Position numbers and translations under genes: made by a program
Assembly (NCBI GenBank): GCA_903813345.2
Contig: CAIIXF020000006.1
Coordinates: forward strand, 36,669,936 to 36,733,935
Length of the DNA: 64,000 bases
Source of the DNA: Owenia fusiformis
Taxonomy: Eukaryota > Annelida > Polychaeta > Sabellida > Oweniidae
Direction of reading: 5' to 3'
Shown: positions 1 through 64,000 of the stretch, piece by piece
Position numbering within the stretch: the stretch's first letter is position 1
How the letters are laid out: each line of letters begins with the position of its first letter
The notes under the pieces: generated by a model
What the model was told of the DNA's origin: nothing
The model's input: the letters and a program-made list of their open reading frames with translations, nothing else
Databases searched by the model: none

Positions 1-1433
1 CTATTGAAAATCTGAAAATTCTATTACACCTTGTTGAAAACCTGCTTTCAAAGGCTGAGATTTGAAATATTTTGAGCAAAATGGATACAAAGATTGATGA
101 CCTAAATGAGAAAAATAAGATCACTGCAAAGTATACGAGAGACAATGACATAGAGATAGAGACAATACAACAATATAACATTAGTCTATTGGAGCATCAA
201 AAATGCATCAATATATTGTTTTGTAACAAGGGCATTAATCCTTCAGATCATCTGTTAATTTGCATATGCAGTTCCTGTTAATGAATATGATGGCAATTAT
301 ACAAAAGTACAATTGAGTGGAGAGAATAAATTCATATTGTACTTCCTGTTTTCGAAGGTAGGGCAGAGATGTGGGTATGAGGAAGAAGTGTTTAAGTCCC
401 CCCATACAGCTCAGCCCTCTTATCCAATAGATCCGGCCCGGATTCGATTTCGGTTCAGGCTAAACTTAATTTGCTTGTTTGCTTAAAGTATTTCAGAGTG
501 TATGGCTGGGTGGTCCACAACTGTTACAAAAGGCTGTGGTGTGTACTTATATGACTATGTATAAGTGCACATAAAAGAACACAGGGCTCCTCCAAGGAGG
601 GGTTTCTGGATCTATCTTCAAGGTTAATTGCATAAATTATGACCGTATATATACGCGATATACCCAAGAGGTATTGCTCACCGTAATTGGTGTTAAACAA
701 AATACAATACAAAATAAAGTGAGGTAGAAATGTGGAAGTGAGGCAGGAAAATAGGGGCGAGGAAGGAAATGTGGGTGTTTGAGGCTGAAATGTGGGAATG
801 CAGAAGGAATGTGAGGGTAGAAATGTAGGGGTTGGGTAAAAATTAGGCTGAGGCTGATATATGGGGATGTTACAAAAATATGGGAGCGAGGCAGAAAAGT
901 GGGGATGGGGAAGAAATGTGAGTGCTAAATGAACCTAGAAAGTTAGACAATAAGGTCAAATGAGACTGCAAAATAGGGAGTGAGCCAAGAATGAAGTTGG
1001 GGGATGGGGTTGGAGAATGTGTTTATCCAATGCTCGATGGCTCATGATTATATAAAATCTGATTTTTTTCTTACTAATTGGTTACTACCTACATACACAG
1101 TGTACAGGTTAGTGAGGATTTACCTAATCAGCCATGTCAATGTCAATCCTCTGTCATTTAAAGCCAAGTTTATCCTCAGGTTTAAAAATTTTATGATTAT
1201 ACCATTTCATCTACTTGAATCCTTGTGGTTGGCTCTATGGACCAAACCAAGGGAAAATCTCAATCAACATCAACACATTAAATATAGGAGAAAATTATAA
1301 GATTTTGAAAGAGGATATATATGTATAGAAAAGGGTGTTTTGAACATTATGAGATACGCTAAATAAGGTAAGGGCAAATTAGAGCAACGCGCCCTAGAAT
1401 TTCCTGACTTTGATAATAGGTGGCAGCACATAC
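1..1433. other. Left edge, downstream intron of the adenylate-kinase-like gene; no exon recognised
   Basis: This stretch should be intronic if the minus-strand adenylate-kinase-like gene continues to the left, because its P-loop exon ends in a good GTATGT donor at 1433-1428. I could not find a following phase-0 exon. The short open frames here resemble no family I know. A purine-rich patch is listed separately. Confidence 0.5.
718..1000 (+). repeat. Degenerate purine-rich repeat
   Basis: Imperfect reiterations of a motif like gaggcagaaatgtggg, about 17-25 bases each and strongly G/A on the plus strand. The copies are diverged and vary in length, so this is an old simple-repeat-like tract rather than a clean minisatellite. 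Confidence 0.6.
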
Positions 1434-4400
1434 CCGTACAAAATCACAAATATCTTTTGTAGTTTCTAGCTTGGAGACATTGCGAACTTTCTTAGGGAGG
1501 TGGCCGAGAATGAGATCTTCTGCGCTGAGATAGTTAAAGCCATACACATTGATGAGGTCATCTACGATACGTCCTTTCCGGGATCCGGGACCTCCTACAA
1601 TAACAAAGAAAATAGAAGCTAGAGTCTAAACAAGTAATAACACAATGATAAATATTGCACTAAGACATACTAGTTCATACACATTGATGACGTAATCTAT
1701 AATACGTCCTTCCCGGGACCGGGGACCTCCCATAATAAACAAAGAAAATAGAAGCTAGAGTCTAAACAAGTAGTAATTAGATAGTGACAAATATTGCACT
1801 AAGACATACTAGTTCATACACATTGATGACGTAATCTATAATACGTCCTTCCCGGGACCGGGGACCTCCCATGATAAACAAAGAAAATAGAAGCTAGAGT
1901 CTAAACAAGTAGTAATTAGATAGTGACAAATATTGCACTAAGACATACTAGTTCATACACATTGATGACGTAATCTATAATACGTCCTTCCCGGGACCGG
2001 GGACCTCCCATAATAAACAAAGAAAATAGAAGCTAGAGTCTAAACAAGTAGTAATTAGATAGTGACAAATATTGCACTAAGACATACTAGTTCATACACA
2101 TTGATGACGTAATCTATAATACGTCCTTCCCGGGACCGGGGACCTCCCATAATAAACAAAGAAAATAGAAGCTAGAGTCTAAACAAGTAGTAATTAGATA
2201 GTGACAAATATTGCACTAAGACATACTAGTTCATACACATTGATGACGTAATCTATAATACGTCCTTCCCGGGACCGGGGACCTCCCATAATAAACAAAG
2301 AAAATAGAAGCTAGAGTCTAAACAAGTAGTAATTAGATAGTGACAAATATTGCACTAAGACATACTAGTTCATACACATTGATGACGTAATCTATAATAC
2401 GTCCTTCCCGGGACCGGGGACCTCCCATAATAAACAAAGAAAATAGAAGCTAGAGTCTAAACAAGTAGTAATTAGATAGTGACAAATATTGCACTAAGAC
2501 ATACTAGTTCATACACATTGATGATGTTATCTATAATACGTCCTTCCCGGGACCGGGGACCTCCCATAATAAACAAAGAAAATAGAAGCTAGAGTCTAAA
2601 CAAGTAGTAATTAGATAGTGACAAATATTGCACTAAGACATACTAGTTCATACACATTGATGACGTAATCTATAATACGTCCTTTCCGAGACCCGGGACC
2701 TCCCATAATAAACAAAGAAAATAGAAGCTAGAGTCTAAACAAGTAGTAATTAGATAGTGACAAATATTGCACTAAGACATACTAGTTCATACACATTGAT
2801 GACGTAATCTATAATACGTCCTTCCCGGGACCGGGGACCTCCCATAATAAACAAAGAAAATAGAAGCTAGAGTCTAAACAAGTAGTAATTAGATAGTGAC
2901 AAATATTGCACTAAGACATACTAGTTCATACACATTGATGACGTAATCTATAATACGTCCTTTCCGAGACCCGGGACCTCCCATAATAAACAAAGAAAAT
3001 AGAAGCTAGAGTCTAAACAAGTAGTAATTAGATAGTGACAAATATTGCACTAAGACATACTAGTTCATACACATTGATGACGTAATCTATAATACGTCCT
3101 TCCCGGGACCGGGGACCTCCCATAATAAACAAAGAAAATAGAAGCTAGAGTCTAAACAAGTAGTAATTAGATAGTGACAAATATTGCACTAAGACATACT
3201 AGTTCATACACATTGATGACGTAATCTATAATACGTCCTTCCCGGGACCGGGGACCTCCCATAATAAACAAAGAAAATAGAAGCTAGAGTCTAAACAAGT
3301 AGTAATTAGATAGTGACAAATATTGCACTAAGACATACTAGTTCATACACATTGATGACGTAATCTATAATACGTCCTTCCCGGGACCGGGGACCTCCCA
3401 TAATAAACAAAGAAAATAGAAGCTAGAGTCTAAACAAGTAGTAATTAGATAGTGACAAATATTGCACTAAGACATACTAGTTCATACACATTGATGACGT
3501 AATCTATAATACGTCCTTCCCGGGACCGGGGACCTCCCATAATAAACAAAGAAAATAGAAGCTAGAGTCTAAACAAGTAGTAATTAGATAGTGACAAATA
3601 TTGCACTAAGACATACTAGTTCATACACATTGATGACGTAATCTATAATACGTCCTTCCCGGGACCGGGGACCTCCCATAATAAACAAAGAAAATAGAAG
3701 CTAGAGTCTAAACAAGTAGTAATTAGATAGTGACAAATATTGCACTAAGACATACTAGTTCATACACATTGATGATGTTATCTATAATACGTCCTTCCCG
3801 GGACCCGGGACCTCCCATAATAAACAAAGAAAATAGAAGCTAGAGTCTAAACAAGTAGTAATTAGATAGTGACAAATATTGCACTAAGACATACTAGTTC
3901 ATACACATTGATGACGTAATCTATAATACGTCCTTTCCGGGACCGGGGACCTCCCATAATAAACAAAGAAAATAGAAGCTAGAGTCTAAACAAGTAGTAA
4001 TTAGATAGTGACAAATATTGCACTAAGACATACTAGTTCATACACATTGATGACGTAATCTATAATACGTCCTTTCCGAGACCCGGGACCTCCCATAATA
4101 AACAAAGAAAATAGAAGCTAGAGTCTAAACAAGTAGTAATTAGATAGTGACAAATATTGCACTAAGACATACTAGTTCATACACATTGATGACGTAATCT
4201 ATAATACGTCCTTTCCGAGACCCGGGACCTCCCATAATAAACAAAGAAAATAGAAGCTAGAGTCTAAACAAGTAGTAATTAGATAGTGACAAATATTGCA
4301 CTAAGACATACTAGTTCATACACATTGATGACGTAATCTATAATACGTCCTTTCCGAGACCCGGGACCTCCCATAATAAACAAAGAAAATAGAAGCTAGA

Positions 4401-7400
4401 GTCTAAACAAGTAGTAATTAGATAGTGACAAATATTGCACTAAGACATACTAGTTCATACACATTGATGACGTAATCTATAATACGTCCTTCCCGGGACC
4501 GGGGACCTCCCATAATAAACAAAGAAAATAGAAGCTAGAGTCTAAACAAGTAGTAATTAGATAGTGACAAATATTGCACTAAGACATACTAGTTCATACA
4601 CATTGATGACGTAATCTATAATACGTCCTTTCCGAGACCCGGGACCTCCCATAATAAACAAAGAAAATAGAAGCTAGAGTCTAAACAAGTAGTAATTAGA
4701 TAGTGACAAATATTGCACTAAGACATACTAGTTCATACACATTGATGACGTAATCTATAATACGTCCTTCCCGGGACCGGGGACCTCCCATAATAAACAA
4801 AGAAAATAGAAGCTAGAGTCTAAACAAGTAGTAATTAGATAGTGACAAATATTGCACTAAGACATACTAGTTCATACACATTGATGACGTAATCTATAAT
4901 ACGTCCTTCCCGGGACCGGGGACCTCCCATAATAAACAAAGAAAATAGAAGCTAGAGTCTAAACAAGTAGTAATTAGATAGTGACAAATATTGCACTAAG
5001 ACATACTAGTTCATACACATTGATGACGTAATCTATAATACGTCCTTCCCGGGACCGGGGACCTCCCATAATAAACAAAGAAAATAGAAGCTAGAGTCTA
5101 AACAAGTAGTAATTAGATAGTGACAAATATTGCACTAAGACATACTAGTTCATACACATTGATGATGTTATCTATAATACGTCCTTTCCGAGACCCGGGA
5201 CCTCCCATAATAAACAAAGAAAATAGAAGCTAGAGTCTAAACAAGTAGTAATTAGATAGTGACAAATATTGCACTAAGACATACTAGTTCATACACATTG
5301 ATGACGTAATCTATAATACGTCCTTCCCGGGACCGGGGACCTCCCATAATAAACAAAGAAAATAGAAGCTAGAGTCTAAACAAGTAGTAATTAGATAGTG
5401 ACAAATATTGCACTAAGACATACTAGTTCATACACATTGATGACGTAATCTATAATACGTCCTTTCCGAGACCCGGGACCTCCCATAATAAACAAAGAAA
5501 ATAGAAGCTAGAGTCTAAACAAGTAGTAATTAGATAGTGACAAATATTGCACTAAGACATACTAGTTCATACACATTGATGACGTAAGCTATAATACGTC
5601 CTTTCCGAGACCCGGGACCTCCCATAATAAACAAAGAAAATAGAAGCTAGAGTCTAAACAAGTAGTAATTAGATAGTGACAAATATTGCACTAAGACATA
5701 CTAGTTCATACACATTGATGATGTTATCTATAATACGTCCTTTCCGAGACCCGGGACCTCCTGAAACAAAGAAAATAGAAGCTAGAGTCTAAACAAGTAG
5801 TAATTAGATAGTGACAAATATTGCACTAAGACATACTAGTTCATACACATTGATGATGTTATCTATAATACGTCCTTTCCGAGACCCGGGACCTCCCATA
5901 ATAAACAAAGAAAATAGAAGCTAGAGTCTAAACAAGTAGTAATTAGATAGTGACAAATATTGCACTAAGACATACTAGTTCATACACATTGATGACGTAA
6001 TCTATAATACGTCCTTTCCGAGACCCGGGACCTCCCATAATAAACAAAGAAAATAGAAGCTAGAGTCTAAACAAGTAGTAATTAGATAGTGACAAATATT
6101 GCACTAAGACATACTAGTTCATACACATTGATGATGTTATCTATAATACGTCCTTTCCGAGACCCGGGACCTCCTGAAACAAAGAAAATAGAAGCTAGAG
6201 TCTAAACAAGTAGTAATTAGATAGTGACAAATATTGCACTAAGACATACTAGTTCATACACATTGATGACGTAATCTATAATACGTCCTTCCCGGGACCG
6301 GGGACCTCCTGAAACAAAGAAAATAGAAGCTAGAGTCTAAACAAGTAGTAATTAGATAGTGACAAATATTGCACTAAGACATACTAGTTCATACACATTG
6401 ATGATGTTATCTATAATATGTCCTTTCCGAGACCCGGGACCTCCTGAAACAAACATAAAGAATATAGAAGTAACATATCAGTCATATACTTAAATAACAG
6501 GACACTCAGTGATAAATATTGCACCTTGAAGAGCAAAATGCCATGTAATTTATCCAGCATGCCCAAAACCTAATCCGATCTTGGCACTTGTCTGCTCTTG
6601 CATCCGAAAATTTTCTCGAAAGTTGCATGGATGACTGGTTTTTATGAAATTTGGATGTTAAGACCCATAGGGCACTTGAACACACACAATAACTCCAATA
6701 AAGCACTTTTTAAAAGTGCAATATAATTTAGTTTTCAAGTATTTGCTAACAGCAACGACCAATGACAACCATTTTTGGAATTGGTGGCCATCTTGATTTG
6801 AGAGACAAGTTGAATTTCTTTTTACTGAATTGACTTTTTCTAATGTCTCCAGGTGTCTTGCATCATCCCTTGGATACCACCCCAAATGTTATTAATAATT
6901 AGGTATGTAGACACAGAACATGTATTGATTAATAACTCTACCTTGTACTGCAAATGTTTATGGATCTTAGAACTGTGCCATACCAAGTAATTATCGATAG
7001 TGTAGGAGTATGAGATATGAGCTGGTATTTAAATGTCACATTTTCTTTCTAATGTTTCGAAATCCGGTCAACTCGTTGAGTCTACAGTTGAATGAACAGC
7101 CTCGAGAAATACCTGAACTTGAAGCAACCCCCTATTTATTAACATGAGTCAATTACTTTATTTCTCATGTTTGTGGAGTCTGTACTATAGACTGTTACAG
7201 AATTCATAACTGATGAACCTATCTTCATGTAAAAGTGAACCTCTAAAGGCTCACATGGACAAGTCTTTATATGATGGAGATAGTGTCGGTGTGTCACCTA
7301 TGAACTCTGGGTAATTTCCTTCTCTGCTCTGAGTATACAAATCATTGTCAGTTTTTGTACAAATGCCCCCATCATTGTCAGTTTTTGTACAAATGCCCCC

Positions 7401-10400
7401 ATCATTGTCAGTTTTTGTACAAATGCCCCCATCATTGTCAGTTTTTGTACAAATGCCCCCATCATTGTCAGTTTTTGTACAAATGCCCCCATCATTGTCA
7501 GTTTTTGTACAAATGCCCACATCATTGTCAGTTTTTGTACAAATGCCCCCAAAGACGTAGCGCCCAGTATGCCTGGTATGCCTGGTATGCAGAGGCGTAC
7601 CAGATGGTTGCAAATACACTCCAAATACCAAAATTTCAAACACTCCAAATAACTAAATTTCAAAAAATTTTGAGGGGAGAACCGGCAGTCTCCCCGAACG
7701 CTCGTTTTTCGCTTCATTCAACTCGTATTCTCGTGGTCACGTACTACTCATAAAATAGCGCTATACCCATGGCCCCTCTCTATCTTACCCTGAGAAAATG
7801 AAAATGGTAGGGGAGAAGGTAGAGAGGGGGTGGAGGGGGAAGGGGGGAGTGGAATGGGACAAGGGGAAGGGAGAAGCCAATAAACAGAGTGGCAGAAAGA
7901 GAGAATAGGTACAAGGTTTCAATTCAAGGTAACCTTAAATAGTACAATTTGGCAAATGACTTTAAAAAATTATAATTTTACCTTAAAGGAAAAACATAAT
8001 ATAACAGAAAAGTAGAGCTCACAGGATGAAATATCTACATAAGGTCAGAGCAGGTGAATTATATCATAATGGGTATATATGTAACTATAGATTCAATACC
8101 AGTGTGCTGCAAAGTAATAAATTATTGATGACATTTAGGACATTATTGTCTCTTGTTACTTTCAATAGAATATTATTTATTATAGCAATGGTACAAGAAA
8201 GATTGATTTAGGGAAATGTTTCTTATTCGAACATAGTGTTTTCTATTTGCTCAGTCTGCACAGGGTGAGAAACGTGATCACTTGGCCAGACTCTTATTGA
8301 CTCCCCGTAGCCAACTTTTTCCCTGGGGGGTTCACTTTTTAAAAATATTAGTGAAAAGTGCTCAGAATGATGAAAAAAACTTCATTATTTTGAAAGAATA
8401 TTTGTTACTCCCTCTATGGGACAGGGAACGGGAGCACTTTATTTTAAACTGCAATATACAAATAATCTGTATGGGTGTGGGTAAGCGGTTAGGGCCTTTA
8501 AATGTATCCAACTTTACGTAAACCTTTTAATAGCTCAGAAAAGTTTGGGATGCCACAAAACATACTTTAATGCTTTGTATGATTTGATACCGACACTTGA
8601 TAGACATCCATATATGTTAAGAACTTTATAGAAAATCAATTCAGCATGAACAAGTATAGCGAGGAACTTTCCTGTGAAGGACTAAGCTTCTATAGCAATA
8701 TTACAGGGTGGGCCAAAAAAACAATACCCAAATTTAAAGATGAATGATTCATATCTTAAACCTTGCCATGTCATATATATCATTTTAAAGATAAAGCATT
8801 TCCTAACAATATGACACCATCCGATTGAAAAACGTTTGTTTCCTTGTGAAGATAGATGCTAAAATTGATACTAGGCGTGTCATGAGTGACCAAAAATCAG
8901 AAAATGAAAATTCGGAAAATGTATACCCGTATTATTTTATTAAAAAGATATTATTAACAAGTTTTATTGGTGAATTTTGGACTAAACTTGTATAAATGTA
9001 CATCATTTGAACATGCCAAAGTTCAAATTTCCCTGGACATTTTCCACAATTTGAAGTCCATAGTGAATAATTTTTTGTTCGCTCATGACACCCCTAGTGT
9101 TATTTCTAGCCTCTAACTCCTCAATAAAGCAACAGTTTTTTAATCAGATGGTCTCATATTGTTAGGAAATGATTTATCTTTAAAATGACAAGTAATACAT
9201 GGTATGGTGTTTAACATATATCATATGATTTTTATCTTAAAACTTGTGCATGTAGTTCCATTGCACCGTATTTAATTTTCTCAAATTTCAAATTAAAGGT
9301 GGTGTCAAAAAACTAGGGGGGGGGTGGGCAAGAAACAGGAAACATGCTTTTGGGATTCCTTTGCTTTTATGAATTGAAAATCGTTCTTCTGAATTTTAGG
9401 GGTTTCCCCTTAGACAATGGCACTGAAGACAGAACAAAAAGGTAGCTTGTATTTACCAATGCAACTTTCAGCTGTCGGCTACCAGATTAACCTACTGTTT
9501 TGTAACCAACTCATTAACCCTTCAATGGTCTTTTGTTTTTTACACCCTCTAAAGGTTTTTGGGATCGAAAATAATCGATTATTTCTGATATAATTATTGC
9601 AAAGAATGAGCTCTGGGGTCCAAAAACCATTTAAGGGTTAAAGCATGAGTAGAATAGAAATAATCTTGATTTAGATCATTAAATATTCAAAATTCAGTGA
9701 GTGATGTCATATTTGAAACCTACATGTAAAAGTACATCTAGAAATCTGGTTTCCCAATTTGTTTATCAACTTTCTAGTTCGAATTGATTCCCTAGACCCC
9801 ATGTTACAAAATCACAAAAAGTGAAATATCTTTTCTTGTATTGGACATCTTCTTTAACTTGACATATTTTTATTTGCATAACTATTAGATACATAAAGGT
9901 TATGAAAATTGAACCACTAAAACAGATGAAATTTAAGTTAAAGGGAATTTTCTACTATTATATACCCGTCATGCTATCTGACCCGAACGAGCCAACTGGT
10001 GGTCAAACTTGTAACTACCTACTCGCATCTATGTAATTACCCAGTACTCACAGTACAGTTAGTTCACTGTCATAACATCCTCTGCTCTGAACAAATAACG
10101 TCACATCTATTTAGCCGCATGAGAACAGTGATAACCAAGATAATTGAAAGGATTACTGCAGAAGCAATTTGCCGACAAAAGACTTGTGTATTACAAGATA
10201 TAATCAAAGCTTAAGGCCAGGGTGCATGTTGGAATTTTTTGCAATTTTGAAAAGTAAATCACTGAATATTCTACTTATTCAAACATTCTGAAGAATTATC
10301 AACCCTCACTTAATAGTCTAGGTACACTAACGCATCTTTTGTGCAAGAATGAAAGATGTACATGATGTGTGATCATGGTCATGAAATGTCATCAAAGTAC

Positions 10401-13400
10401 ACCCTGACCTTAAGCTTTAACGCAAAACAAATGGATATTATTTGAAATCAATAAAATAGATTATGAAAATCAATACTTTATTAAAGAGAGGATCAGAGAT
10501 AGAAATGTACTATTGATAGAAATGTAATATATTTCTATTCTCAATTTTAGAATCATTTTAGCTCATATTTTTTTAAACCTTGACAACGATTCAAAAGAAG
10601 AAGAATTATCACTAGTTTTTAATTCCAATTTTTCATTGGCTCTATATTTAATATGTAAGAGATGGGTGTTATAGATTCTATCATAAATATTATACATGTA
10701 TAACCAATTGTATTGATGTGTATTATTAGTTACATGTGAACAGGTCTTACATTTGGTATTAAATTAATGTACTCATATTTTTTGATTTGATATCTAACAG
10801 GTACTGACTTGGATTCATAGAATTATGTTAGTCTCACATAGAATGAAGTCAGTCAAATTTGCTCGGTGGCGAGCATAGGGCGGTCATAGCTTCGCAAAAT
10901 CGATAGAAAATCTACATTGTTTGCATATCCCTATATTTTATGATGCAAATTTCTCTCAATTTTGGGGGGGTTTGCGGCCACCATACGGTAGCCGCAAATC
11001 AAATGCATAACATGTATTTTATCAAAACAATGAAAAGCTTCTGAACAGAAATATAATATAGACGACTAAAAACCTAATAATACCTATAATAAAGTGAATT
11101 ATGTCTTTGGATCTCATCTGCACCTCATGGTTTAACAAGGACATTTAATATCCTTAAGCGTGATATTTTCAAATAATTTCATTGTTTACAAAGGAAATAA
11201 ATAAGTGGCCCATCATTATGAATAAAAAGGTAATAATAAAACTAATGACGCAGAACAAGAAATCCAACACAGAACCTCGTTAAATAATCTTGCCAAGATT
11301 TTCTGTGAATGGAAAGTGTTGCAATTCTATTAATAAGCATTATTATTGTCAATTGAGGGAATCTTATCTTAAGCACATAGATAGTCAATAATAAGAAAAC
11401 TCGATGTATTTAACCTTGGAGGAAAATGCATATGTGCTTTCCTTGCACTATTGCTAGTGGTGCCTTTCGCGGATAAAACTCTTGTTGAGTCGAATATGAA
11501 AAATTGAGCTGGAGTCTACAAAAAAGTGTATTTTGATGTCTTTATTTCTGCTAAAATTATTATTGAACTTGCCATGAATTCACTTACAAAACAGTATATT
11601 GATGCCTTAAAGATCTAGGTTGGATCATTTTGTTGCTATATTCTTTCAATAAACAGCTCTATTTCTCTATAATTATAACATTTTTATTTTCCTCGGCGAA
11701 TATCTAAAATTTGTTGTAACAAGCAAGTCGTGATTATGTATCCTCATCCTGGCATCAACACAATTAATCAAGACCCTCAATGTATCGATAAAGCCACTCT
11801 ACGATTATTTTCTCCACCACTAATTATTGTCAGCGTTCAAGAGTAAGGATGGAAACATGAGTGGCACAATTGACCATATTGGCATTCAGCCTATTGTTCA
11901 ATAGGCAACTAGTTTTTCCAAGTTCTTTGCCAAGAGCAAAAAAAAGTAGTTGCCACTGGCACTCAGACAGCTGCGAGTATCGAACCTTGGCTGCTGGCCC
12001 TCAGATAATCTTTTTTTGTACTTAATGCCCATAGGCTTTTATTTTCAGCGAAATTATCAAAACAACAGAAATCATAATGCTTGGAATATTTTGCTTACAA
12101 TTAATTAACAATACAATTAATTGCAAATTTTGCATAGATTTTGTTCTCATGGTTTTTTATTCATGAAACTCCCAACAATAGGAATATTTTACTGATGCAG
12201 GCCATCCAACTGTCCCGCAATTAGTGTTTTTGTCACGTATTTGCTGAAGAAAGTGAAGTCACGCCAGCTTTTTTTGCGTGACAGAATATGTCACGCAAAT
12301 ATGCATTTTACCTGATAATTGCCAAGCAAAAAGTAGGCACTCAGCATCAATGCTCAGTTCATTAATCAGTTGATGTCTGCAGTGAACTCCTCCCTACAGC
12401 CACACACTTCAAGAATGGCTTCAAGAACATTAACCAAACCCGTCTGGCCCAGTTATCTACTCCTGACGTCGTAGATCTGGGCCAGACAAGGTCCAATGCT
12501 AAAAAGGGGGGATTTACTCTGGAAAAAACATGTCGCTGAATCATCACTTATTATTCATTCCCTATTAGCCATCCAACCAAAACATCGGGTACCATGTAAA
12601 CCCAAGTATTTATTTGAAATAAAGAGAACATAACTTACGCGTAAATGTGGTGTTTTGTTTGTTATATTGATGTTGAAATGGGCACAACATTTCGTCAATA
12701 TTTCGTCAGTTCTCCGCACCGAATAAAGTCACGTGATGTGACGTAACACGAGTGTGACGCGATAATTTTTAAACTTTCATGGAACGAAAATACATTTCCC
12801 GGGAATCAATACATTCCAAATATTACGATTTGTTCAGCAGATTTGTTATCAAAACGTAGATTACTTTATAAAACAGACATGTCTGTGTTGTATTTAAACT
12901 GGAAAGAAATATGGTGGACATTAAATACGATTTTTCAATTTGTTGAACTGTCGGAATGTAGTACTGAACGAAATAAGCAGCCGAGACTTCTCGATATTCT
13001 ACGAGATCACGAACAGATTGCAGAAGAATTTTTCTTTTTGCTGCATTTAGACGTTTCGTTCTTATTTATTAGCCGTCATCCAGCGATGGAAACCTAATAT
13101 AAATACAAAGTTTGATACAAGGAACAAACACGTAAGTGAATTTATGATGTTTATTCATTTATCAGCACGTATTATACATTGAAAAACCAGTGTGTTTTTT
13201 CCGGAGTAAATACCCCATTTTTTGCATTGGATCGAGTCTGGCCCAGATCTACGATATTGAGAGTAGATAACTGGGCCAGACGGGTTTGGTTACAAGAACA
13301 TGTACCACGAGTGGGTCAAATGCCCAAAAGTTTCCCTGCTATATTGAGAGCGGGGGGATTTTCTAACAGGACAACTCTACTAGGGCAAAGGGGTTTATCA

Positions 13401-14189
13401 TCGACATGAGATGAGGAATGGGGTAGCTTTAACACTTACGTATTAAAATTTAGAATTTCCATTTTCCGCCATGTTTGATTTCTGGAAAAATGAAACCTTG
13501 CGAGATCTCAATCCATGCGAGGAGGAAAAACATGCCTTCCCTCAAGATCAGAAATTAGAGCAAATAAACAACAAGGTGTCGAAGTAACTGGCCACATGTC
13601 AAAATTACCCCAGAATGGTGACGACTAATTAGCCTAGGGCGAAGGGGTGTAACGTCGACACCGTTTTGGGGTAACTTCGACATGTGGGGTAACTTCGACA
13701 CCTTGTTGTTTATTTGCTCGAATTTGCGATCTAGGGGGAAGCCATGTTTTTTTTCTCGCATGGATCGAGATCTCGCGAGATTTTAATTTTTCCAGAAATC
13801 AAACATGGCGGAAAACGGAAATTCTACTTCTAATACGTAAGAGTCGAAGTTACCCCGTCCATTATGTTGACATTACCCCACACGTCGACATTACACCCCT
13901 TCGCCCTATACCTCTTCACCCTGTCTGCTGAGTAAGCAGTCTTCAAAACCACCTAAGAAATATCATAAAGTCATGACGACAGTCAAATTTTCTATAAATT
14001 TAGACCATGGTTATGGAATGTGCAAAGAACCAACTTACCAAACACAAAAACAACTTTGACATCTCCCTCTGCCATCTTCACTTGATCTCCAGTTCTGATG
14101 CTAATTTTTTGTCTCCTGGGATCTTCAGCCAAACTGTCCCCTTTTTGACGGGTCTGTTTCGGACTCGCCGTACTGTTAGTGCAACCCAT
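1434..14189 (-). CDS. Adenylate-kinase-like P-loop protein, N-terminal two exons (partial)
   Basis: Two coding exons join in phase. Exon 1 (14189-14039) encodes 50 residues starting MGCTNSTASPK and ending VKVVFVFG; its donor is GTAAGT, phase 1. Exon 2 (1594-1434) has a TTGTAG acceptor, encodes GPGSRKGRIVDDLINVYGF and 34 more residues, and ends at a GTATGT donor. Together they give beta-strand VVFVFG followed by a GGPGSRKGR P-loop and a YLSAEDL segment, the layout of the start of nucleoside-monophosphate (adenylate) kinase domains. Met-Gly-Cys is a likely N-myristoylation plus palmitoylation start, as known for one AK1 isoform, so membrane anchoring is inferred. The loop is odd: the usual GKGT is RKGR, so catalysis is uncertain. 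The rest of the protein lies beyond the left edge. The 12.4-kb intron contains a satellite made from exon 2. Confidence 0.8.
1595..6475 (-). repeat. 139-bp satellite, 35 copies, derived from the 5' edge of the P-loop exon
   Basis: Units start at about 1682, 1821, 1960 and so on to 6396, with exact 139-base spacing except for four units missing 4 bases. Read on the minus strand, each unit holds intron tail, a 3' splice-site region, 59 bases homologous to exon 2 (encoding variants of GPGSRKGRII and then INVYEL), and a GTATGT donor-like site. Two sequence classes alternate: ccgggaccgggg units encode a broken loop (GPRSREGR), while ccgagacccggg units keep GPGSRKGR. Most units have lost the acceptor (TTATGGGAG), but four units near 5750-6445 have a consensus TTTGTTTCAG. 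The 59-nt pseudo-exon would shift frame if included. The authentic full exon is the last unit in transcript order. Confidence 0.95.
6530..6710. repeat. Interspersed repeat shared with 47140-47360
   Basis: Shares diverged sequence with 47140-47360, including atcttggcacttgtctgc followed by a ttgcatc segment. It is a dispersed repeat of unknown class sitting in the adenylate-kinase-like intron here and in a NAP1-like intron there. No coding potential recognised. Confidence 0.6.
7341..7552. repeat. 30-bp minisatellite, 7 copies
   Basis: Seven near-perfect copies of a 30-base unit (catcattgtcagtttttgta plus caaatgcccc); one copy has cccac instead of ccccc. Because 30 is divisible by 3, four reading frames stay open and give 10-residue repeats such as SVFVQMPPSL or KTDNDGGICT. 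I treat these ORFs as by-products: there is no start context, no splice structure and no flanking conservation. Confidence 0.93.
7553..8700. other. Intronic/intergenic filler; no gene seen
   Basis: Contains a purine-rich tract at 7790-7880 (runs of G and GGA). At 8285-8400 there is a fragment of the cccgtagcc/poly-G element family also seen at 30855, 40226 and 52045. Nothing coding was recognised. Confidence 0.5.
8703..9245. mobile_element. Degraded foldback MITE (CAGGGTG end)
   Basis: Starts ttacagggtgggcc at 8703. The left arm (about 8740-8900: aaagcatttcctaacaatat, ttgatactaggcgtgtcatg) is matched in reverse by the right arm (about 9080-9230: gctcatgacacccctagtg, attgttaggaaatgatttat). 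The arms are about 160 bases and clearly diverged, so the element is old. The outer right terminus is no longer recognisable. Confidence 0.75.
9524..9641. mobile_element. piggyBac-type MITE flanked by TTAA
   Basis: Begins TTAACCCTTcaatggt and ends accatttAAGGGTTAA. That is inverted CCCTT termini flanked by TTAA on both sides, the signature of piggyBac-type insertion. The 118-base length leaves no room for a transposase. Assignment rests only on the termini. Confidence 0.7.
10206..10418. mobile_element. MITE with AAAGCTTAAGG(C/T)CAGGGTG inverted termini
   Basis: The left end aaagcttaaggccagggtg is mirrored by the right end caccctgaccttaagcttt. Total 213 bases, non-coding. The termini contain CAGGGTG like several other elements in this window but are extended outward, so it is probably a separate subfamily. 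Confidence 0.75.
10419..12414. other. Long intronic stretch, no gene seen
   Basis: AT-rich DNA inside the 12.4-kb intron of the adenylate-kinase-like gene. I see no exon, RNA gene or clear repeat array in it. A poly-G run and the phrase gcggccaccatacggtagccgc at about 10970-10998 form only a weak local hairpin. Confidence 0.45.
12415..13302. mobile_element. Foldback element with ~120-bp GTCTGGCCCAG arms
   Basis: The left arm 12415-12535 and right arm 13183-13302 are inverted copies. Both contain accaaacccgtctggcccag, tagatctgggccagac and a ggtatttactccgga-type segment. About 650 bases lie between. An 84-codon frame at 12843-13097 is uncharacterised and unlikely to be a transposase. Flanking duplications were not resolved. 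Confidence 0.75.
13379..13912. mobile_element. Foldback element with TAGGGC(G/A)AAGGGGT termini
   Basis: The left terminus tagggcaaaggggtttatc is mirrored by ccccttcgcccta at the right end. The inverted arms extend inward through gaaattctacttc/cgccatgtttgatttctg, cgagatctc and aacaacaaggtgtcgaag. A second copy of the terminus motif (ctagggcgaaggggtgtaa) lies inside at 13633, suggesting one element inserted into or merged with another. Non-coding. Confidence 0.8.
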
Positions 14190-14600
14190 TTTAAGTTCTA
14201 AATGTACACTGGACGTTATTTTTATAAATTATCCATGTTTGCCCTGCATCAGATACCACATATTAACGAATACTCCAATTTTTAGATCACTTTTTCGGGT
14301 AATTTTTTTCCAATTTTCAGTTGCTATGACGTATTTCCAATATTTCTTCTTCTTTATCCAATTATAGTGCTCGTGTACAAGCACATTGGCACTTTAATGT
14401 TGCCTTTGATCACTTGATACAGTAGCTTCACTTTTGTACTAATTTACACTTGTACTTCTCACTAATGCTTATTTGACTTTTTGAGAGAGCGCATATTTTA
14501 ATTTTGTTTACGGGTATTTTTATTATTTAAAGAGTCACTATCTCTGGAAGTTTATCTTTCATTTCTGGTAAAGAGTCACTATCTCTGGAGTAGTTTTTCA

Positions 14601-17600
14601 TTAAATTCTGTTTGTAGAAAGTAGGAACTTATTCAGTTCCTTTATTATTTCCTTGTTAAGTTTTTGGTCAATGTTGTCGTTGAGGCCTGTGATTGTTTGT
14701 ATGTCGATGGTTGGGTTGAAATCTGCTCCCAATAGAATAGAGTCTATTGCTGCTATCATAATGTCCCTCTGTGCGTTGTACTTGCTACACTGAAACAAGA
14801 AATGGTGGACAGTTTCTGGTAAGTTACAGTGTATGCAGTTTGGGGATGATAGTTCAGGGTTAATCTTGCAGTAATGACCATTTAGACGAGTGTGCCCAGA
14901 TACTAATTGATTAAATTTGGTTTGACTGTATCTTTTACCCATATTTATCAATCTAGATTGCACTTTCACTTTTGGGATGAGATTTTGGATAAGGTTGACT
15001 TTGTTGGAATTATCATACCTATTTTGCCATTTTTCAATCACCTTAGTTTTGATTGCCTTATAGGCCATGGTTTTTGTTGTATTAGATACTGGGAGTGTTT
15101 TAGCTGAGTTGGCTGCTTTTTTAGCTATATTATCAGCCAGCTCGTTACCCTCTATTCCTAGGTGACTAGGTACCCATATTACCTCAATAGTTTTGTTCAA
15201 CAGGGAAAGGGTTCTGCATGCTTTCCTAATAACCATGGTTTCTTGTGTCATGTTTTTCAATTTTGTGTTTAGGAAAGCTGATGTAATAGCAGGTTGACAG
15301 TCTGAGAGGATTGTAACTTTGTCTGAGCACCGGGATTTGACTATGTGTTCCAATGCCATCTTCAGGGCCACAAGCTCGCCGTTGTAGTTGTTTCCCTGGT
15401 TGGCCACTGGCTCTTCCAGGCACACTGGGTTGCTTTTAAGGCCGTTCGTGTATACAATGGCTGCTGCTCCAGTTGGCCCTGGGTTGCCAAGAGCCGATCC
15501 ATCAGTGAATATTATGGTGTCAGAGTTGTTAATGTTGTCCAGTAGGTTGTTGATGTAGTCAGTTTGTTCAGCTTTGGATCTGCTGAAATGTTCTGAATGT
15601 ACAAGAGCATCTGCAGGCAGAAAGGACTCTGCATCTGATTTGTAGTAGCTGTGTTTTTCGTAGCTATCTGTTTTGGTGGGGCAGGAGTGCAGTCTTAGTC
15701 TTGCTGCCAGCATGGTAAAGCAAGTTGGTTTACTTTCATGCTTAACAGTTTCCGCCCAGTGCTGGTATTCTTGGGTGATGGGGTCAGAATTCTTATGATT
15801 TAAGATCCTGACAGCCTCTTGAGCTTGCCTTGCTCTAAGATGGATGTCTAAGGGAAGCACTCCTGCTAGAACCTCCATTGATTCAGTGCTAACTGTTGAC
15901 AAGCAGCCAGTTGTTTTGAGGAGTGCAGCCCTTTGGACTGTAGAGTAAGCTTTAGAGGCTTTATCTGTTACTGTGGCCATAGCACTGATTCCTGTCTCTA
16001 GGTGTGGAATCACCAAGGTTTTGTAGAGTATGGTGAATACCTCCTGACTGCATCCGGAGTTGTCGCTGGTGAAGTTGGAAATGCCAGCCAGAGCTCCAAA
16101 TGCAGCCCTCTTTTTCTGTTCAATATGTTGTTCAAAGGTGAGCTGGTCATCTACCGTAACTCCAAGGATCTTTTTAGAATGGACTATTGAGAGTTGTTTT
16201 CCCTGAAAGTGTATGTTAATGTTGGGTTTAGCTTTTCCGGGGGGGGAGAACACAAGAACCTCAGATTTTTCCGGTGAAATCTCCATGTTCCACTGTTTGC
16301 ACCATTTCCCGGCGAGTTCTTCAAGGTCATTGTTGATGCTCTGTTCTACTGCAGCAATGTCAACTCCACTTGACCAAATGGTGTTGTCATCAGCAAAACC
16401 AGCGGTACGAGATACAACTTTTGACATTGAATCTGCCGTGTAAATGTTGCAGAGGGTCGGGGAAAGCACGGATCCCTGTGGTATTCCTACAGATGATGGG
16501 AGGAGATCGGTGGTATGGTCATTGGCAGTAATGGAAAACTTCCTGTTAAACAAGTACTGGGAAATGTAAACAAGAAGTCTTCCCCCTATGCCATTTCGAG
16601 CCATTTTGTAGACAAGTCCCTCTCGCCATATCCGTTCAAAACAACTTTCGTAGTCTAATATAGCAGCTATGACAGTCTCGCCCTTGTTCAGAGATTCCTG
16701 TACAGACTGTATGAATCGTATCACAGTCTGCGAGCATCCCCGATGTTCTCGGAATGCATCTTGAAATCTGCAGTAAGTGTTAGTCGTTTCATTCCGCCAA
16801 GATAGTCGTGGGCTTACAATTCGTTGTAGTACTTTTCCAATAATGGATTCGAGTGTGATGGGTCGGTAAGCCCTCTCAGTATTATAATCCTTCTTATTGG
16901 GCTTGCCTAGCATCGTTTTTGGGTCTATCTGGAATTCAGACGGGAGGACGCCCTCCTCCCAACATTTCTGAGCTAGTTTCCAGATAGCCTGATGTAGGTA
17001 ATTCCCCCCTTTTTTAATAATGATTCCCATGATTTTTTCCCTGGGGCTGGGGGCTGTGTTAGTTGGGGTCCTATTTATAGCATCTATGGTTTCCCTCAAA
17101 GTAATATCCTTGTTTTCCTCAGAACATGTTTTGTGATAGTTGGGTTCCAGGATTTTTTCTTTCTCAGTTTTGATTATGTTGTTAGCTGTCTGGTTGACAT
17201 GGGAGTACCATACTCCACACTTCTGAACGGGCAGCTGTTGTTTGCCATATTGTTGAATCATTGCTTGAGCAATGTCAACATCAGTGTAGAGTATGTCACT
17301 TCCATCCTTTGGTTTTATTGGTTGAACTATCTTTTTGGCTTTCTTGTTGTTTGTTCGGTTTACTGCTTTCCAAATGCCCTCTGGTCTGCCCACACAGAGC
17401 TCACTGAACAATTGGTCCCAGTATTGGGATTCTTGTTGTTTAGCATTTATGGTAAATTGGTCAGCCAGCTCCGTGTATGCAGCCCAGTTGGCCGGATCAC
17501 TTCTTTTATTATACCTACGTTTCGCTTTTCTTAAGTTTCTTACCTGATTGGTTAGATCATGTGTCCACCACCCTTTGCTCCTGCTACACACCGTTTTCTT

Positions 17601-18500
17601 AGGGATGTTCTCAGCAACGACCTTGTGTATCAGGGAGCATAGTGTAGTGTAGCATTCCTCCACGTTAGAATTGGGGAGTGTTACCTGTAACCAATCAGAG
17701 CATTTTAAATCACATTCAGTTGCGAAACTATTCCAGTTCGTATTTTTGAGGTCTAGGTACTCTCTTTTCATCTCTGCCTCAGGCCTGCCGATCCTGAAGG
17801 AGATCAATCTGTGATCAGATCTGAGATAGACCTCCTCCCGAACCCGCCACTCCTGAATTCTGGATGAAAGAGTACCAGAGCCAAAAGTCAGGTCAATGAT
17901 GGTTTCTTTGCGGGTGAATTGACTGTTGTTGAATATGTGCAGATTTTGGGTTAATATGAAGTTTGAAACTTGTTCACCAAGTTTGTTTGTGGAATTATCA
18001 TTCCATAGAGGATGCCTTGCATTAAAATCGCCCGTGAATAAAACAGGTAGACCATCATTGATGACTTTGTTTGCAATTGAGACAAAATTCTCCCATGCGG
18101 TGATGTTCTCAGGGGGGATGTATACCGAGCATACAAGGGTCGCAATGTCCTTTGTGTATACATTTGCCCATGCCGCTTCGACATCATCCCTCATGAGGTC
18201 ATCCCGCTTAACAATTTTAGTATTGGGAGAAGCTATAATGGCTGCCCCCCCACCTTCCCTATTTTGTCTGATAGATGAGATCCAGGACCAGTCTTTGAGC
18301 CCAGCTTTCACAATGTTTTCTGATTTAGGGTGCCATATCTCTGTTAGGCAAAATATTGACGCATTAGGAGCTAAATGTTTAATGAATTTGGCAGAGGTGT
18401 TGATTGATTGAACATTGGCTTGAAAGAAATTCATTTTGACGTTAGATATGAAGATGGTTGCGGCAGCCAGTATAGTATGAATCATGTGACTAATGTGCAT
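14601..18500 (-). CDS. LINE ORF2: endonuclease, reverse transcriptase, RNase H polyprotein
   Basis: 1299 codons if translation starts at the ATG overlapping the ORF1 stop (ATGCACATTAG); the frame is open 41 codons further upstream. The N-terminal APE-type endonuclease has LTEIW, GDFNARHPLW (about residue 156), IDLTF and SDHRL (about 229). The reverse transcriptase shows RPITLESIIGK, LDYESCFERIW, GIPQGSVLSP and the catalytic FADD (about 703). RNase H has TDGSALGNPGP (about 998), a GELVAL helix, LSDCQ and LADNIAKKA. A C-terminal CxxC-H-C finger (SPNCIHCNLPETVHHFLFQC) lies near 1222. All catalytic residues I can check are present. The protein would nick the target and prime cDNA synthesis on its own RNA. 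Confidence 0.97.
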   Translation of the reverse strand: MHISHMIHTILAAATIFISNVKMNFFQANVQSINTSAKFIKHLAPNASIFCLTEIWHPKSENIVKAGLKDWSWISSIRQNREGGGAAIIASPNTKIVKRDDLMRDDVEAAWANVYTKDIATLVCSVYIPPENITAWENFVSIANKVINDGLPVLFTGDFNARHPLWNDNSTNKLGEQVSNFILTQNLHIFNNSQFTRKETIIDLTFGSGTLSSRIQEWRVREEVYLRSDHRLISFRIGRPEAEMKREYLDLKNTNWNSFATECDLKCSDWLQVTLPNSNVEECYTTLCSLIHKVVAENIPKKTVCSRSKGWWTHDLTNQVRNLRKAKRRYNKRSDPANWAAYTELADQFTINAKQQESQYWDQLFSELCVGRPEGIWKAVNRTNNKKAKKIVQPIKPKDGSDILYTDVDIAQAMIQQYGKQQLPVQKCGVWYSHVNQTANNIIKTEKEKILEPNYHKTCSEENKDITLRETIDAINRTPTNTAPSPREKIMGIIIKKGGNYLHQAIWKLAQKCWEEGVLPSEFQIDPKTMLGKPNKKDYNTERAYRPITLESIIGKVLQRIVSPRLSWRNETTNTYCRFQDAFREHRGCSQTVIRFIQSVQESLNKGETVIAAILDYESCFERIWREGLVYKMARNGIGGRLLVYISQYLFNRKFSITANDHTTDLLPSSVGIPQGSVLSPTLCNIYTADSMSKVVSRTAGFADDNTIWSSGVDIAAVEQSINNDLEELAGKWCKQWNMEISPEKSEVLVFSPPGKAKPNINIHFQGKQLSIVHSKKILGVTVDDQLTFEQHIEQKKRAAFGALAGISNFTSDNSGCSQEVFTILYKTLVIPHLETGISAMATVTDKASKAYSTVQRAALLKTTGCLSTVSTESMEVLAGVLPLDIHLRARQAQEAVRILNHKNSDPITQEYQHWAETVKHESKPTCFTMLAARLRLHSCPTKTDSYEKHSYYKSDAESFLPADALVHSEHFSRSKAEQTDYINNLLDNINNSDTIIFTDGSALGNPGPTGAAAIVYTNGLKSNPVCLEEPVANQGNNYNGELVALKMALEHIVKSRCSDKVTILSDCQPAITSAFLNTKLKNMTQETMVIRKACRTLSLLNKTIEVIWVPSHLGIEGNELADNIAKKAANSAKTLPVSNTTKTMAYKAIKTKVIEKWQNRYDNSNKVNLIQNLIPKVKVQSRLINMGKRYSQTKFNQLVSGHTRLNGHYCKINPELSSPNCIHCNLPETVHHFLFQCSKYNAQRDIMIAAIDSILLGADFNPTIDIQTITGLNDNIDQKLNKEIIKELNKFLLSTNRI

Positions 18501-19548
18501 ATTTACTCCTTTGGAGTTTGATTTCTTTAAAGATAATACAATTGATAGAGCTTGCTTTGTGGTTTTCTCCACAGTTTGCACACTTTGTTGAGTTTGAACA
18601 CTTATTTCTGTGGGCTCCTCCACAGTTTTCGCATTTAGGTTTGTTGGTGCAACCCCTAGCCACGTGTCCGTACGACTGACAGTGAAAACACCTAGTAATT
18701 TTATGCTTGGCTGTGGTTATGGCTTGCACCAGCAACTCCTTGTTTTCTAGTTTAATTTTGGATTTAAATAAAGTAGCAAGGTCAGAGTGATTCTTGCAGG
18801 AAGCGACCACTATTGGCATCGCCTTACCACTGTCCCTATATTTCAGCCTCCTGATACTTACAGATAACCCTGTTTGTTCTTGTATAATCGCTGAAACATT
18901 CTCCGAGGTCACCTTATGGTTTACATTTCTCAGTATGCAGCGTGGGGACGGTGTGTTGTCATGAATATCCAGATCTAGTCCACTCCCTCCAAATGCGTCT
19001 TCGGGCCAGCTACTTAATAGGAGACTGCGCTGGTCCGGATCTGCTAGATGGATAGCTATGCCTCCTCTGCAAAGTTGATAGCAATGGGTAATTTTAACTG
19101 AGGGTTTAAATTTGTTAATTTCTTTTTTGATAGTTATACTGTCTTTGAATAGACCAGGGTTTTTAATATTATCCACTATGATTATGTTCCTTCCAAGATT
19201 TACCTCCTCAGTTGTATCTTTACTTCTTTTATTTGGGGTAGGTTTTGGTTTTGCTTCAACTGTCACTTTTACCTCTTTAGTTTTACATATTTGGGGTTTA
19301 AGAGGAGCTTGAAGAGTGATGCTATTGATGATACAGTAGGGACAATTAAAGACTGTATCAGACTGAGCATATATCGATAGAATTTCGCACTCTTCTTTAT
19401 GTTTTCCTAACCCCAGGCAGTCAGAGTGCCACCATTGGTCGCAATTCGAACAATTTAGATAAAGACTGTCACAATCTTTGTTGCATGGACATTTGTCCAA
19501 TTTTGGAGCTTTTAGCTTTTTTTGTGATTTTCTACCTTTTGGTGGCAT
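18490..19548 (-). CDS. LINE ORF1: PHD finger plus CCHC zinc-knuckle gag-like protein
   Basis: 352 codons. A basic N-terminus (MPPKGRKSQKKLK) precedes a C4HC3 PHD-like finger at about residues 20-72 (CPCNKDCDS, CSNCDQWWHSDCLG, FNCPYC). A middle region of about 200 residues probably holds an RNA-binding fold, followed by three CCHC-type knuckles at about 285-345 (CFHCQSYGHVARGC, CENCGGAHRNKC, CANCGENHKASSINC). Such ORF1 products coat LINE RNA; a PHD-like finger suggests contact with chromatin, which is inference. The stop overlaps the ORF2 ATG, implying reinitiation or coupled translation. Confidence 0.95.
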   Translation of the reverse strand: MPPKGRKSQKKLKAPKLDKCPCNKDCDSLYLNCSNCDQWWHSDCLGLGKHKEECEILSIYAQSDTVFNCPYCIINSITLQAPLKPQICKTKEVKVTVEAKPKPTPNKRSKDTTEEVNLGRNIIIVDNIKNPGLFKDSITIKKEINKFKPSVKITHCYQLCRGGIAIHLADPDQRSLLLSSWPEDAFGGSGLDLDIHDNTPSPRCILRNVNHKVTSENVSAIIQEQTGLSVSIRRLKYRDSGKAMPIVVASCKNHSDLATLFKSKIKLENKELLVQAITTAKHKITRCFHCQSYGHVARGCTNKPKCENCGGAHRNKCSNSTKCANCGENHKASSINCIIFKEIKLQRSKYAH

Positions 19549-19560
19549 TCCAGACTAGCA

Positions 19561-20500
19561 TGGGATTACGTTATTGGCAATTCTGTATGCCGGTTGTATA
19601 TAGATAGATATATAAAATAGACTCTCTGATATATAACAGGATAAAAATTTACTTTTCCGTAAAATAGACTATGCACATCAGTAACAATGTTATTTACACT
19701 ATATACAAGTAGGAGTTGTAGACTGACATGAGCCTACTGGGTTTACCTATTTAATTGCTAATAACAGTATAGTTAGTTATGTTGCTACAATTATCTAACA
19801 CCTGGATGATTAAGAGGCTCCAATTCCTGGTAGTTTTAAGTAGTACGTACAATGCTTCCACTATGTGCTGTGTTTGGAGAGTGTTAGTATTATGCTACAG
19901 ACAAGTACAAACACTAAAACATATAAGCCAGGTATAACGTTGGAGTTGGGAAAGCAGTGTTACAACATGGCCCGTGAAAAGGGGCCTCAAGCACTAACAA
20001 TGTAACATACCCTGTATTAGTATAAAGCTAAGTGGGTCTGTAAAATGCAGTTTAACTAGAGCTACAAGCTAGAACACAGTAATAAAGACATATAACACAT
20101 AAAGCAATTGCCTGGGTTGCTAATTAGGGTTGCAAGTTATATAGCATAACTAGTCTATGTCTAAGTTCCAACATACCGTTTGTGGAGCTTATTCTGCGTT
20201 CTCTTTGGGTACACCTGTGGATAGACAGTTGTAATTAAAATGTTATTAACAGACACTGAATCAAGTCGAATTAGGGGTATGCCCCCTCAAAATAACACTT
20301 GCTAGAGTGTGTTTACTAGATAGACTACAAGTAGTTAAATTATAGAGACAGGAGAGTAATAAAGTAATAGCCTGGGTCTAAGGTACAGTCAGTTGAAATG
20401 ATAATAATCAATACCATACGATGTTGATTTAAGAACTAACTTATGTTAGTTTCATAATACCAGAAAAAGACCTGGGTACACGAAGGCTTCACAGTTTACA
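19561..20500. other. LINE 5' UTR and intergenic DNA
   Basis: AT-rich, no ORF of note. The portion next to 19560 is presumably the 5' UTR of the minus-strand LINE, but its far boundary cannot be set without another copy. The phrase cctgggt recurs at about 20110, 20372 and 20470, too loosely to call an array. Confidence 0.4.
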
Positions 20501-20720
20501 CAGTCCCGTCTTGTCTGGGGCGCTGATCTTTCCGCCGATTATTTCAAGATGGCGTCTTCCTCCTCCAAGTTGAAAAATTTTCACGACTCGTCAGAAGACT
20601 AGACTATTGTTTGGGCTCCAGTCAGTTCGTTTTCCCGATTTCTGCGTTGCAGGTGGTTCTCCTATCGATATACTATGATTTGGACCACTTTATTGTTGGG
20701 GTAGTGTCTTAATATTTCAT
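20500..20720 (+). promoter_or_regulatory. Probable promoter/5' UTR exon of the V-ATPase subunit C gene
   Basis: Contains CAAGATGGCG at 20545-20554, a YY1-type motif often found just downstream of metazoan housekeeping start sites, in a locally GC-richer patch. The ATG-containing coding exon at 21332 is preceded by a clear 3' splice site (TTTTATTTTAG at about 21326), so a non-coding first exon must lie upstream, and this is the best candidate. The exact start site and donor are not determined. Confidence 0.5.
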
Positions 20721-21331
20721 TTATTCTCGAAATTTTGCAAGTAATTTTTCGAAACGTTCTAACTCCCGCGCATGCGCTCTCTTCAATAGAGGGCACTTGC
20801 TCTCATCACAAAAACCAGCTTTCAAATCTATCATAAATCTTCGTGAAAATGTGAGACATTTCTAGATTAATTGAATAAATCATTTAATAAGATGACAATT
20901 ATTTTCTATTTGCCACCCATTTTGATATATGGATCTTATTTGGAGAGAAAACATAAAACTAAAATAGGCGTATATGTTGTCTGTCTAAGTCATGTGACTA
21001 ATTCAAAATGGTGGCCAAAATTTTCTGAAAACAAACTTTTCCAATAATCTGACGCGTATTCCCTATTCATCGATAATTCATATATTATTAGGAATCTAAC
21101 TAAGAAAGTAAGTTATTTTTTAAATATTTTAAAATTTTCAGACCAATCAAAGATATGAGTCAAAATATATTAGACGAAATGTCAAAGTAAAAATATATGT
21201 AAAAAAAATTTGGAACCACCTCCCTCTTCAAAAAATCAATTTCTGCATCCAATCGTTTTCTGATTCAAAATACAAATATTTTTGCATATCTGACATATGA
21301 ATAGTGACATTTTTATTTTATTTTAGTAACC

Positions 21332-24300
21332 ATGAGTGAATTTTGGTTGATATCCGCCCCAGGCGATAAAACCTGCCAAATGACATGGGATCGAATGAAC
21401 ATGGCTACTACAAAACAGAACAACCTTTCCCTCAACACAAAATTCCATATGCCAGATTTGAAAGTTGGGACATTAGATGTTCTTGTTGGTCTATCCGATG
21501 ACCTTGGTAAACTAGACACCTACTGTGAAGGGTAAATATTCATCTAAACTAATGTTTGTTACCAATTGTTGTCTTTTTACTCAAGCTTCTACAGCTACTT
21601 TTTGGATTATTTAATCTATTGCTCTTTGGTATCTAACTCATACCTGGAAATAATGTATGGCTACTTCAATTGAACATTATGCAGATACTTTTTTGATTTC
21701 AAACACTAAAACTGCTAATAATCAGTCATACATGTTATTTAAGAAATATAGACCAAAGAGCTGGGGTAATATCGTTGAATACACCCCGCAGGGCTAAGCA
21801 CAAATGTTCTCTGTACCCCGAACGACCAAAGGGAGTGAGGAGTTCGAAAGCTTTTGTGCCTAGCCCTAAGGGGTGTATTCGACGATATTACCCCTGCTCT
21901 GAAGTCTATATTACGATTCGAACATGAAAACTAACCAAAATGTTTTGAATATTCATTATGGTCCACCACTATTACGACCTGCCATTATGACGTCACACAT
22001 TATACGTATTACCAGGGGTATTCTTCGCGAATATGCACCGGGTAAAATGTTGACTTTGTTTACAGTTTATAGAAGGCGTGAATACAGTCATGTTCGAATA
22101 TACTATATAGTCATATTTACCTTAGTTCTATGTACTGGATCATCTTACGGTGGTATGCTCTGTAACATAAAATACAATATAGGAGTGGCCTCTGTTCATT
22201 GTTTTACAAAGATCTAATCTTTTTGAGGAGTTTACTACATTCATTGCATATTATTTTATTCCATATTACTCGCAAATTAGATCTATGGACTTGCATTACT
22301 GAAAGCGATTCATCATGTCATCATAATTATGTTATCATATCATGAAATATTATGTTATCATATCATGAAATATTATGTTATCATATCATGAAATATTATT
22401 CCAGTATTGCTAGAAAGGTATCTGCTTACCTTGGAGACGTTCTTGAAGAAAATAAAGATAAACTACAAGAAAATCTTCTAGCAAATGGAAGTAAGTACAG
22501 TACCAACTAAAAGGTGGCACTGCTGATTTGAATTTTGAATTATAATTTGTGTAAGGATAACTTGTACATGTATTATCTCATTATATATTGTGCATGGATG
22601 TCATTTGAATCTGGTCGAATGTTAAGAGTTTTGGCTCTTTTCTAGATATTAAATTTAATGCTATAAAAATTGTTTTTCAGTGGATCTAGCAACTTACCTG
22701 ACTCGCTTCCAATGGGACATGGCCAAGTACCCAATAAAGCAGTCGTTAAAGAACATATGTGATATCATAAGCAAGGTAGATTCATCATTAATGGGATTTA
22801 AGACAATGTTTGTCATTTTGGCCTTGTTTGAAAACACATTTTCACCACATGTTTTTTCGTTGAAAGTTTTGAAATTCAAAATAACTATTAGTACATGTCG
22901 TACAGTATAGTAAAAAATTACATGCTTTACATATTAAAAGTTGTCAATTTTGAATTTAGAATTTCATATTACTTTTAAATTTGTTTTAATTTAATTTAAA
23001 TTTGTTGTCTTACACAGCAAGTCAACCAAATAGACCAAGATTTAAAACAGAAGGCTAGTGCATATAATAACCTAAAGGGCAACCTGCAATCGCTGGAGAG
23101 GAAGGCTACTGGTAACCTACTCACCAGGAATCTGGGGGACCTCGTCAAGAAAGAAGACTTCGTACTTGGCTCTGAGTACCTAACTACACTCCTCGTTGTC
23201 ATTCCTAAGTAAACCCGCTTTTTTTTTATTACACTTATTCTGCCTGTTTCAAAATAGCCAGCATAAGCCGTAAAATCAAAAACTACTTTTAATCGTACTG
23301 CTGAAATTAATATACTGTGTTTGTGTCCGTAATGGCACTAGTTTTAACCTTATTTTGGTTAAATAAACTTTCTATTGGATTATAAAATGTTGTTCTTTTT
23401 CCCGGGTACCAACAGCTCTATTAGCTCTTATTGACAGTGTATCGAGTAGAACTCTGTAAATATTGTTTGACGTCTGAAGAATGTCCTGCATCATTAGAAC
23501 TTTAGTATGTTGAAAGCCTTTGTTGTGTTAAATGATAACTTAATTTTTTGCAGAATGAACGTAGATGATTGGTTCAATTGTTATGAGAAACTAACAGACA
23601 TGGTGGTACCAAAGTCATCCAGGTAAGAGCATCTTTAAGCATAGTAGGCTTTTACGAGAGGGTCAGTGGCTGGGTGAATTTCAGATCTTTTTATTTGGGG
23701 CCAAATTGTAGGGGGCGCTTCCGCTTGATGTCATTTACTTTAACAAGTGTGGCAGCAACTGAGTATTTTTATTTCAGAGCCACATTGTAGGGGGCACCAC
23801 CTTCTCTGATTCATTGCCAGACCTAGAACTCTTGAAAATAACTCAAAATAACCCCAAGACCTTTCTCAAGGAGAAACTTTGGGCATGAAGCTATTTTCTA
23901 AATCCATCTACCTAGAAGTAGTGTCTATCATTGAGATATTGAAATTCATTGATTTTTTGTTGAATATAGGATCTCATTATATCATTGTTATATGATTGGT
24001 AAAAACTGGGTCACATGTCACACGATATGAAAGATCAGATGATTTTCACTAGCCATGCTGTGAAAAACAGACAAAATCTGGCACTCCTTGGAATTCTGAG
24101 AGAAATTTATTTTGTCCAGTCATGGCAGGTGTAAACAGAGGTTCAAATCTATATGTATGCACTATTGTTCGTTGTAATAAATATTTTATAGGATTGTCTT
24201 TGAAGATAATGAGAGTGCTTTGCTGAATGTGACTTTGTTTACAAGAGTTGTGGATGAATTCAAGCACCACTGTCGGGAGAAAAAGTAAGTACAGGTTGAG

Positions 24301-27300
24301 CCAAAAAATGTAAATAAATAAAATGTTAATAATTCAGCCATTCAGCATTGCTCTCAAGGTTTACAGGGTGTCCAATAAATAAGGTGAAAGATATTGTAAC
24401 TTTCTTAATATTGCACCAATCTTGTTGAAGTTTTCAAAGTTTGTAGCCCAAACCTTTTTACCTTTATTCTGTGAATTTAAAGCGTCTTCTATTTGAATCG
24501 TGCCATTATGACTGTAAACCCATGATGAATGACTTACTTATTATGAAGATTTCTTTGGGTTACATATGTAATACGTTCAAAATAAAAACAAAATTTTGAT
24601 TTCTAGCTAAGTTAATTCAGACTACATGTATGTTGAGGTTAACGCTTGGGAAGAAATGTCAGAAATCTTTATCTATCATGAAAAAATATAGATTATGTAA
24701 CTTTCCATATTTTTAGATTCATTGTGCGTGACTTTGTCTATAACGAGGAAGAACTGGCTGCTGGGAAAAATGAACTCACCAAATTAGCCTCCGATAAAAA
24801 GAAGTCATTTGTAAGTTTGCACATTTTTAAATAATTGTATTGATTCATCATGATTGACATTTAAATCTCAGTTGTTGACCTAAGAATGATGACTGCCTAA
24901 TGAGGATCATCATAAATGTTAATGAATTCAGATAAAATTAGAAGATATCCTTTGGTTTTCAAAAAGCTTGTTCTATAACTTTAAGGCCATACGAAGTAGA
25001 TTCTTTGTTTTGCGACCTCTTGCTTGCACGATTTTGAGTAAATCAGAAAAAACAAACACATCCAAATAGCATTTCGCAATGGTCTGAAAGTACCATAGCA
25101 TTTTGTTCAATCAGAATCAGATGAAATGTCGGATAATTTGATTTTGTGTCAAAATTGACAGTGGTATTGATTACTTTGGCATACATTGTGTATTTTCTTA
25201 TTTTTTACCCTTGAATAATAGAGAACAATAATGTTTAAGTATATTGTATAAAATGTATAGATATGTGTTTGTAATCACTGCAAATTGGTCATGTCATCCC
25301 TTTTTATGCCCATGAAAATTTCTCGGCAAACAAGTTTGTGTTTTTTCTTGAGTTTGTGTTTGTTTTCCTTGTACATTTGCATAACTATTTCAAACACTAA
25401 AATTTTTCATATGTTTTAGTATGTAACACAAATGCATAATAGTATATTATAAATCATGTTTATTGGTCTGTTGCAGGGTCCATTAGTTCGCTGGCTTAAG
25501 GTCAATTTCAGTGAGGCATTTACTGCCTGGATACATGTTAAAGCACTCAGAGTTTTTGTAGAGTCAGTATTAAGGTAAGTTTTTAAAGGCCCCATGCAAA
25601 GAAAAATGTTTAAGCTTTGACCAGGTTTAGACATTGTAAAATCAACTTAGCACTTAGTTGAGATAAAAACAGATGTTGGTATGGTTTACCTGTGAACACA
25701 TTTACTGCCTGGATACATGTTAAAGCACTCAGAGTTTTTGTAGAGTCAGTATTAAGGTAAGTTTTTAAAGGCCCCATGCAAAGAAAAATGTTTAAGCTTT
25801 GACCAGGTTTAGACATTGTAAAATCAACTTAGCACTTAGTTGAGATAAAAACAGATGTTGGTATGGTTTACCTGTGAACAAATTTACTGCCTGGATACAT
25901 GTTAAAGCACTCAGAGTTTTTGTAGAGTCAGTATTAAGGAAAGTCTTTAAAGGCCCGATGCAAAGAAAAATGTTTAAGCTTTGACCACGTTTAGACATTG
26001 TACTCGTAAAATCAACTTAGCACTTAGTTCACACAGGAATAGCCTGACAATGGTCGAGTCAGATACCGTTGTCACAAATGGCGGACATAACCGTCCCTTC
26101 AACTCTTTAATCACTTGGTCCTCTTTTCATGGGACTTTATCGTCGCTAATTCTGTGTGTGTGTTAAGCTCGTGTCATGATGTATTATATGAAATCCCAAT
26201 TTCCAAACGGAATTTGAATTTGAAATAATTTACAAAGACAACGGAATATGGTAAGATGTGACAATGGACTATGGTGGATGTATTGTATTGGAATATAAGA
26301 AAATGACAACAGTAAATATACACCTCACAAGAAAAGTCAGAAGAGACACAGCTTTACAGCATGCCACAAATAACATAGTCATTTCTGTATTTAGGTATGG
26401 TCTGCCTGTGAACTTCCAAGCCATGTTACTGAGGCCCCACAAGAAAAATCAGAAGAGACTCCGTGAAGTGCTCACACAGCTTTACAGCATGCCACAAATA
26501 ACAAAGTCATTTCTGTATTTAGGTATGGTCTGCCTGTGAACTTCCAAGCCATGTTACTGAGGCCCCACAAGAAAAGTCAGAAGAGACTTCGTGAAGTGCT
26601 CACACAGCTTTACAGTCACTTGGACAACTCTGCATACTCAGCTGTGGGACTAGAGGTAAATGCACACAAATAGCAAAAAATTAACAACATGCAATAAAAA
26701 TCATTTGCAGGGCTGTAGTCAGAATCCAAAAATAGGCCAGGCAAATGCAAGGAAACACTTGAGCCTAAGAATATTATACTTCTCTGGGACATATTTTTCA
26801 CAGTGAAAAACTGTGACTAGCCTGCCTGCCTCATGGATGGCTATGCCTATGGCTTTTAATCAGTCTATGCATTAAGACCAGTGTTTAGTTCTCTAACGGT
26901 GGACACGTGTATTAGGTCACACCCATAGCCTTGTTCATAGATAAACCCTATCTTTTGAATACTTTGAAAAGTTGAACAAAGCTGACAGAAATAGAGAAAA
27001 TACCAGTATCAGCTCAAAAAAGTATATGTCATGGAATAATCAAATGTCAATCTTGTCATAAACATGTTTTGTTCCTTTACCACACGGCTACCTTGATGAT
27101 ACAATTTCACGATATTACAGTATCCCTAATCTGCAATATGAAAATACATCTGAGGTTTTACCTCATTTTTACTTATTTTGATTTTTAACAATAGACGCAC
27201 AGTGAAAAATCTCCAACATATTTTTACAATAGAATTTTCACGTCCCCATCACAGGTAATGTATTCCTTATTCACATCTAACTGCTACAATGAATCTTGCG

Positions 27301-27413
27301 TGTTTGTTTTCCAGGGCACTATGGATATCCCTGGTCTGAACATGATCCAAGGCGACTATTACCCCTATGTCTACTACAAACTCAATATAGACATGTTAGA
27401 GAGCAAATTCTAG
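21332..27413 (+). CDS. ATP6V1C: V-type proton ATPase subunit C (V1 sector), complete
   Basis: Ten coding exons give 1158 bases, 385 codons plus stop, close to the ~382 residues usual for animals: 21332-21531, 22405-22490, 22681-22775, 23018-23208, 23554-23622, 24192-24284, 24717-24810, 25477-25574, 26523-26655, 27315-27413. All junctions keep frame with GT-AG ends. Diagnostic stretches include [75 protein letters not shown] and MDIPGLN with a YYPYVYYKL end. Subunit C clamps the peripheral stalks to V1 and controls reversible V1-Vo assembly in proton pumping. Odd features: the exon 8 end, the exon 9 start and the stop-codon region are each tandemly duplicated next to the intact copy. Exon 9 has a duplicate acceptor at 26395; using it would break the frame. 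Confidence 0.97.
21745..21912. mobile_element. Foldback MITE in V-ATPase intron 1
   Basis: 168-base near-palindrome: aatatagac, a ctggggtaatatcgt segment and gaatacacccc on the left are mirrored by ggggtgtattcgacgatatt and gtctatatt on the right. Arms are about 70 bases with a short centre. Non-coding. Confidence 0.85.
22328..22396. repeat. 23-bp tandem repeat, 3 copies, just upstream of V-ATPase exon 2
   Basis: Three perfect copies of tatgttatcatatcatgaaa plus tat, ending 8 bases before the exon 2 acceptor (attattccag). It occupies the branch-point/polypyrimidine region, so it is another expansion abutting a splice site, although it contains no exon sequence. Confidence 0.9.
25520..26020 (+). 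repeat. 182-bp tandem triplication of the V-ATPase exon 8 end
   Basis: Each unit starts within exon 8 (tttactgcctggatacatgt), runs through the codons for [13 protein letters not shown] and the donor, and then 120 bases of intron. Copy 1 is the genuine exon end. Copy 2 keeps an intact GTAAGT donor but has no acceptor. In copy 3 the donor is mutated to GAAAGT. The unit ends are followed by the diverged remainder. The extra copies lie downstream of the real exon and should be spliced out with the intron. Confidence 0.95.
26316..26622 (+). repeat. 128-bp tandem duplication of the V-ATPase exon 9 start
   Basis: The unit consists of gccacaaataaca...ctgtatttag acceptor sequence plus the exon 9 beginning ([18 protein letters not shown]). 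A copy at 26395 precedes the genuine exon at 26523, and a further partial copy lies at 26316-26394. The 26395 copy has a valid acceptor but no donor; reading on from it meets a stop soon after entering the genuine exon, because 128 is not a multiple of 3. The genuine exon is the last copy. Confidence 0.94.
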
Positions 27414-27488
27414 AACATGATCCAAGGCGACTATTACCCCTATGTCTACTACAAACTCAATATAGACATGTTAGAGAGCAAATTCTAG
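27339..27488 (+). repeat. Perfect 75-bp duplication of the V-ATPase 3' coding end
   Basis: The 25 final codons (starting aacatgatccaaggcgac and ending ttctag) are repeated immediately after the stop at 27411-27413, with no difference between copies. The second copy falls in the 3' UTR, so the protein is unaffected. Identity suggests a recent event. Confidence 0.97.
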
Positions 27489-28267
27489 AACAATTTACCA
27501 ACACAGAAACTTTAGGCAATATACATAGAGGACAAGTTAGTGATTTTGTTGCCAATCAAGGGGTCCTAAGAGATGGCTATTTCTTGAAGGAATTATCTCT
27601 CTAGCTCCTGAAGCTAACATTTTTAAAAACTGGGCTAGAATCCATTATGAATTACACACACTATTTTTAAGTAACAACCTCTAGTATTTTAATCAATGAA
27701 TGTAACTTTCACATTTGGTCACACAATGCACAAACTAATCTATTTGACTGCCTCATTCAATTGTATTTATTAACATGTGCCGAGTGTCACTCAGATGAGA
27801 CATTTCATGTAATAAAACTGTTACATTCAATATTTATGATGAAAAGGAGGGGTGTCCAAAAATTTATGAACCGTTTGTTACCTGCCTTATTGTGGAAAAA
27901 ATTCATGCACTAGGTCTGTGTAAAGACAAATATTATAAAACTTTTGTTATGAGGAAAATGTTGATATGGTATCTATCTATGATGTTTTGGACAATCTTCA
28001 TGGAAATAAACATGTCAACAATAAAAATGTCAACAAATAACACTGTATATGTATAGAGAACAAATCCCCAAAACTCACTTGATCTTTATTTCTTCTGCAC
28101 AATCATCTCAATATTCTCAACATTCACAAACATTTGTATGAGTATTTATTGAACAGCCCTCGTATTTAGATGCATGTTAATCTTCCAGTTTCTGTGATTT
28201 GAATTTTCAGTTCAATATGAATGTAGGTGATGAACTTATATGCATTCCTAAGAGGTGAATATATATA
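27489..28267. other. V-ATPase 3' UTR and convergent intergenic DNA
   Basis: No coding sequence recognised after the duplicated terminal segment. A candidate poly(A) signal AATAAA-like aataaaactg occurs at about 27812. The intergenic space towards DNAAF1 contains two CAGGGTG MITEs, listed separately. Confidence 0.5.
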
Positions 28268-28484
28268 CAGGGTGACTTCAAAACAAACTGCCCACATTTT
28301 GTAATTAAGATATTACTGGTATAGGACTGTGATACACCACTAGAAAGTGATACACCATTAGAAAGAACAATGATTTCTAACAATATCCTTGATTGACTGA
28401 TATATTTATTAAATAATTACATATTTGCATAACAAATGGTTCAATAAAAAGAAAAAATGTGGACAGTTGTTTTGACTTACCCTG
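28268..28484. mobile_element. CAGGGTG-type foldback MITE, 217 bp
   Basis: The left end cagggtgacttcaaaacaaa plus ctgcccacatttt is mirrored by aaaaatgtggacagttg and tttgacttaccctg on the right, flanked by TA on the left and a TG at the right. Non-coding and small; the termini resemble those of the element at 52776, where TA target duplication can be shown. Confidence 0.85.
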
Positions 28485-28717
28485 TGCATTGTTACTTGTA
28501 TTAAGTTGTATAGTTTAAATAATAGAAAATATAAAGGATGATATATGTATATTGGAGGCTGGTAGAACAGTGAAATATTGTAGAAATGTAGTGTTCTACA
28601 TGAGCCTAGATATAATTGTTGTTGTTGTATGATGTCATAGAACAATTGTACAGCAAATCAATAAAGTGCAATACTAAACGTAAACAAACTTATCAGGTTT
28701 TTGTCCCACATATATAA

Positions 28718-28807
28718 CAGGGTGGTAAAAAAGTGGAAACCATTCTGGAGTAATTTCTCAACAAAGATATGAGGAAAATGCAGGGTTTCCATTTTTTGAC
28801 CACCCTG
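28718..28807. mobile_element. Minimal CAGGGTGG hairpin MITE, 90 bp
   Basis: cagggtggtaaaaaagtgga and aacc are mirrored by ggtttccattttttgaccac and cctg. Arms of about 24 bases enclose only about 40 bases. It is followed by TA. One of the smallest members of the CAGGGTG group here. Confidence 0.85.
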
Positions 28808-29124
28808 TATCTCAAGCAGCTAGCCCAAAAGTCCCTTCAGAGAATAAAGATCACATAATGTATAATTTAATTACTAAGTTTATTTATTTAATTTATTTGT
28901 GTACAGGTACATTACATTCATCTACAAATACAATGTAGAAAAACAAAATATTGACTAAATATTATAAGTAGAAAACAATAAATATGTGTTGGCCAAATGA
29001 CTATTTTATAGCTATCAGAATTATCAGATGACATGGACGGATGGAAAGGAATGCGACTCTTCAAAATCTGGAGTATTCCCTTCAATTCAGTTTACAAATA
29101 TACACCTCTGTGCATTATTCTTAA

Positions 29125-29741
29125 ATAACTTGAATTCCTAAATTCTTGCAGACAGCCATTGCAAAATTTCAATCCAATTAAATATAAATCCTTCTAGCTC
29201 TCCATAAATAACTTGAATTCCTAAATTCTTGCAGACAGCCATTGCAAAATTTCAATCCAATTAAATATAAATCCTTCTAGCTCTCCATTAATAACTTGAA
29301 TTCCTAAATTCTCGCAGACAGTCATTGCAAAATTTCAATAAAATTAAATATAAATTCTTCTAGCTCTCCATTAATAACTTGAATTCCTAAATTCTCACAG
29401 ACAGCCATTGCAAAATTTCTATCCAATTAAATATAAATCCTTCTAGCTCTCCATTATAACTCGAGTCCTAAATTCTCACAGACAGTCATTGCAAAATTTC
29501 AATCCAATTAAATATAAATCCTTCTAACTCTCCATTAATAACTTGAATTCCTAAATTCTCACAGACAGCCATTGCAAAATTTCTATCCAATTAAATATAA
29601 ATCCTTCTAACTCTCCATTAATAACTTGAATTCCTAAATTCTCACAGACAGCCATTGCAAAATTTCAATCCAATTAAATTTCAATCCTTCTAGCTCTCCA
29701 TAAATAACTTGAATTCCTAAATTCTCGCAGACAGCAACATT
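29125..29741 (-). repeat. 83-bp tandem repeat, about 7.5 copies, derived from the DNAAF1 stop region
   Basis: Units begin ataacttgaattcctaaatt and recur at 29125, 29208, 29291, 29374 and so on to 29706. On the minus strand each includes gagctagaaggat and attggattgaaat, matching the last codons of DNAAF1 (ELEGLD then TGA) plus the first 3' UTR bases. The array therefore expanded from the stop-codon region and now forms the 3' UTR. Some units carry a 13-base insertion in the former coding part; one near 29455 is shortened. Confidence 0.93.
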
Positions 29742-32700
29742 TCAATCCAATCCTTCTAGTTCATCATCGATGGGTGGCCTGTCTGCAGTAGAACCTGCAT
29801 TAGCTGCTAAGTCCCAGATCTTTTCCTGTAAAGTTTTCTCTACATCTTTCACAGTCACATTATTATGATCTTTATCATCAGATGTTGCTTTTTGTAAATT
29901 TTGTAACAACTGTTCTGATTGGTTGTTTCCTGGAGCACCCGTGGTATTTGATTGGCTGAGTCTTTGTGAACCTGTTTGTGATTGGTTGTTAATCGAAATG
30001 TCTTCGAAGTCCTCCATTACTTCTATTATAGGTTTATATGTGGCGGATGTCTGTGCTGTTTGTTGTATATCTTCGACGTTCACATCTTCAAGGTCTGGCA
30101 GATCCTGGAAATTTAAATTTCTTATAATGAATTTCAAGAGATTATATGAGTGAGGGTGCATTAAAAAGCCATCATTTAAACTTCAATTATATTTTAAAAT
30201 GTTACATAGACACCGCATTTTCAAAACGCAAGTTTTGTGTCGAAAGAATCCTTTTCATTCAATTGAGTAGAAAATTAGGTGTTCATAGATGTAAAAACTA
30301 TGCATTTTGGAACTGATTTAAATGTATGATAAAACTTGTTTTGACTTGAATCCTGTGGATTGCTTTAAAGTACAAAGTATCCCAGAGTATTTCTTCTTTA
30401 CTGAATGGAAACCAAAGAAATGGGCTAAAATATCTATGTTATCATTGGTAAATATATTTTCAGTGAACTAAGAATCAATTCAATTGTGACTTCTTTAGAG
30501 GCATGAGTTGCCATTTGGAGCAATGAAGCTTTGAGGGCAGTTAACCCCATTGTACTCCATCCTGGTATTAACTTACTGAGGGGTGTGATTGTGTAGCATC
30601 TGATGCAGTTATCTCTTCTATTTCCTCATCTGGTATCTCAGTAATAAGAGTTTGACCAGTTGGTTCTAAGGGCTCCTTTACACGATCTGAATCTAACAAA
30701 ACATGAAAATTGAACAGACGCTGAACAACGAACACCATCCACTTGTGGTGGTGACATAAAAAACATTATTACATGTAGTCATAAAACATGTGATAATTCA
30801 CATTATTTATTGCCAACAATAAAACCCAAACAGTCATTATAAATACAAAGCTGTGCTCCAGGGGGGGGGGGGGGGTTTGAGCAAACTCCCCCTGGTCAAA
30901 AATGCTTTCAAAATCATGCAGTTTTCACCATTCTGAGCACTTTTAAATTCAAGTGATTTTGGCCATTCTTGGGCCAAAGTTGTTAAAAGTGAGCCACCCT
31001 GGAATTTTTCAAACGTGAACCCTAAAATTCTCTTTAAGATAATGTAATACATGAGGAGGGACAGTACTCACCTGAAACTATCTGGCTGAGGAAATCATTA
31101 CTGCTGCTGCCTGGAGACTTTTTCTGCTTGGAGAATATGCTGTCATCCTCCTGTTGACTCCTTCCTGTAATAACTGGCATCTCTTCTAAAGTCTAAAACA
31201 CCAACAGTATGATATCAGTTTAAAGAGGGCAGAGTGGACTCTATTTGCTCAAAAGAAACATCAATATTATTGTTATTGTTTAAGGTAGGCAATTTATGGA
31301 ACAATTTATGGCTGGTTCTCTTTCAGTCTTTGCTCTTTTTCCATGAGCCCTTAGCACATATTTTTAATTTCAATTAGAAACATATATGATAAAATGAATT
31401 CAAATTTTCAACCAAAAAATTTTGACTCAGCTTATCAAGAATTTCATTTGATATCACATGATAAGATTCCATCCAATCAGAAACATCATCATTTGATGTC
31501 ACATGATATGATTTGTCCAATCAGAAGCATCATTTACTGTCACATGATAGATTTTGTCCAATCAGAAACATCATTTGATGCCACATGATATGATTTGTCA
31601 ATCAGAAGCATCATCCTCACCTTCTCAGTTTGCTGTTGATCCTCTTGCATCTTTCTCTCTCCACTGGGGTCATCAACTGTTCCATAAAGCCAATCAACCT
31701 TCTCCTTGTCAACAACAACTGGTTCATCTGGCCTGCCCTCCTTCTCATTTTGTTCCTTTATAGCTTTCTCAAGTCTATCTGCTTCTGCACGCTGGCGAAT
31801 CTCCAACAAAGCTGAAAATTAACACAGATTAGAAAAGATAGGCGTTAACATGCAAAATGTCACCACCTACCATTTATTACAGATGCCGAATGCTGATAAC
31901 AAAAATGTTGGAGACTATAACAAAATGTCACCACTTCTGGAGCTGATATGATAACGGCTAACTTTTCGAGAAATTTTATCACATTGCTGCTATAGGAAGA
32001 GGCTAACGAGGCATTTTCGGGAAAAATAACACTAATGGTGCTTCTTAAAAAGCAGGATAATGTAAAATGTAATGTTTATACATTATATTGGAAGCTGTTT
32101 ACATTTGAAAACAAAATGTCACTACCTACCATTTGTTAAAGATGCTGAACTCTAAAAGCCAATTACCAAATGCCATCAAAAAAAGTTGGAGACCATAACA
32201 AATTTGTACCGAGAAAATTATGGGGTAAAGATAGTAGTTTTGAAGGAAATTCCACATATAGATATGTAACCACAGAGAAATATTTGATGCAGAGACACAA
32301 ATATGGGATGTAAAATTTGATGTTTTCTTACCATCAACACTCTCTTTTATCTTGCGCCTTTCTCTGTTTACCCATTCATCTCTTTCTTTTTTCTCAGCCT
32401 CTACACCTCCTTTTGCCCAAGCCTCAGCACATGCACGGTCTTTGGGGAAAACAGGGCGATCATCTAGGTATGTCAGCTCCTTCTGTAACCAGCAAATGCA
32501 GCTTTATAGACAACTTGGTTCAACACAAGGAATTATGTATAAGGGGTATACTCACTCTAAATGATTTGGGCAGGCATATGCAGCACAGGAAATTTTGGCT
32601 TAGGGCATATACCATGGAACCTAGCCAATGTGAGAGGAATAATACGTGGAAAATTGTCGAAGAGAGAGCCTTTTTTAGTCAAAAAGCAGTTTTTCAATCA

Positions 32701-35700
32701 AAAAAAAAAGTTATTTCCTATTTTGAGTCATTTTTTGTACTAAGCTATATATTTATGGTACACCCAAATAGAAACATATTCTTACCAGTCTAACAGTCAT
32801 TGTCTTTCTGTAGTTCTTAATCTTCTTAATGACAGGATTCCCCATCATAGTGAGTACTCTCTGAAATACATTATGTAGACATCGAGTGAAATACATTGTA
32901 CAGACAAACACTGAAACATGCACAATGGAAAGCAATGAATCTTGAGTTATGTTACATCCTACAAAAACAGGGCCCCAGACAATGTGCAGACATTATTCAC
33001 TATGTTCCTTCTTTCTTTCAAGATGAACGGGGTATGAGTTCTGGAGGCCCATGTTTGAAGGATGATAATTAAGAAACTAATCAAAACATATCTAAGCAGT
33101 ATCAGTCAAAAAACTTACATGATGACCTCAGTTTGAATAACAACTTATTCAGAGTGTCACAATCACAATGCTAAAATACTTTAAGGACATAACTGAAAAT
33201 GACTTATGGTAATAAAATCAAAGCTAGAAACAAATGAAATAAAATGAAATCTCAATGGCTTACCAAGTTTTTCACTTTTTCCAATACATCAATTATTTCA
33301 ATGTCATCAATTTTATTATGGGATATATCTAGGACCCCCAGCTCTGGGCAATCTGCAAGTTCTTCAAGGTCAGCTGCATATTTCAGTCTGTTGTGGGAGA
33401 TTTGGAGAGTGTGTAGGACAGGAAGGCACGCTGAAATATATTGACCACATGAACACAAAACAGATAGAGAGAACTTGAACGTTCACAAGATAGTTATTAA
33501 TTTAAGTAGCTGAACCTTATAGACCACATGTAAACAAATAGTAAAAAAAGAAAGTCTGCTTCGAAGCATTTTTGGGTGCACTGTACTCATATTATCCGTT
33601 CTTCCACCCAAGTTTTGCTTGATTCATAGAATAATTTTGAAATAATGTATGTTTATTAAAAAGTTTTGTTTCAAAAATATTGACAAACAAGGTTAGCACA
33701 TGATCCAGTTTTTAAGGTACTAAAAACTATACTTCTTTTTTAAAATGAATTCAGAATAATGTTAATCAATTAATATATGTAAGCTTACCAATGTTTTCAA
33801 TTTTTTGAATTTGGTTGTTGCACACATTCAACGTATCAAGTCTCTGTAGAGGTTCCAAGTTCTCAAGTTTATGAATGACATTTTGTTGTAGATAGAGACA
33901 CCTGAGTTCTTGCTGTCCTTCCAAGTTTTCGATGGTCCTGATGCCATTACATTCGAGCCAGAGACATTTAAGTCCTGTATACTCCTCCAAGCATTCGATC
34001 TTTCCAATACCTATAGCAAGAAAGAAATGAAATACAGTATAGTTAAACCTGGATATCTGAACACCTCTTTAATCCGAAAACCTTTCAATGTGAACTGTTT
34101 AGGGTCCCATTTTTTATTTGACAAAGACTTCCATGCTGAAAACTTGAATTCAGATTAGATCAGCTTTTCTGAATTGCCTAATGCTGAAGCTTTTTTTATT
34201 TCAAAAACATAGACCCGTGTAAAATCATATGCCACATATTGAGGTGCTAGATCACTTGAAGATTGATTTTCCATATAAAAGCATCTCTTTCGCTTAAAAT
34301 GCAATGGAACACCTCACAAGTGGAAAAGTGTTTTTAAAGTCCCATGGCCTATCTACTCCATGTTAATAAACCTCTGTAGGTGAGATACCTCCAAAGTGGA
34401 AAACTTTGTGGTCATAAGGGTGTTCCACTTACACAGGTTCTACTGTACATGTTATAACAAATCCTTTATAATGTACATGTATATGGTACAACATGATAAT
34501 GCAAGTATAAAGTGTACCATTATAATGCAATGCAAATACTAGAGACCATATAGTATATGATGAAAATATTGAACATAACATACCTTTATAATGCAAATAC
34601 AGAACATCATTGAGAGCTGGGGTCATATAGAGTTTTAAATCTTTACAATGTTGCTTCAGGAATTTCTTGGTCAACCTGGAAAAATAATAATACACAAATG
34701 GAACAATTATAGGTATAACAGGGTTAAAAGACATAAAAAATAAGAATGGACGACACAGGGGCGGATCTGGGAACCAACAAGGGGGGCCCAAATATCAGGT
34801 CAGAGAAAAAAGCTTCTAAATTTTTTGAAATTTTGAGGCCTATTTTCTTCAAAATTTGGCCTGAAATTAAAAAATTAGGCCTTAAAAGGCCCAGTAATGA
34901 CCAGAAAGGCCCACTTTTTGGAGCCTTATGGCCTCTTTTGCCCCCCCCCAGATCCGCCAGTGCAACTAGTCTGAGAATCAATGCTGCTAAAAATCATTTG
35001 ATTTAAACATGTACCGGACAATATGAAAGAAACCCCAGTATCCCAAAAATTGTAGTACTGTAATCAACATAATAAAACCTGTTTATATTGAACATTTTTA
35101 AAGAGATTAGAATTCAATTCACACATAAGTCAGTAGAATATGTGCGGAGGAAGGGTGTCCACTAGAGACATATGTTTACTAAAGAGAGGTGTTCACTGAG
35201 ACAGGTTCTAGTGTAATTAAATAAGCTACCTACCTTGGGTAGTTCTTCTCTTTTGCTTTATTCTCTTCATCTTTCTCCTGTTTGTCTTTGGGAGGATCTC
35301 CATCTCCAGAGCCTGTTGCAACAAGAGGAGTTGTGTTATCCTTGGAACCTGGAACATTTTTTGGGAGGTTTTTATTTTTCTATTGTGAAGAGAAAGGCTG
35401 GGGACATTCTTGGCCTCATTTGGAACACTAACGCTTCCTAGTCAACTCGTATCCAAGACAACTGGTACCCAAGACAACTCGTACCCAAGATTATTTTAAG
35501 TATTATGGGTGCATATTAGGGAAAAAATTGAGTTTGTGTAATAATGTTTTCATATTATAATTTGAATCAAATAAGCCTCAATATTTTTTTGAATTTAGAA
35601 GACATTTTTCTCAATAGATCAGGAAAGCATTTTGATTTAACTTGGATCAGCTTTTTTATTAAATAAAAGAATTGCTTGAAGCACTTGTTCTCAACATTTT

Positions 35701-37585
35701 TTGTCAAACATATATATAAATAAATATAATTACAACATTAGATCTGATACTTGTTCCAAACTACCCTGCGTGCAGAGTCTAGTTAAACTACACTCTGCCT
35801 ACCATATTGCAGTTTAGTAGCCCCGCCCCCACGACGGGTACCGGTGACAGTTTGGGAAATAAATCACTTCTGACCTACGTGCTGACCTTTCTTCCCCCAA
35901 TCAGCAAGCTTGAAGAAACATAGCCAAATGCGTTCTAATTAAATATGCGCATGTAATTGCTCAATTCCGGGCTCAACGATGACGTCAGAAGGAATGATCA
36001 TATATAGAACGTCGGTCAAATTTGGCCGACGAACATTGATTGGCGCGGTGAGTTCACAGGTTTATTTTAGTTTGAAAGAGTGAAGACGAAGCTCTCTTTT
36101 AAGAAGTGAAATCAAACGAATGCAAAGGGTAGTTCCAAACACTCATAAACATACAATATTTTGAAAAATGATTATGAATATGTGGACTAAAGGAATGTGT
36201 GACTAATCAAAATAAATTGACACTCAAAGCTCAAAATGTCACAAAATTAAATCAATTTCTTTCCAAAATTCTTCTTCAAACTTTAAACTATTCTGAACAG
36301 TATGTTACAATTACAATATGTATATCTATTGACATTCTCAGTCCAACGCTTGATTCAAAGCAAAATATATACTTGGGTACGAGTTGTCTTGGGTACCAGT
36401 TGTCTTGGGTACGACTTGTCTTGGGTACGAGTTGACCAGTTACCACACTAACCAGTGGTCTCCACAGGATTTTTTCTCAAGTGGGTGCAAATTTATCATT
36501 GACATTTTTCAGATCAAAATTAACAAAAATATGCCTATTTTTCTCATTTTCAAGTGGGTGCAAATGGATTTTCAGGTGGGTGCAAGCAGGGTTTCAAAAT
36601 CTCAGGTGGGTGCTGCACCCACTTGCTTTAATGCTTGGGAGATTTACTCACTTCGAGAGCCATGTTAGATTTTGAAACTTATGGCTCTCAAACGGGGAAG
36701 TGAACAGCTGATTAATAGTGACCTTTGAAATCGAATTAAGTCGATCCGCGGCTTACTTTTGGTCTCTAACTGTGTCTTACATCAGTATCATCAATCCGTG
36801 TAAGTATTTGAGCGCTGAAGTACTTCCTTTTCGATCAAGACTTGTAATTCTTAGTCGAGTGAATGTTTTTACTGCCATATTCCAATATGGCGTTTTCTGC
36901 TCGGATATTTTCGTAAATCTCCCGAGGTTGTCCGAACCTAACTAATTCTCAAAATTCATTTCGTTCGTTGCATATCTCGCTCCTAGCAAACCCCCATATT
37001 GGAAATATGTCTAAAAAAATTTCACTCGATGAACAATTTACAAGTCTTGATCGAAAAAGAAGTATTTCAGCACTCTAATACTTACACGGATTGATGATAC
37101 TGATGTAAGACACAGTTAGAGACCAAAAGTAAGCCGCAGATCGACTTTATTCGATTTCAAAGGTCACAATCATTCACAGGCTTTCGCAGGAAGTAATGGG
37201 AGATCACTGAATTGTAACCAAGGTGATGACAATCTACAAAGTGCCAATTGTTCTACAGACACAAGAATCTGAAGGAATTTTAAGGTAATAGTGGTACATC
37301 ATACATGTAATTTGAATCCATTTGTTCAAGTAACTTACCAGTTTCGTCTATAGTTTTGTTGTCTGCTGGTTGTTTTGATGAAGTAGTAACATCCTCAATA
37401 AGAATGGGGACTGATTTTTCAAAACGGACATCTTCAATAAGTTCTGATTTGTTTTTTCCTATAGTGACATCTTCAACATGGTTTGGTTCGGGATTCTCAT
37501 TGGTGTCATCTTCTATGAGAATTTTTGTTGAGTTTACTTTCTCTGGAGCATGTGATGTCTCTTCGATGACTTCTATGAGTGGCAT
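29742..37585 (-). CDS. DNAAF1: Dynein axonemal assembly factor 1 (LRRC50), complete
   Basis: Eleven coding exons, 1860 bases, 619 codons plus stop: 37585-37339, 35348-35234, 34675-34584, 34010-33789, 33430-33264, 32860-32786, 32482-32332, 31811-31621, 31192-31072, 30692-30577, 30104-29742. All phases match. Residues 1-120 are acidic and low-complexity. From about 122 the family signature [16 protein letters not shown] leads into SDS22-type leucine-rich repeats (140-290; [29 protein letters not shown]), then the cap [16 protein letters not shown] and [21 protein letters not shown] charged coiled-coil-prone region and an acidic tail follow. DNAAF1 is a cytoplasmic factor for preassembly of outer and inner dynein arms of motile cilia. 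The protein is shorter than the ~725-residue human form, mainly in the tail. The start codon lies just after a TTTCAG acceptor, so a 5' UTR exon is upstream. Confidence 0.96.
30855..31040. repeat. Poly-G-linked interspersed repeat
   Basis: A run of G (30859-30874) followed by ctccccctggtcaaaaatgc, accattctgagcactttt and agtgattttggccattcttg. The same string order occurs at 40245-40365, with pieces at 8320-8380 and 52060-52360. A dispersed non-coding family in a DNAAF1 intron. Confidence 0.75.
31838..31950 (+). repeat. Interspersed ~110-bp repeat (TTGGAGACTATAACA family), copy 1
   Basis: Shares the order acatgcaaaatgtcacc, ccatttgttacagatgccga, gttggagactataacaaaat and gtcaccacttctgg with copies at 32105-32210, 38845-39000, 42175-42265 and 43165-43295, plus a trace near 30735. 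All copies are in the same orientation. The ends of the better copies can pair (gtcaccactactgg against a ggtggtgacat end), so it may be a small hairpin element. Confidence 0.75.
34032..34447. mobile_element. pogo/Tigger-like MITE (TACAGTA...TACTGTA)
   Basis: Begins tacagtatagttaaacctgg and contains gaacacctctttaatccgaa. It ends cttacacaggttctactgta. The same organisation (TACAGTAAAA, gaacacctc, ggttttactgta) occurs at 58078-58537. Family assignment is from the termini only. Confidence 0.65.
34756..34961. mobile_element. CAGGGGCGGATC-ended MITE
   Basis: caggggcggatctgggaacc at the left is mirrored by cagatccgccagtg at the right. The interior is runs of aattttgaggcctatttt and ggccttaaaaggcccag. 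Fragments of the same family fill 51190-52330. Non-coding. Confidence 0.8.
35436..36440. mobile_element. Foldback-like element whose inverted ends are tandem 18-mers
   Basis: The left end (about 35436-35492) carries iterations of acaactcgtacccaaga and the right end (about 36373-36437) the reverse complement, tcttgggtacgagttgtc and variants (aactgg/ccagtt). Terminal inverted repeats built from short tandem units recall FB-type elements. The interior contains a GC-richer promoter-like block. Lies in DNAAF1 intron 1. Element boundaries are approximate. Confidence 0.6.
35815..36062 (+). promoter_or_regulatory. Promoter-like block inside DNAAF1 intron 1 (CRE plus TATA)
   Basis: Plus-strand order: cccgcccccacgacgggtac, atgcgcat, tgacgtca (CRE consensus, about 35980), then atatatag (TATA-like, about 36000) and a GC-richer stretch ending gcgcggtgagttcacagg. 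This is unusually GC-rich for the window. It may be an internal promoter of the surrounding foldback element or an enhancer. No ORF follows that I recognise. Confidence 0.4.
36718..37167. mobile_element. Foldback MITE, 450 bp, GTGACCTTTGAAATCGAAT ends
   Basis: The left arm gtgacctttgaaatcgaatt, cttacttttggtctctaact, catcagtatcatcaatccgt is mirrored by the right arm acggattgatgatactgatg, agttagagaccaaaagtaag, ttcgatttcaaaggtcac. Arms are about 170 bases with few mismatches, so it is relatively young. In DNAAF1 intron 1. Confidence 0.9.
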
Positions 37586-37699
37586 TTTAACTGAAACAAA
37601 ATATACTATAGATTCTATGTTTTCACTAATCTCTATAGCCTGATGCAAGACCTAGGACTCGATTGATTCTTTTGCTGAAAAATTCTAGAAAGTTCAACG

Positions 37700-37965
37700 C
37701 AATCTAATTTACCATTTGTTCGATTGTACCACACAAAATGCAACTTTTGTATATCTAGGCAACAAAAATATATATAATGATTTAATACTGATGTAGATAC
37801 AAAGACTTTTTACCTTTAAATTGATGATAAACGGCAATAAAAACAAAGAATTTGATTTCCGAGCACCTGCAAATTCATCAATGGCGTCTGTTACCTGGCA
37901 ACTTCTACTTCCGGTGGTGGACATTAATTGGCGACGTAATTTTGATTTGGCGAAGCTTTTCAATT
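37700..37965 (-). promoter_or_regulatory. DNAAF1 promoter region with X-box (RFX) motif
   Basis: gttacctggcaac at 37890-37902 fits the X-box pattern GYTNYY-N1-3-RRNRAC bound by RFX factors, the main regulators of ciliary genes. Next to it, acttccgg at 37907-37914 is an ETS site on the gene strand. The block lies about 300 bases upstream of the ATG exon of a ciliary gene, which is the expected place. The start site and the 5' UTR donor are not fixed. Confidence 0.7.
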
Positions 37966-38469
37966 TACTAACATGGTAAACTGTAGGCTACTCTTGAAAT
38001 TATCAATCCCACCAAGACCCGATACACCAATTCTCTCAAAGATAGAGTTAGCTGAACTTTGAACAGTTGAATGGATTCCATCTCCCCCACATTTCAACGA
38101 AACCAAACTACGATCTTGTACAGTATCAACAAACAATTTATAGTTATACTTAATTGTCATCGATCATGTAAAGAAGTATATGTATATCATCATCGAATTT
38201 ATAATCTTTTTTTCTGTGAAATAATCAAACTCACCTTTATCTGCCAGTACATAATATAGGCTAGGCCTATTTTTGTTTTAGGTGACATTAATTGGCATGT
38301 CTTCAGGGATGATGTTTTTAACCTCTTGAATCCCAGACTCTAAAATCAGTTGGAACCAGAGAATTTTTCATTTTTGGCACATTTTGGAATTTCTCTACAT
38401 ACCAACAGCCCATTTCACTGTTTTATTGCATCAGTAGAACCCCAAAAATAAAAAATAAGGAGACCATTG

Positions 38470-38655
38470 TGCAATAATATATGGAAAAGTATATTCATAT
38501 TGTACATGAATGACATTTGTATATTCAGATTATTTAGTTTTGAAGCATCAAAATATAAGAGGCCACACACTTTATTAGCCAAACTAGAAGCAAATTAACA
38601 TAAACAAATGTCATTTATGTACAATAGGAATAAATTTTTCCATGTATTATAGCAT
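38470..38655. repeat. Imperfect long inverted repeat
   Basis: gtgcaataatatatggaaaa and tattgtacatgaatgacatttg are mirrored by caaatgtcatttatgtacaata and ttttccatgtattatagca. Probably the core of a degraded foldback element; outer ends not defined. Confidence 0.7.
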
Positions 38656-38844
38656 AATGATCTTATGAAAATTTGTCAAATTCCTGGGGATTTTGGTGAC
38701 TATTTAATTTGATTTTGCCAACTTAAAACGCTCGCCTAATTAAAGACAAAATTAATACAGAAGCCTAACCCTCATTCTGATTGTTGGAAATGGTAGCTGA
38801 TCCAATCTAATGATTCAGAACTAGAATTGACCAAAATAGATGGC

Positions 38845-39000
38845 ACAAGGCATTAACATGCAAAATGTCACTACCTGTCATTTGTTACAGACACCAAACA
38901 CCATTTCGTTACAGATGCTGACTGTCAAACACTGTCCAAAAAAAGTTGGAGACTATAACAATATATCACCACTACTGGTGGCGACATAACAATACATCAC
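38845..39000 (+). repeat. TTGGAGACTATAACA-family repeat, best copy
   Basis: Contains aaggcattaacatgcaaaat, gtcactacctgtcatttgtt, acagacaccaaacacc, then a gttggagactataacaat segment and tcaccactactggtggcgac. Same orientation as the four other copies (31838, 32105, 42175, 43165). Confidence 0.75.
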
Positions 39001-40225
39001 ACAAAAGACATTTTATTCAATTTTTAAAACATTTTATTTTTTACAACCTTTAGATTGAACTTTAAAAAGTCATGATGCCACGATCCAACAATACGGCCAT
39101 ACCGAGAATGTATGATCATGAAGCAATTGAGTTTGAATGGCGATTCACGAGCCCTCTCACAAGACCTAAACACAAAAACTTCCCAGATAATAGCTTGCAA
39201 AAATAACATGCAATTATCTGAGAAAACACACATATTTTTATGATTTGTAGTTTTGTACATACAATTAACAGATTTTATTTGAACAAGTTTTAAAGGTAGT
39301 CAAATTCTTCACCTGTTACTGCCAAATGAAAGGGCTGATCAGTTGAAAAAGTCAACAATAACCACAAACAATTTCAATCTATCAGTTCTTACGTAAACTG
39401 ACTCTAAGCTTTCAGAACAATCAATAAATAAGTCAATATAAGTGAAGCAGTCTGTACAACACAGATCCAAGAATTTAGTTAATTGGTTTCACATTTTTCA
39501 CATTTTCATCGCTTTCACATTTTTCATTCATAATTGAGATTTACTAAGTTTGGCAACTTAGAATTTGATTGACTGGACAAACATCATTTTACAGTAACAA
39601 ATCCTACTGTAATTGTACATTATATAAGCATTAAACAAACAAATTTATCTCCTTAAATTCATAGTTCATTAAGAAATATTAACATCTTTAGTATTCATAT
39701 TAATAATCTCTATGAGCTACGTAATATTTGACATTTCATTTTATAGAAAAATACCTGGAGGCCACAGTGAAATATTATGTCATATACACAGTGAAAATGA
39801 GTTGAGAAATCGGGAATTATACACACATTTTTAAGGATCCTAATTAGTACAAACGCCAAGCAAGCCAAACGAGCTTGTGATCTTCTAAAGAACACGAATT
39901 TAAGTATTTGAAGTTCTATAAATAACTCCACGTATTCAATAGCATTCTTTTACATGAACAAATCATACTTCACAATACAATTCAAAGTAGATAACTTTTA
40001 CAACCAAGAGTTGGAGATAATATCTATAAAAATAAGCTATGTTCAGATGGCAATCCACTACAGAGCAAATGTTTCTAGAGTAAAATTTAAGGTCGATGAG
40101 TGGTATGATTTGGACCTGTTTACAGGGGAACTTCTACCCTCACCTTAACCCAACCAAGACTGAATAGAACAGATTCTGGTAGTTTAGCAGCTAATCGAGA
40201 CATCACAAATAATGGGTGCAAGTGT

Positions 40226-40391
40226 AGGCCCGTAGCCATGGGGGGGGGGGGGGGGGGGGGGGTTCGATGGGGCCCCCCTGGCCAAATATAAAACTTTTCA
40301 CCATCCTGAGCACTTTTTAGTGATTTTGGCCATTTTTGAACCAAAATTGTCAAAAGTGATCCCTCCCTTGGCAAATCCTGTCTACGGGCCT
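40226..40391. mobile_element. Poly-G MITE with AGGCCCGTAG...CTACGGGCCT ends
   Basis: aggcccgtagcc at the left and ctacgggcct at the right are inverted. A G run of about 22 bases follows the left end and the interior matches the repeat at 30855. The start of the same element is repeated at 52048 (caggcccgtagccaggattt). Confidence 0.75.
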
Positions 40392-40697
40392 GCTAGTGTG
40401 ACCAGCGGATAATGTACACAATTTCGTAGATTTCATCTAGTGTTCAGATATAGTTGCACAATTTACACAATATCAGAATGGTGTGCATTCACGTAGCATC
40501 TATCCTACACTGTACATAATTTGCGTGTATATCCACAATGGTATCTGGCATCCTACTTATTATTTACAGTGTCCACTTAGAGCTGTTGCTTGTGAAGTGT
40601 CTTTATTTTAAAATAGTTTGTAATCTGTATGTCTATCTGTATGTAAAATCCACCACTGACACCAGGTGCACTTGATTTAATTCACTGTTGTATTTCA

Positions 40698-40775
40698 ATG
40701 TGCCTTGATAACTGGTAATGTGCCTTGATAACTGGCAATGTGCCTTGATAACTGGCAATGTGCTTTGATAAATGT
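40698..40775. repeat. 20-bp tandem repeat, about 3.8 copies
   Basis: Unit aatgtgccttgataactggc with one or two differences per copy. Short non-coding microduplication. Confidence 0.9.
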
Positions 40776-41997
40776 TTGAAATGGGCTCATATACAAGGTT
40801 TTGCAACACTTAACATGCCTGAGATACGATATAACGTTAGTTGTTCACATGTTCCATAGTTCGTTATATCTTCAAAAATGAGCCTACGTCCAAGTTGTCG
40901 GTTAATGCTGCCCAAAACTAGCTAGATATTTCCATACATGCAGCATTCACTTGCTTCAGCGGGATCAGCGGGGAACATTCAACGCCAACAGCCTGACTGT
41001 TAGTTGCTATGTACAATTGGTAATCACTAGGGAAATGAATGGTGAACTATGGTTGCTATGGTTACTGTTGTTTACATTCAGCGGGTTTTGCAGGATCGCC
41101 CTATTAAATACACAAAAAGAAAAAAGTTAAAAAGAATTATTACTAAGTGAAAATACTGAGTTGGGTAAGTACTGGCATGATAGCAGCTGGCATAAATAGT
41201 TATTTTAAATCATACAAAAATTGCTAAAATGCAAAATTGTGAAAATTTTAAATAGCAATTAACCAAGAAGTAAAGTAAACATGCCAAACTCATGCCAGTT
41301 AATCTTGGAAACTGCAAGTAGTTTTCACACCCAAGCAGAAAAAGCATTCATATAACAGTATAATTAATATGAACCATTCACTGCTAATTCCTGATAAGAC
41401 AGACGATCAATAAAATCAATTGTCCATATTTGGTATAAATGTCACAAAGCCACATTTTGAGCGTCACAATCATTTTTTCTGTCATGATCACGATTTCATC
41501 AGAGAAGCTTCTCTTCATACTGAAATGATGAAAAGAAGTGAAAGAATTAGCTTTAACTGCTGACATCTTTTTCTAAAGTAAAGATATTAGGCTTGTTTCA
41601 GTGTTTATAGATGTTGAATTGAATCACAATTTATACGATTCACTCGATACCGAAGTTATTTTTTAGGATTAGGAACCCTGTACTTCCATCCTCCCAAGCA
41701 GGCATCCGGAATCCGTACCTCCTTCTCCCCCCTGCTATAACCAATTTGGAAGCGCCCAATTAAACTGAATCACGTGATCTAATTAATATGCGCAATGACA
41801 TAATTTCTAACGCAGTGTTGCGACAGCCAATCAAATTGCGAGTTCTTAATCGGGGAAATGCTAACTGCTTATCGCAGGGGGTAAAAAGAATATATTCTGG
41901 ATTTTGAAGCCCTGTGATCGGAGGATGTGTACTTCATATTATATCAGATAATTCTATAGAAGCAAATGTACCATACAAGTAAATATATATAGAGAAA

Positions 41998-44900
41998 TTA
42001 TGAACAAACCTGTGGGGGCACATAGTCTGGGTCATTGTCTTCATCTATATCATCATTGTCATCTTCCTACAAACAAACAAATACACAAATATTACTTTTA
42101 ATACATTGCTGTTATTGTATCATTGGAATGTTTCTCATTTTCTCATTGGATAAGAACATATCACATGATTAACAAGGCATTTACACGCAAAATGACACCA
42201 CCTGCCATTTGTTACATATGCCAAACTCAGAACACCGTTAGAGACCATAATAATATGTCACAACAACTGAGAAAGTAGTTCCAGATCTTACCTCTTCCTC
42301 TTCACCTTCCTCCTCGTATTCATCCTCATCTAATGCTTCCCCAGTGAAATATAGTACAGCACGGGGAACAATGCGCTCTCTTATAAAGTGTCCAATCTCA
42401 AAGTCTGCGGCTAATAGAGCTTCAGTATCTTCATCGACCTCATCTTCACCCTCTGGCGCTGAAACATCGATTTATTTTATTCGATACTGGGAATAGAGAT
42501 TTCCAGTTTTTGTAATATATTTTTCAATTTTTCAAAGCAGCTAAAACTGCAGAGGATTTTTTTTGAAGATTGTGAATTGTTTTCATCTTTTTTAATTAAT
42601 TAATTTCGAATACTTTCGGGATCTCCTCTAATTTTTTTGACTTGCAGATCTCGACTACAAGGATTTTCTGCATATTCTTGTTTGTTTAGAAAAACATATT
42701 AAAATTGCCAAATTTGAATTCTTGGTATAATTTCTTTTGGATTATTTTGAAATATTACATCAAAAACAAATTGAAGTTTGAGGATGGCATAGTACATTAT
42801 ACAATTAATTTCATGAAATAAATTTCATATTTTAAATGCTTTCTAGAAATCTAAATTGATTTAATACCTTCTGGTGGAGCGAAAAAGTTGAAAAATGAGT
42901 CGTTCTGTACAGTTTTGGTAACAGTGCGTTTTGTTCCTCGTCCTTTGTGTTTCTGAGTTTTCTTTATTAGCTTCACTGTGACATTCTTTCCTTTCTTCCA
43001 ATCTATGCTACATCTGAATGCACAAAGAAATAACAATATAATGATGGACATTTATATTGAAGTTTCATTACAAATTAACATGTAGACATTGACTGTAAAT
43101 TATACATGTACTGCATCTGATTATACTGAACAAACTAAAATTTTAAGATTTTCAACTCATATGAAAACAAGGCAAAATGTCATTACTTGCGGTTTGTTTC
43201 AGATGCCAACCACTGATCGTCAACTGTCAAACACCATCCACAAAAAGTTGGAGACTATAAAATATGTCACCATTTTCGATGGTGACATAAAAAATGATTT
43301 CACTTACCCTTTACATTTGATTATCTCTGGTCCCTCAAATGAGAATGGGTCTGCCTCATCAGGTTCACTGCGCATGATATACTGCTTTGTTAACACTGTG
43401 TTTGTGAAGTATTCATTACTATCAAAGTGGAAATCTAGAGTGAAGCCCTACAAATATATAGCAATATATAACAATGATTATGATATACTGCTTTGTTAAC
43501 ACTGTGTTTGTGAAGTATTCATTACTATCAAAGTGGAAATCTAGAGTGAAGCCCTACAAATATATAGCAATATATAACAATGATTATGATATACTGCTTT
43601 GTTAACACTGTGTTTGTGAAGTATTCATTGCTATCAAAGTGGAAATCTAGAGTGAAGCCCTACAAATATATAGCAATATATAACAATGATTATGATATAC
43701 TGCTTTGTTAACACTGTGTTTGTGAAGTATTCATTGCTATCAAAGTGGAAATCTAGAGTGAAGCCCTACAAATATATAGCAATATATAACAATGATTATG
43801 ATATACTGCTTTGTTAACACTGTGTTTGTGAAGTATTCATTGCTATCAAAGTGGAAATCTAGAGTGAAGCCCTACAAATATATAGCAATATATAACAATG
43901 ATTATGATATACTGCTTTGTTAACACTGTGTTTGTGAAGTATTCATTGCTATCAAAGTGGAAATCTAGTGTGAAGCCCTACAAATATATAGCAATATATA
44001 ACAATGATTATGATATACTGCTTTGTTAACACTGCGTTTGTGAAGTATTCATTGCTATCAAAGTGGAAATCTAGTGTGAAGCCCTACAAATATATAGCAA
44101 TATATAACAATGATTATGATATACTGCTTTGTTAACACTGCATTTGTGAAGTATTCATTGCTATCAAAGTGGAAATCTAGTGTGAAGCCCTACAAATATA
44201 TAGCAATATGTAACGATGATTATGATATACTGCTTTGTTAACACTGCGTTTGTGAAGTATTCATTGCTATCAAAGTGGAAATCTAGTGTGAAGCCCTACA
44301 AATATATAGCAATATATAACAATGCTTATGATATACTGCTTTGTTAACACTGCGTTTGTGAAGTATTCATTGCTATCAAAGTGGAAATCTAGTGTGAAGC
44401 CCTACAAATATATAGCAATATATAACAATGATTATGATATACTGCTTTGTTAACACTGTGTTTGTGAACTATTCATTGCTATCAAAGTGGAAATCTAGTG
44501 TGAAGCCCTACAAATATATAGCAATACATAACAATGATTATGATATACTGCTTTGTTAACACTGTGAAGTATTCATTGCTATCAAAGTGGAAATCTAGTG
44601 TGAAGCCCTACAAATATATAGCAACATATAACAATGATTATGATATACTGCTTTGTTAACACTGTGTTTGTGAAGTATTCATTGCTATCAAAGTGGAAAT
44701 CTAGTGTGAAGCCCTACAAATATATAGCAATATATAACAATGATTATGATATACTGCTTTGTTAACACTGTGTTTGTGAAGTATTCATTGCTATCAAAGT
44801 GGAAATCTAGTGTGAAGCCCTACAAATATATAGCAATATGTAACGATGATTATGATATACTGCTTTGTTAACACTGTGTTTGTGAAGTATTCATTGCTAT

Positions 44901-47900
44901 CAAAGTGGAAATCTAGTGTATTGTAATGTAATGTATTTATAATATGAGGCGGATTCATTTTTGGAATTATAGATCAGTGAGAGAGTGGACTTGAGTTTTC
45001 ATGTCAAAGTTGAATGGGGAAATGAGATTTAGTGAGCTAATTTGGAATATTTCAACAGTGGAAGTGAACACCCAAAAGCATTCCATCACCATAGCAACCT
45101 ATTCTTCCAATTTGGAGTCTGATTCTACACAGTATATACCATAGGGTCTGATTCTACATTGAACATACCATTGGGTCTGATTCAGTGAACTTGACTTTGA
45201 TATCTTGTAAGTGGTTAAGGACGGGTTCATCATGCTCTTGTACCATCTCTGCCAGCATGTCAACATTCTTGAAAACTGTAAGCCAGAAGCTTGGAATTCC
45301 AGTTGGGTTCTCTTCTTCACCATCCTCTTTCTTGTCCTCGATGGCTGCTTTATCTTTAAGGTCATCCTAGATAACAATGATTCAACAGAATAATTCACTG
45401 AATTTATCTGTATTTATAAGCATAACTTTTAATCAGGATAATGATTTCATGTCTTAAACCTATTTGTTCTGAATTATGTGTTGCACCCTTTATATTTGGG
45501 ATAATGGGCATCGTCTAAGTTACAAGGTATAAATAATGAATAGAGCTAATAGCATCTTTTGCATAATGTTTGCATATTTAAGTCCAATTGGATTCCCAAA
45601 TCTTTCTTGGGCCAATCCTGACAACCAGCTCTTCTGTATCTTAATTTTAGGGAACATATACATCACTTGTATGTCTCCCATAAAATTCCTCAATGAAACT
45701 GTGATGCAAATTCCTAAACACAAGAGCATTTTCTCAAAATGGCAACAAAATGAATTAGGGGGAGAATCAAGTGTCACCAGAATGAACAGACTTCTTAAAG
45801 TAAGTTCTGAATACCACAGAGATTAAGTGGTTTAGTGGCCTCAAGTTCTTATAGCATCCAGCATGCTTTGAATTTCACAAAGAAAAGCATCCAAGAGAAC
45901 AAGAACAGTGGATATTACACATTCATATGCTATGCTACCACTCAAGTTCCCAGGATGAAACTGAGATAGGCTGTTAGCTTTAATGTACTGTACGGCACGC
46001 CTGGTAATCATTTGCCATGAAAAACGGATGATCTTGGATTTTAAATCAGTAGATGACAGGTACCTACTAATGCATATCTATGTAAGTACCTTCTCTCCAC
46101 TTACAGCTAGTTTGTCTGCCTCTGCTTTTTCATCTTCTTCTTCATCATCACTTGGCCACTCTGCGTCACTATCTGTTGGCTCTGTACCACCAGTCACAAT
46201 GTCTTTTCTCTAAAATAAAAAAAATAAATGGATGAATGAAACAGGTCAGAGCATCACTTGGCCACTCTGCGTCACTATCTGTTGGCTCTGTACCACCAGT
46301 CACGATATCTCTTCTCTAAAATAACAAAATAAATGAATGAATGAAACAGGTCAGAGGCAGGGCACTCTGTGTTTGCAAGACAGGTGAGTGAGAAATATCA
46401 CAGCAACATAAGCATTGCACAATACGGTGGCTCTAGTCTTGTGTCAATCCTCTAGTCCTTAGCCCCTTTAATTCCCCCAGATGCAGTTTCAAGGGGAGGT
46501 GGTGAAACAAGGGTTTGATACAAGACTGTTATATTCACCAAAATGCCTTTAGTTTTGAAGATGAAGCCAAATCTTAGGTACGGATTTGCAAAAATCAATA
46601 AATTCAGACTCTGCAGTCTGTTTTGGCTGAATTCATTAGAGCTTCATGACATCATTTTACCTTCTGAAGCTGGGAAGAACCTTACTGAGGCACTGAAAAC
46701 TTATTCAGGTCAACCCTGTTTTGGTCTATGCAACCAAATGAGTAAGAGATCAATATTCTAGAAGACATGCACTTAGATGTGTCAACTATTTCGACTACAT
46801 AACTGCTATTGTTTTGAATGGATATATATTTCTTACCCGTTCCATGAATGGAGCATATTGTGTGGCGTATTTGCACTCTAAAGCATGGACTTCTTCATAA
46901 AATTTAGCTTCAATTTTTGTCATCTCAAATTGTAATTTCTTGAGGGCCTTGATGCGACGTTTCACAACCTTTGGTAAGCTGGAAGTAATAAACAAAATAA
47001 ACAAACAAATCAAATGATCACTTTGGCACACAGTTAATCCATTTCATCCCCAGTGACACCCAACTAAGAATTTGACAAAAATCATGCCAGTCAAACCAAA
47101 GCCTTTTATTTGTAAACAAGCCATGTGATAAATAGGGCACGTCGAACAGCGAAATGACTATGTAATTAACCCAACATTCCAAATCAGACCTTGGCACTTG
47201 TCTGCTTTTGCATCTGTAAAATTTTAAGTTGGACAGAAAAGCTGTTTTCCCAGAAATTTGATGACCAGATTCATGTGACACGCGTCTGCCCGCTTCGAGA
47301 CCCAGATGCAAAGTTTGCACAGGTACACACACCCAGCAGCAACTATAGCATTTTTTCAGTCTGATAAAGACACCAAAAAACAAGGAAATACTTTGAAAAA
47401 TACCACTTCACAAGTATTGCCATTTAAGACCCAACACTCACCTCTGTATGTAACCAGATGCAGTTCCCACCATGCCACCGAGACGATCCTGGAGTGCCGC
47501 CAGAACTTCAGGGTTCTGCATCAGTTGACTAGCAATAACTGCAGACTCAAGGGTTTTGCTGTCTACAAGTACAAAAACAGAACATATAGTGCATTACTTC
47601 TGGGACAGCCCTCATATTTATAGAGCTTGAACTAAAAAGAACAAGGCTTTCAAGATTCAATCATAAGTTTCATTTTGGTAATTTAACAAGATGTCTATTA
47701 AGTTACCATATTGAAAATCTGTTTGCACCTGCAAAAGGGTGAAATATTAAACCATTTTGGCCAAATCAGTTTAACCTGAACTTTGCAAAACTCTGTTGAA
47801 ATAAAATCAATACGTAATTCAACAAAGAGGATTGGCTCCCGGGGATGCAACTCAATATATTTTCCAGAGAATGTCAAAATTTCTTTATTTCTAAAATTAT

Positions 47901-49264
47901 GAATGACTATAAATTCACATTCATAAGACCAAAACTTGTGATTCAAATTTTGATGTGAACAAAATGGCGGCTATTCGAATTTTGTAATCCCGACATCTCC
48001 ATATATGGCAGAATATTGAGTTGGAACCATGGAAGCCAATCCTCCTTGGTAATTCTCTGTATAAAACATGACAATGACACCCGATCACACCAAGCAAACT
48101 GAATGATTTGGGGGTCTTAACAAATCAATGGTTTCATCAGCAACATTTTCAGCCTTACCTCCAGCATCACCTCCTGCGTCTTCTACTTCCTCGATGTCAT
48201 CGGCAACATCAATAGCAGTTTCCTCTTTCCTACAAAAAACATTCAGAGGGATTATTTTATATGGATGATTCTCCAATAATTGTCAGTGTAATACTGTGAC
48301 TATTGGGTATTTTGTGAATCAAATCAGGGCCGAAAACTTAAAAATTACAAGAGTTTGATTTTGTAGACAGCTGAAATTTTCTTAAACCATTTTGACCAAA
48401 TTAGTTTAATCTGAACTTTGCAAACACTTGAAGTAAAATCAAAATAAAATCTTGTAAAATTCTGAACAATGAATATTCAGAAATCCATTGTTGTAACAAC
48501 ATAGAAAAAATCATGTTGTCATTGTTTAAGGAACAATGGACTTATGAATTCATAAACTAGAAAACAGCAACTCCAGAGCAGCAAATCCCACAAAACAAAA
48601 CATGTTTTGATAAATAGCGGCTATCTTGAAAACTTCTTGAATAGAGCTACTTTATAATATATAAATATATAAAATCTTAACAAAATCCATCCACAAGTAG
48701 TTGAGTTATTAAAGATGTTTTTTTAGAAAAAAATGGTGACCATTTTAAAATTCAGCTGCCATCTTGAACAGAGCCCCTTTGTCCCTAGGCATCAGCATAC
48801 AAAATTTGAACCACATCCATCAACTGGTTTTTGGATTTATATCAAAGATTACATTTTTACAAAAATGGTGACCTTTTTTAATTCAGCTGCCATACAGAAA
48901 ATTCCTTCTTGAGCAGAGGTCCTACACCAGTAACGCATAAGCCCATAATTTGAATCAAATCTATCAACCAGTATTTGAGTTATTGCATGGACACACAGAT
49001 GAACAGACGGTCAGTCGAATGGTCAGATGTCTTTTCTATATATCCCCTCGAACTTTATTCAGTGGGATAATTAAAGGATGCTCACAGAAATGTATTCTGG
49101 AGATAAGTAAATGGATATGAGTAAATGCATTATGGAAAATTTCAGAAAATCATCTTTAGTCAAGTAATATATCTCAAATAACTTTATTTCTAATCCGATA
49201 ATAAGGATTTTATAAAACTAAGTTGATTTCTGAGGTTTGTAACTTACTTGTTTGTGTCTGCCAT
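41998..49264 (-). CDS. NAP1L: Nucleosome assembly protein 1-like, complete (C-terminus provisional)
   Basis: Ten coding exons, 1176 bases, 391 codons: 49264-49248, 48229-48159, 47562-47442, 46978-46837, 46209-46105, 45366-45169, 43447-43308, 43013-42868, 42458-42292, 42066-41998. Phases match at each junction. Acidic N-terminus; NAP dimerisation helix and fold at about 40-330 with SLPKVVKRRIKALKKLQ, KFYEEVHALECKY, FWLTVFKNVDMLAEMVQEHD, MRSEPDEADPFSFEGPEI, DWKKGKNVTV, NDSFFNFFAPPE and AADFEIGHFIRERIVPRAVL; acidic tail EDDNDDIDEDNDPDY. The protein is a histone H2A-H2B chaperone shuttling between cytoplasm and nucleus. The ending PPQVCS then TAA assumes no splice at GTTTGT. Exon 5 may extend 15 bases using a GTACTT donor (46090). 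Exon 5 start, exon 6 end and exon 7 start are tandemly duplicated. Confidence 0.96.
43165..43295 (+). repeat. TTGGAGACTATAACA-family repeat in the NAP1-like intron
   Basis: Matches aacaaggcaaaatgtcatta, cagatgccaaccactg, aagttggagactataaaa and tatgtcaccattttcgatgg, ending ggtgacataaaaaatg. It abuts exon 7 directly on its downstream side. A further copy lies at 42175-42265. Confidence 0.7.
43448..44925 (-). repeat. 106-bp tandem repeat, ~14 extra copies of the NAP1-like exon 7 start
   Basis: The genuine exon (43447-43308) is preceded in transcript order by about 14 copies of a unit containing the acceptor (TATATATTTGTAG) and the first 72 exon bases (GFTLDFHFDSNEYFTNTVL and TKQYI). Period is 106, with one unit shortened by 8 near 44560. 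Every unit keeps an AG acceptor but has no donor. Distal units share agtgtgaag and ttcattgct variants, which are synonymous changes (ACT/ACA Thr, AGT/AGC Ser). The cgtttg/catttg units change Thr to Ala. Confidence 0.96.
45117..45185 (-). repeat. 29-bp tandem repeat of the NAP1-like exon 6 end
   Basis: gtctgattc recurs at 45117, 45146 and 45175. On the minus strand the genuine end GAATCAGACCCAATG with donor GTATGT is followed by GAATCAGACCCTATG with a decayed donor GTATAT, then GAATCAGACTCC. This is a small 3'-edge duplication. Confidence 0.85.
46105..46330 (-). repeat. ~107-bp duplication of the NAP1-like exon 5 start
   Basis: The segment containing the acceptor (ATTTTAG) and the codons for the RKDIVTGGTEPTDSDAEWPSD part is present at 46257-46317 as well as in the genuine exon (46209-46105). 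The upstream pseudo-copy reads RRDIVTGG..., has an intact acceptor and no donor. Flanking intron (gaatgaaacaggtcagag) is included in both copies. Confidence 0.92.
47140..47360. repeat. Interspersed repeat shared with 6530-6710
   Basis: Has ccttggcacttgtctgcttt and ttgcatctgtaaaattt as at 6590-6625. It lies in NAP1-like intron 3 and extends beyond the shared core with acacacacccagcagcaact. Class unknown. Confidence 0.55.
48260..49080. repeat. Old interspersed repeat in NAP1-like intron 1
   Basis: Successive loosely repeated phrases (aaaatggtgacc, attcagctgccat, tttgaatcaaatctatcaac, agtatttgagttattgcatg) end in acacacagatgaacagacgg and atatatcccctcgaac. The segment at 48378-48425 duplicates 47750-47800 (accattttg.ccaaat.agtttaa). 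It looks like a decayed non-LTR/SINE 3' region. No ORF. Confidence 0.5.
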
Positions 49265-49554
49265 TTCTGCAACAAATATCTGAAAGTAAAAATAGTTTTT
49301 AATATGTTTTCATTTTAATATAAGCTTATCAAATAGACAAGGGATGATGTCCATTGTCCATATATCAAAATTGTTAGAGGGAGGAGGGAGTAAAATGATG
49401 GTTTTGTAAGTGAATAGTCAGTGTTGATTTTTTTGTATTCAAATGAAAAACAAATCATTGAAATCTTCTAAAGTTGTATGGATGATGGGATCAGGTATCA
49501 CACCGTAACAAAATTCATTTTTCCACGACTGTTGCTAATTGGAGACCATCCCAG

Positions 49555-50115
49555 GTTATCCCGTTCCCGGACTATGGTCCTGTGAACATCTCAATCTTTT
49601 GCCTATGTGATTACAACATGGGAGAATTTTTTACTGATCTTACACTTCAGATACCTACTTCAATAGATTCCTTGGTAATTTAGCATTGTTTTCGTGTAGT
49701 TGAATCTACAATTGTCTGGGTTTATCGGCAGAACGAAGACATTTTCGTTTTTGATCGCAATATTTGCGTGTAACATTTAACTTATTTCAACCGTCAAATT
49801 CCTCCATATTGGTACTTCCGGGCTACATCCGGGACAGCCAAACGGGGGATTCCCCTTTTAAATCCAACCGCCATTTTGAAAAGTGATGGAATCTCTCTCA
49901 ATGAAAAAGAGAAAATGTCCCCGTTCTGCCGATATACCCAGACAATCGGCGGTTCCAATATATTAGAAGTTACATCTTGAGTTCTATAATGCATTGAGGT
50001 AGGTATCTTAAGTGTAAGGGGCGTAGATAATTCTCCCAAGTTGTAATCGTACAGGCAAATGAATGCGCTCAGTGCAGGACTATAGTCCGGGAACGGGATA
50101 AATCCCAGGGTTCTC
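49555..50115. mobile_element. Foldback MITE upstream of NAP1-like exon 1 coding part
   Basis: The left part cccaggttatcccgttcccg, acatgggagaatttt, cttcagatacctac, gtctgggtttatcggcagaa is mirrored by ttctgccgatatacccagac, gtaggtatcttaagtg, attctcccaagttg, cgggaacgggataaatccca. Arms of about 200 bases, moderately diverged. It lies in the 5' UTR intron of the gene. Confidence 0.88.
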
Positions 50116-50601
50116 GTGACGTGCCCCATAGCAAGGCCAAGGACGGATCGTCTACATACGTCAATGGGATGCACTGAGATTTGTCAATCATGTATAATAT
50201 GAATACATTTTTCAATATATTACAGCACTGTGGTCTTTACATAGGGTTTCATATCCGACAATGAAAATAGATTGACGAACCAACCCAAAAAATCATTGAA
50301 ATGGAGTTTAGATGGATGAAACTTACTCGACTCACTAGGCAAATACTTGGCTGAAAGTCATGGCATGATGAAACAGGGTCACAAAATAGCGTAGAACCAT
50401 CGGATTTGCAAATTTATGCTTCGCGGTGAATGACATTTTTTAATTTTTTTCTTTTTTGATTTTTGTCCACTGAACTTTTGTTAGATCTAAAGGAACGTGA
50501 CATCATTTTTCAAACACTCCTGCATCAAGAAACGGCCCTATACGTAATTTATATATCTAGCGTTAATATAACAAGATTGTAGTTGAAATTGATCTACTTA
50601 C

Positions 50602-50765
50602 ATACACTTTTTTCCTTGGAAAATGCGAAATGTGTTACACGAGGAAAAGATGGCGGCAAAAGAATGATTTAGGTACGAGCTCTCTGATTGGCTGTATCGG
50701 TTTTGTGAAAACCAATAAAATTTGGTTAGACATATTTCGCGCCAAATTTCTTAAAGAGGCGATTT
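50602..50765 (-). promoter_or_regulatory. NAP1-like promoter and 5' UTR exon
   Basis: The exon end at 50602 is followed on the minus strand by a perfect GTAAGT donor, and a first intron then runs to the acceptor before the ATG at 49264. Upstream are aaagatggcgg (YY1-type, about 50647), attgg and ccaat (CCAAT boxes, about 50680 and 50712) and ttcgcgccaaat (E2F consensus, about 50739). E2F plus CCAAT fits a proliferation-linked histone chaperone. Confidence 0.7.
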
Positions 50766-51189
50766 CTGATTTTCTAGATTATTTAGAGATTACAATCTGA
50801 GGCCCGGGTACGGGTATACAGTCATTAATAAAAAATCAGTCTTATTCTTATTAATAAAAAATCAGTCTTATTCTTATTCAATGTAAGTAATATAGTAATC
50901 TATTAATATACATATATACACCACACATTACCAACTCAGTACACTACCGGGGACTTTTTAAACATTTTTAACATATTCCTGGGCCTCAGATTACAATCAT
51001 GGACTTCAAATAACGTACTTTTTAATTCATTTTTGTGAATTAAGATCCCAGAACCCCCGATTGATAACACACTTTATTTGTCCATTACCTCTTATTAGAA
51101 ACATAGCTAGCGATTCAGCATAGTGATCTGCCTCAGCAGACCCTTGGAATAAAATCATTTAGTATTCCCAGGTAGACCTCTGTAAGACA

Positions 51190-52380
51190 TCAGACCCCAT
51201 CAGGGAAGGATAGTCTATGGGTCCCCCGCCCCCCCCCTTGGATGGGCCCCACTGGCGGATTAGGGGGGGGGCCTGGGGGCCCGGCCCCCCCCTTGGGTGG
51301 GCCCAGAAGAAAAAAAATTGGGCCCAAAAATTTTTTTGGGCCAAACAAGGCCTTCAGGCCCCAAAAAGTGGGCCTTTTTGGTCATTACTGGGCCTTTTAA
51401 GGCCTTATTTTTTAATTTCAGGTCAAATTTTGAAGAAAATGGGCCTCAAAATTTCAAACTTTGGGCCCACTTTGGGATTTTAGGGGCCCAAAATTTTTTT
51501 CCGCGCAAGCGCGGGCGTTTTTTTCTTTGACCTGAAATTTGGGCCCCTTGTTGGTTCCTGGATCCGCCCCTGGGCCCAGAAAAAAAATTGGGGCCAAAAA
51601 AAATTTTGGGCAAAAAAGGCCGGCCCAAAAATGGGCCTTTTTGGTCATTACTGGGCCTTGTAAGGCCTTATTTTTTAATTTCAGGCCAAATTTTGAAGAA
51701 AATGGGCCTCAAAATTTCAACATTTGGGCCCACTTTTCGGTTTTAGGGGCCCAACACTTTTATGGACTTCAAATGATTAGAAGCTCCCATATATTGGCTC
51801 TATGGGGACGTGTCGCCGCGCTAAGTGGGTCACTTTCGCCGAAAAATCCATAGATATGGGTCCCATTTTGAAGAAAAAACCTAGATATGGGTCCCATTTC
51901 GATGAAAAATTCCCTAGAACTGGGTCTACTTTTTGAAAAATCCTAAAACTGAATGATTACCCGACTACAGGTGCTTCCGAGTAGAGAAGGGCGTTTTTGG
52001 CTTCATAATGGACAGTCTATGCCCCATCCGATCCGGTCCAGAGCAAAACAGGCCCGTAGCCAGGATTTACCGGGGGGGGGGGGCAGGGGCGGATCCAGGA
52101 GGAACCAACAAGGGGGGGGGGCAAATTTGAAGTCTTGAAAAAAAAATTGGGCCCAAATTTTGAAAATTTAAGACCCAAGATTGAAAAATAAGGCCTAGGA
52201 AGTCCCATTTTGCCTAAAAAGGCCCATTGAAAAAGTATTGGGCCCCAATTTTTTTTGGGGGGGTCGGTTAAAACCAAGGGGGAAGCTTTTGCCACGGGGT
52301 GGGGGCTGTTTGATAGTTTTGGCAAAAATCATGCAAAAAGTGCTCAGAACGGTGAAGAACTTGAATCGTAGGTTTTAGAC
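51190..52380. mobile_element. Nest of GGCGGATC / poly-G MITE fragments
   Basis: Repeated blocks of ggcggat plus G run, tgggcctttttggtcattac, tgggccttttaaggccttat and gggcctcaaaatttcaa occur at 51250-51480 and 51540-51755 and again near 52085-52260 in opposite orientation. ggatccgcccctgg at 51570 and caggggcggatccagg at 52083 are facing ends. It belongs to the family at 34756. The ORFs here are low-complexity artefacts. Confidence 0.75.
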
Positions 52381-52775
52381 GCCAGTTTTCCTACAGACCT
52401 GTTACTAGCTACTTGTTAAAGGAATGGCCGATGTGTCACAACGACGACCACCTTTTGGGGAGTGTCACTGGGAAGATCATAGCAATCAACTAGGGGGGAT
52501 AAAAGTTTCATCTATGTCTTTATCAATAATCTGCAAAGGGCTAATGAGCCCATTTAAAGCAGATCGGGCCCTTTTAAAGACATATCCCGAATTTTAATAT
52601 TTGAGGTCCACATCACTTGCTTTAGAAATAGCCAAAAGTTCACGGGGCCCATCTTCGCCAGGGGTAGGGGATTGTAATTAACGATTAGGCAGTACGGGAT
52701 TTTTTGTAAGGTGTGTTATATCTTTTTTCTTTTCAGTTCAGAACAATAACACTCAGTTCTTTCCTCATGTATATA

Positions 52776-53689
52776 CAGGGTGTTCAAAAAAAACGCAACC
52801 CAAAGAAATCGCTATATCTTGAAAAATACTAGTTCAATTATGTTCATATTTTCAGGAAATAAAGAAGAGACTGTGTATGTATAGCTCCTGTAAATGGTTA
52901 GTTGTAAAACATGATGCCTTGAACACCTGCTCAAAAGACAGTTGTACTAGGAAAATCCGAAAAACGCAGTCAGGAGTGACTGCAACTGCAAAAAATTAAA
53001 TAACTTCCTAACCATAGTGTTTTGGCTCTTCAAATTTGGCACAAATCATCTTCATTCACTGTATGGTTAATCTACAGAGTGAAATCAAAATCACTTCAGG
53101 GACTTTACAGTCATGGTTGAAATGCTTTCAAATCGCAGTCAAACGCCCTGGTTCAGGGAAACTTAAGAAGGCATTTTGACCATGACTGTAAAGTCCCTGG
53201 AGTGATTTTGATGAAACACCACAAATTCACCACACATCGAATGAGGATAATTTGTGCCAAATCTGAAGTGCCAAAACACCACGGTAAGAAAGTTATTTGG
53301 TTTTATTGCTGTGGCAGTCACCTCTGACTGCGTTTTCATATTTTCCTAGTACAACTGTCATTTGAGCAGGTGTCCAAGGTATCATGTTTTACAACTTACT
53401 GACAACAGGAGCTATACAAACGCAGTCTCTTCTTTCTTTTCCTGAAAAAATGAACATAATTGAATTAGTATTTTCCAAGAAAAAGTGGTTTTCCATTCGC
53501 GTTTTTCGTATTTTGCTAGTACAACTCTCTTTTGAGAAAATGTCCAAGACATCATGTTTTACAACTAACTAACAACAGGGGCTATACATACACAGTCTCT
53601 TCTTTCTTTCCTGATAATATGAACATAATTGGATTAGTATTTTTCAAGATATAGCGATTTCTTTGGGTTGCGTTTTTTTGAACACCCTG
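52776..53689. mobile_element. Tc1/mariner-like foldback MITE, 914 bp, TA target
   Basis: cagggtgttcaaaaaaaacg at the left, ...gttgcgtttttttgaacaccctg at the right. Further inverted blocks run almost to the centre (tcatgttttacaacta, gtacaactgtc, ggactttacagtcatgg). Flanked by TA on both sides. The unoccupied homologous site in unit B reads tatatatagatgtctc, proving a TA duplication. No transposase ORF. Confidence 0.93.
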
Positions 53690-54002
53690 TAGATGTCTCT
53701 TCTAATCGGATATGTGCACGTTTACCTAATTTTACATGATTTAGTAGCTATAGAGTATATATTTTATTGTCAATGACACGAGCACAGTTTCTTTTTGTAC
53801 TGATATCATCTTTACCTATTCATGAATTAGATGTTGTTCAATGTATTCCCAATTCTTATCAAGCAAAAAATGAAAACAATAATATGTTCTCCTTCTTGAA
53901 CATTTTAAAAAGCTGATAATAAAACAAGAAAACAATCATGCATAACACAGTCATCAGTCATCACACCATACATGGGCTTTCAACTCTAATTGAAAGCCCA
54001 TG

Positions 54003-54058
54003 CACCATATCATTTTATTGAAAATCTTATTGAAGGCTTCGTACATCAACCTATTAGG
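54003..54058 (+). promoter_or_regulatory. Conserved 5' flank of U5 copy A (candidate PSE)
   Basis: The ~56 bases before U5 copy A (caccatatcattttattgaa...) match the flank of copy B at 55196-55252 (caccatattattttattgaa...) better than the regions further upstream do. A proximal sequence element is expected about here for Pol II snRNA genes. The exact element cannot be assigned from two copies. Confidence 0.4.
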
Positions 54059-54175
54059 TACTCTGGTTTCTCTTCATCCACGCATAAATCTTTCGCCTTT
54101 TACTAAAGATTTCCGTGGAGAGGAACATTGTAATGAGTCTATATAGACTTATTTTTCTAACCTCAAAAGGGGTAC
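54059..54175 (+). ncRNA. RNU5: U5 spliceosomal snRNA, copy A
   Basis: Starts TACTCTGGTTTCTCTTCA, then GCATAAATCTTTCGCC and TTTTACTAAAGATTTCCGTGG. The invariant loop 1 GCCTTTTAC, which holds the exon ends in the spliceosome, is intact and flanked by pairing AAATCTTT/AAAGATTT. GGAGAGGAAC pairs back to GTTTCTCTTC. The Sm site ATTTTTCTAA (54151-54160) is followed by a short CCTC-AAAA-GGGG hairpin. The 3' end is estimated. Loop and stem match the animal U5 consensus; the copy looks functional. Confidence 0.94.
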
Positions 54176-55252
54176 CATACAAACAATGTGTTACTTCATC
54201 GCCATCCTTCTTTCACTTTTTTCTAATTTTACTTTTTCCAATTTACCATTGATTTCCTCAGTTTCAAAGTGCTCTCAAGTTTTAATGAATTGGGATGTTT
54301 CAAAATTGTTTTTGCAGTCTTGTGAAAAAGATGAACCAAACACGGCATTTCCCCCAGAAATTAATTGATAAATTTCTACTGAAAGTTTTGGGAATTTTCT
54401 GGAAAAACGTATTGAAAATGTAGTGCAATGATTAACTTTCTAACTGGGTATTTAGTTAATTAGATCATTCATGTTTGCATACTAGCTTTGAGCTACTAGT
54501 ATTTATTTTGCTGGTTCATGAAAGTGGTTAAAACGTATAATTCATTTTTTATTACTAGTCAATATTTCTTTTTCAATCAGTAATTGTTGTACAAAACAGC
54601 TTGCCAATCGCCGTTTGGGCATTACAGGCTAAGGGATTTAAGGGATAAAAGTTGTCTATGTCTATTTCAATAATCTGCAAAAGGCTAATAAGCCCATTTT
54701 AGCAGATCAGCATCGGGGCTTTCTAAAAGAAACCCTAATTTTAATATTTGAGGTCCACATGTCATATCACTTGCTTTAGAAACAACCCCATAGTTCAAGT
54801 GGTCCATCTTGGGGTAAGGGGTTGGGGATTTCATAATTAACGATTAGGAATACGGGATTTCTTGTAAGTTGTGTTATATCTTTTTTCTTTTCAGTTTTCT
54901 AATCATTCTCTGGTCTAAAACAATTAATAGCACTAAGTTATTTACTTATATATATAGATGTCTCTTCCAATCTGATATGTGTTTGCCTAAGTAGTAGAGT
55001 ATACATTTTATTGTCAATGACCCGCGCAGTCTCTTTTTATACTGATATTATCTTTACCTATTCATAAATTAGACGTTGTTTAATACCAAATTGTATATCG
55101 AATTGTTATCAGGCAAAAAATGAGTACAATTAATATGTTCTCCTCCCTGAACATTTTGATAAGCTGATAATAAAACAAGAAAACAATTAAGCATAACACC
55201 ATATTATTTTATTGAAAATTTTATTTAAAGTTTCTTACATCCAACATTGTAG

Positions 55253-55366
55253 TACTCTGGTTTCTCTTCATCCACGCATAAATCTTTCGCCTTTTACTAA
55301 AGATTTCCGTGGAGAGGAACATTATAATGAGTCTATAGACTTATTTTTCTAACCTCGAAAGGGGTA
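55253..55366 (+). ncRNA. RNU5: U5 spliceosomal snRNA, copy B
   Basis: Identical to copy A through stem I and loop 1 (GCCTTTTAC). It differs after the first stem: ACATTATAATGAG against ACATTGTAATGAG, two bases shorter at TCTATAGACT, and a CCTC-GAAA-GGGG terminal hairpin. The differences keep the hairpins and the Sm site (ATTTTTCTAA, about 55342), as expected for a gene under selection. Confidence 0.94.
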
Positions 55367-55468
55367 CCATACAAACAATGTGTCACTTCCATCCCTCTTT
55401 CACTTTTTTCTAATTTTACTTTTCCAATTAACCATTGATTTCCTCAGTTTCAAAGTGCTCTCAAGTTT

Positions 55469-56780
55469 TGTTTTTTTTATTATTAAATTAATCATTTGTA
55501 CAAAGAATACATACAATAATACAATGTAAGTGGCTGTGCTTTAGCATTATTAGCCACGTTCTACAATTACAATATACAATGTATTCAATCAATAATATTT
55601 GATTAAAATAAATGAGATACAATAAGATAAAAGTTGTTTTGTGGAGGATTTCAGACATTTACACATCGCTCGAAGAAAATGGCACTGCACTTTAAAACAA
55701 TCAGATTCTCAGCTCTACTTAATGTTTTATCACCATTGAGGATCAGAGAAAGTTTATCACGTTGTGTCTTATATTTACGGGAGTATTGTATATTCATATT
55801 TTTTAGTTGGTTTTCTAATTCAGTCCAGAATGTTAATCTCAAGTTACATCGAAAAATCACATGGCTGGTTGTTTCACTGTTAATACCACATGAGCAGATG
55901 GGGGAATTTACATTCGTAAAGTTATGCGAGTAAAGGTGAGCCTTGAAAATGAAATCACATCGTACTCTGTTAAATATAATTTCTTGGTTTCTTGAGATGG
56001 ACAGTTCTGATGAGTTAATGACAGTTTCGTTAAAAATATTTCTTTTGAGGCTTGATTTAAATATGCTTAAGCTAGATGAGTTCTTTATATCAGATGGCAG
56101 TAGATTCCATTCTGATATTGTTTTTGAGATACAAGATCTTTCATAAAATTTGGATTTAACTGGTAAAATATAGTCAAGTTGGTGTCTTAGTACATGTGTT
56201 TGATTTCTTTTTAGTGGTTCAAATATCTCAGTAACATAAGAAGGCAGCAAATTGTTGTGAGCTCTATACATAAAGGTAGCTCTATGATATTGACGTCTAT
56301 TTGAGAGTGTGGGCCAATTTAAAGTATTCAACACTTTTGTGGTTGATGTTCCATGCATGGCACCTGAACAAATAAGTGCAGCTTTATAGTAGAGGCGGTC
56401 TAAAAGTTGAAGTTTTGTCAAATTTGCACATCCGTAAAGAATATCACAATAATCAAAGAGTGGCAAAATAAAAGACTTAAAAATTGTTTCAAGGTGTTTT
56501 CCACTTATTTTCTTACTGAAGACTTTTAACGGATTTATGAGTTTATCTATTCTTGCTACAAGTTCAGTAATGTGATAGTCAAAAGTGAGATTTTTGTCCA
56601 AAATCAACCCCAAGTGCTTGTGATTGTTTACTCTTTGTAACTTGTCATTACCAAGGGAAAGATCTGGGGTCAAAATTTCGCGCTTTCTTGGATTAAAAAA
56701 AGTCATATCTTTACTTTTACTAGCTTTGAAGTTTAATTTCCATGTATTTGACCATAAGAGAATTTCAAGTTTTTCAAGTT
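55469..56780 (-). mobile_element. 5'-truncated LINE with 14-bp target-site duplication
   Basis: Flanked by tgctctcaagtttt at 55455-55468 and 56781-56794; the empty site is present in unit A at 54270-54283. The 3' end of the element is at the left, with an A-rich tail (gttttttttattatt on the plus strand). Only the RT C-terminal part remains. This is a different LINE type from the one at 14520. Confidence 0.95.
55651..56780 (-). pseudogene. Truncated LINE reverse transcriptase, C-terminal fragment
   Basis: An open frame of about 376 codons within the element. It starts in the region just after the RT catalytic FADD box (SKTEVLVF-like segment here KSKDMTFFNPRKR, then HKHLGLILDKNLTFDYHI) and continues through the thumb/connection domain (FILPLFDYCDILYG, LNWPTLSNRRQYHRA) to a cysteine/histidine segment (SPICSCGINSETTSHVIFRC). 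It resembles Jockey/CR1-type elements. No endonuclease or catalytic RT motifs remain, so it cannot act alone. The frame runs on into flanking DNA to a Met at 56850. Confidence 0.9.
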
Positions 56781-57699
56781 TGCTCTCAAGTTTTAATGAA
56801 TTGGGATGTTTTAAAATTGTTTTTGCAGTCTTGTGAAAAAGATGAACCAAGCGCTTTTGTAATTATACAACATTTTCCCCAGAAATCAATTGATAAAACT
56901 CTCCTGAAAGTTTTGGGAATTTTCTGGAAAAAACGTATTAAAAATGTTAATGCAATGATTAACTTTCTAACTGGGTATTCAGTTAATTCTCGAAATCGTT
57001 GTTCCCTCTTCAAAAGAGGAGACGCGAAAATCTTTCCTTTTAAGGTCAAAATTATGGTAGTTTAGAGAATACAACACCAAGAAAATGCATGCTGGTGGCT
57101 CCCAGAGGGTATACACATTTTTCACCAAGTGCTTTTTTCATCTCCAATCAAATTGCAGGATTCGATCACGTGAACAATCATGGGCACATGCTCTCTCAGT
57201 GCTGCGCATGCGCAGAGTTAAATTTGAAATCGTGGGAATGGCGTTTACATCAGTTCAACATCGTCATTTCAAACCTACGGTAATACTATTGAAGTTACTC
57301 GATCCATACTTGTAAAGAATACTCATAAAACTACAGTGAAAATTTGGAGATCCATTTCAACGGCAAATTGAGGCCTGTTTATAAAATTTGTTTTCGAACG
57401 TGCTAATATGATAGGGCATCTTTGGGGAATCTCCCCCCTGGCCAACACGGTAAAATACCGAATGGCGAAAAAAGCGAACGCATTCCGTTCGGTCTTTGCA
57501 CGCGATTGCCGTTTATGTCACGCATTTGGTACAAAATATGTGTATATATCACTCATTTGTTTCGAAAATATTCACATCTACTATATATATTTTGCAAGTG
57601 GATCCAAGAGACCAAGTGGGCAAGTCAATTATTTTGCAGGGGTGGCATGATACACAGATTTCAATTTTGTATATAGTGAATTCCCAGTGATTGATTTCA

Positions 57700-58050
57700 G
57701 TACAGTAAAACTGTCATAGTGAACACCTCTTTAGTGAAGATCTGTGCCCAGTGACATGCCTCTACTCTATTGAACACCTGTGTATATTATAGTGAACACC
57801 GATTCCGTCCCAGCCAGTGAGTTCAGTACAGTAAAAATATCCTAATGAACACCTCTTTAGTGAAGATCTGTGCCCAGTGAAAACATGCGTCTACTCTATT
57901 GAACACCTGTGTATAGTGAACACCAATTCCCAGTACAGTAAAACTGTCATAATGAACATCTCTTTAGTGAAATACTGTGCCCAGCGAACATATGAGTATA
58001 CTCTATTGAACACCTGTGTGTAAGCGAACACCAATTCCCAGCCAGTGATT
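57700..58050. repeat. ~125-bp tandem repeat, 3 copies
   Basis: The unit contains cagtacagtaaaactgtcat, gaacacctctttagtgaaga, tctgtgcccagtga and tactctattgaacacctgtg. Similar in style to pogo-like MITE ends (cagtaaaactgt, gaacacctc), from which it may derive. Confidence 0.85.
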
Positions 58051-58077
58051 TCAGTAACTTTTAGAGGGGATTGTACC

Positions 58078-58537
58078 TACAGTAAAATCTGTCTTATCCA
58101 AGGGACCAGCTCAGAGCGTTCGGATTAGGAGGTGTTCACATTTTGAGGTTTTGCATTTGCAAGATTTGGGTTTTTGAAGAAATAGAAACAAATTCTCAAT
58201 AAATATTATAGTTCTTTTGACTACTTAGCTTTGGCATTAGAGTGACATGAAAATCTGATTCAAATGAATTTAGTCATCCTAGAAAGCCCCACCATGAGTG
58301 AGATCGTTCAAGTTTTTTTCAAATATTTGATCAATTTATGGAACATGTGATATTTTATGTGTTCAGATTAGATAGGTTAATTTTCAAACATGACTGTTCA
58401 CTGTCAAAATTGGGAGATGTTCATATTTCAAGTTTTTTAAACATTTGAGTCAATGGGAGAAAAAACGGGACCAAAAAATGTTCAAATTGGGAGGTGTTTG
58501 GATTAGCCAAGTGTTCAGATATACAGGTTTTACTGTA
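58078..58537. mobile_element. pogo/Tigger-like MITE, 460 bp
   Basis: Left tacagtaaaatctgtcttat, right gatatacaggttttactgta, flanked by TA-containing sequence. The interior repeats gggaggtgttc / ggaggtgttcacattttgag. Related to the element at 34032. Non-coding. Confidence 0.75.
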
Positions 58538-61500
58538 CTACAATTGTTTTCAATCTTTTGGAGGAAAGTGTACATCATTCCAGAGAAATGACAGATGCAC
58601 TGTATATACAGTGATCGCCTACTATTAAAAGTGCGTGATCAAAGACTCGACAAGATGCGCAAAATTCAAATATTTTGTAACGGTTACTTTTAAAAGATTT
58701 ATTTGTGTTTATATTACAGGCTACTGGTGATTCAATTAGGTTTTGTAGGCACAAGAACACCCATATGCTTTGAGAAATATATATTAGTTTGACCATTTTT
58801 CGTATATGTTATTGATTTTACAATTTAAAGATATAAATGCGATACAATATGTGTTATTTTATTTAAAAAGCTTGAAAATATCAAAAACAATAGAACATTT
58901 TTACTCTCTTTAATTTTTTATACTTAGGTAGGGTCTTGGACTTCCAATTGACCATGATGAAATTCACGTTTCCCCTTCTATAACATGGAATAAATATTTT
59001 AACACAGAAACGAATGGATCAGCCAATAGCGTGAGTTTCAGCAAACCATACACCCATATCTATATGCTTTTCAAGAGAAGAAAATGGGGATCTCGCAAAA
59101 TGTATGTCCAAACTGATTCAGTCAATTAAATGTTCACTGTGTGTGTGTTCATTTTGTTTTTCTGCCTAGATTTGAATACATTACCATTAAATGATATATA
59201 CACTGAACCTCTAGAACCTGCTAAGTGAAACACCTCTTGAAGCGTAACACCTTACAAGTGGAACCGTTTTTTAAGTTCCATTTTAGTCCATTTATTTTAC
59301 GCCTCTGATCCCAAGGTATGAGACTATACACCTTGGCATCCAAGATGATTGTCGAATTGTAATGTAATTGTAATTGTAATAAAATATAAAATCTGAATTG
59401 TACATTATCTATTTCATTGGGGAGTTAAATCATTCTTTTGCAGCAAGGTATCAATAAGTAATGTAATGACGTAATAACCTTCAGTAGATGCCAGTAGTCA
59501 GTTCCCAGTTTCACCACGAGGTGGCTAACTTGGGTCATATATAAATGACAGGTATAAGGGAAAACTCCTCTAAGGTATTCAATATTCAGAAGATTTATTG
59601 ATCAATTTTCAACTAAGGTCTATAAGTGATTAGCTTGAGAATTTTAGAATTGTATGTAATCGAATGCAAAATAAACGACCAGTGAGCGTTTTTAGAGAAA
59701 CTCTACAAAATGTGAAATAAATACCATGCTATTATCTCTAATGACAGAGTTATGTGGATCGATGGGACCGAGTAAAAGTTCCAGTTTAGGCTTTGCTCAG
59801 AGGGGTATCATCTCAGATTAACTGGTGGACACTATTGGAGAATGAGAGTCTATTGTAATTTCAGAATCATTTATTGTCATTTCATTACTAATTGATATTC
59901 TCGTTCTATTGCAATTTCATTGGTAATTTTATTTGATTTTGTAGCAGTTGTTGAATCAGAGATTCTGGATGATTTCATTCGATTATTGTCAATCACTGAA
60001 ATTGTCATGAATTCATCACTTTCTACAAGTATGTGTTTATTTATTGATTTCACTTCATTTGGTATTATTCCAGAGAAATTTCTTGTTATCATTCTAGATT
60101 TGCCTCTATTTTCAGTAATCTTTCTCATCTTCATCTCTTCTTCTTCATGATGTTCTACAAGGTGGTTTATAATGATTTGAAATTTAGGAGTTCGTAATGA
60201 AGGACAGTAAAATCATGTAACCCCAACCACTCTGAAATGCAAAGAACATATCATTAGAATCCACATGGTAAAATCACCCACTTGGCTGATCATAAATTGT
60301 TTTCATAACATCCTTCTTACTCGATACTGAAGGGGAGTTGGAACGTCTGATATGCATGTAATGTTAAGTATTATGTATATTAACCATAAGCATGTTGGTT
60401 TTGTGGTTTTGGTAATCTAAAAACAGAAAATTTGGTGAAATATACATTTTCATTCGGCGGGTTTTTTGATTTTGCTTCATTTATTAACTCAGTTCAGGTA
60501 TTTCGGTTGAACCAATCACCGAATCCTGTTACCAAATGAATCTTGAGTCTCTTATACAGCATATGGAATACCATCTGTAGGTAAAATGTCATTAAGGTGG
60601 TAAAGAAAAGAGAAACAAACATATACCTTTCCTCCGACATTTCGAATTTTGAGCATCTTGTCGAGTCTTTGATCACGCACTTTTAATAGTAGGCGATCAC
60701 TGTACATACAGTGAGGTGACACACTGTTATGGGAACTGGTCATATCAGATGTTCCCACGCTTTTCGTCTAGAAGAGGTCATTTCCCAGGATTATAGATGA
60801 ACCCTTGGCCAATCAATGATATAGTTTACATAAGAGAAGTATGACTGTATGAATTCTGGGATATTCCTGTTTTGTTGAGACAGGTGAGAATGAAATTAAC
60901 CCTTTGCAAATTTGATCAATACTGCCTCCAATCATCCAATACTTGGCTCAGTTAAAATAGTTGATTTATATTTGAATTCGATAATAACATTTAAAAATTA
61001 AATGTGTAGTAGTAATACTTTAGTACCTCTTATTAATTAATGTATAATATTACAACATACATAATGATGAAGGCAATTTGTTTCATAAAAATCTAAAAGT
61101 AAAATTCATAATTTAAATTTACCCTCTGGGAGCCCCAAAATTTTAGAAAATGCATTTTCTTGGTGATGTATTTTCTAAACTACCCAAAATTATTTCCCAT
61201 GATGCAGTTCGCGGAGGAACAAATTTATACTTCCTTGTTTTCCCTCATAGGTTTAACATGGGGATTTTCACACCTATTTTTCAAACGATATATTCGTTCA
61301 TATTCCCGTACGAGAGTACAGAAAAAATTATTACAAACGATTGATCTCTTATTAATCTTAATTTAACAGCTATTTTTTCATTGTATTGATTCATAGCGTG
61401 GTATAAAACGACGATTGAAAAGTGAGAAAATATTCCGGAAGAGAAGGTCACGTGATCAGTTGACAAGTCGCCATATTGGAAAAAACAATTCCATTTGACT

Positions 61501-61991
61501 TTCAATACTTTCATGCCAATCTTACCGCATTACAAACTGCAACATCGATGCAACAACTGAATAAAAGTATTCATCTTCTAATCATATTATAGAGTTACGT
61601 TAAAAACCCACAGACAACTGAGCAGTTGACCAAAGAAGACGCGTCGCTATTATCTAGGTCAACCTGTTCTGTGGTCCGAAAGCAAATCTATAGTACTCGT
61701 TTCCGAATTTTGTTGTTCATTGTACAATCTTTTATTGATTAAACTCGATATACTGACTATTAAAGCAATGACAAAGAAGAATACTTCCGATGGTGTCATT
61801 GTTTTATTTAGCGTGCGGGTGTAAAAACAAAATTGCGTAATTAGTTTGATTTAGAACTTTCGGGTCACGCAAATAGCTACGCGAAATGCATAGTGGGAAA
61901 ATATTGACCAATCAAATTTTGTATTTTTTGAGTGCTTTTTTAGAACATATTTGCGAACGTTCTGATTCAAAGAGCGAACCGCGAAAGGGAG

Positions 61992-62912
61992 AATTAGATC
62001 GCTTATGTTTGCATACTAGCTTTGAGCTACTAGTATTTATTTTGCTGGTTCATGAAAGTGGTTAAAACGTATAATTCAATTTTTTATTATTAGTCAATAT
62101 TTATTTTTCAATCAGTAAAAGTTGTACAAAACAGCTTGCCAATCGCCGTTTGGGCATTACAGGCTAAGGGATATAAGGGATAAAAGTTGTCTATGTCTAT
62201 TTCAATAATCTGCAAAAGGCTAATAACACTGGTGATCCACTCGATTGGCTGGTTACCAAAACAGTTCGTTTTGGTAACAAAATGTCGGAACGTCGAAGGT
62301 ACGATTTTTCTTTTTTCCTTATTGCACGCGTTGTAGGCAGAATCCCCACGACGTTCTTTCTCACAAACGTACGTATATCAGTATCATATGTTTTAGAAAA
62401 TGTTCATGTTTGCGAAAAAATAGCTCAGAAGACAACAGAATCATCGATTTAATTCCTCACTTAAGTTACATAAACGGTTTTGGTTAAAAGTGCAGATCTT
62501 AACTGTTCTGTTGTCTTCTGAACTATTTGTTCGCACATATGTACATTTTCTTAAACATATCATACTGATACACAAATCACATAATAAAAAATGACGTGGG
62601 AATTCTGCCTACAACGTGTGAAATAAGGAAAAGAGAAAAATCGTACCTTCGACGTTCCGACATTTTGTTACCAAAACGAACCGTTTCGGTAACCAGCGTA
62701 ATCGAGTGGATCACCAGTGAATAATCCCATTTTAGCAGATCAGCAAAAGCTGCATCAGGGCTTTCTAAATTAATATTTGAGGTCCACATCACTTGCTTAT
62801 AAGAAATAGCCCCAAGTTCAAGGGGCCCATCTTGGGTAAGGGGTTGGGGATTTCATAATTAACGATAACAGGATAAGCATACGGGATTTCTTGTAAGTTG
62901 TATACCTTTTTT
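61992..62912 (+). repeat. U5 tandem unit C, truncated by the assembly gap
   Basis: Matches unit B from aattagatc and tatgtttgcatactagcttt through tacgggatttcttgtaagtt, where the N block begins. It is interrupted by a 493-bp foldback. By comparison with unit B, the U5 gene should begin about 370 bases past the last readable base. Confidence 0.88.
62227..62719. mobile_element. Foldback MITE with perfect 20-bp ends and AATAA target duplication
   Basis: cactggtgatccactcgatt at the left, its exact reverse complement at the right, with AATAA duplicated at 62222-62226 and 62720-62724. Arms of about 240 bases include aacaaaatgtcggaacgtcg, tgtaggcagaat, cagtatcatatgttttag and agaagacaacagaa. The empty site corresponds to ggctaataagccc in unit B. 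No ORF for a transposase. Confidence 0.95.
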
Positions 62913-63412
62913 NNNNNNNNNNNNNNNNNNNNNNNNNNNNNNNNNNNNNNNNNNNNNNNNNNNNNNNNNNNNNNNNNNNNNNNNNNNNNNNNNNNNNNNN
63001 NNNNNNNNNNNNNNNNNNNNNNNNNNNNNNNNNNNNNNNNNNNNNNNNNNNNNNNNNNNNNNNNNNNNNNNNNNNNNNNNNNNNNNNNNNNNNNNNNNNN
63101 NNNNNNNNNNNNNNNNNNNNNNNNNNNNNNNNNNNNNNNNNNNNNNNNNNNNNNNNNNNNNNNNNNNNNNNNNNNNNNNNNNNNNNNNNNNNNNNNNNNN
63201 NNNNNNNNNNNNNNNNNNNNNNNNNNNNNNNNNNNNNNNNNNNNNNNNNNNNNNNNNNNNNNNNNNNNNNNNNNNNNNNNNNNNNNNNNNNNNNNNNNNN
63301 NNNNNNNNNNNNNNNNNNNNNNNNNNNNNNNNNNNNNNNNNNNNNNNNNNNNNNNNNNNNNNNNNNNNNNNNNNNNNNNNNNNNNNNNNNNNNNNNNNNN
63401 NNNNNNNNNNNN
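62913..63412. other. Assembly gap (500 N)
   Basis: Exactly 500 N, probably a default-size scaffold gap, so the true length is unknown. It truncates U5 unit C. Confidence 0.98.
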
Positions 63413-64000
63413 ATATGTCTTTATGAAGAACTAATTCAAAAATGCATTGCTAAAATATTGAAAATTGATCAATCAGCAAAAAAACTTTCATAAGTTTAGG
63501 AGGTATGCTACGTCCCAGTTTGCTACGTCCACTATGCTACGTTGGACACCCCAACACATTTCCAGAGGGAATATGTATGACGTTCATTTTGGTTTTCTGC
63601 TGGGTCATTTGGTCTCCCTCATCCTCAGTATTAATGTAATTATACTACTTTGTGTGAAAACGGACAAATAACCCAAGAAATTACCAAAATAGACTTGATA
63701 CATCTTCCTCTGGAAAATTTGTTGGGGTGTCCTTCTCGGCCATCCGCCATATTGGAATTTAAAAAGATGGAAAAATAAAAAAATAAAACATTTCAGTCAT
63801 TTCAAAGGTACGTATACCAAATCAGCTGAGTGTGTGTAGAAATATATAATGCTTTTAGTATAAGGTTTCTCAGATTTAAAAGTTTTTGTAGTACCTCGTG
63901 TCATTGAAGAGTTACAGAGTCGGGAAAATATTTCAATTTTTTTATTTGCAGCACTTCTTCCGCGTTATGATGCCTAGCTTTTTTGCAAGACTATGAAGTA
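63413..64000. other. Right edge, no gene seen
   Basis: The sequence after the gap does not continue the U5 unit in a way I can recognise. It contains a small direct repetition (tgctacgtcc / tgctacgttg at 63507-63545) and nothing coding. Confidence 0.5.

Follow-up and report, generated by a model that had tools for sequence, protein, structure and literature searches.

The exon-edge arrays found in Owenia fusiformis are mirages, i.e. minisatellite-like tandem duplications in which the repeated unit spans an exon edge. Among independently sampled loci an annotated edge is spanned by 19 of the 45 tandem arrays, where random placement of the unit predicts 4.77 (P 7.2e-9), and mirage-type structures very probably show a genuine excess at exon edges. 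The cause of this excess is probably a raised birth rate of short tandem duplications. The arrays thus represent a known kind of structure in a distant phylum, with its excess now measured.

The window (the whole stretch of 64,000 nucleotides that was analysed) was searched for arrays with TRF and self-BLAST, and the arrays were then checked in the sequence. An acceptor array of 139 bp x 35.4 is present at 1541..6444 on the minus strand (TRF, sequence), lying on the 5' edge of an intact exon at ~1434..1594 that has a weak ADK match. The putative identity of this gene as adenylate-kinase-like is weakly supported: with two exons joined the ADK profile gave E 4e-4, under its cut-off, and the best PDB match was adenylate kinase 5 (E 6.9e-5). 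Its next exon, beyond the window, carries a separate 158 bp array at the acceptor. The V-ATPase C gene (Pfam PF03223, E 1.3e-119), on the plus strand, has a donor array of 182 bp x ~2.8 at 25517..26042 (exon 25477-25574; TRF, self-BLAST, sequence) with GA at the donor site of the third copy, and the following exon has an acceptor array of 128 bp x 2.1 at 26346..26615 (intact copy 26523-26655; TRF, sequence). The stop codon of the same gene is spanned by a 100% identical array of 75 bp x 2.1 at 27338..27492 (TRF, self-BLAST, sequence), the unit of which contains no splice site. A small-unit array of 23 bp x 3.9 (22312..22399, plus strand; TRF) ends ~15 bp before a weakly modelled acceptor of this gene. 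In the next host gene leucine-rich repeats were matched in the profile search, and it is presumably DNAAF1-like, the label given to it by the sequence-only reading. On the minus strand it carries an array of 83 bp x 7.4 at 29122..29735 (TRF, self-BLAST, sequence), which begins ~7 bp past the stop codon and reaches the coding end just by degenerate similarity as judged by eye, and a small-unit array of 41 bp x 4.1 at 31444..31614 (TRF, sequence), which starts 7 bp into the intron that follows a donor. The NAP1-like gene (Pfam NAP PF00956, E 4.9e-95), also on the minus strand, contains an acceptor array of 106 bp x 14.6 at 43374..44919 (intact copy 43308-43447; TRF, sequence) with AG kept in 14/14 matched copies, a donor array of 29 bp x 2.3 at 45117..45183 (exon 45169-45366; TRF, sequence) and an acceptor duplication of 106 bp x 2 at 46146..46356 (exon 46105-46209; self-BLAST, sequence), which is absent from the TRF list and was recovered by self-BLAST. 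All eight arrays claimed at exon edges by the earlier reading therefore exist; six straddle a splice site and one the stop codon, but the remaining one ends ~7 bp past the stop. Away from edges, arrays of 70-86% identity were found by self-BLAST at 48635-48893, 53333-53660 and 57682-58041, and one of 30 bp units and 98% identity by TRF at 7341-7551.

Hand-built models of the window comprise 28 exons in 26.8 kb of gene spans; with these, an edge falls within 7 of the 12 arrays where 1.53 would be expected by chance (P = 8e-5), but the models postdate sight of the arrays. For that reason the independent test is provided by the sampled locus sets and not by the window. Exons of CCT, myosin, adaptin, Sec1 and proteasome genes were picked from Pfam hits before the DNA was inspected, giving set A (CCT and myosin), set B (adaptin and Sec1) and a third, proteasome set, which together comprise 193 kb, 179 annotated exons and 45 tandem arrays at identity of at least 75%. 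Expectations were derived from a unit null, in which one unit of each array's length was dropped uniformly inside loci trimmed around exons. The pooled excess given above was obtained under this null, and with all expectations doubled it still stood at P 3.6e-4. Straddling arrays numbered 9/23 in set A (1.93 expected) and 6/12 in set B (1.01 expected); the proteasome set alone gave 4/10 against 1.83 expected (P 0.08 at 75% identity, P 0.013 at 90%). When sets A and B were subjected to joint circular shifts, the 15 observed straddling arrays were reached in 0/2000 shifts (mean 2.9, maximum 9). Three arrays scored as misses straddle exons that the profiles had missed or that had been dropped (L016 3256, L018 2090-3889 and L027 3382). 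Arrays at most 50 bp from an edge were also in excess in sets A and B (20/35 vs 9.8 expected, P 2.4e-4), although this adds little because 15 of these 20 are the straddling ones. In five 10 kb stretches of random DNA, which were excluded from the edge tests as their exons are unannotated, nine arrays were found, four of them at 90% identity or more (units of 32, 32, 37 and 134 bp).

The null proposed with the sequence-only reading was that duplications are born uniformly and that selection spares those that cross an edge. Edge-crossing copies are plausibly harmless, and in set A no excess is seen when the whole array span is taken as the random object (9/23 vs 8.45 expected, P 0.48; at 90% identity 7/11 vs 4.77, P 0.12). 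The array-span null was rejected as the main test, since later growth of an array does not make it more likely to have caught an edge. Each unit of an edge-containing array contains that edge, and the probability of catching it at birth therefore depends on unit length alone. Moreover, selection should tolerate duplications confined to introns no less well, and these should outnumber those at edges, whereas 19 of the 45 arrays lie at edges where this null predicts about 5. This makes random duplication with tolerance very unlikely.

Edge arrays could also accumulate by survival, if arrays near exons outlast others because deletions there are purged. Such a process would favour intron-only arrays near edges as well, of which several exist (L022, L024, L025 466-2491). 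It predicts, however, that edge arrays are the older ones, and they are if anything younger. In profile exons only, the median internal identity is 94.6% for edge arrays vs 82.5% for others (P 0.078); with three eye-read exons added it is 94.8 vs 82.1% (P 0.009), the stronger P value resting on those three exons judged by eye. This younger appearance is more readily explained by a raised birth rate than by either tolerance or longer survival, and accumulation by survival is improbable. Gene conversion could mask the age of arrays, which weakens the age argument against it.

A raised birth rate might be expressed over whole exons or at their edges, and the anatomy of the arrays bears on this. 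Edge arrays occur in unrelated genes and on several large contigs; their units, of ~30-260 bp, combine part of an exon with part of the adjacent non-coding DNA and are present in 2 to 36 copies. In the 20 edge arrays that were measured (11 acceptors, 9 donors) 20-84% of the unit is exonic. The distribution of this exonic share was indistinguishable from a uniform one (KS P 0.25), which indicates that nothing marks the edge itself as a break point, and centring of the edge inside the unit was not significant. When junctions were compared for micro-homology, the few clean two-copy arrays showed excess matches of 14, 9 and 2 bp, other arrays being confounded by further copies or indels. A variant of the raised birth rate that does not exclude it places the breaks or template switches at the splice sites themselves, e.g. 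through RNA-DNA hybrids. Donor and acceptor edges are indeed hit about equally, and no wholly exonic arrays occur in the array listings of the sampled loci. The latter is also what selection predicts inside housekeeping exons, while the exonic portions of the units vary from 9 to 97 bp, hence the breaks fall elsewhere than at the sites, and two window arrays, at stop codons, involve no splice site. This edge-specific variant is rather unlikely; initiation over the whole exon and not strictly at its edges is possible, though somewhat less likely than not. The two stop arrays of the window are not established as a general pattern: of six 3' pieces of CCT genes, not all with a located stop codon, none contained an array of at least 85% identity, and one had two weak arrays of 79 and 71% identity. 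A mechanistic bias, as suggested earlier, is left as the strongest reading; nothing singles out R-loops, transcription or replication.

It had further been noted that one intact exon always remains, with decoy acceptors upstream of it or decoy donors downstream. This is true as a description but is mere geometry: the intact copy is the one continuous with the exon body, which leaves surplus copies no place but upstream of it at a 5' edge and downstream at a 3' edge. A regulatory role, in which arrays are retained because decoy sites tune splicing, would be in keeping with the splice-site letters, every matched copy having AG or GT in 13 of 19 arrays (90/90 copies, intact ones included). Young copies would retain these letters regardless, however. 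In the adenylate-kinase-like array GG replaces AG in 31/36 matched copies, so that most of them are not decoy acceptors; copy number varies from 2 to 36 between genes, the carrier genes are unrelated in function, and splicing is reported to be normal in amphioxus (PMC3087553, PMC3902484). A regulatory role is therefore highly improbable. A further alternative is an assembly artefact, by which haplotypes would have been collapsed or stuttered at exon ends. One such array was assembled wrongly in an amphioxus draft (PMC3087553). Against this, the copies differ among themselves in most arrays, the structures lie on several large contigs, the amphioxus cases were found independently and an assembler is blind to exons, which leaves an artefact scarcely credible.

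The raised birth rate could account for the arrays as follows. Short tandem duplications would form more often in or at exons than elsewhere, and those entirely within coding sequence would be purged by selection. Edge-crossing duplications would persist, since an unbroken exon is left at one end of the array; the spliceosome would pair the two nearest sites across the short exon and overlook the copies. Unequal exchange may afterwards make the array grow or shrink.

Mirages were originally described by Canestro and others (2002), as cited in the later texts, and are known from the Adh3, globin, PGBD5 and troponin C genes of amphioxus. They are described (PMC3087553, PMC3902484) as minisatellite-like repeats across exon-intron boundaries, at the 5' or 3' edge, with units of tens to ~160 bp, one authentic exon, AG/GT intact in many but not all copies, undisturbed splicing, copy number that varies between haplotypes, and somatic instability. 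Likewise, the units in Owenia contain an exon-intron boundary (in six window arrays and 19/45 independent ones), either edge is copied, and an authentic exon remains with AG/GT kept throughout 13/19 arrays, the adenylate-kinase-like array being an exception. The amphioxus cases are gene-by-gene reports from cephalochordates, whereas Owenia is an annelid and the excess was tested statistically over 179 exons; Owenia differs too in its up to 36 copies and two stop-codon arrays. The genome itself does not resemble that of amphioxus: its muscle myosin is closest to scallop, it contains a cluster of erythrocruorin linkers, and it has 12 large contigs; haemerythrin (PF01814) gave no match, a result that is neutral as to an annelid. 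It is quite possible that in Owenia exon DNA forms a mutational hot spot at which tandem duplications arise, and that the same process acts in amphioxus, being either ancient among animals or arisen at least twice. Searches of an open-access library yielded no report of exon-edge arrays in annelids; in the literature found mirages have been reported only from amphioxus, and their dense occurrence in an annelid opens the cause to comparative tests.

Intron gain by tandem genomic duplication, the subject of PMC4974935 and of the Rogers model cited in PMC3087553, similarly involves a short in-gene duplication that doubles splice-like sites. There a new intron is made, whereas in Owenia the original intron and exon persist and the additional copies are read as intronic sequence. 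The arrays challenge the assumption that short tandem duplications are evenly spread across genes. Should they arise preferentially in exons, new introns and alternative exons would be drawn from non-random raw material, and an exon hot spot, if true, would continually supply spare splice sites, extra exons and new introns. Provided that splicing proceeds normally, as reported for amphioxus, the spliceosome disregards up to dozens of intact decoys beside the real site. Such loci are a warning for gene predictors and short-read genotyping. Tandem exon duplication leading to mutually exclusive exons copies whole exons with both splice sites, which are diverged and used. It similarly yields in-gene tandem copies with exon sequence, but the window arrays copy just one edge. 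The myosin heavy chain gene sampled here shows a run of similar exon matches.

The existence of all eight arrays named in the sequence-only reading was borne out by Tandem Repeats Finder, gapped self-comparison and inspection of the sequence. That they all include an exon boundary held in part. Six lie across a splice site. They are the acceptor array of an adenylate-kinase-like (AK-like) exon (139 bp x 35.4), a donor array in the V-ATPase C gene (182 bp x 2.8) and an acceptor array at the exon after it (128 bp x 2.1), and, in the NAP1-like gene, a donor array (29 bp x 2.3) and two acceptor arrays, one of 106 bp x 2 and one of 106 bp x 14.6. A seventh, in V-ATPase C (75 bp x 2.1), straddles the stop codon, and the eighth (83 bp x 7.4) lies outside the coding region of the DNAAF1-like gene, starting about 7 bp past its stop codon. 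Seven arrays in the window combine a unit of at least 60 bp with at least 94% identity, and every one belongs to these eight; the three off-edge arrays with units of at least 60 bp showed 70-86% identity in self-comparison. With hand-built gene models, which postdate sight of the arrays, an edge was straddled by 7 of 12 arrays versus 1.53 expected. A 30 bp x 7 array with 98% matches at 7341-7551 is distant from the modelled exons.

For an independent test, genes outside the window were drawn from Pfam hit lists of the whole 498 Mb genome, about 477 Mb of which is in contigs C1-C12 (31.9-62.2 Mb each), and the regions were picked before their DNA was read. Set A consisted of CCT chaperonins and myosin heads (20 regions, 91 of 152 listed matches, compact genes being favoured), set B of adaptins and Sec1 (13 regions, 59 of 79 matches) and set C of the proteasome (16 regions covering 34 of 36 matches; of the remaining pair, one had been recognised before sequence retrieval as a duplicate lying about 100 bp upstream of a matched exon). 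Exon ends were refined by a simple splice-site score, and five intron-bridging matches of more than 450 bp were removed before the set A, set B and pooled counts. Arrays with a unit below 25 bp or a score below 22 were excluded, and straddling meant that an array holds at least 12 bp on either side of the edge.

At an identity of at least 75%, an edge was straddled by 9 of 23 arrays in set A (1.93 expected, P 3e-5), 6 of 12 in set B (1.01 expected, P 1e-4) and 4 of 10 in set C (1.83 expected, P 0.08). Together this amounts to 19 of 45 against 4.77 expected (P 7e-9), which upholds the suspicion that exon edges are hit more often than random unit placement allows. Raising the identity threshold to 90% left 26 arrays, of which 15 were straddling (3.38 expected). 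When the arrays of each locus were shifted jointly, the count of sets A and B was reached in 0 of 2000 trials, and with all expectations doubled the pooled excess still gave P 3.6e-4. Three counted misses of sets A and B (fetched regions L016 3256-3421, L018 2090-3889 and L027 3382-6158) are by eye edge arrays, whose exons were missed by the profile or dropped from the set; in L018 2090-3889 the detector had fused a donor-edge array (82 bp units) at one end with an acceptor-edge array (lag about 182 bp) at the other. No excess was seen in set A if the whole present-day array span was placed at random (9 versus 8.45 expected). We hold that the unit and not the span is the proper random object, because an array containing an edge repeats it in every unit, and the odds of having caught an edge are therefore not increased by subsequent expansion.

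Edge arrays might merely survive longer than others. This predicts that they look older, whereas they look younger: their median identity was 94.6% versus 82.5% for other arrays with profile exons only (P 0.078), and 94.8% versus 82.1% with the three by-eye cases added (P 0.009), and at least 90% identity was found in 14 of 18 edge arrays versus 6 of 22 others. The data thus lean against longer survival and towards a bias of birth, without proving it, since gene conversion that homogenises the copies could make older arrays look young. Arrays of at least 90% identity do exist off the edges, yet they are few. After the by-eye cases had been moved to the edge class, six were left in sets A and B, at 4 bp (L022), 19 bp (L025 466-2491), 35 bp (L024), 79 bp (L027 1712, 32 bp unit), 215 bp (L001 4121, 33 bp unit) and 325 bp (L012) from an annotated edge, the last on inspection lying some 4 bp away from an acceptor that escaped the profile. 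Set C had two, 41 bp (L047 2635, 34 bp unit) and about 1 kb (L055 1492, 135 bp unit) from an edge.

Among 20 edge arrays measured, 11 were at acceptors and 9 at donors, with 9-97 bp of the unit (20-84%) exonic. AG or GT was kept by all matched copies in 13 of 19 rows (90 copies, intact ones included); in some remaining rows the search word was one base off or only one copy matched, and the clear exception was the AK-like array, with GG in 31 of 36 copies. The L027 donor array had 34 matched copies. Just outside the window, in L046 (G000:C6:36664936-36669935), a 158 bp array with 93% likeness at 2231-3275 spans the acceptor of the AK-like exon that follows, and two adjoining exons of one gene therefore carry arrays. 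A further array, with a lag of about 60 bp, is present at L046 4690-5000. The arrangement noticed earlier, an intact exon with decoy sites intronward, is real but needs no selection, since tandem duplication itself leaves the working copy attached to the body of the exon.

If a duplication spans an acceptor, the predicted order is acceptor, partial exon, intron end, acceptor, exon. The old transcript could then be restored if, across a short exon, the acceptor and donor nearest to each other pair, and nearest-site pairing may rescue donor-crossing duplications equivalently. Because duplications within coding exons would be purged, a hot spot spanning whole exons would leave survivors at the edges, presumably also where coding sequence ends, the two stop codons in the window being examples. 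A process specific to edges is nearly as likely as such an exon-wide hot spot. No young array was found in six of six 3' pieces of CCT genes examined, and arrays at stop codons are therefore not established as general.

The anatomy closely matches that of amphioxus mirages, minisatellite-like repeats across exon-intron boundaries, which have been suggested as a route to new introns (PMC3087553, PMC3902484). Among the open-access papers searched, none described such arrays beyond the cephalochordates. The kind of structure is already known; what is new is the quantified edge excess and the distant phylum. Amphioxus chromosome numbers are 19-20. The genome of the annelid Owenia fusiformis is given as 505.8 Mb in 12 chromosome-scale scaffolds (PMC9977687).

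The genome profile search gave no haemerythrin match. The genome contains a cluster of erythrocruorin-linker domains (PF16915 C-terminal domain, best E 5e-7) at G000:C6:27028280-27049838 (27.03-27.05 Mb), an annelid domain that served as a taxon marker here. A muscle myosin stretch scored best (510 bits) against scallop myosin chains (1dfk and relatives), followed by vertebrate cardiac myosin (about 493) and an insect chain (445). Adjoining a muscle myosin gene, about 12 matches to one myosin head stretch of 50-60 residues (G000:C9:37986009-37994334) may be arranged as in mutually exclusive exons. On the minus strand of the window, open frames of 1371 and 354 aa (14604-18716 and 18493-19554) resemble a non-LTR retrotransposon on inspection, and the 403 aa frame at 55654-56862 is possibly a relative. 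For the element at 36640-37111 the genome-wide listing gave 88 matches. Many of them show roughly 95-97% identity across about 357 bp, and an inverted partner often follows, as in a young short inverted-repeat element.
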